From contig NZ_VOXD01000008.1 of NCBI RefSeq assembly GCF_008014675.1, forward strand, positions 62,001 through 126,000: a stretch of DNA of 64,000 nucleotides, read 5' to 3'. The notes below the pieces were generated by a model. It worked only from the letters and a program-made list of their open reading frames with translations, made no database searches and was not told the DNA's origin. The number at the start of each line of letters is the position of its first letter. The first letter of the stretch is position 1. A program made the position numbers and the translations under genes. This document shows, piece after piece, positions 1 to 64,000 of this stretch. The stretch comes from Neolewinella aurantiaca. GTDB taxonomy: Bacteria; Bacteroidota; Bacteroidia; Chitinophagales; Saprospiraceae.

Positions 1-65
1 TTTGTAATGTTTATAAAGTGATCTTCTTCTGAAAACTGAAGTGATGATCGAAACCAATTCTATTC

Positions 66-82
66 TGTGTTAAATATACACA
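66..82. promoter_or_regulatory. Palindromic operator candidate TGTGT-N7-ACACA (copy 1)
   Basis: The core TGTGT-N7-ACACA is extended by TTC and GAA to perfect 8-bp arms (63-85). It lies just beyond the 3' end of the leftward sulfatase gene. The same 5-7-5 architecture with an AT-rich centre occurs twice in the SusC/DUF4861 divergent control region (15792 and 15922). It may serve a further gene left of the window. No regulator gene for it is visible here. Confidence 0.5.
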
Positions 83-89
83 GAAAAAA

Positions 90-1421
90 TTACTGTTTCC
101 ATGATACCTCGATCCGTGTACTTAGCTGATCGACTATCTGCGGATATTGATCCGCCAGGTTCGTTTCCTCAAAAGGGTCTTCAGACAGATTGTAGAGCCG
201 GACCACCTCCCCCGGCTTATTCTTTTCATCGGGGACGATTATCTTGTACGGGTCCGTAATGGCCATGCGGTAGAAAAGGCTGTTGTCTATGGTACTGAAG
301 TCGTGAGCGTAAATTTCTCCGTACAATGTTTCACGCTTTGTCAGTGCGCTCTCATCCAGTACGTCGATACCATCCAGCCCCTCGGGGCGTTCCATATTCA
401 GCATGCCCAGGACGGTAGGAACTATGTCCAGGCTACTGGCCAGGGAGCGGGTGTTGTACTGAGGTGCTATTTTCCCACTCCATTTGTAAATGATCGGTGT
501 TTTCAGGCCATAATCGTAAGGGGATCGTTTGGATTTTTTGGTGTATCCTTCGGCGTTTTCTTCCTGTACCCACCCGTTGTCGCATACGTAGACAAAGAGC
601 GTATTCCCGGTCAAACCCTTGCCGTCGATGTAGTCTATCAATTCGCCGCAGGTGTGATCGAACCATTCGCACATTGCCCAGTACCTGGCAACGTATTCGC
701 TGGGAGCCAGAGGCAGGTATTTCTGGTAAAGGCTGTCCGGCGGGTTGTGGGGCCGATGAGGCAGGTAAGGCGCGTACCAAAGGAAGAACGGTTTTTCTTC
801 CTCCAGGGCGTAATCGATATAATTGTAAAGGGTATCCATCCCTTTCCGGCCTATTTCCAGGCCATAATCGCCATGCCGCCCACCACGCTGCGGGTCACCA
901 TGCGTCATCCCCATATCGAAGCCGCCATTGGCGTAGTTCCCCAGCCACCATTTACCCGTCTGGAAAGACAGGTAACCCTTTTCTTTGAGCATATCGGGTA
1001 AGGTATTGAGTTGCCTGAAGTGATCAATTACCGGCCGGTAACGCTCAGACCGGATTTTTTTCCTTTCCTCTTTGTCCTCCGGCTTATCGTCGGGGAGCAT
1101 CCGGTCGTTGCCCAGCACTTGGTGGCGGCGCGGGTATACTCCGGTTGCAATCGAGGCCAGGGATGGCGCACAAAGCGAAGTAGGAACGTAGCTCTGCACG
1201 AAGGTGAGTCCTTCATTGGCCAGCTTGTCGAGGTTGGGGGTGTTCAGCTGTCTATGCCCCATAAACCCGTAGTCCGTCCACGCCTGATCGTCGGAGATGA
1301 TGAAAACAATGTTCGGTGCTTCCTCCCCGGCGGTGTCGCTGACCGCCTCTGTGGGTCCCCCGCAGGATCCGAAAAACACCAGGGCCAACGCCAGAAAGAA
1401 TAAATGATGATGGGTTTTCAT
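90..1421 (-). CDS. Family S1 (arylsulfatase-type) sulfatase lipoprotein
   Basis: A 443-aa secreted sulfatase, predicted to remove sulfate esters from a polysaccharide or its oligosaccharides. I chose the ATG at 1421 because it opens a lipoprotein signal (MKTHHH, hydrophobic run, lipobox FGSC, Cys20) and lies 10 bases after the upstream stop; an ATG 16 codons earlier overlaps the upstream gene. The metal-binding start PNIVFIISDDQ is at residues 37-47. The formylglycine-forming Cys is Cys84 in SLCAPSLASIATG. The usual C-x-P-S-R motif reads C-A-P-S-L here, so the arginine is replaced. YGLKTPIIYKW and a C-terminal NLSEDPFEETN segment are typical of S1 sulfatases. It is the last gene in view of the leftward locus. 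The family is sure; the substrate is inferred from context. Confidence 0.9.
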   Translation of the reverse strand: MKTHHHLFFLALALVFFGSCGGPTEAVSDTAGEEAPNIVFIISDDQAWTDYGFMGHRQLNTPNLDKLANEGLTFVQSYVPTSLCAPSLASIATGVYPRRHQVLGNDRMLPDDKPEDKEERKKIRSERYRPVIDHFRQLNTLPDMLKEKGYLSFQTGKWWLGNYANGGFDMGMTHGDPQRGGRHGDYGLEIGRKGMDTLYNYIDYALEEEKPFFLWYAPYLPHRPHNPPDSLYQKYLPLAPSEYVARYWAMCEWFDHTCGELIDYIDGKGLTGNTLFVYVCDNGWVQEENAEGYTKKSKRSPYDYGLKTPIIYKWSGKIAPQYNTRSLASSLDIVPTVLGMLNMERPEGLDGIDVLDESALTKRETLYGEIYAHDFSTIDNSLFYRMAITDPYKIIVPDEKNKPGEVVRLYNLSEDPFEETNLADQYPQIVDQLSTRIEVSWKQ

Positions 1422-1431
1422 ACGATTGGCT

Positions 1432-4095
1432 TCATTTGGGTGTAAAAAGTTGTTCGGCACCACCAGCAATGCTGAGATAAAGAGGCTGCGACGTTGAAAC
1501 CACAGGTTCCTGGCCGGAGAAATCTATCGAAGCCGCCATATTTATTCCTTCTGCAGAACGAATCGATATTGCTCCCATTTGCAGGCTCTTCCCCTCTCCG
1601 ATGTAGATCGATTGAAGCTTGTCGGAACGGTCGATCGTAACCACTGCATACCGTCCCCGAAAACTGAGGTCGAGGTAATGGGTTTTGTAACTCGTTTCCT
1701 CATCGGGGTCGTTGGGTAAGAGTACGTACTGGGTTATTTCGTCGGCCCGTTCGTTGCTCTTCACAATCATTCCCTGCCAAACCGGGAAAGGCCAGATGGT
1801 CTCTACCCGGTCGATGCTGTTCCTTCCACCAACAACGGGTTCGTAGAGGAGGGCGAAGGGTTTGTCCCACGCCGATCCTTTTTGCCGAATTACAAGGGTG
1901 GGTGAACGCTTTTTTCGGTAAGCCCGCGGCCCTTCGGTCAGGGGTGGCGAAGTGGCGGTCGTAAACTCCCGTTTGTCAACCAGAGGCATATGCGCCCACA
2001 TTTCTACGGGTTCCGGACCGAGGCTGTCTGCGACGAAAACCGCCAGGGCGTCGTATCCGTATTCAGACGAAGTCTTTACGTCCTTGAAATAATGCCATCC
2101 CGGCTGGCGGTACACGCGGTTCTGACGCCATTCGGCATCAGCATTCGCCATGTACCGGTCCGGAGTAGCCGCCCGGTCAATTTCTCCATCCCGATCCATC
2201 AGGTATAACCGGTCCCCGACGTTGCGGTAGATATAGTCGTGGTACTGGCCGGGCAGCTCGGAATGTGAACGAAAAAGGTCGACGTAGAAGCCCGTCGAAT
2301 CGGTCGTCCGTACAATGCCCAGCGTACGTTCCTGGTAGGCCTCGGCGGCGTTGCCAACGGTGTCCCGGAAAGACGAAGTCGTAAAACTGAAGTCGGGAGA
2401 CACCGGGTTTTCCCCAGGTTCAGGTTCAGCGGCTATCCGTTGCACCTTGTCGGTCCCCAGGTTTACCCAGCCGTTGTCCGAGGTGGTTGCTCCGTTGACG
2501 ATTACGGTATTGTTGCTGGCAAAAATGCGGTAATAGTTTTCGTGGATCTCGGTGCGGTAACGGGTACGTCCTCCTTTACTACCCTGCACAAAGCCCTTGC
2601 CGAAGAGCTCCATACCCATACCGGTGGCGTGGCCATGTACGTAGGCTCCACCGCCCACGAAGCCCATCAGTCCGTCTTCCGGTTTCCCCGATGGGCTCAG
2701 GTTCCGTTGCAGGGTGATCCCGGCAAAGGGCAGCTCGGCCGTAACGGGCAGAGGGTACTCACCGGCACTTCCTGGCACGTCAGCGGCAAACCAGAGGAGC
2801 TTCGTTGGCTCGCGGTACATGGCTGCGCCATAGCTCCGCTCCGCAGGTAGTCTGAACCGACGGTACCCGCCATTATTCACCGAGTGGTTGATGAGCGGAC
2901 CGAAAACCTTCAGCAGTTCAGGGTTGCCTTCCCGCAGGCCGAGGTGATAGGCCATTTCGTAGCCATCCAGCATCGGGTGATATTCGCGGTGGCCATCGCC
3001 GAACAGAATCGTTTCTTCCCCACCCGGGTAGGTGAGGTAATAGGCCTCGGGCAGCGCTGACGTTACCTGCGGATACTTGCTCACCAATTTCAAATCCGGG
3101 TCGTGGTGAGACAGCATCGTGAAGAGATACGTAAGGAATTCCCCGACGTGCTGCGAGTAATTCAGGCTCTCGGGCCAACTGCCACCGTGGGCATCGTAAA
3201 AGGAGCCGATTGCAGGCAGCGCATCCTGGCGGGAGGTACTCTCCTTCAGGAAATAGTTGAGGTATTTGGCCCGCTCGGCGGGGTCGCTGAGGGCGAGGGC
3301 GTTGCCCACCAAACTGGATGCCTCCAGGATGGGCCAGTTGGTCCCGGTTCCGCCACGGTTGATTGCCAGTTCGGCGTAAGTCCGAAAGACTGCCTCGGCC
3401 GCAGCGAAGTCAAAGCTTATGCGTTCCTCCCGGCCGAGATCGTAAACCCGCCCCCCCGTGGTCAGCCAAGGCTGTACGAAATCATAGATGATGGGGATTT
3501 GCGCACCGATCTCCCGCGCTTCGCGCAGGTGGTCTTTGGTATAAATCCAACCAGCGTTGAAGAATTCGCTGTCCAGCGGTAGCTGTCGTACGGCTTGCAC
3601 CACATTGTGCAGTACATCGGCAGCGTAACGTGCGTAGCGTTCCTCCCTGGTGAGAAAGTAAAGCACACCGCAGTCGATGGCGGTTTGAAGTTGATGGTGC
3701 AGTCTCGTCTGTTCTTCCCGCTCTTCACCGTCGAAGGAAGTGTAAGTTTTGAAGGGTGGAGTGCTACCCTCCGCGGCATCCTCCCGGGCAAGGGGGAGCT
3801 GTTGGAAATAAGCAGCGGGGTCGTTTCCCCAGGTTGCCAGGTCTTTCTCTACCCGGGCAGTAAAGGCTTCGTAATAACTGGCTACAGCCTCGTTGCCCGC
3901 AATCTTAGCGAGGATGGCCGGGCGCTCCGAGGGGCGCACCCAGATCATGGGGCGTTGCACTTCGGCAAGCTCACTTTGCACCTGCGTTCGCGCCGGATCG
4001 GAGACTTCCTCCCGCCCCATGTTCGCCGTTCCGCATCCAGCGGAAACGACCAGCGTAATACAGGCAATAATGTACTGCAAAATTGATCTTGGCAT
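1432..4095 (-). CDS. Heparinase II/III-like polysaccharide lyase, lipoprotein
   Basis: An 887-aa predicted lyase that would cleave uronic-acid-containing polysaccharide by beta-elimination. It has a lipoprotein signal (lipobox SAGC, Cys21), an alpha-helical toroid-like region with SWPESLNYSQHVGEFL near residues 310-325, and the glycine/histidine-rich stretch GGAYVHGHATGMGMELFG near residue 485 followed by ASNNTVIVNG, which resembles heparinase II/III-type beta-sheet domains. The exact PL family cannot be set by eye; ulvan-active families PL37 and PL40 are candidates given the locus. Its ATG overlaps the stop of the GH3 gene by one base (TAATG), so translation is probably coupled. Codons for ARTQVQ just after the signal come from the dispersed 18-bp repeat (3977-3994). 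Confidence 0.75.
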   Translation of the reverse strand: MPRSILQYIIACITLVVSAGCGTANMGREEVSDPARTQVQSELAEVQRPMIWVRPSERPAILAKIAGNEAVASYYEAFTARVEKDLATWGNDPAAYFQQLPLAREDAAEGSTPPFKTYTSFDGEEREEQTRLHHQLQTAIDCGVLYFLTREERYARYAADVLHNVVQAVRQLPLDSEFFNAGWIYTKDHLREAREIGAQIPIIYDFVQPWLTTGGRVYDLGREERISFDFAAAEAVFRTYAELAINRGGTGTNWPILEASSLVGNALALSDPAERAKYLNYFLKESTSRQDALPAIGSFYDAHGGSWPESLNYSQHVGEFLTYLFTMLSHHDPDLKLVSKYPQVTSALPEAYYLTYPGGEETILFGDGHREYHPMLDGYEMAYHLGLREGNPELLKVFGPLINHSVNNGGYRRFRLPAERSYGAAMYREPTKLLWFAADVPGSAGEYPLPVTAELPFAGITLQRNLSPSGKPEDGLMGFVGGGAYVHGHATGMGMELFGKGFVQGSKGGRTRYRTEIHENYYRIFASNNTVIVNGATTSDNGWVNLGTDKVQRIAAEPEPGENPVSPDFSFTTSSFRDTVGNAAEAYQERTLGIVRTTDSTGFYVDLFRSHSELPGQYHDYIYRNVGDRLYLMDRDGEIDRAATPDRYMANADAEWRQNRVYRQPGWHYFKDVKTSSEYGYDALAVFVADSLGPEPVEMWAHMPLVDKREFTTATSPPLTEGPRAYRKKRSPTLVIRQKGSAWDKPFALLYEPVVGGRNSIDRVETIWPFPVWQGMIVKSNERADEITQYVLLPNDPDEETSYKTHYLDLSFRGRYAVVTIDRSDKLQSIYIGEGKSLQMGAISIRSAEGINMAASIDFSGQEPVVSTSQPLYLSIAGGAEQLFTPK
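3977..3994 (+). repeat. Dispersed 18-bp repeat copy inside the lyase gene
   Basis: TGCACCTGCGTTCGCGCC. On the coding (minus) strand it is read in frame as ARTQVQ, a few residues after the lipidated cysteine of the lyase. It matches the intergenic copies elsewhere in the window. Confidence 0.7.
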
Positions 4096-6353
4096 TAGTC
4101 GGCGATTAGTCTGAACTTTAATGTTTCGCCCTTTGCCGAAGAAGTTCCCAGCAAGACGGTGTAGTCTCCCGTTTCCAGCCCCTTTGTCATATCAAGACGG
4201 GTAAACGCGAGCATTTCAGGTGTGATTTTGAACGATACTGTCTTTGATTCTCCCGGCTGAAGTAAAATCTTCCTGAAAGCCTTGAGCTCTTTGGCTGGCC
4301 TCGTCACCGATCCGATTTCATCGGTCAGGTAGAGCTGAACAACTTCCTTGCCCGCCATACTGCCCGTATTGGTCACTTTTACGCTGGCCGTGATCATACC
4401 GGGCACCGTTAGTGTCGGGGCCGAAACCTTCGCATTGGTGTAGGCGAAACTGGTGTAGCTTAGTCCGTGCCCGAAGGGGTACAACGGCCCGTTTTCCATG
4501 AATAGGTAGCCTTTTTTATTGTTGATGCGTTTGCCGCTGTAATGGAAAGGCAGCTGACCGATAGTGCGCGGAATCGTCACCGGAGATTTTCCGCTGGGGT
4601 TGGCTTCACCGAAGATCATTTTCGCCATCGCTTCATCGCCGAATTCACTGAGGTCCCATCCGTCCAGTATCGCATCGGCGTGCTCGGCGAAGCCGGTAAT
4701 GGAGAGGGTTCTGCGGTGGGTAAAGACGACAATGGTCGGTTTCCCGAGCGCCTTCACACGACGCAGAAGTTCGTTTTGCGGCCCCACCGGATCGATGCTG
4801 GCGCGATCACCGAGTGCGCCGTTGAAGAAGGCTTCTTTGGAGGTGTGCTCATCTCCGCCAAGGAAGAGAATATTAACGTCGGCCTCGCGGGCCAGCTCTA
4901 CCAGTCTGTCGACGCCCGCGGCGGTTTCCGTATTTACCCGTGGCACCGATTTCTGCTCGTCGGTGAGTTTGAATCCCTGCTCGACAATGTAGTTTTTGTA
5001 GGGCATAATGTTCTGGAAGTGCGTGCGGGTTTTCTCCCGTAAAGCCGGACCGAGCAACGCGATGGTTTCCACGGATGCTTCGTCAATCGGCAGGGTGTTG
5101 TTGTCGTTCTTAAGCAGGATGATGGATTCTTCGTCGGCCTCGTGCGCGAGGGCCAGACTAGTAGGCATCCGCACCCGTCGCTCTGTCTCCCGAACGTCTA
5201 CGTACGGGTTTTCGAACAGTCCCAGGATCATCTTCGTGCGCAGCACCCGCCCGGCGGAGCGGTCGATCAGTTCGATGATTTCGGGCTGCTCCCGTGCGAG
5301 TTTTGGCAACAAAGCGTAGGCATCATCGGCGTAAAGGTCAACGTCCATTCCGGCCGTCAGGCCGAGCAGTGCGGCGGCATCGGCCGATTCGGCTACGCCC
5401 ATGAAGTAGAACAGCCGTCCGATGTCGTTGGCGTCGGAAACGGTGTAGCCTTTGAAGCCCCACTGATCGCGCAATACATCGGTCAGCAGCCAGGGGTTGG
5501 CGTGGCTGGCAACGCCGTTGAGGTCGCCGTGGCTGGCCATGATGCCCAGGGTTCGGGCTTCTTTCACCGCTGCTTCGAAGGGCGGGAAGATTTCGTCGAT
5601 CAGCGTGCGTTCGCTGATCTCGATGGCGGCGAAATTCGTACCGCCCAACACCTGTCCGTAACCGGCGAAGTGCTTGGCTACCGCACCGATGTGGGTTCCG
5701 TTACCCAGCCCGTCGTAGTTGCCCTGCACGCCGGTGATGGCGGCAACGACGTTCTCTTTCACGAGGTAGGTGTCTTCTCCGAAGGCCTCACTCATTCGCC
5801 CGAAACGTGGATCCCGGACGACATCCGCCTCCGGGCTGTGGCACATGTGCATGCCCCGCAGGCGGGCTTCGTTGCCCACCACCAGCCACTGCCGGTGGGT
5901 AAGCTCAGGGTTAAAGCTGGCCGCCGAGGTGATCGGCCGGCCGAACTTCGTGCAGCCCTCGGCATCCACTCCGTTGTACGACTCGGTCACGAACAGTGCC
6001 GGAATACCGAAACGGTTCTGCTCGATGATGTATTTCTGCAGGGCGTTGTTCCCCTTTGCCGCCGCTACGGGCGTATTGTGCTCGCCAGGATTCTTGATGC
6101 CGGCAATACCGATTTTCAAGCGCTCCTTTACGTCGTCACTCATCGTCAGGTTACCCTCTTCGTCGATCTCGACACCCTTATTGGCGTGGAAGATGCGCAT
6201 CTGCATCACCTTCTCCTCCACCGTCATTTTACTGAGGAGGTCAGCTACGCGTTCTTCGATGGAGCGGTTAGCGTCCTGGTAAATCTGACTTGGTTTCTGA
6301 GCGCAGGCGGAAACGCTCAACAGCAACAGTAAAAGAGTGGTAAATCGTTTCAT
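4095..6353 (-). CDS. Glycoside hydrolase family 3 beta-glycosidase
   Basis: A 752-aa exo-acting beta-glycosidase, with a lipoprotein-like signal (LSVSAC, Cys17), so probably envelope-anchored. The N-terminal GH3 barrel is shown by SPEADVVRDPRFGRMSEAFG (near residues 179-198) and VAKHFAGYGQ, and the nucleophile is the Asp in GYTVSDANDIG near residue 305. The second domain (ILLKNDNNTLPID, LFLGGDEHTSKE) and a C-terminal fibronectin III-like domain (GHGLSYTSFAYTN onwards) complete the usual three-domain layout. Known GH3 activities include beta-glucosidase and beta-xylosidase; in an ulvan-type locus xylose removal would fit, but the sequence does not decide. It precedes the lyase with a one-base overlap. 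The 116-base gap on its upstream side holds one dispersed repeat. Confidence 0.9.
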   Translation of the reverse strand: MKRFTTLLLLLLSVSACAQKPSQIYQDANRSIEERVADLLSKMTVEEKVMQMRIFHANKGVEIDEEGNLTMSDDVKERLKIGIAGIKNPGEHNTPVAAAKGNNALQKYIIEQNRFGIPALFVTESYNGVDAEGCTKFGRPITSAASFNPELTHRQWLVVGNEARLRGMHMCHSPEADVVRDPRFGRMSEAFGEDTYLVKENVVAAITGVQGNYDGLGNGTHIGAVAKHFAGYGQVLGGTNFAAIEISERTLIDEIFPPFEAAVKEARTLGIMASHGDLNGVASHANPWLLTDVLRDQWGFKGYTVSDANDIGRLFYFMGVAESADAAALLGLTAGMDVDLYADDAYALLPKLAREQPEIIELIDRSAGRVLRTKMILGLFENPYVDVRETERRVRMPTSLALAHEADEESIILLKNDNNTLPIDEASVETIALLGPALREKTRTHFQNIMPYKNYIVEQGFKLTDEQKSVPRVNTETAAGVDRLVELAREADVNILFLGGDEHTSKEAFFNGALGDRASIDPVGPQNELLRRVKALGKPTIVVFTHRRTLSITGFAEHADAILDGWDLSEFGDEAMAKMIFGEANPSGKSPVTIPRTIGQLPFHYSGKRINNKKGYLFMENGPLYPFGHGLSYTSFAYTNAKVSAPTLTVPGMITASVKVTNTGSMAGKEVVQLYLTDEIGSVTRPAKELKAFRKILLQPGESKTVSFKITPEMLAFTRLDMTKGLETGDYTVLLGTSSAKGETLKFRLIAD

Positions 6354-6398
6354 TTTATTTTTTTGAATGTGTAGACAAACTCCTTCGGGTCTCTTTCA

Positions 6399-6416
6399 GG
6401 CGGGGCCGCAGGTGCA
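6399..6416 (-). repeat. Dispersed 18-bp repeat
   Basis: GGCGGGGCCGCAGGTGCA, one copy of the window-wide repeat, in the gap between the sulfatase-GH78 gene and the GH3 gene. Confidence 0.7.
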
Positions 6417-6469
6417 TGGTATTTCCCTCCCGGCAGCATTGCTCCTGAGCATGGTCAAAAGCTTCCGTT

Positions 6470-9400
6470 CTAGAAGGAATTGACATTCACTTCCAGGACG
6501 TTTCTACCCGGTAACAACTGCACGTACCCAAACGCGAGGTTCTCTTGCTTACCGTTCAGGCTGAGCGCCTGATTTTCCTTAAGGTTGAGCTTAAATTCAG
6601 CCACCATATTTGCCGGAACATCAATGGTGTACACTTCTTTCCTACCGTTTACATACTGGTATTCTCCCGTGATGGGCCCACGCAGCGTAGGGACCTTGAT
6701 TGTGCTGTTTTTCAGGCTGCCCATTGCCGGGCGGATGGTTGCGACGCCGTAGCCCGGCGTTTTCGGCTGAATGCCCCACAATTGGCGGGGAATGATGTTG
6801 GCCGGCACAGCCCCCCAGGCGTGGTTCCAGTCCAGGTTCGGTTTGTACTTGAAGCCCCAGGCTTCCAGGGCAACCGTAGAGCCTTCCCGGATCATGTTGT
6901 ACCAGTTGCGGTCTCCGGTAGAATCCGCCATCATTTCCAGGGCGTAGTCTTCCATCTCCGCTTCATAAAGGGCTTCCATTAGGTACTGCGCGCCGTAAAC
7001 GGAGCAGGCCATGCCCCGGCTTTTGATGTATTCGCCTACGGATTTCTTGTACTCATCGGGCACCATCCCGAACGCCAGGGGGAACATATTGGCGTGCACC
7101 GAGCTATGGTCGGTGCCTTCACCATCAACGTAATACCCTTTCTCCCGGTCAAGCATGGTACTGTTGACTGCCTGCCTTGCGCGCAGCGCAAGGATGTTGA
7201 ACTCAAGCGCATCATCGGGCTTGCCGAGTATCTCGGCGAATTCAGCCATGATGAGCATGTTCTTGTAGAAGAGAGCGTTGATGACCGTGTTGTTGGGCAT
7301 AAACACAAAGCCGTCGCGCTCTCCGGTCACTTCCGGATTACCCTGCCAGTTGGCGGATGGCCAGTCTACGATGTCGCGCAGTTTATCCTTCCGCTCACCG
7401 AAGCCTAGTTTCTTCATCAGTTCGGGTGTCACCCGCGACGAACTGACCATATTGTCTTCGCCTACCAGATCCACGAGGGTTTTGTGTTTCAGCTTGTCGT
7501 AGTATTTGCTGATGAGTTCGGTATTGCCGGTGTACATGTAATCGGCGTGGAACATCAGGGCAACGTGTTGCTGCCACTCGGTGGGCCAGGTCGGGTATTC
7601 CATAAAATACTCGATGGTGCGACGGCCGATGGCGTATTCGCGGTCGGTAGCGTAGTGGCTGAGTTGCTGCAGGTAAGCGTCGGCTTCGTAGGGGATACGC
7701 TCCCGGTCGCCGTCTACGTAGAGCCCGGCAAAGGAGGTTGCCTTCATCGTGTAGCGGCACATTTCCCATACCTGGTTCAGGATGTCATTGTCGGAAGTGA
7801 AGTAGCTGGCGTCATCGTCCCAGTAAGTGTAATAAACCAGTTGGGTAAGGTCCTCGCTTTCAAAACCACGCTTTGCACCCGCGGCCGCGCCCATAATTTC
7901 CGCATACCGGAAGGGCATCAGTACCGGAAAGCTGTCCGGCAGTTGTACCGCGAGGGGTTTGGTGTTGCGCGCATCGGGCACGAGGGGCAGCAGATAGGTG
8001 TGCGTCCCTTTCATCACGGGCAGTTCAACTTCCTGGGCCCGGATGTGGCCACCGGGGTTCATCTCGATCTTGCCGTCCGTGAGCTTTTCGCCAATGCGGA
8101 TGGTAAGGGAGCCTTTCCGTTTGGCGGTGTAGGTGAGTTCCATATTGGCGAAGCCGTGCTTTCCGAAATCTACGAACCAGGCGTCATCGCGACGTTCAAA
8201 TTCAACTGGCTTAACCCGGTCCATCTGGAAGATATTTCCGGTAGTCAGGTATTTTCCTCCCGGGCTCCCCTTCTTGTCTGCGCCGTCACTGGAAAGCGCG
8301 ATATAGTTACCGGTCTCTGTATCTACCCCGCGGAACTGCTGGGCTTTGGAGTACCGCGAAAGCCGGTTGACATCGTCCCAGATGCGCACTTTCCAGAAGT
8401 ATTCCTTTTTGGCGTCGAGGGGAGGGCCCTTGTATTCGTTGTTGAAATTGCGCCGCTCTTTCACCTTTTTACTGTTCCAGACATCACCGTAGTTGGCGTC
8501 GATGTTTTCTTTCGAAGAAGCCACCAGGATCTGGTAAGCGGCCTGAAATCCGGCTCCTGCCGGCACCACCCAACCGAATTCGGGAGATGGATCACGGAGG
8601 ACCACCGTGGCCGGTTCGCGGATGTATTCAACCGACAGTTCCGTCGGAGCGGCAGAGAAGTCATCGCTGTACGCAGCGATCAACTGGTTGCATTTTTTAC
8701 GGAGGGCCAGAAGTACCTCACGTTGTTCCGGCCGGCCCGCCAGGTTATTGATTTCCTGAGGATCGTCGTTGAGGTTATAGAGTTCTTCGGCGCGCTGATC
8801 GTCTACGTAGCGGAAATATTTCCAGTCTTTGGTCCGGACTCCCTCGCTGGGAGGAATATTGTCGAAATCCCAGATGTGTTCGATCAGGACAGTATCACGA
8901 TCGGTCAGTTTTTTGGTTTTACCGTTTACTACCGGGAGCAGGCTCTGGCCCTGGTAGGTAGCGGGTTTTTCGGCTCCGGCAAGGTCGAGGATTGTTGCCG
9001 GGACGTCGATGTTCAGCGCCATTGCGTCGATATCGATGTGTTGCTCGTTTCTGGGGTCGAAGACGATGAGCGGAACGCGGACGGAGTTATCGTACATGAG
9101 CCATTTACCCGCCAGCTGGCGTTCGCCGAGGAAATAACCGTTGTCGCCCATCAGGATGATTACTGTATTGTCTGCAATGCCTTTGCGTTCCAGCTCTTTA
9201 CGTAGTTTACCGATCTCGAGGTCTATCCCGGAGAGCATCCGGTAGTACCCCTTCACGCTGTGCTGGTACTTTTCCGGCGTATCGTAGCGCCAGGTCCAGC
9301 GGAGGCGGTTGAAGCCATCGCGTACCGGTTGGGGCAGGATGTCAAAGTATTTTTGGGCGCTGAGCGCGGGTGCAGGGATGGTTGTAGAAGCAAGGAGTGG

Positions 9401-10057
9401 TGCGGTTGTTTTTTGCCAGAAATACTGGTCTTTGGCACCGTCGTGGGCGTGCGGAGCACTGAAGTTCAGGGCCAGGCAAAATGGTTCTTCATTGCCGGCA
9501 TTCTTGTCAATAAAGTCGAGCCCCTGCTGACCAGTATAACGGGTAAGGTGGACGGTATCACCGTCGATGGTTTTATAAAAATAGCCTCTGCGGTCTTTGA
9601 AAGCGTTGTTGCGGTCGTAGGTCTCGTACTCATCAAACATCTTCGCTTCGCCTTTGTAGCGGACGCCGTATTTACCGTAAAAACCGGTATGGTAGCCCGC
9701 ATCGCGCAGCACTTTCGGGTACGCCTGGTCCATGTATTCATCACGGATGTCTCCGGTCTGGAAGTTGAAGCGGTGGGTTCGTTCGTACACTCCGGAGAGG
9801 ATACTGGCTCTGCTGGCGGCGCAGATGGGCGTAGTGACCATTGCATGGTTGAAATAGGCACCTGTCTCAGCCAGCTTGTCCATTTCGGGCGTATGGATCA
9901 GTTCGTTACCTGCATATCCGATTGCGTCGAAGCGCTGGTCGTCGGTCAGGATGAATATGATGTTCGGCCGGTCGTCGGTAACCTCTTGCGCGTTAAGGAC
10001 CTGCCCTGCCGCAATGGCAACAAATAACAGCAGGAGACTTCGGGAGATATTTGGCAT
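6470..10057 (-). CDS. Bifunctional S1 sulfatase - GH78 alpha-L-rhamnosidase fusion
   Basis: A 1195-aa secreted two-enzyme protein. I chose the ATG at 10057 because it starts a clean signal peptide ([12 protein letters not shown] to VLNAQ). Residues about 31-470 are an S1 sulfatase: [18 protein letters not shown] binds the metal, Cys79 in [13 protein letters not shown] is the predicted formylglycine residue (C-x-A-S-R, Ala in place of Pro), and [12 protein letters not shown] is conserved. Residues about 480-1190 are a GH78-type rhamnosidase: an N-terminal fibronectin-like part ([23 protein letters not shown]), then the (alpha/alpha)6 domain with the acidic motif [14 protein letters not shown] and [10 protein letters not shown]. 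From memory, the characterised ulvan locus of Formosa agariphila also has an S1_25-GH78 protein. This suggests paired desulfation and release of rhamnose from a sulfated rhamnan-uronate such as ulvan. The domain calls are firm; the substrate is inferred. Confidence 0.88.
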
Positions 10058-10152
10058 GATTGGATATAGGTTGAAATGCAAAGCTACAAGTGCATTGAAC
10101 ACGCACAGAAGCATGGGACGGCCCCGTTCGCTGTTCTTCCGTAGCAAGGAAA

Positions 10153-10216
10153 ACAGGTAAAACGGACCTGTCCTTAAGTGAGGTCTGACCGGGGTATTTC
10201 ACCTCCGGTCAGACCT
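10153..10216 (-). terminator. Two tandem hairpins inside the PUL operon
   Basis: AGGTCTGACCGG (10181-10192) and CCGGTCAGACCT (10205-10216) form a perfect 12-bp stem with a 12-base loop. Downstream on the transcribed strand, ACAGGT/ACCTGT (10153-10158 and 10166-10171) forms a short stem followed by TTTT. They sit between the fasciclin gene and the sulfatase-GH78 gene, and could end or weaken transcription after SusC-SusD-FAS1 or stabilise the upstream mRNA. The first hairpin has no U-tract. Confidence 0.5.
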
Positions 10217-10281
10217 TGAAAATAATCGATCAAAATAGCATAAAGCTCATACAAACTCTTAGGATAGGAGGGAGTGACCAG

Positions 10282-10935
10282 TTAGTATGGTCTGTTCCGG
10301 ACGTAATCCCGGACATGGTGCCCGACGCCGTTACTGAAAATATAGTTGTGTTGGCGAACCTGAGTGCCGCGGCTGTTTCCAGGTAGTCCGTCTGCGCGGT
10401 TAATGTTCAAACGGAAGCGTTCATCCCGGTTCACCGAAATGCGGCCCTCATCTCCGGGAATCAAAGTTTGGAAAAAATAATCTACAAGAAGTACGGGAAG
10501 GGCTTCCGGGCCCTGATCGACGTAGTCCTCGACGATATGATAGCGCAAAATGGTGCGAAGGCGATCCAGGCCTGCCTCGTCGAGGCTATCGACGGCCGTA
10601 ACGCCAAGAAGTTGAAAAATTTCTCCGTTCGCAGTGAAGGCTTCGTTGTTCAACATCAGGAAAGTACGGCGATCACCAGAATCGCTGTATTCGTCTTCCA
10701 GACCTGTAGCTTCGATGGCGCTGACCATAATATCGAAGTTGGCATTGTTGTTTCCTCCGATGGAAGCGTCGCTGCGCATCCATTCAAGCACGGTTTGGTC
10801 CTCAAAAGTAATGAGTTCACTGATTTCCGGTTCGAACTCAAATTTGGGTTGTACCGGCAGGTCGCAGCTTGTAACGCAGCAAAGCATTATGAATATAGCA
10901 GACAACCCACGGAGTGTGGCAAAAGTATTTTGCAT
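10282..10935 (-). CDS. Fasciclin (FAS1) domain lipoprotein of the PUL
   Basis: A 217-aa lipoprotein (signal with lipobox VTSC, Cys25) with one FAS1-like domain. The second half shows the FAS1 pattern RRTFLMLNNEAFTANG, then LDRLRTILRYHIVEDYV, ending in HNYIFSNGVGHHVRDYV. It directly follows SusD, the position often used for extra surface glycan-binding proteins (SusE/SusF-like); FAS1 lipoproteins are known at this position in Bacteroidota loci. A role in binding or presenting the polysaccharide at the cell surface is inferred. No catalytic motif is visible. The gap to SusD is 41 bases, consistent with one transcript. Confidence 0.8.
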   Translation of the reverse strand: MQNTFATLRGLSAIFIMLCCVTSCDLPVQPKFEFEPEISELITFEDQTVLEWMRSDASIGGNNNANFDIMVSAIEATGLEDEYSDSGDRRTFLMLNNEAFTANGEIFQLLGVTAVDSLDEAGLDRLRTILRYHIVEDYVDQGPEALPVLLVDYFFQTLIPGDEGRISVNRDERFRLNINRADGLPGNSRGTQVRQHNYIFSNGVGHHVRDYVRNRPY

Positions 10936-10976
10936 GATTGTATTAAATTGAAAAATTGATAAAAGCGGGTCCTTAG

Positions 10977-12446
10977 TTAGTAGCCGGGGTTCTGCGTCAG
11001 GTTTTCGTTATCGATCAGGTGGCCTTCCCATACAGGGAACAGCAGGCGTTCATCCGTTACCTGTCCGATGGTATCCAGTGCTACGTTCACCTTGTCGGTC
11101 ATACGCAAATCCCACCAGCGATCACCTTCGGCAAAGAGTTCAAACTGGCGCTCATCGAGGATAAAGTTTTCACGGCCGTCCATATCGTCTCCCATATCTT
11201 CTACTGTGACCGGGGGCAATCCTCGGGCGTTACGGACCTGTGTGACGAGGGCAGCGGCGGCCTCCGGGTTGTCCAACCTGTTTTCGGCCAGGGCTTTCAG
11301 CAACAGGATACCAGCGTAGCGGTATACAGAGATGTTAGTATCATCATCGTTGTTGCTGAAGTTGATCTTGTTGTACTTGGCCACCCGGGCTTCGCCAATC
11401 GACCGGTCTTCTCGTGTGAGATAGTAACGATAATCTCCGATCAGAGTATCGGCTCCCACCACCACCATAGGCGGATCAAAATCAGGGTATTTAGCGGTCC
11501 AATCTTCAACCGTAACGGGGAATTTTTCGATCCACTTAAATTCTGCCTGAGGAGAAATAAAGAAAGAGGGAACACCCGCGAAGAAGAGGGAGTAAATACC
11601 CGAAGCTCCGTTACCATCCTCAAGGATATCGTAACGTATGCTGAAAATGAGTTCAGGGCCCGTCTGGAACTTTCCTAAATTGAGGTCATTGAGGAACAAT
11701 TCCTGCCAGGCACTTTCACTTGTGACCAAAGAGTATTCATTGAGATCAATCAGTTTCTGCATTGCTTCGTTAGCCTTGGCATAGTCTTTTATCCACATGT
11801 ATACGTGGGCCTGGAAGGCTAACACACTGGCTTTTGAAAAGCGGAATTCGCGTGAAGGGATGGAGATCAATTCTTCTGCACGCAGCATATCGGGAATGAC
11901 GACATCGTTGAGTAGCGTCTGCCCGTCGGTTTGGGGCCGCTTGAGGTCCTGATCCAGACCGGTAACAGGTTCAGTGTACAGCGGAGCACTACCCCAAACA
12001 CGCACCGCGTCGAAGTAAGCGTAAGCGCGCATGGCGTATGCTTCTCCCAAGAGGTTGTCGTCAACTCCCGAAATGTCGGGGATTTGCTGAATAGCCAGGT
12101 TCGCCCGGCCGATCATGAGGTACAGATCATTCCATCGCAGCACACTGGAATTACCTGGGGTAAGGTTATTGGTCACGAGTTCACTGTTAGCCCCGGACAC
12201 ACGGTCACTGGCGATGTGATTGTCGCTGCGGAACTCTCCCCACAAATAATGCTTTGTGCGGTAAGCTTGCTGCATGGCGTCATAGGTCGCAGCGATACCG
12301 CTTTCCACGTCACCAGCAGTTTGCCAGAACTGTGTTTCTCCAACCTGTGAAAACGGTTGTTCGTCAAGGAATTCGTCACAGGAAACGAAGCCCAGTGATA
12401 AAGATATAATAGCGAGTACCGAAAGTACTTTGTTTAAATATTTCAT
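10977..12446 (-). CDS. susD: SusD/RagB-family outer-membrane glycan-binding lipoprotein
   Basis: A 489-aa SusD homologue that would cap the SusC channel and bind the polysaccharide at the cell surface. It has a lipoprotein signal (GFVSCDEFLDEQPFS, Cys24). The N-terminal tetratricopeptide-like region is visible as GEFRSDNHIASDR, LYLMIGRANLAIQQIP and EAYAMRAYAYFDAVRVWG. The C-terminal region has LLKALAENRLDNPEAA and the hallmark ILDERQFELFAEGDRWWDL, ending in LFPVWEGHLIDNENLTQNPGY. It lies 45 bases after SusC on the same strand, the universal SusC-SusD order. The family is certain. The ligand is inferred from the neighbouring enzymes to be a sulfated rhamnose/uronate polymer. Confidence 0.97.
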   Translation of the reverse strand: MKYLNKVLSVLAIISLSLGFVSCDEFLDEQPFSQVGETQFWQTAGDVESGIAATYDAMQQAYRTKHYLWGEFRSDNHIASDRVSGANSELVTNNLTPGNSSVLRWNDLYLMIGRANLAIQQIPDISGVDDNLLGEAYAMRAYAYFDAVRVWGSAPLYTEPVTGLDQDLKRPQTDGQTLLNDVVIPDMLRAEELISIPSREFRFSKASVLAFQAHVYMWIKDYAKANEAMQKLIDLNEYSLVTSESAWQELFLNDLNLGKFQTGPELIFSIRYDILEDGNGASGIYSLFFAGVPSFFISPQAEFKWIEKFPVTVEDWTAKYPDFDPPMVVVGADTLIGDYRYYLTREDRSIGEARVAKYNKINFSNNDDDTNISVYRYAGILLLKALAENRLDNPEAAAALVTQVRNARGLPPVTVEDMGDDMDGRENFILDERQFELFAEGDRWWDLRMTDKVNVALDTIGQVTDERLLFPVWEGHLIDNENLTQNPGY

Positions 12447-12491
12447 TTTTGTTTACTTATCAGCGTTAACTAATGGGTGCGACAGGTTGAC

Positions 12492-15400
12492 TTAAAAGCG
12501 TGCCTGAATACCGAAGATGTATTCGGTTTTACTGGGGTAACGAAGGAAGTCATAACCTGGCTGAAGGGCATTTCCACGAGTATTAATTTCGGGGTTGTAG
12601 CCGGTGTATTCCGTCCAGGTTACAGGATTGTTCACCGCCAGGGTGATGCGCACATTGCTGATCCAGTCGGCTTTACTCAATAGTGATTTCGGCAGGGTGT
12701 ATCCGGCACGGATACTACGCAGCTTGATAAAATCACCGGAGCTAACCATTTGAGAACTGGGGTTTATACGGTTTTGTGGACGGCGACGGTCCATACTTGG
12801 CCATTCCGTCACGTCTCCTTGCTGAGTCCACGCACCTTCGATGCGTTCGGGGCTTGGGGTACGGCCAAAGGAGTTATTATAGTTTCTGAGCTGATCGTAA
12901 GCGCGGAAGATGTCATTGCCGAAGTTATAGTCGAACAGAAAGGAAAGGGACACGCCGGCGTAGGTGAATTCATTGAAAAAACCACCGAATACGTCTGCGT
13001 AGCCGTTTCCGATCACCTGACGGTCAAACGAGTTGATAGTAAAGTCACCATCCAGATCATCCCAAATGATGTCTCCACCCCGAAGAACGGTATTACCGAA
13101 GCGGAGCTGGTTTACTTCACCGGTAAATTCAGCACCATTGAGGGTATAGTTCACAAAGCCTCCGGCATCATCGAAATTGGGCGTTAACTGCACACCTTCG
13201 TTTGTGAATGCATTTGATTCATCGTAGGCAAACACGCCATTGTACACATAGCCAAACATGTTACCAAGTGGCTCACCTTCCTTGATGATAAAGTTACCCG
13301 ACTCGAAGCCATCATCGTCAGCGAGGTCCAGTACCTTATTGTCATTGGTAGCGATGTTGAAGCTGGTGAACCATTTGAACTTGCCGGTATTGATGGGCGT
13401 ACCGCTAAGCGTGAGCTCAACACCAGAGTTTTCAATCGAGCCAATATTTTGAATTACGCCACCAAAGCCGGACTCTTCGGGAAGGGGTACATTATAAAGC
13501 AGATCATCGGTGGTTTTTCGGTAAACATCTATAGTTGCTGCAGCGCGACCATTGAAGAATTCCAGATCTACACCATAGTTGACCTGCTTGGTGCTTTCCC
13601 AGCCCAGGGCCGGGTTAGACAGCTGCGTCGGGGCAACCCCGTTTACACCGTTATAGATAAAACCAGGACTGTAAAGAAGACGTGCATCATAATTTCCGAT
13701 CCTTTCGTTACCCGTTACGGCGTAGCCTACACGTAACTTGAAGTCTGAGATCGTGCTACGCAGACCATCCCAAAAAGGTTCGGCCGAAACGCGCCAACCA
13801 GCAGAAACAGAAGGAAAGTTGCCGTAACGACGGTCGGAACCAAACCGAGATGAGCCATCTCGACGTACAGTACCCGCAATGAGGTACTTACCATCGAAAT
13901 TGTAGCTCAGGCGGCCATAGAACGAAGCCAGCGCATGGCCCTGGCGGGTTGATGTAGTATTTGCGAGGTTTAGCTCAGCAACGTTGTTGAAGGTTTCCAC
14001 CAGATCCGATGCAAAAGATACAGCCTGAAGGCGGGAAAACTCGATGTTCCACTTCTGGATTTGTGTTCCGGCCAAAGCCGAAATGCTATGCTTCCCAAAA
14101 TTCTTCTTGTAAGTCAGGTAATTTTCCTGCTGAATATCGTGAGTAAGATCCTGGAGCTCTGAGCCCGTAGCCGGGTTGCCGGGGCGTTGTACGATGAGCG
14201 GATCGAAATTGTTCCGCTTCCGTAGGCGGAAGTTCACACCTACGGTAGACCGGAGGCTTAACTCCGGTGTAATCTTAAACTCAAGGAAGTTGAAGAGGTT
14301 TGTCCGGAAGTTGCGATCATCACGGCGCGTTTCGAGTGCTTCGGCAACGGGGTTCTGCCGGCCGAATGTCTCAGGGAACAGGTCTCCGTTAAAATCGCGT
14401 ACAGGCAGGTAGGCAGGGCGTTCTGCCAGTTGGCGGAACACGGAACTTTCATTGAGACCTTTACGAAACTCGTAAGAAGCATTCAGACGCGTTCCTGCAC
14501 TAAACTTCTTCCCCAGGTTAAAGTCTACGGTAAGATTGGTGTTGTACCGGCGGTAAGAGCTATTGAAAACGATTCCTTCTTCGTCCAGAAAACCGGTATT
14601 CCAGTAGAATTTAGTTTTTTCACCACCACCACTGACAGCGAGATTCGTCTGGTTACGAACAGCCGTCTGCGTCAGCAAGTCCTGAATATCAACCTGTTGT
14701 TGAAAACGGGTACTGAGGGAGTCTGCGTCTGTATCACTCGGTTCCCCGCCGTTCCGGCCGGTTTCGAAGAGTTGGCGCTGGCGCGTATTAGCTACAGGAA
14801 GAAGACGGTAAAGCTCCCCAACGGTCGTGTTGTGAGTCACCTCAACGGAAACCTTCCCGCTTTCTCCTTTTTTAGTTGTGATGATAACCACACCGTTGGC
14901 TGATTTAGAGCCATAAATAGCTGCCGAAGCACCATCTTTCAAGACTTCTATTGAAGCAATGCTGTTTGGGTCCAGATTGTCTATGTTCTCCAGCTGTTGC
15001 CCGTCTACTACATACAACGGGCCGACGCCACCGGATAAGGTTGAAGTACCCCGGATACGGATATCCGTTCCCTCTCCCGGACCACCGCCGCCAGTAATCT
15101 GGACACCGGATAAACGGCCCTGAATTGCATCAAAAGCACTTACGGGTGTGTTCTGGGCAATGTCCTCCGTCTTGATGGATGCGATCGATCCAAGAACATC
15201 CCGCTTGCGCTCCGTCCCGTAGCCGATTACAACGATTTCTTCCAGTAGTTCCGCATCGCTCTCGAGTGTTACGTCGATTACCGTTTGGGTGCCAACTTCG
15301 ATTTCCTGAGACGCAAAGCCAGTGTACGAAAAGCGGATTGTTTTCTCCTTGCCCGAGACAAGGGTGAAGGAATAGCTTCCATCGATATCCGTGACTGCTC

Positions 15401-15596
15401 CGCTGGTAGTACCAATCTGGATTACACTCACCCCAATGAGCGGTTCACCGTCTCCGGAAGTTACCGTTCCACTCACCCTTTCCTGGGCTCCGACGATAAA
15501 ACTGAGAAGGAAAAAGCAACCGAATGCTATGGTACGGAGGAAGAAACCTCCCGATTTTCGCCTCCGGTCAGGAGTCGACTTTAATTCATTTTGCAT
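12492..15596 (-). CDS. susC: SusC/RagA-family TonB-dependent outer-membrane transporter
   Basis: A 1034-aa TonB-dependent transporter for oligosaccharide import, first gene of the leftward operon. After a signal peptide ending in FIVGAQ come a carboxypeptidase-regulatory-like domain (GTVTSGDGEPLIGVSVI, residues about 40-115), the SusC box near LLEEIVVIGYGTERKRDVLG, a plug domain (AFDAIQGRLSGVQITGG, GPLYVVDGQQ, SIEVLKDGASAAIYGS, NGVVIITTK) and a long beta-barrel ending in an aromatic (GIQARF). Energy would come from TonB-ExbBD, not in this window. No N-terminal anti-sigma-interacting extension is seen, so control is more likely through the palindromes upstream. The family is certain. Confidence 0.97.
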   Translation of the reverse strand: MQNELKSTPDRRRKSGGFFLRTIAFGCFFLLSFIVGAQERVSGTVTSGDGEPLIGVSVIQIGTTSGAVTDIDGSYSFTLVSGKEKTIRFSYTGFASQEIEVGTQTVIDVTLESDAELLEEIVVIGYGTERKRDVLGSIASIKTEDIAQNTPVSAFDAIQGRLSGVQITGGGGPGEGTDIRIRGTSTLSGGVGPLYVVDGQQLENIDNLDPNSIASIEVLKDGASAAIYGSKSANGVVIITTKKGESGKVSVEVTHNTTVGELYRLLPVANTRQRQLFETGRNGGEPSDTDADSLSTRFQQQVDIQDLLTQTAVRNQTNLAVSGGGEKTKFYWNTGFLDEEGIVFNSSYRRYNTNLTVDFNLGKKFSAGTRLNASYEFRKGLNESSVFRQLAERPAYLPVRDFNGDLFPETFGRQNPVAEALETRRDDRNFRTNLFNFLEFKITPELSLRSTVGVNFRLRKRNNFDPLIVQRPGNPATGSELQDLTHDIQQENYLTYKKNFGKHSISALAGTQIQKWNIEFSRLQAVSFASDLVETFNNVAELNLANTTSTRQGHALASFYGRLSYNFDGKYLIAGTVRRDGSSRFGSDRRYGNFPSVSAGWRVSAEPFWDGLRSTISDFKLRVGYAVTGNERIGNYDARLLYSPGFIYNGVNGVAPTQLSNPALGWESTKQVNYGVDLEFFNGRAAATIDVYRKTTDDLLYNVPLPEESGFGGVIQNIGSIENSGVELTLSGTPINTGKFKWFTSFNIATNDNKVLDLADDDGFESGNFIIKEGEPLGNMFGYVYNGVFAYDESNAFTNEGVQLTPNFDDAGGFVNYTLNGAEFTGEVNQLRFGNTVLRGGDIIWDDLDGDFTINSFDRQVIGNGYADVFGGFFNEFTYAGVSLSFLFDYNFGNDIFRAYDQLRNYNNSFGRTPSPERIEGAWTQQGDVTEWPSMDRRRPQNRINPSSQMVSSGDFIKLRSIRAGYTLPKSLLSKADWISNVRITLAVNNPVTWTEYTGYNPEINTRGNALQPGYDFLRYPSKTEYIFGIQARF

Positions 15597-15791
15597 GACC
15601 TAGTGATTTGAAATAAAACTGAAAAAGTATCATAAACCAAGGGCTTCGAATTTACCCGAATTCCTCCGTTATGGTCGTAAAGCAAATAAAAATGAGCTTT
15701 CCAAACCATCCTGTACCATCCTGTTTTCGCTTCTGGCGGCGAAAAAAACATGCATTTTAAGTGTTAAAATTGTGTTTTCATCGCTGCTTTT

Positions 15792-15808
15792 TGTGTCAAA
15801 TAGACACA
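15792..15808. promoter_or_regulatory. Palindromic operator candidate TGTGT-N7-ACACA (copy 2)
   Basis: TGTGTCAAATAGACACA, with 6-bp perfect arms. It lies about 190 bases upstream of the susC ATG. It shares arms and centre composition with copies at 66 and 15922. Confidence 0.6.
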
Positions 15809-15921
15809 CTTGTTGAAAATTGGGTTCAATCAGGACCAAGTAAAAGCCACCATTTTCAGAGCACAACCGAGACCCTGAAATCAAGGACTACATCACTAAA
15901 AATGTAATCAAAAACATTAAG

Positions 15922-15938
15922 TGTGTTCAAATGACACA
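15922..15938. promoter_or_regulatory. Palindromic operator candidate TGTGT-N7-ACACA (copy 3)
   Basis: TGTGTTCAAATGACACA, 63 bases before the DUF4861 ATG and immediately upstream of the TATATTCG box, a position suited to repression or close activation of the rightward uronate operon. Confidence 0.6.
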
Positions 15939-16000
15939 GAATTTCCTATATTCGCCTTATCATTCTGTTGTTTTTACGATACAGTTCTCAACTTATCATC

Positions 16001-16972
16001 ATGCAATCCTTTTTACAAAACTGCTGCAGCCTCCTTTTTCTGGTTGCGATTACCTGTGGCTGCCAGCCTTCAAATCCGACCGGGAACAGCGATACCGAAC
16101 AACCTGACACCGGTTCTCACCTAACTCAGGCCTTATTGCTGATCCAAAAGATGCCGTTCGATCTCAACGATAAGAACAAAGTAGACGGCCCCTACCAGCA
16201 ACGTAAACAAGTTACGATACCCTCCGACCTGCCCCCGCAAAATAAATGGGTCATGTTTGAAGGCCCCGTACTAGAGAACGACAAGGTCGCCTACCGTTTT
16301 TACGCCGACAGTCGTCACCGTTTCGATATTTATGGCAAGAGAGTTCCTGACCTGGTGATGGATACCGTAAGCTGGAAATACCACGACATCATGGATTGGG
16401 GGTCTGATATTCTTAAGGTAGGCAACTCTCTGGGGCTCGGCAGCCCTGCGGTATATTTCCAGGACAGTGTGTATACCTTTTCCAACTGCGACACCAAGAC
16501 CATTGAAGTGATCGAGACGGGCGGAGAAAAATCCATGATCCGGACGACCTTCAAAGGCCTCCTGATCGGTGGAAAAACAATGGACATTGTACAAGACTGG
16601 ACCATAGAAGCAGGAGATTACTATTCCACTATCGACTTATATATGCCGGAGGGAGTGAAGTTGCCAGACGGAATGCGGTTCGCGACCGGGATTGTCAGCC
16701 TCCTGCCGGAGGTTACGTCCGGCACGGCCAACGGTTTTGACTACCTGATGAACTGGGGCAAACAGAGCTTCCACAAAGAAGGTATGGGCATGGCCGTAAT
16801 GGCAAAGGCAGAATACGGACCTCAGGCTATTGAGGACGAACTCAGTCACCTGCTTGTTTTCGATGCGACCGAAAAGGTTAGCTATCGCTTTATGGCGGTT
16901 TGGGAACGCGACCAGAGTCAGACAACAAACGCCACCGACTTTAAAGAGATGGTAGAAGCTGCAACAAAGTAA
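16001..16972 (+). CDS. DUF4861-like secreted lipoprotein
   Basis: A 323-aa protein with a lipoprotein signal (MQSFLQNCC to ITCGC, Cys22), which decided the ATG at 16001 over one 11 codons earlier. The rest matches my memory of DUF4861 proteins: WVMFEGPVLENDKVAYRFY, an RHRFDIYGKRVPDLVMD segment, WKYHDIMDWGSDILKVGNS, GSPAVYF, FKGLLIGGKTMDIVQDWTI and a C-terminal FMAVWERDQ. Such genes occur in loci for uronate-containing polysaccharides. The many aromatic and charged conserved residues would suit a carbohydrate-active or carbohydrate-binding beta-sandwich, but no function is assigned here. It is the first gene of the rightward operon, 132 bases before the SDR. Confidence 0.65.
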   Translation: MQSFLQNCCSLLFLVAITCGCQPSNPTGNSDTEQPDTGSHLTQALLLIQKMPFDLNDKNKVDGPYQQRKQVTIPSDLPPQNKWVMFEGPVLENDKVAYRFYADSRHRFDIYGKRVPDLVMDTVSWKYHDIMDWGSDILKVGNSLGLGSPAVYFQDSVYTFSNCDTKTIEVIETGGEKSMIRTTFKGLLIGGKTMDIVQDWTIEAGDYYSTIDLYMPEGVKLPDGMRFATGIVSLLPEVTSGTANGFDYLMNWGKQSFHKEGMGMAVMAKAEYGPQAIEDELSHLLVFDATEKVSYRFMAVWERDQSQTTNATDFKEMVEAATK

Positions 16973-17104
16973 AACTACTTTGGGCAGCCCTTCGTCCTGG
17001 AACTGCGGTGTCTCCTGAGTGGAAAATGCTTACAAGTAAGTTCAGGCGAAGTACCTGTTTATCTATGCGCGGTCTCTAACTTACCACTCTAGTAAAAGTA
17101 CAAT

Positions 17105-17902
17105 ATGAAAAACAAAGTAGCCGTGATAACCGGCGGAAACGGAACACTGGGCAATGCCTTCGTAAAATGTCTTGCGGGCGCTGGCGCGCGGGTATTCATT
17201 CTAGGCCGGAATGCCGAAAAGTCGGCAGAAGTAGTTGCGGATTTTGCCCGGCAGGGCCTTACGATCGAAGCCATCCGATGCGATGTACTTGACGAGGGCG
17301 CGGTCGCAGGTGCAGTGGAAGAAGTGATGAGCAAAGCAGGCCGGGTAGACATACTCGTCAACGGGGCCGGAGGAAACCGGCCGGGAGCCACCGTTGGCCC
17401 CGACAGTTCGATCTTCGAACTGGGCATCGACGACTTCCGTAAAGTCAACGATCTCAACCTTTTGGGTACCGTCATCCCCAGCATTGCTTTCGCGAAGCCG
17501 ATGGTAGCCCAGGGCAATGGCTGCATCGTCAACATTTCCTCAATGGCAGCATTGCTGCCGATTTCACGGGTAGTCGGCTACTCCGCAGCGAAAGCTGCGG
17601 TAGACAATTTCACCCGCTGGCTGGCGGTAGAACTCGCCGCTAAATACGGCGAAGGCATCCGGGTGAACGCGATCGCTCCGGGCTTCTTCATCGCCGAGCA
17701 AAACCGCCGGCTTTTGCTGGAAGAAGACGGTAGCCTGACCGCAAGAGGCAACACCATTATCAGCCAGACGCCACTCAAGCGATTCGGCAAGCCGGAAGAA
17801 CTGATGAGTACCCTGCTGTGGCTTTGCGACGACCAGTCCTCTTTTGTCAACGGAATCGTAGTGCCGGTGGACGGTGGATTCAGCGCTTTTTGCGGAGTAT
17901 AG
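17105..17902 (+). CDS. SDR oxidoreductase, probable D-mannonate/fructuronate reductase
   Basis: A 265-aa short-chain dehydrogenase, NAD(P)-dependent and cytoplasmic. The Rossmann motif TGGNGTLG is at residues 9-16, NGAGG near 86-90, the catalytic Ser in NISSM at 143-147, and Tyr159-x3-Lys163 in VVGYSAAKAAVD. The C-terminus carries VNAIAPGFFIAEQNR and NGIVVPVDGGF. The long loop NRPGATVGPDSS and the position directly before uxuA and uxaC match SDR-type D-mannonate oxidoreductases, which interconvert fructuronate and mannonate. In this operon it would supply the step between uronate isomerase and mannonate dehydratase. The SDR family is certain; the substrate rests on context. Confidence 0.8.
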   Translation: MKNKVAVITGGNGTLGNAFVKCLAGAGARVFILGRNAEKSAEVVADFARQGLTIEAIRCDVLDEGAVAGAVEEVMSKAGRVDILVNGAGGNRPGATVGPDSSIFELGIDDFRKVNDLNLLGTVIPSIAFAKPMVAQGNGCIVNISSMAALLPISRVVGYSAAKAAVDNFTRWLAVELAAKYGEGIRVNAIAPGFFIAEQNRRLLLEEDGSLTARGNTIISQTPLKRFGKPEELMSTLLWLCDDQSSFVNGIVVPVDGGFSAFCGV

Positions 17903-17970
17903 CAGAGAGGAATAATACCTGCCGGCCTTGTGGCGGAGCAGGTACATGTTTAAACACAACTCGGATATAT

Positions 17971-18013
17971 CGACATGTCGATTTGTCGACTTATACACAA
18001 GTCGACATGTCGG
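17971..18013. promoter_or_regulatory. Nested inverted repeat (CGACATGTCG units) before uxuA
   Basis: The palindrome CGACATGTCG occurs at 17971-17980 and again at 18003-18012. Between and overlapping them, TGTCGACTT (17984-17992) and AAGTCGACA (17999-18007) form a perfect 9-bp stem around a 6-base loop. It ends 31 bases before the uxuA ATG, inside the operon. It could be an operator for a uronate-responsive regulator or an RNA hairpin controlling uxuA. Confidence 0.5.
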
Positions 18014-18043
18014 TAAAACCAACAAGACTTTCAACCAACAACA

Positions 18044-19216
18044 ATGAAAAACCTGGAACAAACCTGGCGCTGGTACGGCCCCAACGATCCCGTCAGTCTA
18101 ACCGACGTGCGGCAGGCCGGAGCCACCGGTGTTGTATCGGCTCTCCACCAGATACCAAACGGAGAAGAGTGGTCCGTAGCCTCGATTATGGAGCGTAAGC
18201 GAATGATTGAGGCCGCAGGCCTCAACTGGTCGGTAGTAGAGAGCATCCCCGTCCATGAAGACATCAAACGGCGCTCGGGCAACTACCTTCAGTATATAGA
18301 GAACTACAAAGCCAGTATCCGCAACCTTGCATCCTGCGGCATCGCCATCGTGACCTACAACTTCATGCCAGTGATGGACTGGACCCGCACCGAACTGGAA
18401 CACAAACTCCCCGACGGTAGCGAGGCCTTGTTCTTCGAACACGCCGCCTTCGCGGCGTTCGACCTCTTCATCCTCAAACGGCCCGGAGCCGAAAAAGACT
18501 ACCTCGAACCCGTCCGGCAAGCGGCCAAAACCCGGTTCGACGCCATGACCACGAGCGAGCAGGAGCGCCTGACGGGCTTCATCATCGCCGGGTTACCCGG
18601 CGGAACGACCGAAGGCCAGCAATCGCTCGCCAACTTCCAGGCTATCCTGGACAGCTACGAAGGTATCGACGCCCCTACCCTGCGCAATAACCTGATCGCG
18701 TTTCTTAAAGAGACTGTACCCGTTGCTCAGGATGCGGGGGTGAAACTGGCCATCCACCCCGATGACCCACCCTTTCCCCTCCTCGGCCTGCCGCGCATCA
18801 TGAGTACCGAAGCTGACGCTCAGGCAATCCTCGATGCCGTAGACCTGCCCGCCAACGGGCTTTGCTTCTGTACGGGCTCCTACGGTGCCCGCCCCGACAA
18901 CGACCTGGCCGGAATGGTGAAACGTATGGGCGATCGCATCCATTTCATCCATCTGCGGGCAACCAAACGCGACGCGGAGGGCAACTTCTACGAAGCAGAT
19001 CACCTCGACGGTGACGTAGACATGTACGCCGTCATGAAAGAATTGCTTACCGTTGCCGCGCAGCAGGACGTCAGCATCCCGATGCGACCCGACCACGGAC
19101 ACAAGATGCTCGATGATTTACACAAAAAAACCAATCCCGGGTACTCCGCCATCGGCAGGCTGCGGGGGCTGGCAGAACTCCGGGGGCTGGAGTTGGGAAT
19201 TTTGCGGTCACATTAA
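18044..19216 (+). CDS. uxuA: Mannonate dehydratase
   Basis: A 390-aa enzyme dehydrating D-mannonate to 2-keto-3-deoxy-D-gluconate in the cytoplasm. The N-terminus [37 protein letters not shown] is split here as [12 protein letters not shown] and [15 protein letters not shown], both diagnostic. Also diagnostic are [75 protein letters not shown] and [12 protein letters not shown]; these hold the metal-binding His/Cys residues of the TIM barrel. Length and motifs match the family in full. It follows the SDR by 141 bases that hold a striking inverted repeat, and uxaC follows by 32 bases. No 2-keto-3-deoxygluconate kinase or aldolase is in the window. Confidence 0.97.
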
Positions 19217-19248
19217 TCCCTTACCGTACAGACCGAAAAACCAATACA

Positions 19249-20661
19249 ATGAAAAACTTTCTGGACGAAAACTTCCTCCTGCAAACACCAACGGCCGAAA
19301 AACTCTACCACGAGTACGCCGCCGATCTGCCCATTATTGATTATCACAACCACCTCTCTCCCGAAGAGATCGCCACAGACCACAAGTTTGCCGACATCAC
19401 CGAAGTATGGCTCAACGGAGACCACTACAAATGGCGCGCAATGCGCGCCAATGGCATCGACGAAAACTTCGTTACCGGCCCGGCCTCAGGCCGGGAAAAG
19501 TTCCGGAAGTGGGCCGAGACTGTACCCAAAACCATCCGCAACCCGCTCTACCACTGGACGCACCTGGAACTGCAACGGTACTTCGGGATCAGCGACCTGC
19601 TCTCGGGAGACAACGCCGACGCCGTCTACGACGCCACCACCCAACAGCTGCAACAGTCCGGTTACACCAGCGTAGGTCTGCTGGAGCAGATGAAAGTGGA
19701 AGTAGTATGCACTACCGATCACCCAACCGACTCCCTGCTCTTTCATCAACAGCACCGCACCCGCGGCCGCGCCCTTATGATGCTGCCGACCTTTCGTCCC
19801 GATAAATTCCTCACCATCGGAGCCGACGATCACCTGGAGTTTCTGCACAAGCTAGAAGCAATCAGCGGCAGCGAAATCAGGACGTTCGACCAGCTGGTGG
19901 CAGCTCTGGAAGCAAGGGTCGACTTCTTCCATGAACTGGGGTGTCAACTCTCCGACCACGGCCTCAGTCAACTGTTTCCGGACAGCTACGCCGGGGCCAA
20001 CCTGGACGCGATGATGGAAAAACGGCGGTCCGGGAAAGAGGTCTCCCCCGCCGGGCAGCGGCAGTTCCAGATGGCGCTACTCCACGAACTGGCCACGATG
20101 TACCACCAACGTGGGTGGACAATGCAGTTGCACCTCGGTCCCATCCGTAACAACAACAGCCGGCTGCTCTCGTCGGTCGGAGCCGACGTTGGCTGCGACA
20201 GCATCGGCGATTTCGCGCAGGCAGAAGGTCTGTCATCCTTCCTCAACGGGCTGGACGTGAAGCACCAACTGCCCAAAACCATCCTGTACAACCTGAACCC
20301 GCGCGACAACGAACTCTTCGCCACCATGGCGGGCAACTACAACGATGGCAGCCTTGCGGGTAAGATTCAGTGGGGCTCGGCCTGGTGGTTCCTCGACCAA
20401 AAAGACGGAATGGAAAAGCAAATCGATACGCTTTCCAACATGGGCCTGCTCAGCCGCTTCGTGGGGATGCTGACCGACAGCCGGAGTTTCCTATCCTTCC
20501 CCCGTCACGAATACTTCCGGCGGATACTCTGCAACCAGTTCGGCAACGATGTCCACGAAGGCTTGCTGCCCAATGACCTCGAACTTCTGGGAAACACCGT
20601 AAAGGACATCTGCTACCGCAACGCCAGGTCGTACTTCAATTTTCATCAGCAAAAAGCTTAA
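19249..20661 (+). CDS. uxaC: Uronate (glucuronate) isomerase
   Basis: A 470-aa isomerase converting D-glucuronate to D-fructuronate (or galacturonate to tagaturonate), of the amidohydrolase superfamily. The metal-binding H-x-H is in IIDYHNHLSPEEIA near residues 31-44. Typical family segments are ITEVWLNGDHYKWRAMRANG, NPLYHWTHLELQRYFGI, VEVVCTTDHPTDSL, LPTFRPDK, GWTMQLHLGPIRNNN, IQWGSAWWFLDQKDG and LTDSRSFLSFPRHEYFRRI. Length is normal. With the SDR and UxuA it completes the route from glucuronate to 2-keto-3-deoxygluconate. It starts 32 bases after uxuA and ends 5 bases before the TRAP binding protein gene. Confidence 0.97.
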   Translation: MKNFLDENFLLQTPTAEKLYHEYAADLPIIDYHNHLSPEEIATDHKFADITEVWLNGDHYKWRAMRANGIDENFVTGPASGREKFRKWAETVPKTIRNPLYHWTHLELQRYFGISDLLSGDNADAVYDATTQQLQQSGYTSVGLLEQMKVEVVCTTDHPTDSLLFHQQHRTRGRALMMLPTFRPDKFLTIGADDHLEFLHKLEAISGSEIRTFDQLVAALEARVDFFHELGCQLSDHGLSQLFPDSYAGANLDAMMEKRRSGKEVSPAGQRQFQMALLHELATMYHQRGWTMQLHLGPIRNNNSRLLSSVGADVGCDSIGDFAQAEGLSSFLNGLDVKHQLPKTILYNLNPRDNELFATMAGNYNDGSLAGKIQWGSAWWFLDQKDGMEKQIDTLSNMGLLSRFVGMLTDSRSFLSFPRHEYFRRILCNQFGNDVHEGLLPNDLELLGNTVKDICYRNARSYFNFHQQKA

Positions 20662-20666
20662 GCAGT

Positions 20667-21641
20667 ATGAGATACTCCATGTATTTACTGGCCGTTGTCT
20701 GCCTCCTTTCCTTCCACAGTTGCCAGGACCTCGGCGGCAAAAAATTCGTGTATCTGGCCCACACCCTCCCTACTTCTCACCCAGTACACCAGGGCATAGA
20801 AGTTTTCGCCGAAAGCCTTAGAAAACGGTCGCAGGGGGAGATGGACGTAAAAATATTTCCGGACGGTCAGCTCGGTACCGAACGGGAAGTCCTCGAGCTC
20901 CTGCAGATCGGAAGCATCGCGATGACCAAAGTCAGCACCGCAACGATGGCCAACTTCGCGCCGGAATACAAAGTGCTCGGTGCCCCCTATCTCTTTCGCA
21001 GCAAAGAACACATGTTCAAGGTCCTGGAAGGCGCAACGGGCAAAGACATCCTGAAGGCGGGGAGCGATTACCTGCTCAAAGGGCTCTGCTTCTACGACGC
21101 CGGGAGCCGGAGTTTTTACACCGTTAAAAAGCCGATCAAAACTCCGGAAGACCTGGCGGGAATGAAGATAAGAGTGATGAACCACCAGATGTCGGTAGAC
21201 ATGGTGAATGAGATGGGGGGCTCAGCCACCCCAATGGCTTACGGCGAGTTATACTCCGCCCTGGAACAGGGCGTGGTAGACGGCGCCGAGAACAACCCTC
21301 CCTCGTTCGTAACCTCGGGCCACTACGAAATCGCCAAATACTACACGCTCGACGAGCACACATCCGTACCCGACGTACTGGTGATGGGTACCGAGTTCTG
21401 GAAAACGCTCAACGAGCAGGAACAAGAGTGGGTGATGGCCGCTGCAGAAGAATCAGCCCAGGCGCAGAAAGTATTCTGGAGCAAAAACGTGGCTGAATGT
21501 ATGACCAAACTCGCCGCCGAAGGCGTCGAAATATACAAGCCGGAAAAACAGCTCTTCGCCGAGAGTTCAAAAGGCGTGCTCGCCGAATTCAGCGAAGACC
21601 CGATGATGAAGAAACTAGTGGAGGAGATTCAGGAGCAGTAA
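20667..21641 (+). CDS. dctP: TRAP transporter solute-binding lipoprotein (DctP family)
   Basis: A 324-aa periplasmic receptor of a TRAP transporter. Family motifs are HTLPTSHPVHQGIEVFAESL, IFPDGQLGTEREVLELLQIG, FAPEYKVLGAPYLFRS, DLAGMKIRVMNHQMSVDM with the substrate-carboxylate Arg, GGSATPMAYGELYSALEQGVVDGAEN and WVMAAAEES. These are the usual C4-dicarboxylate/uronate TRAP binder features; the position in a uronate operon points to glucuronate or a related acid. Unusually for a Gram-negative TRAP binder, the N-terminus has a lipobox (LLSFHSC, Cys19), so it is probably membrane-tethered. Gene symbols dctP/Q/M here denote the family, not dicarboxylate specificity. Confidence 0.9.
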   Translation: MRYSMYLLAVVCLLSFHSCQDLGGKKFVYLAHTLPTSHPVHQGIEVFAESLRKRSQGEMDVKIFPDGQLGTEREVLELLQIGSIAMTKVSTATMANFAPEYKVLGAPYLFRSKEHMFKVLEGATGKDILKAGSDYLLKGLCFYDAGSRSFYTVKKPIKTPEDLAGMKIRVMNHQMSVDMVNEMGGSATPMAYGELYSALEQGVVDGAENNPPSFVTSGHYEIAKYYTLDEHTSVPDVLVMGTEFWKTLNEQEQEWVMAAAEESAQAQKVFWSKNVAECMTKLAAEGVEIYKPEKQLFAESSKGVLAEFSEDPMMKKLVEEIQEQ

Positions 21642-21688
21642 TCAGGCTCCCCGGTTTTCCTCAGTTTATTTTTAATAACGATCATGCA

Positions 21689-22156
21689 ATGAAATCACTT
21701 TATCAAAACCTGAACAGGGCCATTGAGTTTCTCTTGATTCTCATCTTCAGCCTCCTGGTACTGGACGTACTTTGGCAGGTATTTGGCCGCTACGTCCTCA
21801 ACCAGTCCTTCTCCTTTACCGAGGAATTTGCCCGCTTCGCGCTCATCTGGCTCACTATTCTCGGAGCTGCGTACCTCAACGGCCGGCGGGAACACCTCTC
21901 GATGGACTACTGGCTGAACAAGCTCAGCCCCGCAGACCGGGCCAAGCGTTTAAAACTGATCGAGCTCCTGATGTTCGTCTTCGCTTTCATCGTAATGGTG
22001 ATCGGAGGCGGAAACCTGGTGTACACCACCCTGCGCCTCGGACAGCTTTCTGCAGCCATGAACGTCCCCCTCGGCTTTGTCTATGCAATTGTCCCGGTCA
22101 GCGGACTGCTCATCATGTTTTTTTCCATCTACAACTACCGCCGCCATGAGTATTGA
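21689..22156 (+). CDS. dctQ: TRAP transporter small membrane subunit (DctQ family)
   Basis: A 155-aa protein with four predicted membrane helices, the small integral subunit of the TRAP transporter. The ATG at 21689 starts MKSLYQNLNRAIEFLLILIF; the open frame extends upstream into dctP but without a plausible start. Family features are VLWQVFGRYVLNQSFSFTEE (residues about 28-47), FALIWLTILGAAYLNGRREH and PLGFVYAIVPVSGLLIMFF. Its last 11 bases overlap the start of dctM, a usual arrangement that couples the two membrane subunits. It has no signal peptide beyond the first helix. Confidence 0.9.
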   Translation: MKSLYQNLNRAIEFLLILIFSLLVLDVLWQVFGRYVLNQSFSFTEEFARFALIWLTILGAAYLNGRREHLSMDYWLNKLSPADRAKRLKLIELLMFVFAFIVMVIGGGNLVYTTLRLGQLSAAMNVPLGFVYAIVPVSGLLIMFFSIYNYRRHEY

Positions 22157-23450
22157 AGTCATCAGTATCATCCTGCTGTTTGTCAGCTTTTTCGGACTCC
22201 TCGGCTACGGGGTTCCCGTAGCGTACAGTATCGGAATTTCCACGACCCTGACTATTCTGTTGAACATTGCTTTCCTGCCGGGCATAACGACCGTATCACA
22301 ACGGATGACGACCGGTATCGACAGTTTTTCCCTGCTCGCCATCCCCTTTTTTGTGCTGGCCGGAGAACTGATGAACCAGGGCGGCGTAGCCAACCGGCTG
22401 ATCAACTTTGCCAAATCGCTCGTGGGGAGTTTACCCGGCGGACTGGCGTACGTGAACACCCTGGCGGCGATGCTTTTCGGGGCCATCTCCGGCTCGGCCG
22501 TTGCGGCCGCCTCCGCCATCGGCAGTGTGATGACCGACCGGATGGAAGATGAGGGCTACCCCCGCCCCTTCAGCGCCGCGCTGAACATTACTGCCTCCAC
22601 CACCGGGCTGCTCATCCCGCCCAGCAACGTTCTGATTGTGTATGCACTGGCGAGTGGCGGCGCGGCCTCGGTGGCGGCGCTGTTCATCGCCGGCTACCTG
22701 CCGGGTATCCTCGTGGGCGTAGCCCTGATGGTAGTCGCGGCAGTAATTGCCCGCAAACGCAAATTCGCCAGCGGCGAACGGGTTAAGCTGAGCACGGTCT
22801 GGCAGGATTTCCGCAAGGCTTTCTTCAGTTTGCTCATGCTGTTCGTGATCGTCGGCGGTATCGTGAAAGGGATCTTCACCGCCACGGAAGCCGCGGCGAT
22901 TGCAGTTCTGTACGCGCTGATCCTCGGGTTTGCCTACGGAGCCATCACGATGAAGCAGCTGCCGAAGATTATCCTTGCCAGCGCCAAAACCACGGCGGTG
23001 GTGATGTTCCTGATCTGCACCTCGATGGCGATGTCCTGGCTCTTCTCTTTCGAGAGCATCCCGCAACTGATGACCGACTTCCTACTCGACACGGTAAGCA
23101 ATCCGATCCTCATTTTCCTGCTGATCAACCTCACCCTTCTGGTGGTAGGTACGTTTATGGACATGACGCCGGCGGTACTGATCTTCACCCCGATCTTCCT
23201 GCCCGTGGTGGTCAGCCTGGGCATGGACCCGGTGCATTTCGGCATCATCATGGTCCTCAACCTCTGCATCGGGCTTTGTACGCCGCCGGTAGGTACGATC
23301 CTGTTCGTCGGGGCGGGCGTAGCCAAGATATCGGTCTCAAAGGTCATCAAGCCCCTCCTCCCCTTTCTGGGCGCGATGGTCTTCGTACTGATGCTGATCA
23401 CCTTCTTTGAAGACATCGCCCTGTGGCTGCCCCGGGCTTTCGGGCTGTAG
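22146..23450 (+). CDS. dctM: TRAP transporter large permease (DctM family)
   Basis: A 434-aa permease with about a dozen membrane helices, the sodium-coupled transport subunit of the TRAP system. The ATG at 22146 gives MSIEVISIILLFVSFFG and overlaps the dctQ end. Diagnostic segments include FSLLAIPFFVLAGELMNQGG, AMLFGAISGSAVAAASAIGS, FSAALNITASTTGLLIPPSN, FTATEAAAIAVLYALILG, FMDMTPAVLIFTPIFLPVV and NLCIGLCTPPVGTILFVGAG. It is the last gene of the uronate operon; an inverted pair of the dispersed repeat follows 42 bases after its stop and may act as a transcript end. Confidence 0.95.
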   Translation: MSIEVISIILLFVSFFGLLGYGVPVAYSIGISTTLTILLNIAFLPGITTVSQRMTTGIDSFSLLAIPFFVLAGELMNQGGVANRLINFAKSLVGSLPGGLAYVNTLAAMLFGAISGSAVAAASAIGSVMTDRMEDEGYPRPFSAALNITASTTGLLIPPSNVLIVYALASGGAASVAALFIAGYLPGILVGVALMVVAAVIARKRKFASGERVKLSTVWQDFRKAFFSLLMLFVIVGGIVKGIFTATEAAAIAVLYALILGFAYGAITMKQLPKIILASAKTTAVVMFLICTSMAMSWLFSFESIPQLMTDFLLDTVSNPILIFLLINLTLLVVGTFMDMTPAVLIFTPIFLPVVVSLGMDPVHFGIIMVLNLCIGLCTPPVGTILFVGAGVAKISVSKVIKPLLPFLGAMVFVLMLITFFEDIALWLPRAFGL

Positions 23451-23492
23451 ACTCACCCCACCCGCCGGAGAGCGGAGCTGTTTAACCAATGC

Positions 23493-23541
23493 TGCACCTG
23501 CGTTTGCGCCGAAATATCTGCCGGGCGCGAACGCAGGTGCA
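23493..23541. repeat. Inverted pair of the dispersed repeat
   Basis: TGCACCTGCGTTTGCGCC (23493-23510) and GGCGCGAACGCAGGTGCA (23524-23541) pair 17 of 18 bases around a 13-base spacer. A hairpin here would lie between dctM and the antiporter gene. Confidence 0.8.
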
Positions 23542-23595
23542 AAGGGCGGGTTGTAGGAGTAGCGGACGATTCAGGTCGCCCCGTCTTTACTTCCT

Positions 23596-23603
23596 TACTT
23601 TTG
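23596..23603 (+). promoter_or_regulatory. Bacteroidota-type -7 box for the antiporter gene
   Basis: TACTTTTG matches TAnnTTTG exactly, 26 bases before the ATG at 23630. No clear -33 TTTG was seen at the right distance. Confidence 0.45.
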
Positions 23604-23629
23604 TTCAACAGCATGTCTTTCCCCCCTTT

Positions 23630-24883
23630 ATGAGCTACTACATCATCATCTCCGGTCTGATCTTCCTGGCCGCGATATTCGGCTACATCAACGCCCGCTT
23701 CCTCAAGCTACCCACCACCATCGGCCTGATGGCGATCACGATCGTGTACTCTGCGTTCGTTTGGGGCATCAGCTTTTTCGATGACACCCTGCTGATGGCC
23801 GAAGCCCGCCTGATCCGGGAGATCAACTTCGAAACGGTGCTGATGGATTACATGCTCAGCTTCCTGCTGTTTGCCGGGGCGTTGCACACCAACTTTCAGG
23901 AACTCAAAAAGCTGCGCTGGCCCATCATTGCCTTCGCGACGCTCGGCGTCGTCACGTCCACTTTTCTGATCGGTACTGCGACGTATTATACGCTTCAGTT
24001 GCTCGGCCAGCAGATCAACTACACGTACTGCCTGCTCTTCGGGGCCCTCATCTCCCCTACCGATCCCATCGCGGTGCTGGGCATTCTGAAGAAGGCCAAA
24101 GCGCCGAAGAAGCTGGAGATCAAGATTGTAGGAGAGTCGTTGTTCAACGACGGCATCGGGGTGGTTTTGTTCCTTACTTTATTTCAGATTGCTTCTTCGT
24201 CCGGCGCGTCGATTGAGCCGCTCGACATCCTCAGCCTTTTCGGCCAGGAAGTTGGCGGAGGCATTTTGCTCGGGCTCATCATCGGGTGGATCACCTACCG
24301 TCTCCTCAAGTCCATCGATGATTTCAGCACCGAGGTGATCATCACCCTCGCCGCCGTGATGGGCGGCACGGTGATCGCCGATCAGCTCCACCTTTCGGCT
24401 CCGCTGGCTATGGTGATGGCCGGGCTGCTGGTGGGCGACGATCGCGTGCGGGACGCCACAATGTCGGAGACCACCGAGTTGTACGTCGACAAGTTCTGGG
24501 AGCTGATCGACATCCTGCTCAACGCCGTGCTGTTCGTCCTGATCGGGATGGAAATTCTGGTCCTGACCTTTAAAACGGATTACATCATCGCCGGGCTGAT
24601 CGTCATCCCGATCACGCTGATTAGTCGCTACGCAGCCTTATTTCTGCCCGTCAAAATCTTCGAGAAACGGCTCGATTTTGTTCCGCACACCACAGCCATC
24701 ATGACTTGGGGCGGACTGCGGGGCGGCATATCCATCGCCCTGGCACTCAGCCTCTCGGAAGAGATGAACCGGGAGATGTTTCTGGTCATCACTTACATCA
24801 TCGTTGTGTTTTCCATCCTCGTTCAGGGGCTTACCATCGAGGGCGTCATCGGCCGGTTCCTGCACGAGAAGAACGAGGTCTGA
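23630..24883 (+). CDS. CPA1-type Na+/H+ antiporter (NhaP family)
   Basis: A 417-aa inner-membrane cation/proton antiporter with about twelve helices. I set the start at the ATG at 23630 (MSYYIIISGLIFLAAIFGY), because upstream codons of the longer frame run through the dispersed repeat and the -7 box. Family motifs are YCLLFGALISPTDPIAVLGI, IKIVGESLFNDGIGVVLFL with the Asn-Asp ion-binding pair (near residue 175), SAPLAMVMAGLLVGD and TTAIMTWGGLRGGISIALAL. It lies alone between the PUL and the OsmC gene and would serve pH or salt homeostasis, as expected in a marine bacterium. Confidence 0.93.
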   Translation: MSYYIIISGLIFLAAIFGYINARFLKLPTTIGLMAITIVYSAFVWGISFFDDTLLMAEARLIREINFETVLMDYMLSFLLFAGALHTNFQELKKLRWPIIAFATLGVVTSTFLIGTATYYTLQLLGQQINYTYCLLFGALISPTDPIAVLGILKKAKAPKKLEIKIVGESLFNDGIGVVLFLTLFQIASSSGASIEPLDILSLFGQEVGGGILLGLIIGWITYRLLKSIDDFSTEVIITLAAVMGGTVIADQLHLSAPLAMVMAGLLVGDDRVRDATMSETTELYVDKFWELIDILLNAVLFVLIGMEILVLTFKTDYIIAGLIVIPITLISRYAALFLPVKIFEKRLDFVPHTTAIMTWGGLRGGISIALALSLSEEMNREMFLVITYIIVVFSILVQGLTIEGVIGRFLHEKNEV

Positions 24884-24907
24884 TCACTACCAAACAGCGT
24901 ACCATCG

Positions 24908-24925
24908 GGCGCGGCCGCAGGTGCC
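24908..24925 (-). repeat. Dispersed 18-bp repeat
   Basis: GGCGCGGCCGCAGGTGCC in the 71-bp gap between the convergent antiporter and OsmC genes. Confidence 0.7.
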
Positions 24926-24954
24926 AGAGGGCGTTTTCGGAGGCAAAAGGCTCT

Positions 24955-25362
24955 TTACGGTGAAACGATCAGTTCTCCGGATACATCGCACACTTCCTTC
25001 AGCGTGTTGTAGATGGTCCCGAATTTCCGGAGGTTCCGGTGCAGGAGCTTCAGGTTGAGCTTTTCGTCTACGCTCTCAATCCGGATGATGTAACGGATGG
25101 CAATCATTTTGGTGGGCTTCTCCTGTCGCTCTCCCTTCACTTCTATTTTGGCGGCTGTATAATCGTAGCCCAGGAGCGTTGAGAACCGCTGTACGTTCTT
25201 CAGGCAGCAGGCAGCAAACGCCCCGAGGAGCAACTCTGCAGGATTGGGCAGGTCTTCCTGATCGCTCAGGATACCGAACGTCATGCTGCTCTTTTTTACG
25301 GAATAGGTGGCTTCCCGGTTGGGGTCAATACTTCCGGACACATGGTATTCTACAACGCTCAT
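24955..25362 (-). CDS. OsmC-family peroxide-resistance protein
   Basis: A 135-aa cytoplasmic OsmC/Ohr-fold protein. The two reactive cysteines are visible: one in the helix motif LLGAFAACCLKNVQRF (Cys52 or Cys53) and one near the C-terminus in LKEVCDVSGEL. Length fits the family. OsmC proteins use the cysteine pair to reduce organic hydroperoxides. The start at 25362 (MSVVEYHVSG) gives the usual N-terminal beta-strand. It is convergent with the antiporter and diverges from the next lipoprotein gene; it seems to be a single-gene unit. Confidence 0.88.
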   Translation of the reverse strand: MSVVEYHVSGSIDPNREATYSVKKSSMTFGILSDQEDLPNPAELLLGAFAACCLKNVQRFSTLLGYDYTAAKIEVKGERQEKPTKMIAIRYIIRIESVDEKLNLKLLHRNLRKFGTIYNTLKEVCDVSGELIVSP

Positions 25363-25540
25363 CAGCTTTCATTTTTGGTGCGGCCAACAGGCCGCCCCGT
25401 TAGGGTATGGTTTCGGAAATGAAAAATAGGACAAGCTACTGGTTACGGCCATGATTTTGGTCACTCACTACGATGAGTTGCATCAGCAAAACAGTCCTGT
25501 CTGAGCCCCAACTTTGTGGAGCTACTTAACCATCCATTTT

Positions 25541-26314
25541 ATGAACCGTTTCCTTCGCATCCTGGCCACTCCCCTCTTCTTTCTCCTGCTCATCGGTTGT
25601 GTGGAAGACTCGCTCGAAAGCGCCCACACCGCCGAAATGTACTACGTAGACCTCGTTTACGCGCTGCATCACCATGACCAGAAGGGCGCTGAAGAGGCTT
25701 CCCGGCATTTCACGAAGAGCATTGCCGGGCTCGACGCCAGCAGCTACCCCTTGCTTTCGGAAACCGAAACCGAAGACCTGCGCTTCCACCTCGACCGGGC
25801 GGAGCAGCACTACATGGAGGTACGAGCGTCGATCTCCGGCGAAGAGCTGGAGCAAGCGCTGATTCAACTGAACCGCGCCACGGAGGAATTGAGGGCGGCG
25901 CGCATTCCCGGATTCGGAGAACTGTACGTGGTCAACATTCAGGAATTCCTTGCGGCGTGGATGGAGGTAAGCCGCACCTCCCGCAGGGAGGATGCTTCGT
26001 CGCGCGACTGGCGGGCGATCAATCGGCAGATCAAAGCGACTCACGCACTCTGGCGCCAGAGCCGAAGCTACTCCCCTTCGCCGTCGACATACTTCTTTTC
26101 CGATGAAGATGCCACCTCGTTCGATCAGGCCCACCACCAGCTGGACCGCCTGATGGGTGAGCTCAAAGCCTCCCTCGAGCAAGAAGACGATGTCCTCACC
26201 AAATCTTACGTAGACGCTGCCGACGCAGCGGTGTGGGGGCTTGTCCGGAGGTTTGGCAGCCCCAAAGAAGGAGGATTAAAAATTTCCCCGCTGGAAACGG
26301 ATCCTTCGCGGTAA
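25541..26314 (+). CDS. Hypothetical helical lipoprotein
   Basis: A 257-aa lipoprotein of unknown function. The ATG at 25541 opens a signal peptide with lipobox LLIGC (Cys18); nine upstream codons give no signal. The mature part is rich in Glu, Arg, His and Ala and predicted mostly helical, with segments such as [28 protein letters not shown] and [18 protein letters not shown] that could form a helical bundle. No enzyme motif is seen. A CAACTTTG box (25509-25516) resembles a -7 element. Its 3' end overlaps, on the other strand, the out-of-family tail of the truncated phosphoketolase frame. Confidence 0.65.
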
Positions 26315-26853
26315 AACGTGCCTGAAAACAATCGTTGCACCTGCGCGCCGATTACACACGCAACAATCAGTTCTGGGTTGTCGAAAGCAGCGCCGAAGGC
26401 GTGGCTCAGCGAATAGCCAAGCTCACCCCCTTCGTGGATGGAGCCGGGGCATTCCGGAGAGACGTGGCTGGACACACCGCCGGGGAAGGAAAACCGGGCA
26501 CAGAGTCTCTCCATTCCCTCTTCGTCCTGAGAACAGGACGGGTAGACTTCCGAGTAGGTGCCCTCAAGGTAAGCGCAGCTGATCATGGCCTGGCCAGCGT
26601 GCCCGGGGCCGGAAATATAAATCATCTCCAGTTCGTGGCGCTTAATTATTTCATTGAGGTAAACATAGATAAAGTTCTGACCAGGAGCCGTTCCCCAGTG
26701 CCCAAGCAGCACGGGCTTGAGATCGGGCGCCTGCAGTGGGCGGCGGAGCAACGGGTTCTGGCGCAGGTACATCTGACCGACCGACAGATAATTGGCGGCC
26801 CGCCAGTAAGCGTCGATCCTGGCGAGGTGTTGTGGGGTTGGGTTCATTGGCAT
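26206..26853 (-). pseudogene. Truncated phosphoketolase (N-terminal remnant)
   Basis: The open frame encodes 215 aa. Residues 1 to about 168 are clearly the phosphoketolase N-terminus: [105 protein letters not shown] and [12 protein letters not shown]. Full-length enzymes have about 800 residues and continue with the thiamine-diphosphate motif GDGEAETG. Here the similarity stops right at that point, and the next codons (AQVQRL) are read from a dispersed repeat at 26336-26349. The remaining 47 residues are the antisense of the lipoprotein gene end. About three quarters of the enzyme, including cofactor-binding parts, is missing, so it cannot be active. Confidence 0.85.
26336..26349 (+). repeat. 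Dispersed repeat (short form) at the phosphoketolase breakpoint
   Basis: TGCACCTGCGCGCC, the repeat with its variable 4 bases missing. It lies exactly where phosphoketolase similarity ends and 21 bases after the stop of the convergent lipoprotein gene. Confidence 0.65.
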
Positions 26854-26877
26854 GGTGGATCAGGCTGAGGTTTAGTG

Positions 26878-26997
26878 GGCGCGAACGCGGGTGCCGGAAA
26901 AGGTTTTTATGAGCAGAGGTGGTGGCAGCTAAAAAAGGAATCTCCTCAACGCTGCACTGCTCTCCATTGAGCTTCCTATGCACCTGCGCGCCGCGCC
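26878..26997. repeat. Inverted pair of the dispersed repeat upstream of the phosphoketolase remnant
   Basis: GGCGCGAACGCGGGTGCC (26878-26895) and TGCACCTGCGCGCCGCGCC (26979-26997) face each other across 83 bases. With the copy at 26336 they bracket the broken phosphoketolase gene on both sides. Confidence 0.65.
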
Positions 26998-27033
26998 CGA
27001 AAAGCTATACCAGCTAAAGAGCGGGTCTGAGAA

Positions 27034-27240
27034 TCAGTCTTCCCCTGAATAAGTACACACTCCGATTAACGAGTACAAAGGGCAGTTGCCCAGCAGGGCG
27101 GTGCCCAGAAAAACGACCGCGACCACCAAGCCAATAATGCCTGGCGTACCAGCCAAAATACCAGTGTAAAAGAGGATGACTAAAGCGATGCCTGCGGCAA
27201 TCCGCAGCATCCGGTCGGTAGTACTCATATTGGTATTCAT
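27034..27240 (-). CDS. DUF2892-type small membrane protein
   Basis: A 68-aa inner-membrane protein. It has the DUF2892 pattern: MSTTDRMLRIAAGIALVIL, two hydrophobic helices (about residues 14-52) and a C-terminal LGNCPLYSLIGVCTYSGE, with the conserved Cys pair. Similar small proteins often accompany rhodanese or sulfide-related genes, but none is next to it here. I chose the ATG at 27240 (MNTNMSTTDR); the ATG at 27228 is equally possible. It follows the universal stress gene on the same strand by 69 bases and may be co-transcribed. Confidence 0.75.
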   Translation of the reverse strand: MNTNMSTTDRMLRIAAGIALVILFYTGILAGTPGIIGLVVAVVFLGTALLGNCPLYSLIGVCTYSGED

Positions 27241-27309
27241 AGGAAACAGATTTATGTGGTGGATACGGATTGCGTACGACAACCTGGTTTTATAAAGTTA
27301 GCGCTGAGG

Positions 27310-28173
27310 CTATTCAACTTCAGGCTCCTCCCCTTCTCCCTGAGGCAGGATAAGGAGGGGAATGGTAGCTTCCAGCACGGCTTCGCGCGTATTGCTTTTG
27401 CCGAACAGGCGCCCCAGCCAGCCCCGGCGGGGTCGGTGCATAACGACCAGGTCCGACTTGGCCTTTTCAGCGAACTCGAAGAGTTCTTCCGCAACATCAT
27501 CGTCTTCCAGAATATGAAATCCGGTGTCCACCCCGGTATCCGGACGGTCGAACACGTCCCGCAGCAAATCCATGTTGAATTTCGTTTTGCCGGACTTACC
27601 GGTATTGACGTGAACGAAATCCAGTCGGGGGCGGAATACCCGCAGGACTTTCAGCAAGTGCCCCGCGTGGAATGCATCAACGTGGGAAAGGTCGGTAGCG
27701 TAACAAATCGACTGCAGGGGCTGGAAAGTGAAACCTTCCGGCACGGCCAGTACCGGACAAGGTGCATTGCTCACCAGCAATGAAGTATTGGTACCGAAGA
27801 TGTCGTCCACATCATCATTCTCTTTATGAGTTCCCATCACGATCAGGTCGTTGCGTTCCTCCTTTACGTGCTGGCGGATAACAGACCTTAGGTTTCCTTC
27901 TTTTGCGAAAGAGCGAACGGCAGGAACGTGTTCCAGCTTCGTCGCTACAGCCGTCATTTCACGGGTAAACATGTCCGTCAGTTTGTCTTTTCCGATCCCG
28001 ATCAGTTGCGAATTGAGCGAAATGGACACGAGGCTGCCATCTGAGGAAGGCACTACGTGTAGAAGATCGATGCTGGCATCCAGATGGTCCGCTAAACGGA
28101 GTGCATACCGGAAAGCATTGGCTGAAATCCTGGAAAAGTCTACGGGAACCAGAATGGAATTAACTCGGCGCAT
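27310..28173 (-). CDS. Tandem-domain universal stress protein (UspA family)
   Basis: A 287-aa cytoplasmic protein with two Usp domains. Domain 1 (1-145) has ILVPVDFSRISANAFRYAL and the nucleotide-binding loop VMGTHKENDDVDDIFGTNTSLL then CPVLAVPEG. Domain 2 (about 150-280) has ICYATDLSHVDAFHAGHLL and a weaker loop, VVMHRPRRGWLGRLFGKSNT then IPLLILPQG. The two-domain form is common in Bacteroidota. It is divergently arranged with a second Usp gene across 161 bases, so the two may share control. Roles in stress or energy-starvation survival are known for the family; nothing more specific can be seen. Confidence 0.9.
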   Translation of the reverse strand: MRRVNSILVPVDFSRISANAFRYALRLADHLDASIDLLHVVPSSDGSLVSISLNSQLIGIGKDKLTDMFTREMTAVATKLEHVPAVRSFAKEGNLRSVIRQHVKEERNDLIVMGTHKENDDVDDIFGTNTSLLVSNAPCPVLAVPEGFTFQPLQSICYATDLSHVDAFHAGHLLKVLRVFRPRLDFVHVNTGKSGKTKFNMDLLRDVFDRPDTGVDTGFHILEDDDVAEELFEFAEKAKSDLVVMHRPRRGWLGRLFGKSNTREAVLEATIPLLILPQGEGEEPEVE

Positions 28174-28334
28174 GGTAAAGTCGTTTGGTGATACGTCAAA
28201 ATTGGGGCAAACACCCGTGGTAAGTCCTGATCTGAATCAGAGCGACCGATGATAAAAATCATAAGAAATTCAGCTTTCCGCCGTCATCTTTGGAGTCAGA
28301 GGTGGTATTACTCCACCGGAATATTCCCTTTGCC

Positions 28335-29141
28335 ATGAAACACATCTCAGTTGCAATCGACTTCAGTAAATCCGCAGATCGTGCCCTGGCGTACGCTGAA
28401 GAAATCGCGATTGTTTTTTCCGCCAAAATCACCCTTATCCATGTTCACCCGCGGGACAACGGCGATGATTCGGCAGAAGACGACAATAACCTCCGGCTTT
28501 ATTCAGAAGCGAGTGCAAAGCTGGCTGCCCTCGGAGCCAGCGTTAGTCAGCGCGGCATCCCTACCCTGGTAAGCGCCTACCGGGGCGAAGTCGTTCCAAC
28601 CTTAAAAAAAATAATTAACGAGGGCGATTGCGATCTGGTCGTGATGGGTTGTCAGGGAGAGAATTTTGCCCCCAACAATCCCTGGGGCAGTACCACAACA
28701 TCACTGATGGACGACACCCGGACTCCTATTCTGGCTGTCCCCGACTACGCTCCCGTAAAATATCCACGTCGCTTCCTGCTCGCAACGGATAAGCAATGCC
28801 CGGCAGATCTACGCCAACTCGCCCCGCTTCTGAAGTTACTGGCCACCGACCGCACGCAGCTTATGCTCTTCCATTTCCAACAAGCAACGGAAGAGGCTAC
28901 TCCGCACCGTGCGTACGCACGGCTCCTCAACAGCGTAAAGCATCAGTTCTATTATCAGGCTGACAACCACCAACCCATTAGTGACGCAGTAGTGAGCTTT
29001 GCGGACCTTACCGCGGCAGACATGCTGGTCGTTACCCACCGCGACAACCACTGGCTCAGCGCCAACGCTAAGCACTCCGTAGCCAACAGGGTTACGATGG
29101 CCACCACTATTCCCGTGCTCATCCTACAGGACAGCTTCTGA
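28335..29141 (+). CDS. Tandem-domain universal stress protein (UspA family)
   Basis: A 268-aa protein with two Usp domains. The ATG at 28335 gives MKHISVAIDFSKSADRALAYAEEI, the standard Usp start; the frame is open 15 codons further up but without family similarity. Domain 1 ends with the ATP-loop motif LVVMGCQGENFAPNNPWGST followed by TPILAVPDYA. Domain 2 starts at FLLATDKQCPADLRQLAPLL and ends with IPVLILQDSF; its loop is reduced (TADMLVVTHRDNHWLSA). A weak CATCTTTG box lies about 45 bases upstream. It is divergent from the other Usp gene. Confidence 0.88.
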   Translation: MKHISVAIDFSKSADRALAYAEEIAIVFSAKITLIHVHPRDNGDDSAEDDNNLRLYSEASAKLAALGASVSQRGIPTLVSAYRGEVVPTLKKIINEGDCDLVVMGCQGENFAPNNPWGSTTTSLMDDTRTPILAVPDYAPVKYPRRFLLATDKQCPADLRQLAPLLKLLATDRTQLMLFHFQQATEEATPHRAYARLLNSVKHQFYYQADNHQPISDAVVSFADLTAADMLVVTHRDNHWLSANAKHSVANRVTMATTIPVLILQDSF

Positions 29142-29354
29142 GCTCTTTTGCAAACCTGAACCCTCTGCAGTTACTGGGCAGCCTCAAAGAGTGGATGGCC
29201 AACACCCCATCCCTCATCAGCATTTTCAAACTCGACTAAGCTCCTCGCATTTAAGTTGAGTGGCGCTAACCATCATTAGTCGGGGCTAAAAACATCAGAA
29301 ATTCAACAGAGTGAGGTTACAGAATCGGTATAACTACAGCAGGGTATAATCCTG

Positions 29355-29631
29355 CTTCCTTCGGGCGCAAACCGGATTGTCGCGATTGCTCCTCCCCAGC
29401 ACAGCGTTTCGGGGAGGGGGGCAGGTCTAACGTATAGGATTCGATTTTAAGCTTTTAACTCGAGATTACAGTCACTGCCTAACAGCTTGCAACCCAAAAC
29501 GCGTAGCGTTTTCACTGGCCCATACCCCGTGGGGAGGGGTTGGGCTGGGGGTTTAATACGTCTTAACTATCCTATGCGTTAGCCTTGGGGAGGAGGGGGT
29601 GAGCAACAATCCGGTTTGCGCCCCTTCCTTC
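29355..29631. mobile_element. MITE-like element with 18-bp terminal inverted repeats and 8-bp target duplication
   Basis: GGGCGCAAACCGGATTGT (29363-29380) is repeated perfectly inverted at 29606-29623. The 261-bp unit is flanked on both sides by the direct repeat CTTCCTTC (29355-29362 and 29624-29631), as expected for a transposition target duplication. A subterminal inverted pair (29427-29440 and 29569-29582, 13 of 14 matches) makes the ends strongly foldable. No open frame of useful size lies inside, so it would be a non-autonomous element. No matching transposase is in the window. It fills the middle of the gene-free stretch 29142-29755. Confidence 0.75.
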
Positions 29632-29704
29632 CCTGATATTTGAAGCTCTCCCGGTTTAGCCAGCTCACCTGATTTACAAAACTCCGCTAAAAAGCGTATT
29701 AAAA

Positions 29705-29737
29705 TTTGCACAGTCAAGCAACGCAGCATTAAGTTTG
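29705..29737 (+). promoter_or_regulatory. Bacteroidota-type promoter for the small secreted protein gene
   Basis: A -33 TTTG (29705-29708) and a perfect -7 TAAGTTTG (29730-29737) are separated by 21 bases; the ATG follows at 29756. This is the best full promoter match I saw in the window. Confidence 0.6.
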
Positions 29738-29755
29738 TGTAGTTTTAATTACCAA

Positions 29756-30136
29756 ATGAAAATTGTCCCCTTTTTATTAGCCTTAGTACTTAGTGTCCTT
29801 TCCTTTTTAGGAAATTTCACAAATACTGTCGTGGTCTCCGGGGACTACGGTCTGCACCACGTGCACACCGATGAGAGCAATGCTGCCTCTACTGCGCATC
29901 ACCTTTCCTTTTCTGCCATCGAAAGCCATGACGGCCTTCATCTTTTCGCCGAGATTGACTTCGAAGAAGAACTGGAAGTTGGCGACCCCGGCACTGACTT
30001 TACCCGTCAGGCAAAACATTCTCTACCGGCCATTTCGCACCGGTCTTTCCGGCCCCTGCCTACTGTATTTCAGCACTGGAGCCGTTGCATCAGGTCTGTT
30101 CCTAAGACTGTGCAGCACCAGGTTTTCCGTATTTAA
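29756..30136 (+). CDS. Small histidine-rich secreted protein of unknown function
   Basis: A 126-aa protein with a signal peptide (MKIVPFLLALVLSVLSFLG). The ATG at 29756 suits both the signal and the promoter 19 bases upstream. The mature protein has clusters of histidine (GLHHVHTDES, AHHLSF, ESHDGLHLF) followed by an acidic stretch (FEEELEVGD) and a basic tail. It is not recognised. It precedes the efflux-pump genes on the same strand by 300 bases, and the pump's fusion protein also has a His-rich N-terminus (SEHHTESHHN), so a periplasmic metal-related role is conceivable but unproven. Confidence 0.5.
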   Translation: MKIVPFLLALVLSVLSFLGNFTNTVVVSGDYGLHHVHTDESNAASTAHHLSFSAIESHDGLHLFAEIDFEEELEVGDPGTDFTRQAKHSLPAISHRSFRPLPTVFQHWSRCIRSVPKTVQHQVFRI

Positions 30137-30257
30137 GCTGGTACTCCCCCCATTTTAGTTGAAGGATTTTGGTCTGTATTCCACAGTACTGCCCTCCCGT
30201 CTGTAACGACGATATTGAGCAGCATTCAAATCGACTTCATCTCCAACCATTATTGAG

Positions 30258-30316
30258 CCTTCTTATCGCTGATAATGAAGGTGTCTGAAACTGCTCAGAC
30301 TTCGGTCTGACAGCAG
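30258..30316 (+). promoter_or_regulatory. Two consecutive RNA hairpins upstream of the efflux operon
   Basis: CCTTCTTATC/GATAATGAAGG (30258-30281) forms a stem with one bulge. CTGCTCAGAC-TTCG-GTCTGACAGCAG (30291-30316) forms a stem closed by the very stable UUCG tetraloop. They lie in the 303-base gap between the small secreted protein and the fusion-protein gene; they could be a terminator of the first or part of a leader for the second. No U-tract follows. I see no gene in the gap. Confidence 0.45.
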
Positions 30317-30439
30317 GTTCCGTGCGTCCGTTTCCGGGCTAAACGGGCCGCTCTACCTATTGGATTCGCCTTTCATTAACCAGACCAGACAACATGGTCG
30401 TGGAAGGCTACTTCTGTACTTGTTTCTCAAAAAATAATT

Positions 30440-31528
30440 ATGAATAAATTACTAATCGCCCTGAGCGTCATGACCTTCCTGTTTCTGTTTGGCTGCGAAA
30501 GCGAGCACCACACCGAATCGCACCACAACGCCACGCCCACGCTGGCCGTTACGACTCCTCTGATCAGGGACACGACCGTACTCAAGGAGTACGTTGCCCA
30601 AATCCACGCCAGCCGGCACATCGAGTTGCGGGCCCTGGAAAGAGGCTACCTGCAACATATTTACGTAGACGAAGGGGAAACCGTCCGGCGGGGTCAGGTG
30701 ATGTTCGGCATTCTGCCCAACATCTACGAAGCCGAGTTACAGCTCTCCGAAGCGGAAGCAGACATTGTAAGTATCGAGCTCAAAAACACCCGGATGCTGG
30801 CCGAGAAGAACGTGGTATCCCCCAACGAACTGGCCCTCGCCGAAGCAAAACTGGCTAAAGCAAAAGCCGAAGTCTCGCTGGCCCAAACCCACCTCGACTT
30901 CACCAAAATATCGGCGCCTTATACCGGTATTATCGATCATCTCCACGTAAGGGAGGGAAGCCTCGTTGAAGAAGGAGAACTACTGACAACGCTGTCTGAC
31001 AACAGCAAAATGTGGGTTTACTTCAACGTTCCCGAAGCGGAGTACCTCGACTACGCCGCGAATAAATCTTCCCGCCAGACCGACGTTGAGCTCAAACTCG
31101 CCAACGGCCGCATATTCGACCATCACGGCATCGTCTCCACCATTGAGGGGGAATTCGACCACCAAACGGGTAACATCGAGTTCCGGGCAACTTTCCCTAA
31201 CCCCGACCGCCTGCTCCGGCACGGCGAAACGGGCAACATCGAAATGGCCCTGCCCTTCAAAGACGCCATGCTTATTCCACAAAAAGCTACGTTCGAGATT
31301 CTCGATAAAAAGTACGTCTACGTGGTCAACGACAAAAACGAACTTGAACAACGTAAAATCGGAATCGCCGGCGAACTACCCCACCTCTACATCATCAACG
31401 AAGGACTCGCGCCGGAAGACAACATCCTGATTGAAGGACTCCGCCGGGTAAAAAACGGACAGCAAATCAAGGTCAGGAGAGAAGCCCCGAAGGCCGTTCT
31501 GGCCCAACTCGATCTCCACGCCGAGTAG
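30440..31528 (+). CDS. RND efflux membrane-fusion lipoprotein (AcrA/MexA family)
   Basis: A 362-aa periplasmic adaptor linking an RND pump to an outer-membrane channel. It has a lipobox (LFLFGC, Cys19), a short His-rich linker (residues 22-30), the lipoyl/beta-barrel halves (ELRALERGYLQHIYVDEGETVRRGQ and FTKISAPYTGIIDHLHVREG, shown here in parts as VDEGETVRRGQVMF and TKISAPYTGIIDHL), a helical hairpin (about residues 95-150) and the C-terminal DAMLIPQKATFEI region. First gene of a tripartite pump operon (adaptor, pump, channel). The next gene is 230 bases away, an interval that holds a foldable leader. Confidence 0.93.
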   Translation: MNKLLIALSVMTFLFLFGCESEHHTESHHNATPTLAVTTPLIRDTTVLKEYVAQIHASRHIELRALERGYLQHIYVDEGETVRRGQVMFGILPNIYEAELQLSEAEADIVSIELKNTRMLAEKNVVSPNELALAEAKLAKAKAEVSLAQTHLDFTKISAPYTGIIDHLHVREGSLVEEGELLTTLSDNSKMWVYFNVPEAEYLDYAANKSSRQTDVELKLANGRIFDHHGIVSTIEGEFDHQTGNIEFRATFPNPDRLLRHGETGNIEMALPFKDAMLIPQKATFEILDKKYVYVVNDKNELEQRKIGIAGELPHLYIINEGLAPEDNILIEGLRRVKNGQQIKVRREAPKAVLAQLDLHAE

Positions 31529-31551
31529 GCAGCAGTACGCCTTCTACCTAC

Positions 31552-31643
31552 CGTGAGGTTCGGGCGGAAACTCGTTGACCATCATTCACTCTGATGCCTT
31601 GAAGGTCAACGGCTCTCAGCAGCACTGCTGCGTGGACCTCACG
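31552..31643 (+). promoter_or_regulatory. Predicted three-way-junction RNA leader of the RND pump gene
   Basis: Three perfect stems nest: P1 CGTGAGGT (31552-31559) with ACCTCACG (31636-31643) encloses P2 CGTTGACC (31573-31580) with GGTCAACG (31604-31611) and P3 CAGCAG (31617-31622) with CTGCTG (31625-31630). The structure sits in the 230-base gap between the adaptor and pump genes, 115 bases before the pump ATG. It matches no riboswitch class that I recognise. It could control pump translation or transcript stability. Confidence 0.5.
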
Positions 31644-31758
31644 CTACCTAAACAACTACACTACCGGACAATTTTGACTGTCTGCCCTACCCTGCGCCCG
31701 CTGCGGCTCGGAGGAGAAGAAATCAGAATCTCTGGTCGTGTGCTAAATAACAATAAGC

Positions 31759-34700
31759 ATGTTTGCTACATTCATAAAGAGACCGGTCCTGGCGATCGTG
31801 ATCTCTCTGGTGATCGTCTTCGTCGGCGTACTGTCCATCAAGACCATCTCCATTTCTCAATTTCCTGAAATTGCTCCTCCACGGGTGCTCATCACCGTAG
31901 CCTATCCTGGTTCGAGCGCAGATGTTCTCGTGAAATCCACCCTCATCCCGCTCGAGAAATCCATCAACGGAGTCCAGGGAATGAAGTACATCGTTTCTGA
32001 CGCCACGAGTGCGGGGGAAGCTACAATTCAGGTCATTTTCGAACTGGGCACCGACCCCAACCAGGCCGTCGTCAACGTCAAAAACAGGGTCGATCAGGTT
32101 ATCAACCGGTTGCCGCAGCTGGTCCAGTTGGAGGGCGTCGTCGTCTCCAGGGTCCAGCCGAGTATGCTGATGTATGTCAACGTTTTCAGTAAAGACAAGG
32201 ACGCCGACGAGAAATTCCTCTACAACTACTCCAACATCAACATCATACCGGAAATCCAGCGGATCAACGGCATTGCCAGCGCTAAGATTCTTGGCAGCCG
32301 GCAATACGCAATGCGTATTTGGCTCAAGCCCGACCGTATGCGGGCCTACAACGTATCCTCCGAAGAGATAATGGAGGCCATCGACGAGCAGAGCATCATC
32401 GGCCGGCCCGGCCGGCTGGGTCGCAGCTCCGGGATCGAGGCCCAAAGCCTGGAATATGTACTGACCTACAAAGGGCGCTACAACGAACCCGACCAGTACA
32501 AGGACATCATCATCCGGGCCGGCGAAGACGGCCAGCAGCTGAAACTGGGAGAAGTCGCCGACGTAGAACTGGGCAGTGAGTTCTTCGACATTTACTCCAA
32601 TAAAGACGGGTACCCTTCGGCAGCAATCGTCCTCAAGCAAAACTACGGAAGCAATGCTTCCGACGTGATTGAACAGGTGAAAGAAAAACTGGCCGAACTG
32701 GAACCGTCCTTCCCGCCCGGGATGGAGTTTGAAGTCAACTACGACGTTTCTAAATTTCTCGACGCTTCGATCGAAAAGGTCACCCATACTCTGGGCGAAG
32801 CATTCTTTCTGGTGGCGCTCGTCGTTTTCCTGTTTTTGGGAGACTGGCGCTCCACCCTCATCCCTATTCTGGCGGTTCCCATCTCTTTGGTGGGCACCTT
32901 CTTCGTGATGCAGGTATTCGGACTCAGCATCAACCTGATCACCCTCTTCGCACTCGTACTTGCCATCGGGATTGTGGTGGACGACGCTATCGTTGTCGTC
33001 GAAGCCGTCCACGTGAAAATGGAAGAGAAGCACCTGCGGCCCTTCCCGGCAGTGAAGGAAGTGCTGGGCGAGATCAGCGGAGCGATCATTGCCATCACCC
33101 TTATGATGACCTCGGTATTCATCCCCGTTGCCTTCATGAGTGGTCCGGTTGGCGTTTTCTACCGCCAGTTCTCCATCACCATGGCAGCTGCGATTATCCT
33201 CTCGGGCATCGTGGCGCTTACGCTTACCCCCGTGCTCTGCGCTATGATCCTCAAACCGCACAGCGAAAAGAAGCAACGCAAGAATCCCATCACCTGGTTC
33301 ATCGACACCTTCAACCGGGGCTTCGAGAAACTGACCGGCGGCTACGAGCGGGTACTTAACGTCGTGGTAACCCGACGCATCCTGACCGTCTTGCTTCTTG
33401 GTGCCTTCTGTGCAGCAACGTTCTTTACCAGCAAATCACTACCCGCCGGTTTCATCCCCGGCGAAGACCAGGGCATGCTCTACGCCATCATCCAGACGCC
33501 GCCGGGAACCACCCTGGAAGCCACCAATAAAGTGGCCCAGCGACTTCAGGCCGTCGCTGAAGAAATCGACGGCGTTGCCTCTGTTTCCTCTCTGGCGGGC
33601 TACGAAATCCTGACCGAAGGCCGGGGTTCCAACGCCGGAACCTGTATGATCAACCTCAAGGACTTCGAAGAGCGCGACCAATCCATTCACGACATCATCG
33701 AAGCACTCGAAGAAGAAACGAAAGATTTCGGTGCTGTAATCGAGTACTTCGAGCCACCCGCTGTTCCCGGCTACGGCTCGGCCGACGGTCTCGCCCTGCG
33801 CCTGCTCGACAAAACCAACGGTACGGATTACCACGAATTCGACCTCATCAATCAGGACTTCATGGAAGCTCTGGCGGACCGACCGGAGCTGGACGGCCTG
33901 TTCACTTTCTACGCCGCCAACTACCCTCAGTACGAACTGGAGATCGACAACAGCCTGGCTATGCAGAAAGGTGTATCCATCGGCGACGCGATGGAGAACC
34001 TCAACATCATGATCGGAAGTACCTACGAGCAGGGCTTCGTTCGCTTCAATTCCTTCTTCAAAGTATACACCCAGGCCGGGCCGGAATACCGCCGGTACCC
34101 CAGCGATATTCTCGACTATTACGTGAAAAACGAAGAGGGCGAGCAGGTCCCGTATTCCGCATTCATGAAACTTGTCAAAAAACAGGGCCCGAACGAAATC
34201 ACCCGCTACAACCTCTACAATTCTGCTACTATCCGGGGAGTTCCGGCCAAGGGATTCACCACCGATGACGCCATCAAAGCGGTGGAAGAGGTCGCCCAAA
34301 CTACCCTGCCCCAAGGCTACGATGTGGCCTGGGAGGGCCTTTCGTTCGACGAAGCCCGCCGCGGCAACGAAGCGGTGGTCATTTTTGCGATCGTCCTGAT
34401 CTTCGTGTATTTCGTGCTCTCTGCCCAGTACGAGAGTTTCATCCTCCCCTTCATCGTCATCCTGTCGTTGCCCGCCGGGGTATTCGGTTCTCTTCTGCTT
34501 CTGAAAGTACTCGGCCTGTCCAACGATATCTACGCCCAGGTGGGCCTCGTGATGCTGGTTGGCCTCTTGAGTAAAAATGCGGTGCTCATTGTAGAATACG
34601 CGGTCCAGTGCCAGCAAAAGGGCGCTTCCGTTCGCGAGGCAGCCATCGAGGGTGCCGTGGCGCGTTTCCGCCCCATCCTGATGACCTCCTTCGCCTTCAT

Positions 34701-34926
34701 CGCGGGCCTGATCCCTCTGGCCATCGCCACGGGTGCCGGCGCAATTGGCAACCGGACAATCGGAACATCCGCGCTGGGAGGAATGCTCGTGGGCACCCTG
34801 GCGGGCGTCATCCTAATCCCTATGCTCTACTACTTCTTCGCCAAGATAGGGGAAGGACGCACGCTGATTCAAGACGAAGACTTTAATCCTCTAACCGAAA
34901 ACGACTACAATAATGACCTTGTATAA
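31759..34926 (+). CDS. RND multidrug efflux pump, HAE1 (AcrB-like) family
   Basis: A 1055-aa inner-membrane proton-driven exporter. The start MFATFIKRPVLAIVISLVIV is the typical first helix. Features include FPEIAPPRVLITVAYPGSSA, the two repeated transmembrane halves, LAIGIVVDDAIVVVEAVH with the proton-relay Asp pair in helix 4 (about residues 408-414), GFIPGEDQGMLYAIIQTPPG, and in the second half LVGLLSKNAVLIVEYA and RFRPILMTSFAFIAGLIPLA. The Asp pair and length indicate drug/organic-solute (HAE1) rather than heavy-metal pumps. It overlaps the outer-membrane channel gene by 14 bases. Confidence 0.96.
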   Translation: MFATFIKRPVLAIVISLVIVFVGVLSIKTISISQFPEIAPPRVLITVAYPGSSADVLVKSTLIPLEKSINGVQGMKYIVSDATSAGEATIQVIFELGTDPNQAVVNVKNRVDQVINRLPQLVQLEGVVVSRVQPSMLMYVNVFSKDKDADEKFLYNYSNINIIPEIQRINGIASAKILGSRQYAMRIWLKPDRMRAYNVSSEEIMEAIDEQSIIGRPGRLGRSSGIEAQSLEYVLTYKGRYNEPDQYKDIIIRAGEDGQQLKLGEVADVELGSEFFDIYSNKDGYPSAAIVLKQNYGSNASDVIEQVKEKLAELEPSFPPGMEFEVNYDVSKFLDASIEKVTHTLGEAFFLVALVVFLFLGDWRSTLIPILAVPISLVGTFFVMQVFGLSINLITLFALVLAIGIVVDDAIVVVEAVHVKMEEKHLRPFPAVKEVLGEISGAIIAITLMMTSVFIPVAFMSGPVGVFYRQFSITMAAAIILSGIVALTLTPVLCAMILKPHSEKKQRKNPITWFIDTFNRGFEKLTGGYERVLNVVVTRRILTVLLLGAFCAATFFTSKSLPAGFIPGEDQGMLYAIIQTPPGTTLEATNKVAQRLQAVAEEIDGVASVSSLAGYEILTEGRGSNAGTCMINLKDFEERDQSIHDIIEALEEETKDFGAVIEYFEPPAVPGYGSADGLALRLLDKTNGTDYHEFDLINQDFMEALADRPELDGLFTFYAANYPQYELEIDNSLAMQKGVSIGDAMENLNIMIGSTYEQGFVRFNSFFKVYTQAGPEYRRYPSDILDYYVKNEEGEQVPYSAFMKLVKKQGPNEITRYNLYNSATIRGVPAKGFTTDDAIKAVEEVAQTTLPQGYDVAWEGLSFDEARRGNEAVVIFAIVLIFVYFVLSAQYESFILPFIVILSLPAGVFGSLLLLKVLGLSNDIYAQVGLVMLVGLLSKNAVLIVEYAVQCQQKGASVREAAIEGAVARFRPILMTSFAFIAGLIPLAIATGAGAIGNRTIGTSALGGMLVGTLAGVILIPMLYYFFAKIGEGRTLIQDEDFNPLTENDYNNDLV

Positions 34927-36361
34927 TAAAGCACTGTTCTTCCTCACGATCAGCCTTACCATCGCGGGACTGACTTCCTGTTCAATCCCCAAAGTAACTG
35001 CCAGGCAAGCCGATGTTTCGCTGCCCGCTTCCTTTCATTCAGCAAACGATTCCTCGTCGGTTACAACCGATGTTCAGTCCCTCGACTGGAAAGCATTCTT
35101 CGATGACCCACTCCTCGCGGGACTCATCGATTCAGCTCTGGTCAATAACCAGGAAGTCAATATCCTGCTCCAGAAACTCAGTCGCTCGCGCAACGAAGTA
35201 AGTACCCGCAAGGGCGAGTACCTTCCTTCCGTTGGGGTCGGTTTTGGCGCCGAGATCGAAAAGATCGGCCGCTACACCCGCAACGGGGCCGTAGAAGAAA
35301 GCCTGGATATAGATGAAGGCAAACACATTCCTGAATTCCTCGGAAACCTCCAGCCCGAACTCTTCGCCTCCTGGGAAATAGACATCTGGAAGAAACTCCA
35401 CAACGCCGAAAAAGTGGCGGCTATGGAATACCTGGCCGGACTGGAAGGCAAAAACTTCCTGATCAGTAATCTCGTAGCCGAAATCGCCGGCAACTACTAC
35501 GAGCTGGTTTCGCTCGACAACCAACTTCTCAACCTCCGCCAAAACCTCGAACTGCAGCAAAATGCCTTCGAAACGGTTAAACTTCTTCAACAGGCCGGAC
35601 GGTCGAACGCACTGGCTGTCAAGCGTTTTGAGGCAGAGATCGAAAAAAACCGGGGAGAGGTATTTACACTCGCACAGAAGATCGTTGAAGTGGAGAACGA
35701 AATCAACTTTCTGGCGGGCCGAATGCCTCAGGCCGTAGCCCGCAACTCAGAAGGTTTTGTTGAGCGGGAGCCCCCGGTGATTGGCTATGGCCTCCCCTCG
35801 GACCTCCTGCGCAACCGTCCCGACATCCGCCGGGCCGAACTGGAAATGCAGGCGAGTGCCCTCGATGTGAAGGTTGCCCGGGCCAACTTTCTGCCTTCCT
35901 TCGGCATCCGTGCCGGGCTTGGCTTTCAGGCTTTCAACCTGAAGTATCTGGTGCGGGCGCCCGAATCGGCCCTCCTGTCATTAGCCGGCGACATCACCGC
36001 GCCGCTCATCAACCGCCGTGCCATCACGGCAGAATACCAAAACGCAAACGCCCGGCAGATCGAAGCCGCTTACGAATACGAACGGACCATCCTGCAGGGC
36101 TATCTCGAAGTTGTCACCCAGCTCTCTGCCGTTGACAACCTCGCCAGCGAGTTTCAACAGCGGGAAAGACAGGTAGCAGCAATGGATGAGTCGATCGAAA
36201 TAGCCAACCTGCTTTTCCAGTCGGCACACGCCGATTATCTGGAGGTTTTACTTACCCAGCGCGAAGCGCTGGAGTCCCGCCAGGAACTTATCGAAACCCG
36301 CAAGGAGCAAATGAACGTGATGGTTACCCTCTACCGCGCCCTGGGTGGCGGATGGAGCTAA
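34913..36361 (+). CDS. Outer-membrane efflux channel lipoprotein (TolC/NodT family)
   Basis: A 482-aa channel completing the tripartite pump. It has a lipobox (AGLTSC, Cys23) and the NodT-family layout: WKAFFDDPLLAGLIDSALVNN, SWEIDIWKKLHNAEKV, the first outer-membrane-efflux repeat, then GYGLPSDLLRNRPDIRRAEL and ARANFLPSFGIRAGLGFQA, and a C-terminal coiled-coil region (LEVLLTQREALESRQELIETR). The start overlaps the pump gene. A stable hairpin 59 bases after the stop probably ends the transcript. Confidence 0.93.
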   Translation: MTLYNKALFFLTISLTIAGLTSCSIPKVTARQADVSLPASFHSANDSSSVTTDVQSLDWKAFFDDPLLAGLIDSALVNNQEVNILLQKLSRSRNEVSTRKGEYLPSVGVGFGAEIEKIGRYTRNGAVEESLDIDEGKHIPEFLGNLQPELFASWEIDIWKKLHNAEKVAAMEYLAGLEGKNFLISNLVAEIAGNYYELVSLDNQLLNLRQNLELQQNAFETVKLLQQAGRSNALAVKRFEAEIEKNRGEVFTLAQKIVEVENEINFLAGRMPQAVARNSEGFVEREPPVIGYGLPSDLLRNRPDIRRAELEMQASALDVKVARANFLPSFGIRAGLGFQAFNLKYLVRAPESALLSLAGDITAPLINRRAITAEYQNANARQIEAAYEYERTILQGYLEVVTQLSAVDNLASEFQQRERQVAAMDESIEIANLLFQSAHADYLEVLLTQREALESRQELIETRKEQMNVMVTLYRALGGGWS

Positions 36362-36419
36362 AGGGAAAGCGCTGCGGCTCCGCTGAGTGAAGCCCAATGA
36401 CCAGGCTTTTTTCAATTGA

Positions 36420-36462
36420 GATGCTGTGTATAGAACGAGTACTTCGTTCCATGCACAGCATC
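36420..36462 (+). terminator. Hairpin after the efflux operon
   Basis: GATGCTGTG (36420-36428) pairs with CACAGCATC (36454-36462) and GAACGA (36433-36438) with TCGTTC (36444-36449). It is followed by TTTGCTTCT, a weak U-tract. Confidence 0.6.
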
Positions 36463-36504
36463 TTTGCTTCTCCACGGAAACATGCTGAAGCACAGGTGCT
36501 TTAC

Positions 36505-36522
36505 GGCGGGGACGCAGGTGCA
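36505..36522 (-). repeat. Dispersed 18-bp repeat
   Basis: GGCGGGGACGCAGGTGCA, between the efflux operon terminator and the 64-aa protein gene; a partial half-copy (AGCACAGGTGCT) lies just before it. Confidence 0.65.
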
Positions 36523-36711
36523 GTGAATGGTTGAACGAACTGGGGTTTCCTCCCCATAACCTGCTGTTCAACCGAGTGACAACCTCCTTTCAGCCTTATT
36601 TAGTCTTTTTACAAACAACACTAAATCAGCACCTTAAGCCAACAAAACGCCTTCTTCATCTCTTTTATAAGCGCACGATGATTTTATCGTAGAAATAAAA
36701 AACAATCCATT

Positions 36712-36906
36712 ATGGAAGCCACCTGCAAATCTTGTAACCACTGGGAGAACGAAGCTCCTGCTGTAGAAAACAAAACCAACTTCGGAGAGTGCGAAGTACT
36801 TACCGACAGCAGTATGAAGTACGTACTCCCAGTCAACCAGGATGCATCTGCCAGTTCAGGCATCATCACCAGCGCCGATTTCGGCTGCAACCAGTTCGAG
36901 GCGTAA
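36712..36906 (+). CDS. 64-aa cysteine-rich small protein
   Basis: A 64-aa cytoplasmic protein without signal peptide. It has four cysteines, in CKSCNHW near the start, FGECEV in the middle and DFGCNQFEA at the end; C-x2-C-x-H with two further Cys suggests a metal-binding knuckle. A strong intrinsic terminator 22 bases after the stop, and a C-terminal pattern (DFGCNQFE) that I associate with small conserved Bacteroidota proteins, support a real gene. Function unknown. Confidence 0.7.
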   Translation: MEATCKSCNHWENEAPAVENKTNFGECEVLTDSSMKYVLPVNQDASASSGIITSADFGCNQFEA

Positions 36907-36927
36907 GCTTAAGCTTCAAATCAACTT

Positions 36928-36961
36928 AAACGGCCATCCCTGAATCAGGGGTGGCCGTTTT
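36928..36961 (+). terminator. Intrinsic terminator of the 64-aa protein gene
   Basis: AAACGGCCATCCCT and AGGGGTGGCCGTTT form a 14-bp stem (one G-T pair) with a short loop, followed by TTTTGTTT. Confidence 0.85.
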
Positions 36962-37614
36962 TTGTTTATACCCGTTCGTTTTTTAAGGTTCCGGTCACGC
37001 GTGCAAGTACCTGACAATGGTCCGCTACGATTTCAGATAACTCTTGCCCCGTACAATTTTGGCTCCTTGATCACTACTGCGTTTTAGGCGCGTGTGGGAT
37101 CATTCAGCACCTGCGCTTTAGTGCTCTTTCGTCTGGCGGAGAATGGAATGACCGTTTAAAGTCGGTTTCACACCAAAGGGACCAGAAGCAACAGCCCGTC
37201 TTACATGCCTGCCGGGGGCTTACTTTGGAATCATCCAAAGGTGCTATGTCAAGCTCAGATTTTCGGGTTAGCTGCGGAGTCTTTTGGCGGCTGGCTTCGT
37301 TACTCAAATCTTCACTTAGCTACGGCTAAGCTACGGTTGGAGCGCCTTGACAGGCTCCAACCCAAAATTGAACATTGACAGAGCACTAAACGGGATATAT
37401 GACGAGGTATGATGTTCTTCCGCCCCTGCAATGACTGGCAGCACGGAAGTAAAGTCATCTCATTAGCTACAAACTGTAGCGGACCATTCTCTGACGTACA
37501 GACCAGAATCAACCGCTGCGTCAAATTTCGAAAAACATCAATTAATTCCTGCTCACCGGTGAAGGATTTGCCTCAATTTGAAGTCTAAAGGAAAATCATC
37601 AACCTAATATTATA
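36962..37614. other. Gene-free stretch before the CotH gene
   Basis: About 650 bases with no convincing gene. It contains a degenerate piece of the dispersed repeat (AGCACCTGCGC near 37106) and a hairpin with 9-bp arms GGTTGGAGC/GCTCCAACC (37335-37362). The promoter of the CotH gene presumably lies at its right end, but no clear box was seen. Confidence 0.4.
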
Positions 37615-40392
37615 GTGCAAAAATTTCTACCCCTTCTCCTTACCGCCTTTGTTTCAGCCTCAGCGGGGGCTCAGGGTCTTTACGACCTTTCGACCATTCA
37701 GACCATAGAAATCACCTTCGCTGAGAGCAATTGGGATCAATTGCTCGACCAGGCTTATGCCACCACCGAGGATTACATCCTCGCCCAGAGTGTAACCGTG
37801 AACGGCGTCACGATGGACAGTGTCGGGGTGAAATACAAGGGCAACAGTACCTACCAGGCCAACCAGACCAAGAACCCTTTCCATATCGAGCTGGACACCT
37901 ACAAAGATCACATTTACGATGGCTACACTGACATTAAACTGAGCAATGTTGCCAAGGACCCGTCTTTCGTCCGGGAAGTCCTTTCCTACCAGATTGCGCG
38001 CCAGTATATGGATGCTCCCCTCTCAAATTACGCAAACGTTTACGTGAACGGTGAGCTCATCGGCCTTTACAGCAACTCTGAATCCATCAGCAGAAAGTTC
38101 GTCGACAAGTACTACGGCTCGAAGGACAATACCCGCGTAAAGTGCAACCCTCCTGCCGGTGCCGGGCAGGGGACCACCCTCGTTCCTGATCTGCAGTATC
38201 GGGGAGAAGACAGCTCGGCTTACTACGCCGCCTACGAGCTGAAATCCGACAATGGCTGGTCTGAACTGATCGACCTCTGCGACACCCTTGCAAACCACAT
38301 AGACGCTATCGACCAGATTCTCGATGTAGACCGCGCGCTGTGGATGCTCGCTTTCGATAACGTTCTCGTTAATCTCGACAGCTACATCGGTAGTTTCGCG
38401 CAGAACTATTACCTCTACCGCGACGATTACGGGCGTTTCCTGCCAACCGTCTGGGACCTCAACGAATCGTTCGGTGTATTCAGCGATTCCGGCACCATCC
38501 GTTACAACAGTACCAACCAAAAGGCACAAATGAGCCACCTGCTACACGAAAACGATGCAGCATGGCCCCTTATGAGTCAGTTGATGTCTGTTCCTCAGTA
38601 CAAACGCAAGTACCTCGCCCACGTAAAAACGATGCTACAGGAAAACTTCTCCAACGGCACCTACGAACAGACGGCAATCGAATTCCAGTCTACTATCGAC
38701 GAAGCGGTGCAGGCCGACGACAATAAATTTTTCACCTACGCCAACTTCACCAGCAACCTGAACAGCGACATTGGTGGTGGCCCCGGCGGTGGCGGCCCCG
38801 GTGCGGCACAGACTCCCGGCATCACCTCGCTGATGGACGCCCGCGCCAGTTACCTCCTCGGCCTGAGTGATTTTACCCAAACTGAGCCCGTAATCGATGC
38901 CGCTGCGTTATCCAACCCAACTCCTGACCTGGGGGAAACAGTAACCGTAACCGCTAACGTCACCGATGCCCTGCGCGTTTACCTCAATCACCGCAGCGTG
39001 AACGGTGCTCCCTTCGAGCAGATTGAGATGTATGACGACGGAACGCACAACGACGAAGCAGCCGGCGACGGCATCTACGCTACTCAACTTCTCGTCTCTT
39101 CTCCGCTTACCGAATACTACTTCTACGCCGAAAACGACGACATCGGGAAATTCGCGCCGCAACGCGCCGAGCATGAATTTTACGAAATCAGCATAGAAAC
39201 AACAAGTTCCCTCGCCGGAGACCTCGTCATCAACGAGTTCATGGCCTCTAACGACACCACCCAGGCGGATCAGGACGGTGACTTCGACGATTGGATCGAG
39301 CTGTACAACAACACTTCCGAAAGCATCTCCCTCGACGGATTCTACCTCTCCGACGATGCGGGCAACCTGACCAAATGGGCATTCCCCGCAGGAACCACCA
39401 TCGAAGGCAACGGATACCTTATCGTCTGGGCCGACGAAGACCTCGACCAGGACGGGCTTCACGCCGATTTTAAACTATCGGCCGGAGGAGAAACCGTGCT
39501 CCTCATGGACGCAAACCAAGCCATCGTAGACAGCATCTCCTACGTAGACCAGGAGACCGACATTTCTCACGGTCGCTTCCCCAACGGAACCGGTGATTTT
39601 CAGGACATGAGCCCCACCTTCAGCGCCGAAAACACGGACCAGCTCCCCGGTGGAACCGACCCCGGATTCACCACCAGCCCGCTGGCCGGCGACCTTGTCG
39701 TCAATGAATTCATGGCCTCCAACGACACCACGATGTCTGACCAGGACGGTGACTTCGACGACTGGATCGAGCTGTACAACAACACCTCCGAAAGTATCTC
39801 GCTCGACGGATTCTACCTCTCCGATGACCTCGGCGAATTGACCAAGTGGACCTTCCCCGCCGGAACCACCATCGCAGGCAACGGATACCTCATCATCTGG
39901 GCCGACGAAGACCTCGACCAGGACGGTCTCCACGCCGACTTCAAACTGTCCGCAGGAGGTGAAACCGTAGTACTGTCCGACGCCAACGAAGCACTAATCG
40001 ACACCATCACTTACGCAGATCAGGAAACTGACATTTCCCACGGCCGTTACCCCAACGGTACGGGTGATTTTATGGACATGACCCCGACTTTCAATGCCGA
40101 GAACAGCAACGGAATCGTTGGCACGCGGTACACCCCTCTGGTGGGTGCTGACCTGACCCTGTACCCTAACCCAACGGCGGGCATGCTCAATGTCCGGTTG
40201 GAAGAGGCATACACCAACGATCTCCAGTTCCGCCTCTTCGCGACCGACGGCCGCCTGCTGCGCGAAAGCGTTCTTAACCGGGGAGGTATCACCCTGGAGA
40301 TCGACGCAACCAACCTGCCCGACGGTTTCTACCTGCTGTCCCTTGCCGACGGCCAGGCGGTAGAGACGCATAAAGTGGTTGTCCGCCGGTAA
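37615..40392 (+). CDS. CotH-like protein with two lamin-tail domains and T9SS sorting signal
   Basis: A 925-aa secreted protein starting at GTG (37615). After a signal peptide (AFVSASAGAQ) come a CotH kinase-like domain (about 25-420; VKYKGNSTYQ, YANVYVNGELIGLY, FLPTVWDLNESFG), an immunoglobulin-like segment (about 430-530; YDDGTHNDEAAGDGIYA), two nearly identical lamin-tail domains of 157 residues (starting at about 533 and 690; NEFMASNDTT, DWIELYNNTSESISLDGFYL) and a C-terminal sorting domain (LTLYPNPTAGMLNV to VVVRR) of the type IX secretion system. CotH homologues are atypical protein kinases in spore coats; here a surface-attached or released role is likely. A Gly-rich linker (GGGPGGGGPGAAQ) sits near residue 390. 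It is convergent with the secreted-paralogue operon. Confidence 0.88.
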   Translation: MQKFLPLLLTAFVSASAGAQGLYDLSTIQTIEITFAESNWDQLLDQAYATTEDYILAQSVTVNGVTMDSVGVKYKGNSTYQANQTKNPFHIELDTYKDHIYDGYTDIKLSNVAKDPSFVREVLSYQIARQYMDAPLSNYANVYVNGELIGLYSNSESISRKFVDKYYGSKDNTRVKCNPPAGAGQGTTLVPDLQYRGEDSSAYYAAYELKSDNGWSELIDLCDTLANHIDAIDQILDVDRALWMLAFDNVLVNLDSYIGSFAQNYYLYRDDYGRFLPTVWDLNESFGVFSDSGTIRYNSTNQKAQMSHLLHENDAAWPLMSQLMSVPQYKRKYLAHVKTMLQENFSNGTYEQTAIEFQSTIDEAVQADDNKFFTYANFTSNLNSDIGGGPGGGGPGAAQTPGITSLMDARASYLLGLSDFTQTEPVIDAAALSNPTPDLGETVTVTANVTDALRVYLNHRSVNGAPFEQIEMYDDGTHNDEAAGDGIYATQLLVSSPLTEYYFYAENDDIGKFAPQRAEHEFYEISIETTSSLAGDLVINEFMASNDTTQADQDGDFDDWIELYNNTSESISLDGFYLSDDAGNLTKWAFPAGTTIEGNGYLIVWADEDLDQDGLHADFKLSAGGETVLLMDANQAIVDSISYVDQETDISHGRFPNGTGDFQDMSPTFSAENTDQLPGGTDPGFTTSPLAGDLVVNEFMASNDTTMSDQDGDFDDWIELYNNTSESISLDGFYLSDDLGELTKWTFPAGTTIAGNGYLIIWADEDLDQDGLHADFKLSAGGETVVLSDANEALIDTITYADQETDISHGRYPNGTGDFMDMTPTFNAENSNGIVGTRYTPLVGADLTLYPNPTAGMLNVRLEEAYTNDLQFRLFATDGRLLRESVLNRGGITLEIDATNLPDGFYLLSLADGQAVETHKVVVRR
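39211..40112 (+). repeat. Tandem duplication encoding two lamin-tail domains
   Basis: Two direct copies, 471 bases apart in phase (39211 and 39682), encode domains that are nearly identical in protein over about 140 residues. Their DNA is clearly similar but has many silent differences, so the duplication is not very recent. Confidence 0.85.
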
Positions 40393-40421
40393 ACGCCACA
40401 AACATTCTGCTAACCATTTCA

Positions 40422-40484
40422 TTGCACCTGCGTCAGCGCCGTAAAATTTCTCAAGGGAAATCATAGGCGCGGACGCAGGTGCAA
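40422..40484. repeat. Inverted pair of the dispersed repeat between convergent genes
   Basis: TTGCACCTGCGTCAGCGCC (40422-40440) and GGCGCGGACGCAGGTGCAA (40466-40484) pair 18 of 19 bases; the 25-base spacer can extend the stem (ATTTC/GAAAT). It lies where the CotH gene and the leftward operon converge and could end both transcripts. The right arm encodes the last residues (LHLRPRL) of the leftward gene. Confidence 0.8.
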
Positions 40485-41927
40485 ATATTTGTCGGTCCCA
40501 ACGGGCAAGGGCCCTATACGCCCGACTCCGGTTTTCCCGGTGGAGATGAGTACATAACGCACGACCGTTTCCCGGTCAGCGAAGAACCGCCGCATTTGCA
40601 GCGGGGCACTATCGGCTGACGCCAGGTCCCAGCTGATTTTTTCCCGGCGGGGCTTACCGTCGCGCTGGTATAACAGGTGAACTTCCAGCAGATCGGCTCC
40701 TGCGGCCCGGTAGGCAGAAGTGTCGGCTTCCACTTCCATACTGTGCTCGGTGTAGGGAAGTTCATCCGGAGCGGTAGTCAGGTCCAGCAGGCTGGCCCAG
40801 TCAGGGGCTGTTTGCCAGTCTCCCGCCTTATCGGTCCCTTCCAGATTATACTCCACCACCCGGTAGCGGAATGGATGGGTAAGATCGATGGCGTAAGGGA
40901 ACCTCACCTGGCGGGTATGCTCTTCGGGGCGTGCGGTCATGAAACGGATCGGCTTCAGGCGGATGTTTGCTCCGGTGATTCCGGTGGCTTCTATCTCGAT
41001 GCTTTTCATCGCCAGGTCGGGCCGTAATTCATTGGCAAAATCGTAGCACCGGACCTCCAAAAAAGCCCATGCCGGCGGGGCTCCGTCGTTGAGGTCTATT
41101 TTTCGGCTCATATCCGGCCATTTATTCACATCGAGGTCCAGCGGAATGGTTCCCGTACGGACCACCCGGGGGGCACTGGTTGAATCCAGCAAAGTGAGTT
41201 CCCGGAGCAAATCATCCATTACTGCGACCGAGGCCGAATCACCTTCAAGGTCGTACCCCCCTGCCCTGTCGTCGACGGCATCGGCATAGAAGGCATAACC
41301 GATACTGAAGGTAAGGTTGCCGTCTTCTACTTCATCCCACAGCAATTCTGCCTCGTGCGGGCCCAGACGAACGGTGAAATACTTTTCGGTCCAGACATTG
41401 CCCGTTGCGTTATCGCCGTTTTCCAGCCCTGCGGGCTGGCCGATGCGTTGGTAATGACCATCGTTGTCGGCCAGGGGCATTACCAAATGGGCTTCCAGGT
41501 TGGCGATTGGCAGCGGAGACAGCGTAGTTCCCCGCCCCAGCTGTTTCCGGATCTCCTGCAACTCCTGACTGCTCACGGGTTTACGCTCTACGCCAATCTG
41601 CACAAGATTGACGAAGCCCCGGTCGCCCTGGTTACCAATAAGTGCGGTACCGGTGTACCGCATTTGCAGCAATTGAAATTGGGGGCGCCCGTTCTCTTCG
41701 CGCGCCAACTTGAGTTCTCCCGGCAGGTAGTAATGGTGGCGTGGCTTTTCGAGGTCCTCGTAGACCTCAACCCCGCCAATTGTTTTTACCGACGAAAGCA
41801 AGGGTTGCGCCCACCCCAACCCGGGCAGAGCGGCAAGCGCAATGAGCGTCAGCCACCCGGCCAGGAAGCCAGGGCTCCTGCTTCGCAGCTTCAAAACGCA
41901 AGGTTGCGGCAATGATAGTATTTTCAA
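40461..41927 (-). CDS. Secreted-paralogue family member 1 (488 aa), last gene of operon
   Basis: A secreted protein with a long basic signal region (hydrophobic GWLTLIALAALPGLGWAQ). It shares the two-lobe pattern of the larger neighbours: N-lobe YYLPGELKLAREENGRPQF, QELQEIRKQLG, then LGPHEAELLWDEVEDGNLTF; C-lobe FRYRVVEYNLEG, EVEADTSAYRAAGADLLEVH, LLYQRDGKPRREKISW and RRFFADRETVVRYVLIS. It lacks the middle part of the large members. The C-terminus is formed by the dispersed repeat, so the original end may have been lost or replaced. Function unknown. It starts 49 bases after the 522-aa gene. Confidence 0.7.
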   Translation of the reverse strand: MKILSLPQPCVLKLRSRSPGFLAGWLTLIALAALPGLGWAQPLLSSVKTIGGVEVYEDLEKPRHHYYLPGELKLAREENGRPQFQLLQMRYTGTALIGNQGDRGFVNLVQIGVERKPVSSQELQEIRKQLGRGTTLSPLPIANLEAHLVMPLADNDGHYQRIGQPAGLENGDNATGNVWTEKYFTVRLGPHEAELLWDEVEDGNLTFSIGYAFYADAVDDRAGGYDLEGDSASVAVMDDLLRELTLLDSTSAPRVVRTGTIPLDLDVNKWPDMSRKIDLNDGAPPAWAFLEVRCYDFANELRPDLAMKSIEIEATGITGANIRLKPIRFMTARPEEHTRQVRFPYAIDLTHPFRYRVVEYNLEGTDKAGDWQTAPDWASLLDLTTAPDELPYTEHSMEVEADTSAYRAAGADLLEVHLLYQRDGKPRREKISWDLASADSAPLQMRRFFADRETVVRYVLISTGKTGVGRIGPLPVGTDKYLHLRPRL

Positions 41928-41976
41928 AATCTGGTAGTTTTACTTGAGGTTTTATCAGGCTACAGACGAAACGGCA

Positions 41977-43545
41977 TCACTCATTGAACTCAGCGATATT
42001 ATCCCTGATTTGCCGCGATCCGATCACGACCTCTTTGCTGTTGCTGGGGATCCATTCCGATTCATAAGTCGTTCCGTCTTCGAGGTAAACGACCATTTTG
42101 TATTCGAAATCGACTTTCCCGTCGCGGACATACAGGGTTCCGCCGTCGAGTACCGTTCCGTCTTCATTTATAGTGACTGATTCCATTTCCGACTTTTCGT
42201 CTCCGGCAGCAGTAGCCTGGAAAGAGCGGAGTTTTATCCGGATGAGGCTTGCTTCGGTGAAGGCCATCGGGGTAAGAATGGTAAATTCGAGCTGTTCGGG
42301 TTTAGCCACTTCGTGCTGATCGATGCTGCCCAATATTTTTTTCTTGACTACTTTATTGCAGTCATCGCAATCGCTGATGGTGTAATCCATCCAAACGCGC
42401 TTCACGCGGCGGTCCGTGTCGACCCAGGTGGGAATGGTAGTTGCGCCGAAGTTGACGTTAGCGCCCGGCGGTATTTCTATTTCATCAGCCTTCCAGGAGT
42501 AGACGCGGTAGGTTCCGTTCCGCTCCTGCCGGAGGATGTGCAGGTGCCCCAGGTGGATCGGATAATCCGTTGGATTACGCCAGTTAGTGCGCCAGTCGCT
42601 GCCCTCTATTTCGAGATGACCGAAGGTTTCCGGCGCGTCGATTTTAAGGTTGAAGGGAATACTGATACTCGCGTCGGAGCCTTCGGGGAAGACGATGACG
42701 TTGCCGAACAGGCCGATGTTGTTGAAAAACATCGCCATCAGGGCGTCGATCTGATCGGTAGTGAACGAAAGAAGGATGGGCTCGCCGAGGTTGGATGGTG
42801 CCCGCAGGGAAATGTCTTCGGCGGCAACTCCGAACTGGGTCAGGTTGGTGAATTCAATTGCAGGCGGCTGGGCCATGGGGATGGCCATTAGTTCCTTCAC
42901 CCCAAACTGAGCTTCGGGCTTCCCGCGCAGGTCGGCAGTCAGTAGCTGCCGGGCAATGTCCACATCCTGATCACGGAGTTTGGGGCGCAGGACAGCGGTG
43001 ACCGTGGTCCGTCCAGGTCCATTTCCTGTGGCTGCACCGTAGGTAACGTTAAACTCATAGTTGCCGTTGCTGGCCGACCAGCCGAGATTGTATTCTTTCG
43101 GGATATAGTAGTAATAACCCGACTTGATGTTGCCATCGCGCAGTACTGTTCCGTACAGGCTGAGCACCTCGTCTTTTACCCGGCTTACGTCGGTCTGGAA
43201 GTTGTTTTCCAGATCGAAGGGAATGTTCTGTGGTCCTTCGCGTTCCAGTTCCAGGTAGGCGTCGGGATCTTCTTCCGGGGAGGCGGGGGTTGCCTCCGCG
43301 GGCTCCTCCGGTTTGGTACCGGGAGGAGCCGTGGTGATGGTGCCGGGCTTGAAAACTATACTCGGCTTGAACACCGCGGTACGCTTGATGTCGGTGATTC
43401 TCGTTCCGGTAGTGGTCCCAGGTTTTTTGGCATTGATGATGACCCGTCGGTTGTTCTTGAGCTCCGCCGGTTTGGTGGTTTGTCCGGAGGCTCCTGCGGG
43501 GTACAGCGACAGCAAGGCTGCGGCTATTGTTATCAGGTATTTCAT
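41977..43545 (-). CDS. Secreted protein, divergent family member 2 (522 aa)
   Basis: A protein with signal peptide (MKYLITIAAALLSLYPAGASGQ), followed by a Pro/Thr/Glu-rich linker (residues about 55-95). The following region has YYYYIPKEYNLGWSASNGNYEF, which resembles the YYLP motif of the large neighbours; the C-terminal part ends in FEYKMVVYLEDGTTYESEWIP, which parallels their YEYQVTWRLRDGTE. I regard it as a distant paralogue. A C-x2-C (DCDDCN) occurs near residue 395. No enzymatic motif. It begins 4 bases after the 193-aa gene. Confidence 0.65.
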   Translation of the reverse strand: MKYLITIAAALLSLYPAGASGQTTKPAELKNNRRVIINAKKPGTTTGTRITDIKRTAVFKPSIVFKPGTITTAPPGTKPEEPAEATPASPEEDPDAYLELEREGPQNIPFDLENNFQTDVSRVKDEVLSLYGTVLRDGNIKSGYYYYIPKEYNLGWSASNGNYEFNVTYGAATGNGPGRTTVTAVLRPKLRDQDVDIARQLLTADLRGKPEAQFGVKELMAIPMAQPPAIEFTNLTQFGVAAEDISLRAPSNLGEPILLSFTTDQIDALMAMFFNNIGLFGNVIVFPEGSDASISIPFNLKIDAPETFGHLEIEGSDWRTNWRNPTDYPIHLGHLHILRQERNGTYRVYSWKADEIEIPPGANVNFGATTIPTWVDTDRRVKRVWMDYTISDCDDCNKVVKKKILGSIDQHEVAKPEQLEFTILTPMAFTEASLIRIKLRSFQATAAGDEKSEMESVTINEDGTVLDGGTLYVRDGKVDFEYKMVVYLEDGTTYESEWIPSNSKEVVIGSRQIRDNIAEFNE

Positions 43546-43549
43546 GGTG

Positions 43550-44131
43550 CTATTGTTTGATGGAGGAAGCGCTCCCCACGGGTGAAAAACTTACGGAAAC
43601 GGTTACGTCAGAGGAGGAGGAGGCGCTGTTGCTGGTTCCGTCACGGAACCGGTGGTCGACGCGAAACTCGGCCGACTTACCCGTGAGGGTAAGGCCAGCC
43701 ATGTCCAACTCCGACAGCGGGTCATCGCTGGCGACGATGGTGACCTTGAGGTAGCGAACAGCGATGTAGTCTTCCTCGGAGTTGTTTGCTCCGGCATCGA
43801 AGCGCAAGCGGATATCTGCGGAGGAGGGTTTCCCGCTGAGCGAAACAGCTACAGGCGCGCAGCCTTCCACCGTACGGCGGTTGGCATCGAGCAAGCGACC
43901 GATGAGTTTGTACTCCTTGTCGTCGTAGCCCGTGTATTCCAGGCGGGCGGTGTAGTAATCGTGGCCGGTGGCGAGTTCGCACGCACCTTCGATGCTCTGG
44001 GAATCATCCCCCAGTATTCCGGATAAGATGCCAGACCCGGAGTTGGATGGGCTGAGCGGGGAACAATCCTGGGCACCTGCGTTCAGCGCCCAGAAAAGCA
44101 GTAAGACAATCGTCAATGTCAGGTATTTCAT
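43550..44131 (-). CDS. Small secreted protein of the operon (193 aa)
   Basis: A 193-aa secreted protein with signal peptide MKYLTLTIVLLLFWALNAGAQ. The mature part begins with a cysteine and a Ser/Gly-rich segment (DCSPLSPSNSGSG), then beta-rich sequence with YTGYDDKEYKLIGRLLDANR. It lies 6 bases after the metallopeptidase-like gene and 4 bases before the next. The end of its signal peptide (ALNAGAQ) is encoded by a copy of the dispersed repeat (44071-44090). Not recognised. Confidence 0.65.
   Translation of the reverse strand: MKYLTLTIVLLLFWALNAGAQDCSPLSPSNSGSGILSGILGDDSQSIEGACELATGHDYYTARLEYTGYDDKEYKLIGRLLDANRRTVEGCAPVAVSLSGKPSSADIRLRFDAGANNSEEDYIAVRYLKVTIVASDDPLSELDMAGLTLTGKSAEFRVDHRFRDGTSNSASSSSDVTVSVSFSPVGSASSIKQ
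44071..44090 (+). repeat. Dispersed repeat copy inside a signal-peptide coding region
   Basis: GGGCACCTGCGTTCAGCGCC, read on the coding strand as ALNAGA at the signal-peptidase site of the 193-aa secreted protein. Confidence 0.55.
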
Positions 44132-44137
44132 AATTCT

Positions 44138-45520
44138 CTATTTGTTGCTTGCCGTTGCTCCTTGCGGAGTGCGAACGTGCAGATGTTGGGAAAGTCGGCT
44201 GAGCTGATTGCCAACGTGCCAGGTTGTAGCGTTGGGCCGAAAGCCGGTGAGTGTGGCCCGGTGACGGCTGAAGTAGTCGTCGATGTTGGTATCGGTGGCG
44301 GACCAGGTCGTACCCAAAACCGTTTCGAGGGATGCTTTGCTGTCTATCTTGTAGCCGGTATAGTAGTCCAGGATAGCTACGGGCATGAACTGTCCGTGCG
44401 TCCGGGTTCCGGAGGGGTTGCTCCGGTTGTGGTAATTATTGGCAGCTTTGGTGAGTTCTTTGAAGAGCGGCATGAAGGTGTAATTGCTGCTATTGGCCAT
44501 ATCCGCTTTTGCCCTCCGGGTCGCTCTTGCCAACATTGAGGTGCTGCGGAACTGGGCGCAAACCTGGTAGAGGACATTGGCAGGGATCATCTCATTGTGG
44601 AGAATCACGTCGGCCGAGATGTCTCTGATTTTGTAGCAATCTGTGCCTGCAGAACAGCCGCCCGCCGAAGCAACTGAATCTGCCGCCAGGCGGTGTTGCA
44701 GACAGTGAGGCGTAGCCGAAGCGCAGGAAGCGATATCCTCGGCGTAAAGCTTCCGGTCGGCGTTAAGCGCCGAGGTAACACTAAACGCGGGGGGTAGATA
44801 ATAGCGAAAGGCAAATGCGTTGGCGATACCTTCGTCAAATGCACTGTTCCTGCTGGGAATCATTTCCCAGAAAGTATGCCCGCCGTCGGGGCCGTACATA
44901 TTCGTGGTCAGTGTGCTCTCCAACGCAAGGTCAAGCTGGGTATGCACCAATTCGTGGATGAACACCACCTTTTTTTCCTTTTCGGTCGTCCAGCCACCAG
45001 CGTTAAGGCCTGCGGTATTGAAATAGGAACCGATGCCAAAAAGGCCGGTGTACGTTGGGTCGTTTCGGTAGGTATTGCCCGAAGGCCAGGCTGCGTTGCC
45101 GTGTCCGGCGGCGTAGGTACCGTTCCCGGGCATGTAGATCGGCAACGTAGCATGATGGGCACTGTTCGCGTTATCGTGGTAGAGGAATATCCGGACTTTC
45201 TTGCTTGTGATCGCCAGTACTGTAGCAACGACGCGTTGCAACCGCGCGTCTCCGCCCCGGCTGGGTTCGCGCAGCAGATCTTCGAGAAGCGCCTGCAGGC
45301 CATCGTTGTCGGGATTCGTCCACAGCGGGTTGTTGATGGTATCCCCCCGCGAAATTTTGAGTTTATTAATCTCCGTAGCGGCGTAGCCGGGAAAGGCATT
45401 TCCGGGATTGTCGATGTAGAAAAACTCCAGTTTTTCGAGAACGATTTCGCGGTAACCAGCCTCTGCCTGTGGGGTCAGGATCGTCGCAAAAACGATCAGT
45501 GACATTAGTAACTTTTTCAT
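44138..45520 (-). CDS. Secreted HELVH metallopeptidase-like protein (460 aa)
   Basis: A 460-aa secreted protein (signal MKKLLMSLIVFATILTPQAEAG). The zinc-protease motif H-E-x-x-H is present as VVFIHELVHTQLDLALE (near residues 190-205), with a downstream glutamate in SAFDEGIANAFAFRYY (about residue 236) in the usual gluzincin position. Cysteine-rich part CASATPHCLQHR and GGCSAGTDCYKI follows, perhaps disulfide-bonded. I do not recognise the peptidase family. It lies 21 bases after a large paralogue gene, in the same operon, so it may process or act with those proteins. Confidence 0.7.
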   Translation of the reverse strand: MKKLLMSLIVFATILTPQAEAGYREIVLEKLEFFYIDNPGNAFPGYAATEINKLKISRGDTINNPLWTNPDNDGLQALLEDLLREPSRGGDARLQRVVATVLAITSKKVRIFLYHDNANSAHHATLPIYMPGNGTYAAGHGNAAWPSGNTYRNDPTYTGLFGIGSYFNTAGLNAGGWTTEKEKKVVFIHELVHTQLDLALESTLTTNMYGPDGGHTFWEMIPSRNSAFDEGIANAFAFRYYLPPAFSVTSALNADRKLYAEDIASCASATPHCLQHRLAADSVASAGGCSAGTDCYKIRDISADVILHNEMIPANVLYQVCAQFRSTSMLARATRRAKADMANSSNYTFMPLFKELTKAANNYHNRSNPSGTRTHGQFMPVAILDYYTGYKIDSKASLETVLGTTWSATDTNIDDYFSRHRATLTGFRPNATTWHVGNQLSRLSQHLHVRTPQGATASNK

Positions 45521-45541
45521 GTTGGTTGTTTTGGATGATGG

Positions 45542-47491
45542 TTAGAGTTGATCGGCGTAGATGAGCAGAGAGTTACTTTCCTTCCGCGGGGACTTCCGTT
45601 CCGTTCCGTCGCGGAGCCGCCAGGTCACCTGGTATTCGTAGCCGGGTTCCTGCGCCAGCCATTCGGCTGGCTCCATGATTTCAACGCGGGTTTCGGGCAC
45701 TTCATCCCGGCTGCGGAGTTGTACCTGCCGGGTCTGTTCCTGATCACCGACGGTAAAAAACACATCGACCTGGGCCGACCGGATTTCTTCTTCCGCCATG
45801 ATTTCGGGATCCATTTCCACGATGATCGACTTGAGGCGGTACGGTGGGCTGAGCGGCAGGGTATTAATGTCGGTCTGGTTCCACTCCCCTTCTATCGTGA
45901 CTCCGCCGAAAAAGCTCCATACCGTCTGGTATTCGTAGCCCCTCCAGAGGCTACGGTTATCGTCGCCCTTCCAGCCGTAGGTGAATTTAAAATAGTTCCC
46001 ATCCTGGTTGAAGCGCGAGCGATCGATCCGGATGTCACCTTCGGTGGTTTCTCCGTTTTGGTGTTTTTTACGAAAAGCCACCGATACGAAGTTCAGCGAA
46101 CGCTGGAAGTCTTCCGCGTTGAATCCGTCCAGGATTGCGGCAATTTCCCGTTGCTGGTACAGCGGGTCATCGATGTTGAACTGCTGAAAACATTCCTCAC
46201 AGTTGATGGGACCAACGTTGTGATCGAAACGCAACGACAAGGCAGAGGTAGTGTACTTCGTAAGGTCGATCCGGTAAGTCCCTTTCTGGCGGACGTCCCG
46301 CATGGTGTATCCCACTACGATCGCTGTGGTGGGCAGCGTTGGCCTCGGTCGCTCGTAGCTGAAGCGGGAGGGCGGAACGTTTTGCGGTGCCGGCTGTGGC
46401 TGGCGGCGACCTCCTACCGGATGGAGACTCGTCGCCCGTGTGCTGTCGCCGGCGGTCGTTCCGACGGTGCCTGTATTACCGGTGCCGTTGTCATCGTCCT
46501 GTTCGTCAAGAGGGTTCTGCTGTTCCAGTATGGCCAGTTCTTCGAGCACGTCTTTGCGGCCTTCGGCCAGCAGCGTTTGCGCCCGCTCCAGCATTCCCGG
46601 CTGGGCAGCCCCCGGCAAGGCCGGCGCTGCGGGCGTTCCGGTGTTGCTCCCGCTGGGGTCGAACATCAGGGCGGTAAGCTTAGTGTAGGCATCCTTCACC
46701 GCGGCCTCGATGTCGGCGTCGGGGTTGATGGTCGTTACTTTGATGGCTCCGCTGCGGGTAAGATCTTCAAAGGTGGCGTTGATCTCAGCGCCCAGCATCG
46801 TGTTTCCCTGCCGGGAAACCATACCGGCGCCGAAGTTCTGGTGCTTGTAGATTTGCTCGAAGTTGGCTTCGATCACGGCACCCTTCGGTGAGTTGAGGCC
46901 TTCCAGTTCCATTTCGAAGGAGAAACTCATGTCGGGGGTGGGTGTCTGAAAACTCTGCCAGAGTACCTGAGCGCCCAGCTTGGTCAGCTGAATGGAAACC
47001 GCCGCTTTCTGGCCGTCCAGAATGGGCGCCCTGCCAACGCCGAGCACTTTTTTGGAAAAGCCCGCGTCGGGGTCGGCAACGGTCGAGATCAGGGCTACCG
47101 TTCCTCCGGTATACGGAGCCGCGCCGGCGATGGTTCCGTTAGGGTTGATCCGCCGCAACTGCCGGCGGGCTTCGGCCAGCTGGTCTTCGGTTACCTTCAG
47201 TTCGATGACGGCGTGGATGATGCCACCGCCCTGGCCTTCGGTGATGTCCTCCTCCCCTGGCGCGGAAGATTCGTTGCTCACATAGCGGATGAAGGAGAAT
47301 TGAGGCTTCCCGTTCGGGTGTTTCGCAAGCTGCGGCTTATCCAGCGCATACCGGTATTCGTTGTGCTTGCGCAAACTCTGAAACAGCGTGAGTTCGCCGG
47401 CACGAACGGGCTCGTCCAGCAGGATATCCTGAGCCGAAAGCGGTACCGACAGCAGTCCGATCAGGCAGAGCAGGATGAATTGAAATTTCAT
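45542..47491 (-). CDS. Secreted two-lobed paralogue 3 (649 aa)
   Basis: One of the large family members. The ATG at 47491 starts MKFQFILLCLIGLLSVPLSAQ; the longer frame upstream has no signal. N-lobe: FSFIRYVSNESSAPGEEDIT, GGGIIHAVIELKVTEDQLAEAR, VGRAPILDGQKAAVSIQLT, LGAQVLWQSFQTPTPDMSFS, AVIEANFEQIYKHQNFG. A Pro/Thr/Gln-rich linker (about residues 290-390) follows. C-lobe: LNFVSVAFRKKHQNGE, FTYGWKGDDNRSLWRGYEYQ, VWSFFGGVTIEGEWN, YEYQVTWRLRDGTERKS. Function unknown; closest to the 593-aa neighbour. The operon continues 21 bases downstream. Confidence 0.75.
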   Translation of the reverse strand: MKFQFILLCLIGLLSVPLSAQDILLDEPVRAGELTLFQSLRKHNEYRYALDKPQLAKHPNGKPQFSFIRYVSNESSAPGEEDITEGQGGGIIHAVIELKVTEDQLAEARRQLRRINPNGTIAGAAPYTGGTVALISTVADPDAGFSKKVLGVGRAPILDGQKAAVSIQLTKLGAQVLWQSFQTPTPDMSFSFEMELEGLNSPKGAVIEANFEQIYKHQNFGAGMVSRQGNTMLGAEINATFEDLTRSGAIKVTTINPDADIEAAVKDAYTKLTALMFDPSGSNTGTPAAPALPGAAQPGMLERAQTLLAEGRKDVLEELAILEQQNPLDEQDDDNGTGNTGTVGTTAGDSTRATSLHPVGGRRQPQPAPQNVPPSRFSYERPRPTLPTTAIVVGYTMRDVRQKGTYRIDLTKYTTSALSLRFDHNVGPINCEECFQQFNIDDPLYQQREIAAILDGFNAEDFQRSLNFVSVAFRKKHQNGETTEGDIRIDRSRFNQDGNYFKFTYGWKGDDNRSLWRGYEYQTVWSFFGGVTIEGEWNQTDINTLPLSPPYRLKSIIVEMDPEIMAEEEIRSAQVDVFFTVGDQEQTRQVQLRSRDEVPETRVEIMEPAEWLAQEPGYEYQVTWRLRDGTERKSPRKESNSLLIYADQL

Positions 47492-47637
47492 GGTACAGGT
47501 TTTTAGATTTTGGGATAGAAAGGTTCCGCCGCCTGAAGAGCAGGCGGAAAAGAGCGTGTTGTATTTTGAGAGCAATACCGTTTCTTAGAAGTCGTTACGG
47601 GCTTCTTTCGGGAAGGGCAAACAGGTTGCGGGCGACG

Positions 47638-47650
47638 GAGCGCGGGTGCA
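47638..47650 (-). repeat. Degenerate dispersed repeat
   Basis: GAGCGCGGGTGCA in the 179-bp gap between the 593-aa and 649-aa paralogue genes; a weak match to the consensus. Confidence 0.35.
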
Positions 47651-47670
47651 GGGCGGGGTTCAGGCTTCGG

Positions 47671-49452
47671 TTATTCCTCTTCGGGGAGTTCGTCGACGAA
47701 CAGCACGTTGTCCGATGCCGTCAACCGCCCCGAAGAGACGACGCGGTTGCCCCGCAACCGCCAGGTGACTTCGTATTCATACTCCCCGACGTCCGTCGGG
47801 GCAACGAAGAGAATCTTCTCCGAAAGCTGGTTCCGGCTCGGGTTCAGGGAGATGGCCTTGAAGAACTCCTTCTCCCCCATCGTGTAGTAAAGCTTGACGT
47901 TCACAAGCCGCACTTCCTGATCTTCCAGAAAGGTCGGATCGGCCTGGAACTCAACTTCACGCTTGGCGTAAGGCGGAGCCAGGTTGATGGCGTTGAAAGA
48001 AGAGGTTTTAAGCGGCTCCGCCACTTCTACGTCTCCGAAGAAACTCCAGAGGACTTCGTGGTCGTATTCCATCCAGTCGTTTCTGTTATCGTCGCCCTTC
48101 CAGCCGTACACCATACTGAAGTTGTTTCCTTTCTTGCTGAACTTCTCACGATCAATTACGACTTCTTCGTGGGTGACCTCGCCGTTGGCGTGCTCCTTTT
48201 TGAGTCGTACGGTTACGAAGTTGATGTACTCCGCAAAATCGGCCGCGTTATAGCCATCAACCACCGCGAAGACCTCCCGTTGCCGGTACAGCTCATCGTC
48301 CGTATTGATCTGGTGGAAGTACTGAGGATTCCCCTGAAAGCGGGACAGGTTACCGATGTTTTCGTCGAAGCGCATCACCAGCTCGTCGGTGGTCCATTTG
48401 TTGAGGTCCATCCGGAAGGTTCCAGTCCGGCGTTTTTGCTTCATCGAAAACGAGAAAGTGATGCCTGATACCGGAGATGATGGTTGCTGAGCCTCTCCTC
48501 CGCTCCGGCCCCGGTTGGCGAGGGCCATCATTTGCTCGGGGTTCATTTGGCTGGTGCTCTGGGCCTCTGTCCGGTCAAACATGATGTCGGCCAGTTTAGT
48601 GTAGGCGAGTTCCAACAGCTTATCCATGCCTTCGTCTGATCCGATCTGGGTGACCTTGATTTTACCGTCGCGGTGCAGTTTCTCGAACTGCGCTTTCAGG
48701 TCGGCACCGAAGTAGACCGGTACCGTGCCCCGGGCTTCCGAACTACCGTCGGTCGCTGCCGCCGACCCCGTTCCGCCGACCCCCGCCTGCAGGCCAAATT
48801 CCATCGATTCGTAAAGGTCTTCGAAGTTGGCTTCAATCACGGCTTCCTTCGGCAGTCTGTAACCGTCCATCGTCATGTTAAACGAGAAACTGATGTCTGG
48901 CGTCGAAGTCTGAAAGGAGTTCCAAAGCAGGGTCGCTCCCAGACGAGTCAGGTGCATCGAAACAGCAGCCTGCTGGCCGTCCAGGATCGGTGCCTGCCCC
49001 AACCCGACCACCTGGCTGCTCAGTTCGCCGTTTTCTCCCGTAAATGAGCTGACCAAACCGAAGGTGCCCGATTTAAAAATGACCGGCCCGATGATTTCGC
49101 CATCCGGGTTTACCTGTCTCAGTTCTCTGCGGGCTTCTTCCAGTTGTTCGTCGCTTACCGCCAGGCTGACCACCGCATGCACGATACCGCCTCCTTCTCC
49201 CCGCGTGTTATCGGTTTCGCCGGGTTCGCTGGTCGCGTTGGTTACGTACCGTAGGAAGGAGAACCGGGGGTTCCCGCTTTCGTCAACGGCCAGCCGGGCT
49301 TTGTCCGCAACGTAGTAGTAATTCTTGTCGTTGCCGACCTCAGGAAAGAGGGTGAGTTCTCCCGCCTTCGTGGGCAGGTCAAGGATGATTCTCTGGGCAT
49401 CCGCCGTAAAGAACCAACCAAGAAAAATCGTGAATACCATTACATACTTCAT
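47671..49452 (-). CDS. Secreted two-lobed paralogue 4 (593 aa)
   Basis: A 593-aa protein with signal MKYVMVFTIFLGWFFTADAQ. N-lobe: YYYVADKARLAVDESGNPRF, FLRYVTNATSEPGET, GGGIVHAVVSLAVSDEQLEEA, LGQAPILDGQQAAVSMHLT, WNSFQTSTPDISFSFNM, AVIEANFEDLYESMEFG. Middle: a helical pair ending in AYTKLADIMFD, found in two other members. C-lobe: INFVTVRLKKEHANGEVTHE, MVYGWKGDDNRNDWMEYDHE, LWSFFGDVEVAEP and YEYEVTWRLRGNRVVSSG. The protein ends in an acidic ELPEEE. Unrecognised family. Confidence 0.75.
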   Translation of the reverse strand: MKYVMVFTIFLGWFFTADAQRIILDLPTKAGELTLFPEVGNDKNYYYVADKARLAVDESGNPRFSFLRYVTNATSEPGETDNTRGEGGGIVHAVVSLAVSDEQLEEARRELRQVNPDGEIIGPVIFKSGTFGLVSSFTGENGELSSQVVGLGQAPILDGQQAAVSMHLTRLGATLLWNSFQTSTPDISFSFNMTMDGYRLPKEAVIEANFEDLYESMEFGLQAGVGGTGSAAATDGSSEARGTVPVYFGADLKAQFEKLHRDGKIKVTQIGSDEGMDKLLELAYTKLADIMFDRTEAQSTSQMNPEQMMALANRGRSGGEAQQPSSPVSGITFSFSMKQKRRTGTFRMDLNKWTTDELVMRFDENIGNLSRFQGNPQYFHQINTDDELYRQREVFAVVDGYNAADFAEYINFVTVRLKKEHANGEVTHEEVVIDREKFSKKGNNFSMVYGWKGDDNRNDWMEYDHEVLWSFFGDVEVAEPLKTSSFNAINLAPPYAKREVEFQADPTFLEDQEVRLVNVKLYYTMGEKEFFKAISLNPSRNQLSEKILFVAPTDVGEYEYEVTWRLRGNRVVSSGRLTASDNVLFVDELPEEE

Positions 49453-49497
49453 GCTCTCTTAATTTTATGGGTTCTGAGTTTGGGCACAGCAGTGCGC

Positions 49498-51555
49498 CTA
49501 CTCTCCGATCAAATTCAGGATCTCCTTGAACTTGCCCAGGATTCCTTCTCCCGGCTTTATCGTTCCGTCCGGGCCGGGTTGCAGCAGTACATTGGCGGCA
49601 TCTTTCGCTGCCTGCAGCCAGGCCGTGTCTTTTTCACGAAGCTCCTCCGGCACCGAAGCGTAGACGTAATCGTCGTTGATTTTGGCTTCCCACTCTGTCG
49701 CCAGTTTACCCTGTTCTTTATGGTTGATTATAAAGCGGTAAGCGTAACCGGTCTGCTCGCGATCGGTGAAGATCCGGCCGGTAACAAGGGGCTCATTTTT
49801 CGATACGGTAAGCGGAATATTCGTCTCCGTTTCCTTACCGTATTTCAGGTAGCGGAGTTGAAGAGTAGCCCTGGTTATTCCGGCTTCCCTGAGTTCCTCG
49901 AGGTCTCCTTCAAACTCGATGTCCCGGGGCCGGATCGGGGCCTGCAGAGTTACCGCCTGCCAGTTGCCTTTTAACCATTTCGGGTTTTCCGGATAGACCT
50001 CACCACCCCGCAAAGACCACTTTGCCTGGTATTCATAGGTTTCGGTATTACCATCTCCGTTCCGGGCGTAAGTAATGATTGCCAGACGGCCTTTGTCTTT
50101 CATAACGGCAGGGCTGATAGTGGCGGCGTCCGTAAAGTCTTCCGTACCGGAGCGACGCTTGCGCACATTGACCGTAACGTAGTTGATCTCCTGATCGAAT
50201 ATATCCATCGCCTCTACGTCCACGATGAAGTTTATGTCCCGGTGCTGAAAGAAGGGGTCGTTCAGGTTTACTTCGCGGACGGGGAACCCTCCCGGCAGGT
50301 TGTAGACCATCGGATAGGGCTTCGTTACCGGCAACTCAAATTTCTTGAGGGAAATCTCTTTGCTCACTTTACGCCGCGTTTTCAGCTGGGTGCACGACTG
50401 GAAGCGATAGCCACCCTGCGCAGAATTTTTAACGGCGTCGTCTCCCATCTCTATCTGCTGCCCCGGGTTGCTGTTCAGGCTCATATATTCGGGCATGGTG
50501 GGCTCTGCCGCATCCTGAAGGAACATCTGAAAGAAGGCATCCTGGACGGCGTCCACCCGCTCATCCGCAATGCTTGAACTCCATTCTACCGTCACGACTT
50601 CTTTCTGGCGAAAGAAGTCGTACATTTTACGCATCATGCTCTCCGAAGTACCGTATTCAAAAGCTGACCCCGTGCCGCCACCAGATGTATTTCCGGCTAC
50701 AATATCGATGGCCTGAAGGCCAGCCATGAGGTTCTGTAACCCATCGGCGACTTCGCAGCCTTTGGGCATTTCCGTTTTGTTTTTGTCGTAGAGGGCAATT
50801 GCCTGGTCGTACAGTTCGGGTTCGTTGTCCAGTTCTTTTTTAATCAGGTCGTATACCATGGCGTCGCCCTGGCTCTGTTTGATGTCGAGGTTGTATTTGT
50901 AGGTCGCATCGGCAGCGGAAACCACGGTTGTGAAGTCGTAGTAAAACTCTACAGAGAAATCCGTTGCGCCCCGGTTTTTCTTCATCGCTGCTTCCAGCAG
51001 CTGGGCACCGTTTTTATCCAATCGCGCAGCGATTGCTGCCCGGCCGCCTTCCATTACCGGAGCGACTCCGGAGATGACCAGCGTTCGGGTCAGATCTTTG
51101 TCGAGCAGGGTCGCACTGGTCAGTGCGAATGATGTGCCTTCCCGGGGCTGCATTTCTACGGGACCGGCGACTTTAGCCCGCGAGGAGCGGACTTCTTTCA
51201 GTTTCGAAGCCAACTCGTTGGTTTGGTCTGGCTCCAGGCCCCAAACCACCAGAAAGTGGAGCAGTCCGCCCTGAGCACCGCCGTTTTCCACCTTGTCGTC
51301 GGTGGTGAACTTGATGAAGAGAAACTCCTTGTCTCCGTTTTCACGCTCTGCGATGCGGATGGTTTCTGAGGGCGGCAGGTAATACCAGTTGCTCGTCTGG
51401 TCGGCCCGGAACAGCACTACGTCGGTACCATCGTCCAGGGTAATTTGCAACCGGGTGTCGGCCAGTAATCGTTGCCCCCACATGCTTGAGAGGCTTAGCG
51501 CAAGTGCCAGAACCAGCAGGGCCAGACGGCGGGTGTTTTTTATTGATACATTCAT
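49498..51555 (-). CDS. Secreted two-lobed paralogue 5 (685 aa)
   Basis: A 685-aa secreted protein (signal ending SLSSMWGQ). N-lobe: DDGTDVVLFRADQTSNWYYL, NGDKEFLFIKFTTDD, GGLLHFLVVWGLEPDQTNEL, GVAPVMEGGRAAIAARLD, NGAQLLEAAMKKN. C-lobe: INYVTVNVRKRRSG, ITYARNGDGNTETYEYQAKW, FEGDLEELREAGITRATLQL, RYLKYGKETETNIPL, TGRIFTDREQTGYAYRFI and KINDDYVYASVPEELREK. It pairs most closely with the 643-aa neighbour (same ending SVPEELRE/VIPEELRD), pointing to tandem duplication. Function unknown. Confidence 0.75.
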   Translation of the reverse strand: MNVSIKNTRRLALLVLALALSLSSMWGQRLLADTRLQITLDDGTDVVLFRADQTSNWYYLPPSETIRIAERENGDKEFLFIKFTTDDKVENGGAQGGLLHFLVVWGLEPDQTNELASKLKEVRSSRAKVAGPVEMQPREGTSFALTSATLLDKDLTRTLVISGVAPVMEGGRAAIAARLDKNGAQLLEAAMKKNRGATDFSVEFYYDFTTVVSAADATYKYNLDIKQSQGDAMVYDLIKKELDNEPELYDQAIALYDKNKTEMPKGCEVADGLQNLMAGLQAIDIVAGNTSGGGTGSAFEYGTSESMMRKMYDFFRQKEVVTVEWSSSIADERVDAVQDAFFQMFLQDAAEPTMPEYMSLNSNPGQQIEMGDDAVKNSAQGGYRFQSCTQLKTRRKVSKEISLKKFELPVTKPYPMVYNLPGGFPVREVNLNDPFFQHRDINFIVDVEAMDIFDQEINYVTVNVRKRRSGTEDFTDAATISPAVMKDKGRLAIITYARNGDGNTETYEYQAKWSLRGGEVYPENPKWLKGNWQAVTLQAPIRPRDIEFEGDLEELREAGITRATLQLRYLKYGKETETNIPLTVSKNEPLVTGRIFTDREQTGYAYRFIINHKEQGKLATEWEAKINDDYVYASVPEELREKDTAWLQAAKDAANVLLQPGPDGTIKPGEGILGKFKEILNLIGE

Positions 51556-51592
51556 GGTATGGTTGGTTTATAAGGTGAAATTTCAGGGTAGT

Positions 51593-51610
51593 GGCGCGGC
51601 CGCAGGTGCA
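51593..51610 (-). repeat. Dispersed 18-bp repeat
   Basis: GGCGCGGCCGCAGGTGCA in the 94-bp gap between two paralogue genes of the leftward operon. Confidence 0.7.
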
Positions 51611-51649
51611 GGGCACGGTAGAGGGATTGTCGCGACGGCTGGCCCCGGA

Positions 51650-53581
51650 TCAGTCTTTAATAATCAGGTCTTTAAATTTGTCGAGCACGTCTCCGGCCTG
51701 CTCCCCTCCGGCGACGGCCTTACCAAGCTCGACCATCTCGTCGATGGTTTCCTGCTTGCGGTCGCGCAGTTCTTCGGGGATGACGGCAAACAGGTAGCCC
51801 GTATTGATCTTCGCGTCCCACGGCGTGGCCAGCGGACCGTGGTCTTCGTGGAAGAAAACATACCGGTAGGCGTAACCCTGGGTATTGCGGTCCATAAAGA
51901 TTCTGTCCTCCAGGTAACCGATCTGGCGCGAGACGTTCAGGTTGAAATTGCTCTCCGTTGGTACGCCAAATTTGTAGTACCGTACCTGTACCGATACGTT
52001 CCGGATGCCGTTGTCTTTCATCGCCTCCAGGTCCGCTTCCAGGCGCAGCGGAGTCGGGGTAACCGGCGGGGCCAGGGTGAGGCCCTGCCAACTGCCCTGT
52101 GTCCAGCTGGTGTCGGGTACGAAGGTCCGCCCACCGCGCAGGCTGTACAGGGTCCGGTACTCGAACAGGTCGGGGTTTTCGTCTTCCGCTTTTGAGTAAG
52201 TGATGGTGGTCCGGTTGCCCTCCTCTTCGAACATTCTCTTGTCGAAGGTGACCTGTCGCTGGAAGTCGTTGGCGCCTTCTGCGCTGCGGCGCTTCCGAAT
52301 GTCGACGGAGACGAAGTTGAGCTCTTTGCCGAACATATCTTCGGCGTCCAGATCCAGGATCAGCTGAATCTCACGGTGCTCGAAAGTGGGATCGTTGAGG
52401 TTTACGGTATTAACGCATTTCTCGTTGTCGCGCACACCATCGTACCACGACGCCAGGTTTTCGACCAGTTCAAACTGCCGGGTGATGGGCAGCCGTACGC
52501 TTAGTTCGTAGGTTTCCTTGCGGCGCTGTTTCTTGATGTTCAGTCGTTCCCGGTTCACGGTGTAGCCACGGTAGCGGTAATCGTAGCCCCGCTGATCGTT
52601 GCGCTTATCGTCGGGGTCCTCCTCTTCGCCGGGCGGACGGAACTCCCGCTCCGAAACCGAGCGCAGGAAATATTCCATGAAGGCGGTTACCATTTGTTTG
52701 GCTACCTCGCTGTCGGGCTGAAGGTTGTCCAGCTGCACCACCACTGCCTTCTGCTCCTGCATCTGCGAAAAGAGGGAATCCCGCTCTGTGTCAGAAATAC
52801 TCACCTTGCGGTCCCGTTTTTTGTCGTTGCTGCGGTTGGCCGTACGGGTGTACGTCTGGTACACCGAATCCACACTCGACCAGTCTACCGTAATTCTTCC
52901 GTCAACGGCAGGCATCAGCAGGTCGTACTCAAAGCGCAGGGCCAGAGAGACATCCGTGATGGAACTGCTCTCCTCAAAGCTCGCAGCCAGCAATTGGGCT
53001 GCGTTTTTCTCCATCATGGCAGCTACTGCGACCTTTCCGCCCGGTATGATGGGCGCCCGGCCCGAAGTGACCAGGGTTGGGGTTTCTTTGCCGTTGCTGA
53101 GTACCGCAGAAATCACTTCGAACGAGTTGTCCGGATCGGTCCGCACGTCCACGGCCCCCATTACCCGGGGATTCTCCACCGCCGCGAAGCGGGGGTCTGT
53201 GGAGGAAAGGCCTTCGATGCGGGAGGTAAGCTTTGTCTGTAGTTCCTCCTCTTGTTCAGGGGTAAGCCCCCATTCCATCAGAAAGTGCATCAGCGCTCCG
53301 GACACATCGTCTTCGGCGTCTTCGGTGGTGAACTTGCTGAACAGAAACATCGGTGTACCGTCGGCCTTTTTCGAAAGACGAAGTCCGGCGGGCAGGTAAC
53401 TGTACCTTCCGGTAAAGTCTTTACTCAGTGAGTTGGTGTGGCCATAGAGCGTCACGGAGAGTCCGTCAGACAGTACGACATCCACCCGGTTGGCGAAGTC
53501 TAAAGTTTGTGCACTGGCGTACCAACTTAAAAAGCTGATAAACAGTACTAAAAGGAAGGTTGATTTAAAGTTAATGATCAT
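51650..53581 (-). CDS. Secreted two-lobed paralogue 6 (643 aa)
   Basis: A 643-aa secreted protein. I prefer the ATG at 53581 (MIINFKSTFLLVLFISFLSW, cleavage after SAQ) to a GTG one codon earlier; it overlaps the upstream stop by one base (TGATG), so translation is likely coupled. N-lobe: LSDGLSVTLYGHTNSLSK, LPAGLRLSKKADGTPMFLF, GALMHFLMEWGLTPEQEEEL, SGRAPIIPGGKVAVAAMME. C-lobe: LNFVSVDIRKRRSAEGAND, YSLRGGRTFVPDTSWTQGSW, LEADLEAMKDNGIRNVSVQ, VRYYKFGVPTESNFNLNV, RIFMDRNTQGYAYRYVFF and VIPEELRDRKQ. Closest to the 685-aa neighbour. Confidence 0.75.
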   Translation of the reverse strand: MIINFKSTFLLVLFISFLSWYASAQTLDFANRVDVVLSDGLSVTLYGHTNSLSKDFTGRYSYLPAGLRLSKKADGTPMFLFSKFTTEDAEDDVSGALMHFLMEWGLTPEQEEELQTKLTSRIEGLSSTDPRFAAVENPRVMGAVDVRTDPDNSFEVISAVLSNGKETPTLVTSGRAPIIPGGKVAVAAMMEKNAAQLLAASFEESSSITDVSLALRFEYDLLMPAVDGRITVDWSSVDSVYQTYTRTANRSNDKKRDRKVSISDTERDSLFSQMQEQKAVVVQLDNLQPDSEVAKQMVTAFMEYFLRSVSEREFRPPGEEEDPDDKRNDQRGYDYRYRGYTVNRERLNIKKQRRKETYELSVRLPITRQFELVENLASWYDGVRDNEKCVNTVNLNDPTFEHREIQLILDLDAEDMFGKELNFVSVDIRKRRSAEGANDFQRQVTFDKRMFEEEGNRTTITYSKAEDENPDLFEYRTLYSLRGGRTFVPDTSWTQGSWQGLTLAPPVTPTPLRLEADLEAMKDNGIRNVSVQVRYYKFGVPTESNFNLNVSRQIGYLEDRIFMDRNTQGYAYRYVFFHEDHGPLATPWDAKINTGYLFAVIPEELRDRKQETIDEMVELGKAVAGGEQAGDVLDKFKDLIIKD

Positions 53582-54291
53582 CACTTTGGGCTTGTAGGGA
53601 GGGAGAAAATTCGTTCGGAATTGAAACGACCATCAGCTTTCGGGCCGGGGTCTTTCAGGATGATGGTTTCTGGCTGACTGGCAACCGCTTTCCACAGCCG
53701 GTTAGGGGTTGTAGACATCCGGGCAAGCACGCGTTCTTCCGCCACCGGTGGTTCGGGCATGATTAAAGCGAGTCCGGCGGAGACAAAGTCGGAGCAGTTG
53801 AAATCGTACAGGTCGAAAGGGCGCTGCTCATCGATCATCCGCTGCATGAAGGCGATCAGTTCAGCATCCTGAGCAGGACTGGTGGGCAGCCGGGCCAGGC
53901 CGTCCACCCCGTCTTTCATGGCGTGGGGCAGCCCCTGCTCCATAAGACTGTTTGTGGTGACGGGCGCTGCGGCCGAACTGGTCGGCAAGCGGTAGTATCT
54001 GGCCGGCGTGCTCCCGAAGAAGAAACTATAGGTGTACCTCTCTTCGGCGGGCCACAGATCGAAGTAGACCATCTCTCCGGTCTTAACCGTATCGTAGCGG
54101 ACGCCACCGGGGCAGTCCCTACAGTCCGTGATCCGGATCTTGTTTTTGTCGACGGCGATACCGACGTGTCCGGTTTTACCGCCGTAGGTGGCGTAGAAGA
54201 CGAGGTATGCGTCAGCAGCCATTCCCTGCACCTGCGTCCGCGCCGCAAAGAAGGCCGTGAACACCAGTAAAATCAAAGTGATTCGAGACAT
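53581..54291 (-). CDS. Secreted permuted papain-like (NlpC/P60-type) protein
   Basis: A 236-aa secreted protein (ATG at 54291; signal MSRITLILLVFTAFFAA). The mature part shows a permuted papain-like order: a histidine motif, YGGKTGHVGIAVDKNKIRI (about residues 37-55), then much later a cysteine motif, FDLYDFNCSDFVSAGLALI (about residue 165). This His-then-Cys order is that of permuted NlpC/P60-LRAT-like hydrolases, which cleave amide bonds or act on peptides or lipids. The N-terminus carries the repeat-encoded ARTQVQG. It overlaps the half-size paralogue upstream by 19 bases and the next gene by one base, so it is translationally tied to the secreted family. Confidence 0.6.
   Translation of the reverse strand: MSRITLILLVFTAFFAARTQVQGMAADAYLVFYATYGGKTGHVGIAVDKNKIRITDCRDCPGGVRYDTVKTGEMVYFDLWPAEERYTYSFFFGSTPARYYRLPTSSAAAPVTTNSLMEQGLPHAMKDGVDGLARLPTSPAQDAELIAFMQRMIDEQRPFDLYDFNCSDFVSAGLALIMPEPPVAEERVLARMSTTPNRLWKAVASQPETIILKDPGPKADGRFNSERIFSLPTSPK
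54227..54244 (+). repeat. Dispersed 18-bp repeat inside a coding sequence
   Basis: TGCACCTGCGTCCGCGCC. Read on the minus strand as ARTQVQ at the signal-peptide end of the papain-like protein, in the same frame as the copy in the lyase gene. Confidence 0.7.
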
Positions 54292-54956
54292 GATGAAAAG
54301 CTTTTGGTGAGCGAAAAACGGGTGGGTGGTACCGGGCGGTAAGCACCGGCGAATGTTTTGAGATGGATGCGCAGATAGACTTCCTGCCACGCTTCTTTAT
54401 CGGGCAGCAGCTCCGCCAGGAGCTTGGCATCTGCGGCTGAAAAGCTGAACGAGGCAGCCATCTTCCCCCCGGCGTTGACCGGAGGAGACGGTTTTGAATT
54501 CAGCCCGCGTAAAAGCAGCTGCGCGAGAGGATGATCCGGCGGGCCGATCTCGAGGCCTTTGGCCACAGTATCCCGCTCCAGTGGCAGGCTTCCTGCTACG
54601 TACTGGCTGCTGTCGGTCCGCATCCGGACCAGGTCCTTCAGTTCTCGTTCCTGCGAATCAGTCGGTCCCCAGGTCAGCAGAAAATGGAGGATTCCGCCAA
54701 GGATTTCTGAAGTACTGTCCTGGCGGTAAGCCAGGAACGAGAACTCCTTATCCCCCGATCGTGCTTCGGCTACCCGGAGGTTGAAGGGCGCATACATCCG
54801 GCCCTTATCGGGGCCGTCGAGCGTGTAGCGTTCGTACAGCGAAACCTTATTTCCGTCGAGGAGCGTCACTTCCAGCGGCCGGTCGCGCTGGCCGCTCAGG
54901 TGGAGAGCGGCCAGCAACAGAAGGGTTAAAGGCAGGGTTTTCGGCAGGTGCGTCAT
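54273..54956 (-). CDS. Half-size paralogue 7: N-lobe only (227 aa)
   Basis: A 227-aa secreted protein (signal TLPLTLLLLAALHLSGQ). It matches only the N-lobe of the large paralogues: VTLLDGNKVSLYERY, RMYAPFNLRVAEARSGDKEF, FLAYRQDSTSEILGGILHFL, LTWGPTDSQERELKDLV and AASFSFSAADAKLLAELLPD, closest to the 685- and 643-aa members. The C-lobe is absent: it ends after FSLTKSFSSCLESL, where the papain-like gene begins. Either a natural single-lobe protein or a gene truncated when the papain-like gene was inserted. Starts 4 bases after the 576-aa gene. Confidence 0.7.
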   Translation of the reverse strand: MTHLPKTLPLTLLLLAALHLSGQRDRPLEVTLLDGNKVSLYERYTLDGPDKGRMYAPFNLRVAEARSGDKEFSFLAYRQDSTSEILGGILHFLLTWGPTDSQERELKDLVRMRTDSSQYVAGSLPLERDTVAKGLEIGPPDHPLAQLLLRGLNSKPSPPVNAGGKMAASFSFSAADAKLLAELLPDKEAWQEVYLRIHLKTFAGAYRPVPPTRFSLTKSFSSCLESL

Positions 54957-54960
54957 GGGA

Positions 54961-56691
54961 TTAGTCTTTGGGTGGCTCGTCGAAAAAGATCAGTCCGAAT
55001 TGATCGGTTCCCCTCCAGCGGAGGGGTGTGCCGTCGGATCTCATCAGTGAAATCTGGTAATCGATCGCTTCGTGGCCCAGCGGCAGGGTCACCTCGAAGG
55101 GGGCCAGGCCCGGGTCATCGCCCGGGCGCAGCAGCCGGCTGTCGGTCCGTTCCTGATCGAAGAAGGGATAAGTTATTTTGACGGATGCGGCCCTGATTCC
55201 CTGGCTTTGCAGGTTGTCCAGATCTCCCTCCAACGAGATGCTTCTGCGTTCGAAAGGCGTATAAAGGTTGATCATCGCGGCACTGGTCGTATCCCAGTCC
55301 GTCGTGTAAGTTCCGCCTCCGGTGAATTGCCAAACCTCCTGGTGCTCGTAGCTAAGCCACTCGGTCATGCTGCTGTCGCGGTCGTTGAGGTAAACCATCC
55401 GAAACTGACCGGTAGAATCACGGAAGTTGCGGCGATCCACCATCACTTCCTTCAGCGTCGTCGCGCCGCTGTTGTGCACCTTCCGCATCCGGACGGTTAC
55501 GCTGTTGACCATGTCGGCAAAGGCCCGCTCCAGCGAACCATCCAGGTTTACGTGAACGGCGCGCTGCTGAAAGGCAGGATCGTACAACGCAACGCTGCGG
55601 AACAGATCCTCCCGGTCGCCGTACTGCTGCCACAAATCGCCGATGTTGAAGGTGATGAAGTGTTTGCGGCTTACCGTAGAGCGGCCGTTGAATTTCAGGT
55701 GGGACTTGCCCGACACCTTCAACTCTTTATATTTGAAGCCGACCGACAAGCCGAATCCGGTAGTGTTGCGGCTGCCGAGGGCGCCGTTGGCGCCCAGCAT
55801 CGAGCCCAGCGCATCCATCATACCTGCTCCTCCGCCTGGGACTTTCTCCGGTTCGACCTTCTGGAACAGCATCGTCAAGAGCTTATCGTACACGGTGGAG
55901 AGGAGCCCGTCGAGGTGTTCGTCTGAGCCTGCGGTCGTCATTTTGATGGCGTTGTTGCGGCGCATTTTGTCGAGGGCAACTTCCACGTCGGCGCCAACGA
56001 AGTAGACTGATCCTCCGGCACTGTAGCTTTCGCTTTTGCGGACTTCATCGAAGTCGACTTCGATCTCCGCTTCGTAGCTTTCGGTCAGCCCTTCGTAGTC
56101 GAGTTCGAAGACCACGGAGATGTCCGGCGTTTTCATTTTGAAACTCTCCATCAGCAGTTGCGCCCGTTGGGGATCGAGGCTGAAGGAAAAAGCGACGCGG
56201 TTGTTCTCCAGCGTGGGTGCGGTGCCGGTGCTGAGCACCGCTTGTTTTTCGGTGCCGTCGGGCTGGAGGATGAAGGACACCAGCAGGTAGCGGCCGGAAG
56301 TGAACGCCCATGGACCTTTCAGCACGACCTCATCGTTGTCGAGTTTTTCGCGCAGGGCGGCCGAGGCCCTCGCCACCTGCTCCGCAGGTGTATCATAGAG
56401 GACCAGGAAATTGACAATCCCTCCCCCACCCGCTGCGGAAACCGACCGGGCATCGTCTCCGGCTGGTTTTTCGGTGACATAGCGGAGGAAGGAAAACTCG
56501 GGGATGGAGTCTGACGTATGCCCCAACCGGCCACGCCCCGGCAGGTAGTAGTAGCTCAGTTCGTCGCCGTAGACGGGGAAGCACCACAGGCCGGCGGCCT
56601 GTACGCCACGGTCTGCCAGCAACTGCTGGGCTGCCGCTTCGGGCAGGCCGGCCAGGAGAACCAGAACGAATAGGAAGAGCAGATTTTTCAT
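54961..56691 (-). CDS. Secreted two-lobed paralogue 8 (576 aa)
   Basis: A 576-aa secreted protein. The ATG at 56691 opens MKNLLFLFVLVLLAGLPEAA; the longer frame has no signal. N-lobe: YYYLPGRGRLGHTSDSIPEF, SFLRYVTEKPAGDD, GGGIVNFLVLYDTPAEQVAR, AQLLMESFKMKTPDISVVFE. The helical middle (VEVALDKMRRNNAIKMTT to LLTMLFQK) matches the 593- and 649-aa members. C-lobe: VNSVTVRMRKVHNSG, MVYLNDRDSSMTEWLSYEHQ, VWQFTGGGTYTTDWDTTSAA, SLEGDLDNLQSQGIRAASVK. Function unknown. Confidence 0.75.
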   Translation of the reverse strand: MKNLLFLFVLVLLAGLPEAAAQQLLADRGVQAAGLWCFPVYGDELSYYYLPGRGRLGHTSDSIPEFSFLRYVTEKPAGDDARSVSAAGGGGIVNFLVLYDTPAEQVARASAALREKLDNDEVVLKGPWAFTSGRYLLVSFILQPDGTEKQAVLSTGTAPTLENNRVAFSFSLDPQRAQLLMESFKMKTPDISVVFELDYEGLTESYEAEIEVDFDEVRKSESYSAGGSVYFVGADVEVALDKMRRNNAIKMTTAGSDEHLDGLLSTVYDKLLTMLFQKVEPEKVPGGGAGMMDALGSMLGANGALGSRNTTGFGLSVGFKYKELKVSGKSHLKFNGRSTVSRKHFITFNIGDLWQQYGDREDLFRSVALYDPAFQQRAVHVNLDGSLERAFADMVNSVTVRMRKVHNSGATTLKEVMVDRRNFRDSTGQFRMVYLNDRDSSMTEWLSYEHQEVWQFTGGGTYTTDWDTTSAAMINLYTPFERRSISLEGDLDNLQSQGIRAASVKITYPFFDQERTDSRLLRPGDDPGLAPFEVTLPLGHEAIDYQISLMRSDGTPLRWRGTDQFGLIFFDEPPKD

Positions 56692-56818
56692 TGGGGTGTT
56701 TGGGTTTGGGGATCGCGCAGGGGAACAGGACGGTAGTCCGGATGCTTTACGACCGAGATAATTGTGGCGGATCAGGTGGCGGTGGCGTGCAGTTCCTCCC
56801 CGCGCCAGGGGGCAGGCG

Positions 56819-58609
56819 CTAACCGCCTTTGGGGGTAAGAAATAAGTACCCATCGGTAAGTTCCCGGATCGGTGTGGCCTCCGAACCGCTGCCGTCGGCA
56901 GCTATCCACCTGATCTGATAGGCAGTCGTTTGTTCGTGGTCATGGTAGAGGGCTATTTTGTGGGTGTTCTCCGTATCATTTGCCCGTAGGGTCAGCCGTT
57001 GTTGTATCTGCGGACTTCCGTTGAGCACGGTGAAGAAAACGACCGTTGCCGCCTGCATGCCTTTGGCCCCGAAGGATTCCAGGTCTGCATCCACCTCGAC
57101 GAGGGACTTGGCGAAGGGCGGTTTCAGCGAAACCGCGCCCAGGGCGCCGTCCAACCAATCGTCCGGGTTGTGGGGCAGGTTAACGGTCTGGGACTCGCCC
57201 TTGAAACTCCAACTCAGCCGGTAGTTATAGTTGAGCAGGTCGCGGCCGCTGAGCCCGAGCGCGGGATAAACGATACTTTTGAAATCGGTTCCCGTCTTTA
57301 AATCTTTACCGGTTATTACGATTTCTTTCGTGACCGGTTCCTGCCCGTTCCCGTAGCGCTTGCGGAAGCTGACCGTTACGAAATTGAGAATACTGCTAAA
57401 GGCTTCAGCGAAGGATCCGTCGATTTGGAAGATGACCTCTCTGTTGGCAAAGTCGGCCTCTTCCAGGTTGACGACGCGGAAGTAAGGTCCGTCTTCGTTG
57501 AACAGGTCGTACATCCCCCGGATGTTGCCGGTGGTGAAGAAAGGAACCTTAATGGAAGTCGCCTTACTCAGGTTGAGGTAGAACTTACTGGTACGGATGT
57601 ACTTTTCGTCTTTCAGGACGAACTGGTTGTCGGTCACGTATTTCTGGTCTCCGGTTCCGGCGAAGAAGCGGGAGAATCCGCCGCGCTCCTGCCGGCCTTT
57701 GATCTGGCCCTGATCGAGGGTCGGGATGGTTTCCGGGCGGGCCGCCCAGCCGAGTTTGGCGTCGAACATAAGCTCGATGAGCTTATTGGTAACGAGGTCG
57801 ACGATGGCGGCCATGTCTTTGGTATCGATGCCGAGTCCTTCGGAGCGGTCGAAGACCTCCACCTTTATTTTCTGGTCCTGAATCAGTTCATTCACCGCTT
57901 CCCGGAGGCTCGAGCGGTCGTACCCGCCCTGCTCGTTGAACACCAGACTAAAGTGCTCGTAAACGGTGCTGGCCTCTGCCTCGATCACGGCGTTGTACCC
58001 CTTCACGTAGGCTTCGTAGTAGCCACTAATGCTGACCGACACATCCGAGGTGGCTCCTTCGAAAGAACTCCACAGCAGGGTTGCGCCTTCCTGGCTCAAC
58101 TTGGCGGCGATGGCGGCGCGCGAGCCTGGCAGCAACGGACAATGATTGCTGCTTACGATAGACTGGGTGAGCGGTTTCTCCCCTTCCGTATCGGACAGGA
58201 CAGAAGAGACGACCTCCATGCTCCCCATCCCCTCTTCGCCGTCGCGGATGTTTTCGTGCAGCGGCACGGGTCCGGCGATACGGCCGTTGGGGACTTCTTT
58301 CCGAAGTTCAGCCTCGATCTCCCGGATGCGTTCCGGCGTAAGGCTGAATTCCACAAGGGCGTGCAGCAGCCCGCCGTTGTCGGCGGGATCGGGACCACCG
58401 ATGTACTTGATGCACATAAGCTCGAAAGTACCATCTTCGCGAACCGCCAGGCGGGGTGCATCGGCGAAGTAGTAATAATCAGTCGGCACATCACTGTCCT
58501 GCAACAGGATAATGCCATCGATCGTCCGGCGGCCTTCGTCGTACTTCACGATGGCGAAGGCCGCCTGGGCCCAGACGCAAAGGAGCAGTGTAATTATAAA
58601 TCGGTTCAC
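56819..58609 (-). CDS. Secreted two-lobed paralogue 9 (596 aa), first gene of operon
   Basis: A 596-aa secreted protein. The GTG at 58609 is chosen because it starts NRFIITLLLCVWAQAAFA, a good signal peptide; the frame extends 76 codons further without one. N-lobe: YYYFADAPRLAVREDGTFEL, NGGLLHALVEFSLTPERIRE, LPGSRAAIAAKLSQEGATLL, WSSFEGATSDVSVSI. C-lobe: LNFVTVSFRKRYGNG, YNYRLSWSFKGESQTVNL, VEVDADLESFGAKGMQAAT and TTAYQIRWIAADGSGSE. As the promoter-proximal member it defines the operon start; a palindrome at 58720 and a repeat-rich region lie upstream. Function unknown. Confidence 0.72.
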   Translation of the reverse strand: MNRFIITLLLCVWAQAAFAIVKYDEGRRTIDGIILLQDSDVPTDYYYFADAPRLAVREDGTFELMCIKYIGGPDPADNGGLLHALVEFSLTPERIREIEAELRKEVPNGRIAGPVPLHENIRDGEEGMGSMEVVSSVLSDTEGEKPLTQSIVSSNHCPLLPGSRAAIAAKLSQEGATLLWSSFEGATSDVSVSISGYYEAYVKGYNAVIEAEASTVYEHFSLVFNEQGGYDRSSLREAVNELIQDQKIKVEVFDRSEGLGIDTKDMAAIVDLVTNKLIELMFDAKLGWAARPETIPTLDQGQIKGRQERGGFSRFFAGTGDQKYVTDNQFVLKDEKYIRTSKFYLNLSKATSIKVPFFTTGNIRGMYDLFNEDGPYFRVVNLEEADFANREVIFQIDGSFAEAFSSILNFVTVSFRKRYGNGQEPVTKEIVITGKDLKTGTDFKSIVYPALGLSGRDLLNYNYRLSWSFKGESQTVNLPHNPDDWLDGALGAVSLKPPFAKSLVEVDADLESFGAKGMQAATVVFFTVLNGSPQIQQRLTLRANDTENTHKIALYHDHEQTTAYQIRWIAADGSGSEATPIRELTDGYLFLTPKGG

Positions 58610-58719
58610 GGTGGTTTGTTTTAGGTAGGTTTCTGGACGGGATGAGCAGAAACGAACGTTGTGCAAACATTCCGTTCCCGCTGATACAAAGGTGGGGGCA
58701 CCCCGGGCGGGCGGGCTAG

Positions 58720-58731
58720 TAACTAAAGTTA
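58720..58731. promoter_or_regulatory. TAACTAAAGTTA near-palindrome (copy 1)
   Basis: Five-base arms TAACT/AGTTA around AA, 111 bases before the GTG start of the leftward operon. The same 12 bases recur at 59187-59198, on the other side of the control region. A possible response-regulator site. Confidence 0.4.
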
Positions 58732-58942
58732 TACTCCGGCGCTTTGCCTTGTCTTTTAGCCGAAAACGCGCAGCGTTTTTGCTGGTATCTCCGTGCGGTG
58801 AGGGAATCAGGGGCACACATAACCGCCGCAAAACCATCCATACCTATATATGGTTGCCTCCGCCACCCCAAGTGATTTTTGGCGGCCGCTTTATCATCTG
58901 GCTTCACCTTTGATGACCGAGGCAACTATATATGACCAGGCG

Positions 58943-58960
58943 GGCGCGGCCGCAGGTGCC
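58943..58960 (-). repeat. Dispersed 18-bp repeat
   Basis: GGCGCGGCCGCAGGTGCC. With the oppositely oriented copy at 59300 it brackets 339 bases of gene-free DNA. Confidence 0.7.
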
Positions 58961-59056
58961 GGGCGGGTTGAAGGGCAGGACTCCCTGAACGAAGGCTACG
59001 GCCTTCGCCGGGAAAGGTTCGGCGCTCTGCCTGCGGTAGCCCGCAGGCCCGCGACC

Positions 59057-59177
59057 GTGTGAATAACAAATTACACCAACGAAAACACAGGGGCAAGCCC
59101 CTGTGCTACGTGAGACGGACCGCCGGCCCTAAGCACTCGCGACATTTGCGTGGACTCCTGCAATTTGTCATTCACAC
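59057..59177. repeat. Inverted repeat in the control region
   Basis: Arms 59057-59075 (GTGTGAATAACAAATTACA) and 59159-59177 (TGCAATTTGTCATTCACAC) pair 17 of 19 bases. Two further, weaker relatives lie near 59483-59502 (direct) and 59582-59601 (inverted). Confidence 0.55.
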
Positions 59178-59186
59178 CCCACTCCC

Positions 59187-59198
59187 TAACTAAAGTTA
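59187..59198. promoter_or_regulatory. TAACTAAAGTTA near-palindrome (copy 2)
   Basis: Identical 12 bases to the copy at 58720, here flanked by C and G so the palindrome arms are 6 bases. Confidence 0.4.
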
Positions 59199-59299
59199 GT
59201 CTTGCAGGCAATTGCTGCGCCCCAACTTTGCAGATATAAAACCGACACCAGCACCTACCGACGTTTCTTTTCCCGGGCTCTGTATTTGGTCCCTTGCCC

Positions 59300-59317
59300 T
59301 GCACCTGCGGCCGCGCC
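59300..59317 (+). repeat. Dispersed 18-bp repeat
   Basis: TGCACCTGCGGCCGCGCC, inverted relative to the copy at 58943; the two are fully complementary over their first 17 bases. Confidence 0.7.
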
Positions 59318-59505
59318 GTACGTAACGGAATTGCACTAACCCGCATAAAACAGTAATCCGTTGCACCGCGATATTTTGAACCGTTGGTCGGGAAACTACT
59401 GCGGTTCGTCCTGTTTGCTCCTCCGTTTCATCAGCTTTAACCTCTCCTTTAGACACTTAACTCCCTAACTTACTGAAGTATCGTGCGAATAACAGATTGT
59501 AGCTT

Positions 59506-59559
59506 CTGAGCCGTCTTCCTCTCCCTGGCTCCTCTCCTCGGGAGAGGGAGACGGCTCAG
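59506..59559. repeat. Long hairpin with 20-bp arms
   Basis: CTGAGCCGTCTTCCTCTCCC (59506-59525) and GGGAGAGGGAGACGGCTCAG (59540-59559) pair 19 of 20 bases around a 14-base loop. It ends 95 bases before the ATG of the 357-aa protein gene. Confidence 0.7.
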
Positions 59560-59654
59560 GAGAGGAAAAAGTACTCAAACCTGCAATTTGATATACGCAC
59601 GAAGTATCAGCGGATCACGCACCGCACTTTTTCACCCGTTCAACACACCCAGAC

Positions 59655-60728
59655 ATGTCAAACAAAGCCAACATCAACGAGACGCTTACCGGGCCGGATA
59701 TTGCCCGCCTCAGCGCCGATATCCCGCCCGCGAAAGGAGAGCGGCTGCTCACCGTAGGTTTCACCATCAGGAACTGCGCCCAGCTGATCGGGGACACCCT
59801 CGACGACCGGGGCGTACTCGGCTGGTTCGTGCATATGCCTTCGCCCGCCGAAAACAGTTCGCAAAAACTACGCTTCAGCCGCCTGGTCATCCGCCAGCAA
59901 AACGGCGTGCCGCGTTTGGGCATCGACCCCATGACCGGCCCCAAGGGCGAATCGCTGGCTGAGTTCAAGGTCTTCGCCCAGAACCCCGAGCCCAACTTCC
60001 CCATCGGCAACACCGTCGCAGAGAACGCCGCGAGCACCTACGCCCAGTCGATGGGCTACACGGCCGGCCAGCTGCACGCCTCGCCTTCGGCTCAGGTAAA
60101 AGACCTCTCTCATTACACCAACTGGTCGGGGGCCAACTTCTTCCGCCGCTCCGACCTCAAGTTCATGCAGTTACTCCTGTTGGCGCAGGCAGACAAGTAC
60201 AACGATATGTTCTTCACCGGCTCAAAAGTACGCTACGACGTGATGCACAACCCCAGGCTCCGCGTAGAGCAGTTCTCCCGCCTCGACCCCAACGGAGAAA
60301 TCATCCCCGATCCGGGCCGGGCCTTCACCATGAAAGCTGAGCCGATCATGAACCCCGACCAGGCCGTTCCCTCCGGCAACGCAATGATCGACCTGCTCGG
60401 AGCCACCACCGACACCGACTACAGCCAGCGCGGTACCACCTCCGGCAACGAGCGCTTCCCCGGAGCCGTAATGGCCACTCCCTGCCCTCCGTTTTGGGAC
60501 ATCATCGAAGAGATCGGGACGAACCTCAACATCAACTCTACCGACGGAGCAGAAATGGTTATGGAGTTTCTCGCGAAAGTCGACGATGTCGTTTCCGATC
60601 CCGAAGCCACCAGCGTGAATCTCTCGCTTGCCGCCATAGTGGACGCCGAGCGCAGGCACTGGTCTTACGGCATCCTAACCTTCCTCATCGACCTTCTGAC
60701 CCAATGGCGTGATGGCGGCAGGAAGTAG
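59655..60728 (+). CDS. Unknown 357-aa protein, first gene of the sensor operon
   Basis: A 357-aa protein with no signal peptide or membrane helix, predicted cytoplasmic or exported without a cleavable signal. I do not recognise it. It has a low-complexity-free, globular composition with segments such as LTVGFTIRNCAQLIGDTLDD, GWFVHMPSPAENSSQ, RLGIDPMTGPKGES, WSGANFFRRSDLKFMQLLLL, and VMATPCPPFWDIIEEIGTNL. The last 17 bases overlap the histidine kinase gene, so the two are translationally coupled; an accessory role in the signalling system, or the kinase's input, is possible. It faces the secreted operon across the control region. Confidence 0.6.
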   Translation: MSNKANINETLTGPDIARLSADIPPAKGERLLTVGFTIRNCAQLIGDTLDDRGVLGWFVHMPSPAENSSQKLRFSRLVIRQQNGVPRLGIDPMTGPKGESLAEFKVFAQNPEPNFPIGNTVAENAASTYAQSMGYTAGQLHASPSAQVKDLSHYTNWSGANFFRRSDLKFMQLLLLAQADKYNDMFFTGSKVRYDVMHNPRLRVEQFSRLDPNGEIIPDPGRAFTMKAEPIMNPDQAVPSGNAMIDLLGATTDTDYSQRGTTSGNERFPGAVMATPCPPFWDIIEEIGTNLNINSTDGAEMVMEFLAKVDDVVSDPEATSVNLSLAAIVDAERRHWSYGILTFLIDLLTQWRDGGRK

Positions 60729-63684
60729 AACATACCTGCCGTACTTAGTCCTGCTGCTGACCTCCTTCGGGGTTAGCGGACAGTACCTCGTACACAGCAT
60801 CGGGGAGGATGTGCTGCCCGAAGTTGAAAGCCTTCATTACCTGTCTCAAACACCAGACGGCCGGTACTGGGCCACCTCGGGCAACTCCATCATCCGCTTC
60901 GATGGTGCCAGCGGGCAACTCTTCCCCATCCACGATCCTGCGAAGTCACTCCAGATAGGCGAATACCCTCAGTCTCCGCTCATGCCGGCCCCCGACGGGC
61001 GGCTCTGGATTTCTACTTACCAGGGCCTCCACGTATTCGACCCCGGGGAAGAAACCTTTCTCAGCTACCAACTGATGGACGGCGGTCAGGTGCTGAACCA
61101 AAACTACCGGCTGTTACGGATCGACTCCCTTACCGGAGAAGCATTCCTCCGGGCGGGAAACTACCTCTGGAGTTACGACACCCACACCGGAGCTTACCGC
61201 AAAGCAGCAGGCCCCACGCAGGGAACTATGTTTGTACCTCTTCACGACGAAGCCTGGGCAGCGGTCAGGTACGACGATACGCTGGAGGTATTCCACCAAC
61301 TCCCCGGTGGCGGCACCTACGAGCGGGAAGATGTGGTACTCCCCCACCGCCTGCTCGCCCTGGCCCGGGATGATGATAATTCTCTCTGGCTGGCGACCGA
61401 CCCCGGCCTCGGCCACCTCAAACTCCCAACCTCAACCTCAGACCTTTGCTTCCGCCTGGCCGCACCGATGCCCGGCACAAAAGCCGTTATGCCGCACGCC
61501 GACGGCAGCGTGTGGTGCATCGCCCGCAACACCGGCATCTTCCGCTTCGATCCCGCGTTGGGCGAAGTGACCGATGTGATCTCGGTCGCCGACGGGCTCA
61601 GCGGAGCAGCTCCCCAACACCTGACCCAGGACCACCAGGGACGAATTTGGGCAGCCCAGTACGGAAAAGGATTCGACGTGATCTCGAAGCAACCGGACAA
61701 CTTCACCGTTCTGCAGCTTGCGCACGACAAACCGATCTCGGACCTCCACACTCCTGACGGGCAGGATGTACTCGTTAGCGACCGCCGCGGCCGGATCCAA
61801 AGGTTCGCGGGGGCGACACGCGCCCAACCGGCCATCACCGATATTCCGAGCCAGCGCAATGGCGACCACCGGGCCGGGAGGCTGCGGTTCAACAGCAGCG
61901 GGCAGGAGGTCTGGCTCGGCAACCAACGCCAGATCGGGCGCTACGACTTTAAGCGCGGAGACTTTGTCTGGTACGACCGCCCTCCGGAGCTCATCAGCGA
62001 CTTGTACCGGAGTAGCGACGGACTCCTTGTCGTGCTCTCCCAGAAGGGAGTCATGTCCGTAAAGTTCACGGCCGACGGTCTGCGCCTTCAGCCTCTTTTA
62101 CCTTTCCCTCCTTCCGACGGAATGCGCTATACCGGTCTGTTTGGCCTTACCGACAGTACCTTTCTGGTCTGGGAACGTGGCAGCGAGATCTGGCCGTGTA
62201 CGGTCAGCAACGGTTCCGTTACCATCGCTGCCCGCCTGCCCGTCAGCGGGCGGGTGAACGCCGCTCTGCAATGGAACGACAAAACATTGCTCGGTACCAA
62301 TTCCGGGCTACTCGAAGTAGGAAAGGACACCGTGGTCACCGTTTTAAGCCAGGACCCTCAGGGAAATCCGCTGCGGATCATGAGCATGATAACGGATCAG
62401 GAAAGCGGTGACCTCTGGTTTGGCACCAGCAACGGCCTGGTCCGTTACACCCCCGGCACCAACGAGCAGATTCATTTCGGCGCAGCCGAAGGTTTGCCGG
62501 AAAAGGGATTCCTCCCCGCCGACCCCGTACAACTGAACGACGGCACCATCTGGATGGCGACCAAGAGCGGCATCGTCCGCTTTCATCCGGACGCCCTGTC
62601 GGTTCCGGAGCAACCGCTGACGCCCTATGTTGCCGGGCTTTGGGTCAATGATATCGCGCAGACCAGGGAGCTTACCGGCCAGCAACTCTCCCGCGTAGAG
62701 CGGGGCTACCAGCAGAATTCGCTGTACTTCCGTCTCGGGCTCATCGGCTTGCTTCCGCACGGGGACGGGATGGTGGAGTACCAGTTGCGGGACTACGACC
62801 TGGCGCCCATTCGCGTGGCGCGCAACGAAGTGATCCGTTATCCGCGGCTGCCCGCCGGAGAATACCAGCTGCAACTTACCGCCATCGGCAGCAGGGGCGA
62901 ACGCTCGGAGACGACGACCGTTGAAGTCGTGATCAACCCTCCTTTTTGGGAGACCATTTGGTTCCGGGTATCCGTATTGCTGGCGCTGGCGCTGGGTGCA
63001 ATGATCGTTTACAGCGAGCTCCTCCGGCGGGAACGCCGCAAACAAAACGAAAGGCGGGAGCGCGAAGCCCTGGTGAACGCCGAGCGCGACCGGATCGCCG
63101 GCGAAGTCCACGATGACCTCGGCGGCCAGCTCTCCTCCATCATGTTTCTCAGCGAAGAACTGCTCATGACCGAAGCCGCGCCCACCCTCGCGTACGAACT
63201 GGGCCGGATCAACGAACTCTCCCAGCACTCGCTGCACAATATCCGCGACATCATCTTTGCTCTCGACAACCGCCGGGCAACCGTTGCCGACCTGTGTGAA
63301 CAGATTGAAACCGCCGGGCAGGAGTTCTTCCGGGACCACCACCTTGCTTTTTCCTTCAACGGGCACTGCACCCGCGGTGAGCGCCCCCTGAACAGTCGCC
63401 AAAAGCGCAACCTTTTCTCCATCGTCCGGGAGGCGTGGCACAATACAATCAAGCACGCCCAGGCCAATAAAGTAACGATGAGTTTCGGATGCGAAGAGCA
63501 AATACTGACCATCATCATCGCCGACGATGGTCGTGGGCTGACGGCAGATAACGCGGCGAAATCTACCGGAGGCTACGGCCTCGGAAACATAAAAAACAAA
63601 GCCGAAGCCATTGGCGGAACCCTTACCATCAGCAGCCAGACCGGAGCAGGAACCACGATAACGCTGCGCTTGCCTTTGGGGTGA
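60712..63684 (+). CDS. Propeller-type sensor histidine kinase (HisKA_3 class)
   Basis: A 990-aa membrane sensor kinase. The start is the ATG at 60712 (a GTG one codon earlier is possible) with signal peptide LVLLLTSFGVSGQ. The periplasmic part consists of repeated propeller blades (DGRYWATSGNSIIRFDG, DGRLWISTYQGLHVFDP, QGRIWAAQYGKGFDVI, SGDLWFGTSNGLVRYTP, DGTIWMATKSGIVRF) and a Y_Y_Y-like domain (YQLRDYDLAPIRV, RLPAGEYQLQLTA, residues about 645-740). One membrane helix (about 748-768) leads to the kinase: DRIAGEVHDDLGGQLSS contains the phospho-acceptor His, and REAWHNTIKHAQANKVTM, DDGRGLTADN and GGYGLGNIKNKAEA form the ATP-binding site. It would phosphorylate the regulator encoded 45 bases downstream. 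Confidence 0.92.
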   Translation: MAAGSRTYLPYLVLLLTSFGVSGQYLVHSIGEDVLPEVESLHYLSQTPDGRYWATSGNSIIRFDGASGQLFPIHDPAKSLQIGEYPQSPLMPAPDGRLWISTYQGLHVFDPGEETFLSYQLMDGGQVLNQNYRLLRIDSLTGEAFLRAGNYLWSYDTHTGAYRKAAGPTQGTMFVPLHDEAWAAVRYDDTLEVFHQLPGGGTYEREDVVLPHRLLALARDDDNSLWLATDPGLGHLKLPTSTSDLCFRLAAPMPGTKAVMPHADGSVWCIARNTGIFRFDPALGEVTDVISVADGLSGAAPQHLTQDHQGRIWAAQYGKGFDVISKQPDNFTVLQLAHDKPISDLHTPDGQDVLVSDRRGRIQRFAGATRAQPAITDIPSQRNGDHRAGRLRFNSSGQEVWLGNQRQIGRYDFKRGDFVWYDRPPELISDLYRSSDGLLVVLSQKGVMSVKFTADGLRLQPLLPFPPSDGMRYTGLFGLTDSTFLVWERGSEIWPCTVSNGSVTIAARLPVSGRVNAALQWNDKTLLGTNSGLLEVGKDTVVTVLSQDPQGNPLRIMSMITDQESGDLWFGTSNGLVRYTPGTNEQIHFGAAEGLPEKGFLPADPVQLNDGTIWMATKSGIVRFHPDALSVPEQPLTPYVAGLWVNDIAQTRELTGQQLSRVERGYQQNSLYFRLGLIGLLPHGDGMVEYQLRDYDLAPIRVARNEVIRYPRLPAGEYQLQLTAIGSRGERSETTTVEVVINPPFWETIWFRVSVLLALALGAMIVYSELLRRERRKQNERREREALVNAERDRIAGEVHDDLGGQLSSIMFLSEELLMTEAAPTLAYELGRINELSQHSLHNIRDIIFALDNRRATVADLCEQIETAGQEFFRDHHLAFSFNGHCTRGERPLNSRQKRNLFSIVREAWHNTIKHAQANKVTMSFGCEEQILTIIIADDGRGLTADNAAKSTGGYGLGNIKNKAEAIGGTLTISSQTGAGTTITLRLPLG

Positions 63685-63728
63685 ACCGGAGACTTCCACG
63701 ATCATCCAATTAGAAAATCCATACCGAA

Positions 63729-64000
63729 ATGAAAAAAATCGCCATCGTTGAAGACCGCAAAGAAATCGCCGACGCCATTGGCCGCGCCGTAGCCCGCGAC
63801 GCCGATTTTTCCCTCACCGGCGTTTACTACTCCGCAGAATCAGCCCTGCAAGTGATGGCCTCTGACCGGCCAGACATCATCCTTATGGACATCGGCCTGC
63901 CGCGCATGGACGGGCTCGCGTGCCTCGTACGCGTGAAAGACATGCTCCCCGCCGTGAGCGTTCTCATGTTCACCGTTTTCGATACCGACGACAAACTCTT
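63729..64000 (+). CDS. Response regulator, receiver domain (cut by window end)
   Basis: The first 90 codons of a response regulator; the gene runs off the window. MKKIAIVEDRKEIADAIGRA starts the receiver domain with the acidic pair (Glu-Asp at residues 8-9) and the phospho-acceptor Asp lies in PDIILMDIGLPRMDG (about residue 58). The HisKA_3 partner kinase predicts a NarL/LuxR-type DNA-binding domain downstream, outside the window. It is 45 bases after the kinase gene on the same strand and is the likely controller of the secreted operon facing it. Confidence 0.9.
   Translation, partial: MKKIAIVEDRKEIADAIGRAVARDADFSLTGVYYSAESALQVMASDRPDIILMDIGLPRMDGLACLVRVKDMLPAVSVLMFTVFDTDDKL

What the first reader, a model, noticed from the sequence alone, without database searches (positions are those of the whole stretch)
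40461..58609. Twelve-gene operon of secreted proteins built on an unrecognised two-lobed paralogue family
Twelve leftward genes, with gaps of -19 to 179 bases and several overlapping starts and stops, all encode proteins with signal peptides. At least seven (starts at 58609, 56691, 54956, 53581, 51555, 49452, 47491) share an N-lobe (a YYLP-like motif, then F-F/L-x-Y/F-V-T, a GG-I/L-x-HFLV helix start, and GxAPxLxGxxAA) and all but one also a C-lobe (NFVTVxxRK, YEYQxxWSF/L-GG, E-x-DLExLxxxGI, then an Ig-like ending). Two more (41927, 43545) look like distant members. Mixed in are a HELVH zinc-peptidase-like protein and a permuted papain-like protein. I know of no characterised system of this make-up. 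One possibility is a self-processing surface or secreted assembly, with the two peptidase-like proteins as maturation or effector parts.
Basis: partly seen in the sequence, partly recalled or inferred. Interest (0 to 1): 0.85.

Follow-up and report, generated by a model that had tools for sequence, protein, structure and literature searches.

The report
Secreted scaffold with swappable enzyme cargo
A cluster of related secreted proteins without a match in the family libraries searched is kept together in distant bacteria and usually carries an enzyme gene that differs between species, which suggests an undescribed multi-part device that delivers or displays a replaceable enzyme.

Summary
Twelve leftward genes (window 40461-58609) encode proteins with hydrophobic leaders. 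Seven full two-lobed members (g1, g2, g5-g8, g12) and one N-lobe-only member (g3) form one paralogous family without a convincing match in the libraries searched. The core g11-g12-g1-g2-g5/6-g7/8 recurs in Saprospiria, Cytophagales and Flavobacteria and in Acidobacteria, Sedimentisphaerales and Gallionellaceae MAGs; its lobes fall into five classes shared across them. The HELVH gene occupies a cargo slot: other loci hold an M43, astacin/C70 or C70 protease, a subtilase, or genes sharing one N-terminal domain (one is an amidase). Cargo type follows the tree of the lobe gene next to it (1 change, 0 of 2000 shuffles as low), but not those of g1, g2 or g5 (4-5 changes, about chance), so the neighbouring lobe and the cargo move as a cassette. 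Relatives without leaders, near muramidases, caspases or a PLD-like gene, occur in other phyla. I propose a hetero-oligomeric scaffold whose g8-type subunit is the adaptor for an exchangeable hydrolase. Assembly, docking and target are inferred. The 'maturation peptidase' idea is a weaker rival.

The parts
56819..58609 (-). g1: two-lobed paralogue, class g1 (GTG start), hydrophobic leader
   Evidence: BLASTP paralogy; monophyletic class of 25 rows, SH-aLRT 100; 86% identical in congener
54961..56691 (-). g2: two-lobed paralogue, class g2
   Evidence: AlphaFold2 model mean pLDDT 82, pTM 0.56
54273..54956 (-). g3: N-lobe-only paralogue (optional component)
   Evidence: BLASTP and hhalign to g5; optional across loci
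53581..54291 (-). g4: permuted papain-like (NlpC/P60-like) protein with leader, optional
   Evidence: GHxG...NC motif in 12 of 14 orthologues by pattern; no Pfam hit; the family label is recalled
51650..53581 (-). g5: two-lobed paralogue, class g5/g6
   Evidence: 88% identical in congener, dN/dS 0.04
49498..51555 (-). g6: two-lobed paralogue, class g5/g6
47671..49452 (-). g7: two-lobed paralogue, class g7/g8
45542..47491 (-). g8: two-lobed paralogue, class g7/g8, next to the cargo; proposed cargo adaptor
   Evidence: the tree of the cargo-adjacent g7/g8 gene follows cargo type
44138..45520 (-). g9: HExxH metallopeptidase-like protein in the variable cargo slot; residues 2-185 match the shared N-terminal domain of Flavobacterial cargo genes
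   Evidence: HExxH in 13 of 13 relatives; hhalign 97.8%, E=9e-13; slot comparison
43550..44131 (-). g10: small protein with leader, homologous to the N-terminal part of the longer g11 proteins
   Evidence: hhalign 98.7%, E=5e-16 (six of the nine g10 rows were added by eye)
41977..43545 (-). g11: core component, possible distant N-lobe relative; its Aquimarina orthologue starts with ricin-type lectin domains
40461..41927 (-). g12: full-length divergent member of the lobe family, core class g12
   Evidence: hhalign 99.1%, E=9e-19 to g1; monophyletic class of 19 rows, SH-aLRT 100

Best explanation
The operon encodes an exported, multi-subunit protein scaffold that carries one exchangeable hydrolase. 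The lobe paralogues (classes g12, g1, g2, g5/6, g7/8, each present in complete core operons) co-assemble into a hetero-oligomer, more likely a linear stalk or stack than a fixed ring, because the number of subunits varies. The g8-type subunit next to the cargo gene is the adaptor: it binds the enzyme in the slot (here the HELVH metallopeptidase g9; in the g9 and Flavobacterial types through the ~180-residue N-terminal domain) and is exchanged together with it. g11 with g10 forms an end module that recognises a surface or glycan. The enzyme is so held against its substrate, probably the envelope or matrix of another cell. Shown here: paralogy, five shared classes, conserved gene set, leaders on scaffold and cargo, exchange of cargo relative to g1, g2 and g5, co-segregation of cargo with the adjacent lobe gene. 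Inferred: physical assembly, docking, targeting, and antagonism or predation as the purpose.
For: Core gene set and order kept in Bacteroidota and in Acidobacteria, Sedimentisphaerales and Gallionellaceae MAGs. Five lobe classes, each with rows from Bacteroidota and from the Planctomycetota and Acidobacteriota MAGs: g12, g1, g2 and g5+g6 at SH-aLRT 100, g7+g8 at 99. All listed lobe matches lie in one cluster in 6 of 6 genomes behind named loci. In 21 of 25 loci where the slot could be read it holds a recognised catalytic type: 13 HExxH g9-type, 3 M43, 2 astacin+C70, 1 C70, 1 with an amidase, 1 subtilase; 3 more hold cargo with the g9-like N-terminal domain and unassigned C-termini; 1 holds none. 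Cargo differs inside scaffold clades: L084 (M43) with window/L021/L082 (g9-type), g1 100; L090 (astacin+C70) with L088/L101, g1 100; L086 with L087/L103, g5 99; L091 (C70) with L064, g5 99. On per-gene trees of the same 23 loci, g9-type against protease/C70-type cargo (18 loci) needs 1 change on the lobe gene next to the cargo (0 of 2000 shuffles as low), but 5, 4 and 5 on g1, g2 and g5 (shuffled mean 4.5). Leaders: 111 of 114 lobes and 30 of 30 cargo proteins in exported loci pass the hydropathy cut-off. Leaderless lobe genes neighbour muramidase+PG_binding (2 loci), caspase (2 loci, one with PG_binding) or a PLD-like gene (1). Control: among 10 of 16 candidate upstream flanking genes, 0 peptidases or peptidoglycan hydrolases, 2 glycoside hydrolases.
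Against: No interface or complex was tested. Co-segregation of cargo and adjacent lobe gene could come from transfer of neighbouring genes as one piece without binding. With all four cargo labels, g1, g2 and g5 also cluster somewhat (7, 6 and 7 changes; 67, 2 and 44 of 2000 shuffles as low), because close relatives share cargo. No pore, anchor or energising protein was recognised in the operon, so the route out of the periplasm is unknown. L068 has no recognised hydrolase in the slot, and the fragment L074 has lipoprotein-like genes after its lobe gene. Immunity genes were not looked for. The lobes gave no confident fold match. Most cargo are proteases and could be digestive. For L033, L075, L078, L107 and L109 no cargo enzyme was assigned; one of the two muramidases (L113) scores just above the leader cut-off (2.06) and the Paracoccus tyrosinase begins with a twin-arginine-like segment.
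Confidence: 0.53

Rival explanations
1. An extracellular digestive complex, cellulosome-like in logic: the lobe proteins hold proteases or peptidoglycan hydrolases near the producer's surface for feeding on polymer or dead cells; no killing and no delivery into cells.
For: Cargo is mostly proteases; Saprospiria and Flavobacteria degrade polymers (recalled); ricin-type lectin domains in one g11 fit substrate binding; two of ten flanking genes are glycoside hydrolases.
Against: No cohesin or dockerin family among the proteins scanned; relatives without leaders beside muramidases or caspases do not fit feeding.
Confidence: 0.19
2. One reading: a self-processing surface or secreted assembly, with the metallopeptidase and the papain-like protein cleaving the lobe proteins as maturation steps.
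For: Co-encoded peptidases in most readable loci; long linkers in g8 and in the congener's g7 could be cleaved; co-segregation of cargo with g8 could mean that g8 is its substrate.
Against: One slot holds an amidase, and related scaffolds carry unrelated proteases, which is odd for a maturase acting on conserved proteins; g4 is optional.
Confidence: 0.13
3. A defence or cell-death system: the lobes sense an insult and release or activate the enzyme.
For: Leaderless arrays beside caspases (L030, L110) and beside a trypsin/EAD1 pair (L108), domains that occur in bacterial conflict systems (PMC7159879 and PMC8195603: listing and passages only).
Against: All twelve window proteins have leaders; no NTPase or sensor in the conserved set; PADLOC gave 0 families for 10 of the 12 proteins.
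Confidence: 0.1
4. The hydrolases are hitch-hiking neighbours and the lobe proteins are simply a surface appendage.
For: Slot occupants vary, L068 has none, and adjacent genes can move together without interacting.
Against: 21 of 25 readable slots hold a recognised catalytic type, against 0 peptidases or peptidoglycan hydrolases among 10 upstream control genes; 30 of 30 cargo proteins have leaders like the scaffold.
Confidence: 0.05

Closest known systems
Polymorphic toxin systems (constant N-terminus, swapped C-terminal effector)
   Same: Flavobacterial cargo genes share one N-terminal domain and differ in the C-terminus; cargo swaps between related loci.
   Different: The constant partner is a multi-gene scaffold, not a single long secreted protein; immunity genes were not looked for; recognised effectors are mostly extracellular-type proteases.
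Extracellular contractile injection systems, tailocins and type VI secretion
   Same: A multi-subunit particle with exchangeable payload is the proposed working principle; two leaderless relatives lie beside muramidases.
   Different: No sheath, tube, baseplate, spike or AAA+ family in the scans of the window genes (Pfam 12, NCBIfam 10, PHROGs 10); all twelve have hydrophobic leaders.
Caspase/trypsin/EAD conflict systems (Kaur et al., eLife 2020 and 2021)
   Same: Some leaderless lobe arrays lie beside caspase or trypsin-EAD1 genes.
   Different: The window operon has no NTPase core. I saw only passages of those papers, and these do not mention the lobe family.
Cellulosome-like enzyme scaffolds (recalled)
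   Same: Non-catalytic scaffold proteins carrying hydrolases outside the cell.
   Different: No cohesin or dockerin hits; a set of distinct paralogues rather than repeated docking sites.
Alpha-2-macroglobulin and complement (macroglobulin domains)
   Same: Strings of Ig-like domains; such chains appear among weak Foldseek matches.
   Different: TM-scores at most 0.10 for these chains; the lobe profile has no PDB sequence match.

Membership tests
Polymorphic toxin systems | Shared N-terminal region with variable C-terminal effector domains | tested here: met
   Flavobacterial cargo (9 genes in 4 loci) share ~180 residues; C-termini differ by eye, one is Amidase_2 and the others scanned are unassigned; g9 2-185 matches them at 97.8%
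Polymorphic toxin systems | Adjacent immunity gene | not tested
   Small neighbouring genes exist but were not compared between cargo types
Polymorphic toxin systems | Demonstrated antagonism of other cells | not testable with these tools
   needs co-culture
Contractile injection system / phage tail / type VI | Sheath, tube, baseplate or AAA+ genes in the locus | tested here: not met
   Pfam (12 of 12 window genes), NCBIfam (10 of 12), PHROGs (10 of 12): none
Contractile injection system / phage tail / type VI | Lobe fold equal to a tube or hub fold | tested here: inconclusive
   N-lobe alone: no Foldseek match at E<=0.001, best VIA Z 7.0
Type IX secretion cargo | C-terminal sorting domain (PF18962 type) | tested here: not met
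   Found in the neighbouring CotH gene but in none of the 12 operon proteins; other sorting-domain types not tested
Cellulosome-like scaffold | Cohesin/dockerin pairs | tested here: not met
   No such Pfam family in the 12 window proteins or in the cargo proteins scanned
Caspase/EAD conflict systems | NTPase core with effector-associated domains | tested here: not met
   None in the window operon by Pfam; PADLOC 0 of 10; EAD1 only beside one leaderless relative
Alpha-2-macroglobulin | Macroglobulin-domain fold across the chain | tested here: inconclusive
   Weak Foldseek rows only, TM at most 0.10; no PDB sequence match

The most novel reading that the evidence does not exclude
A previously undescribed class of hetero-oligomeric protein machine, built from a dedicated paralogue family and present in several phyla in an exported and a leaderless (lysis-released or intracellular) form, carries interchangeable enzymatic warheads (metalloproteases, papain-like proteases, peptidoglycan hydrolases, caspases) through a cargo-specific adaptor subunit to attack other cells. 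It would be a new entry beside toxin complexes and contractile injection systems.
Probability: 0.31. Interest if true: 0.92.

Novelty: categorically new. Interest (0 to 1): 0.77.

Why it matters
If the lobe proteins assemble, this is a new kind of multi-protein particle with a replaceable enzyme and a cognate adaptor subunit, found in several phyla; in the annotated records seen here its lobe genes are called hypothetical proteins. It gives defined genes to delete and co-express, in records titled Aquimarina, Flavivirga, Dawidia, Parachryseolinea and Emticicia among others, and a clear prediction (g8 binds g9). It could bear on how Saprospiria and other Bacteroidota attack or digest other cells.

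Tried and rejected
Known-family assignment: Pfam (12 of 12 window proteins, E up to 1 or 0.5), NCBIfam, PHROGs and PADLOC gave nothing above a curated cut-off or below E 0.01. A PDB profile search of the lobe alignment gave 0 matches; phmmer of two Flavobacterial cargo proteins and of g4 gave 0. g9-g12 were not searched against the PDB on their own.

Fold assignment: full g2 model, Foldseek PDB 17 rows at E<=0.001, TM at most 0.17 in these, many Ig, FnIII or macroglobulin strings; VIA best Z 6.7, its top rows on residues about 480-574; BFVD rows equally weak. N-lobe alone (mean pLDDT 75): no Foldseek row at E<=0.001, VIA best Z 7.0 over 91 residues, within the range the tool calls common.

Mobile-element origin: no relative in viral contigs by one pattern scan nor in phage records for two queries; g6 had no match in plasmids. 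Leaderless relatives do occur on plasmids; a short match in a Paraburkholderia record was not followed up.

A single-query search suggested that the operon was nearly private to two species (2 of 40 genomes, own included). Profile searches overturned that.

My ORF caller mis-read L092 (antisense ORFs chosen in GC-rich DNA); re-reading gave the whole core operon and the HExxH. Rows left out of the slot count: L083, L085, L093, L094 (contig ends before the slot could be read), L106 (broken frames), the duplicates L065/L067, L062, L063 and L081, and the fragments L069-L074; of these L072 has an M43-type profile match, and L074 has lipoprotein-like genes after its lobe gene. The slot is not always the very next gene: one small gene intervenes in L086 and L090, and in L084, L088, L089 and L101 another lobe gene follows the cargo.

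Leader scores: the 20 leaderless lobes were chosen by eye from loci thought to be leaderless before scoring; four other distant lobes (L032, L076, L077, L079) do have leaders. The 0 of 20 therefore describes the split and does not test it.

Literature: eight searches were sent, of which one search was rejected; no title or abstract start in the listings describes this operon or family. Of PMC7159879 and PMC8195603 I saw listings and passages found by term. bioRxiv and most subscription papers are not held, so prior description is not excluded.

Full report
What is there. The window holds twelve closely spaced leftward genes, here g1 to g12 (58609 down to 40461). Gaps run from -19 to 179 bases and all twelve proteins start with a hydrophobic segment. 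BLASTP joins g1, g2, g5, g6, g7 and g8 over both lobes, and g3 by the N-lobe. Profile comparison makes g12 a full member (99.1%, E=9e-19) and g11 a possible one (72%). No curated family reached its cut-off (Pfam 12 of 12 proteins, NCBIfam, PHROGs and PADLOC 10 of 12 each).

It is conserved as a unit. One of 20 congeners searched carries g1 to g11 in the same order before its contig ends. A profile finds matches in 20 of 248 family genomes, own included, 11 of them with best E below 1e-140, but in only 4 of 395 genomes drawn across the phylum, own included, so the system is sparse. A collection scan returned 26 loci, from Saprospiria, Cytophagales (Dawidia, Parachryseolinea, Lacihabitans, Emticicia, Agaribacillus), Flavobacteria (Aquimarina, Muriicola, Flavivirga) and MAGs labelled Marinilabiliaceae, Acidobacteria, Sedimentisphaerales, Gallionellaceae and Kiritimatiellae (group names above genus recalled or read from record titles). 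MAG labels may be wrong for single contigs. The common core is g11, g12, g1, g2, a g5/g6 type, a g7/g8 type and then the variable slot; in many Saprospiria and some Cytophagales g11 and g12 come after the slot. In six genomes behind named loci all listed lobe matches fall in one cluster.

The paralogues are old and distinct. In a tree of 142 lobe proteins, classes g12, g1, g2, g5+g6 and g7+g8 separate with SH-aLRT 100, 100, 100, 100 and 99, and each class holds Bacteroidota together with the Planctomycetota and Acidobacteriota MAG rows (quick method, some long branches). One of each class has thus been kept together through divergence or transfer, as expected for different positions in one assembly; no interface was tested.

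The slot. After a g7/g8 gene comes a gene that is not constant. The window's g9 belongs to a family with HExxH (13 of 13). Other loci carry an M43 protease (L084, L066, and L104, which also matches C70), astacin plus C70 (L086, L090), C70 alone (L091), subtilase (L099), or Flavobacterial genes that share an N-terminal domain (L095, L096, L098, L100); one of the three in L098 is an Amidase_2, the C-termini of the others are unassigned. A profile of the M43 cargo also aligns with the astacin/C70 cargo over the papain-like part (98.0%), but L084 and L066 have no Pfam C70 match. The shared N-terminal domain matches residues 2-185 of g9, ending just before its HELVH at 189. In 25 loci where the slot could be read, 21 hold a recognised catalytic type, 3 hold Flavobacterial cargo with unassigned C-termini and 1 (L068) holds none; rows left out are listed under Tried and rejected. 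In a small control, 10 of 16 candidate upstream flanking genes were scanned: 0 peptidases or peptidoglycan hydrolases, 2 glycoside hydrolases.

Cargo and its neighbour move together. Inside well supported g1 or g5 clades the cargo differs in four cases. I then built one tree per gene for the 23 loci that have all of g1, g2, g5, a cargo and a lobe gene next to it (FastTree). For the 18 loci with g9-type or protease/C70-type cargo, the cargo label needs a single change on the tree of the adjacent g7/g8 gene (0 of 2000 shuffles as low, shuffled mean 4.5), against 5, 4 and 5 changes on g1, g2 and g5 (2000, 841 and 2000 of 2000 shuffles as low). With all four labels the counts are 3 (adjacent; 0 of 2000) against 7, 6 and 7 (67, 2 and 44 of 2000), so the other genes keep a weak signal, mainly from close relatives. 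The adjacent lobe gene therefore travels with its cargo while the gene before it does not. The simplest functional reading is that the g8 type is the cargo adaptor; transfer of two neighbouring genes as one piece would give the same pattern without binding. The test was designed after I saw the pattern.

Rates. Between the two congeners g1 to g8 are 75-88% identical, g9, g10 and g11 52-58%.

The tip. g10 matches the N-terminal part of the longer g11 proteins (98.7%); by eye the two are fused in L105 and L099. In Aquimarina L095 the N-terminus of g11 consists of ricin-type lectin domains. A binding role is inferred from that one clear case.

A leaderless flavour. Relatives without a hydrophobic leader form an array in one Bacteroidota genome beside two caspases, single-lobe loci near a muramidase with a peptidoglycan-binding domain (L112, L113), and plasmid-borne loci in Pararhizobium, Paracoccus, Calothrix and Deinococcus; the last lies beside a caspase with a peptidoglycan-binding domain, and Paracoccus has a PLD-like gene inside the array and a tyrosinase at its end. 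Lobes of exported loci pass the leader cut-off in 111 of 114 cases, the 20 chosen leaderless ones in none. The muramidase of L113 scores 2.06, just above the cut-off, and the tyrosinase starts with a twin-arginine-like segment. For L033, L075, L078, L107 and L109 no enzyme was assigned.

Structure. The g2 model (pLDDT 82, pTM 0.56) shows a mixed alpha/beta N-lobe and a beta-rich C-lobe ending in a fibronectin-like domain. No solved structure matches with confidence. That the N-lobe is two beta-beta-alpha-beta-beta units is my reading of the element list and was not tested.

Interpretation. The best account is a hetero-oligomeric exported scaffold with an exchangeable hydrolase on a cognate g8-type adaptor and, at one end, a surface-binding module. 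What it is for (killing, predation, digestion) is open; peptidoglycan-acting cargo in a few loci leans towards bacterial envelopes. The maturation idea is possible, but poorly fits an amidase in the slot and unrelated proteases on related scaffolds.

Limits. No complex prediction, secretion assay or immunity search; hydrophobicity stood in for signal-peptide prediction; ORF starts are mechanical; the cargo control is small; loci are not independent; the literature library lacks preprints and many journals.

Noticed in passing
window 59655-60728 (+): Divergent gene upstream of the operon, 357 aa, without a Pfam match; not among the genes shared with the related loci.
   Followed up: no
window 60709-63684 (+): Two-component sensor with propeller repeats and histidine kinase domains near the operon; could regulate it.
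   Followed up: no
window 37615-40392 (+): CotH kinase-like protein with lamin-tail domains and a type IX sorting tail, beyond the end of the operon.
   Followed up: partly
L110 15154-16758: Deinococcus plasmid gene combining a caspase domain with a peptidoglycan-binding domain, near a lobe-family gene.
   Followed up: partly
L108 4414-9301: Paracoccus plasmid trypsin-EAD1, EAD1 and ATP-binding genes directly upstream of a leaderless lobe array.
   Followed up: partly
L113 6561-14068: Locus with a leaderless lobe gene that seems to be split by a frameshift, a C1 papain-like gene and a muramidase.
   Followed up: no
L106 5951-13358: Kiritimatiellae MAG copy of the operon with broken reading frames, either decay or assembly error.
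   Followed up: no
L089 17277-18479: Extra lipoprotein-like gene, by eye a beta-propeller, between a lobe gene and g10.
   Followed up: no
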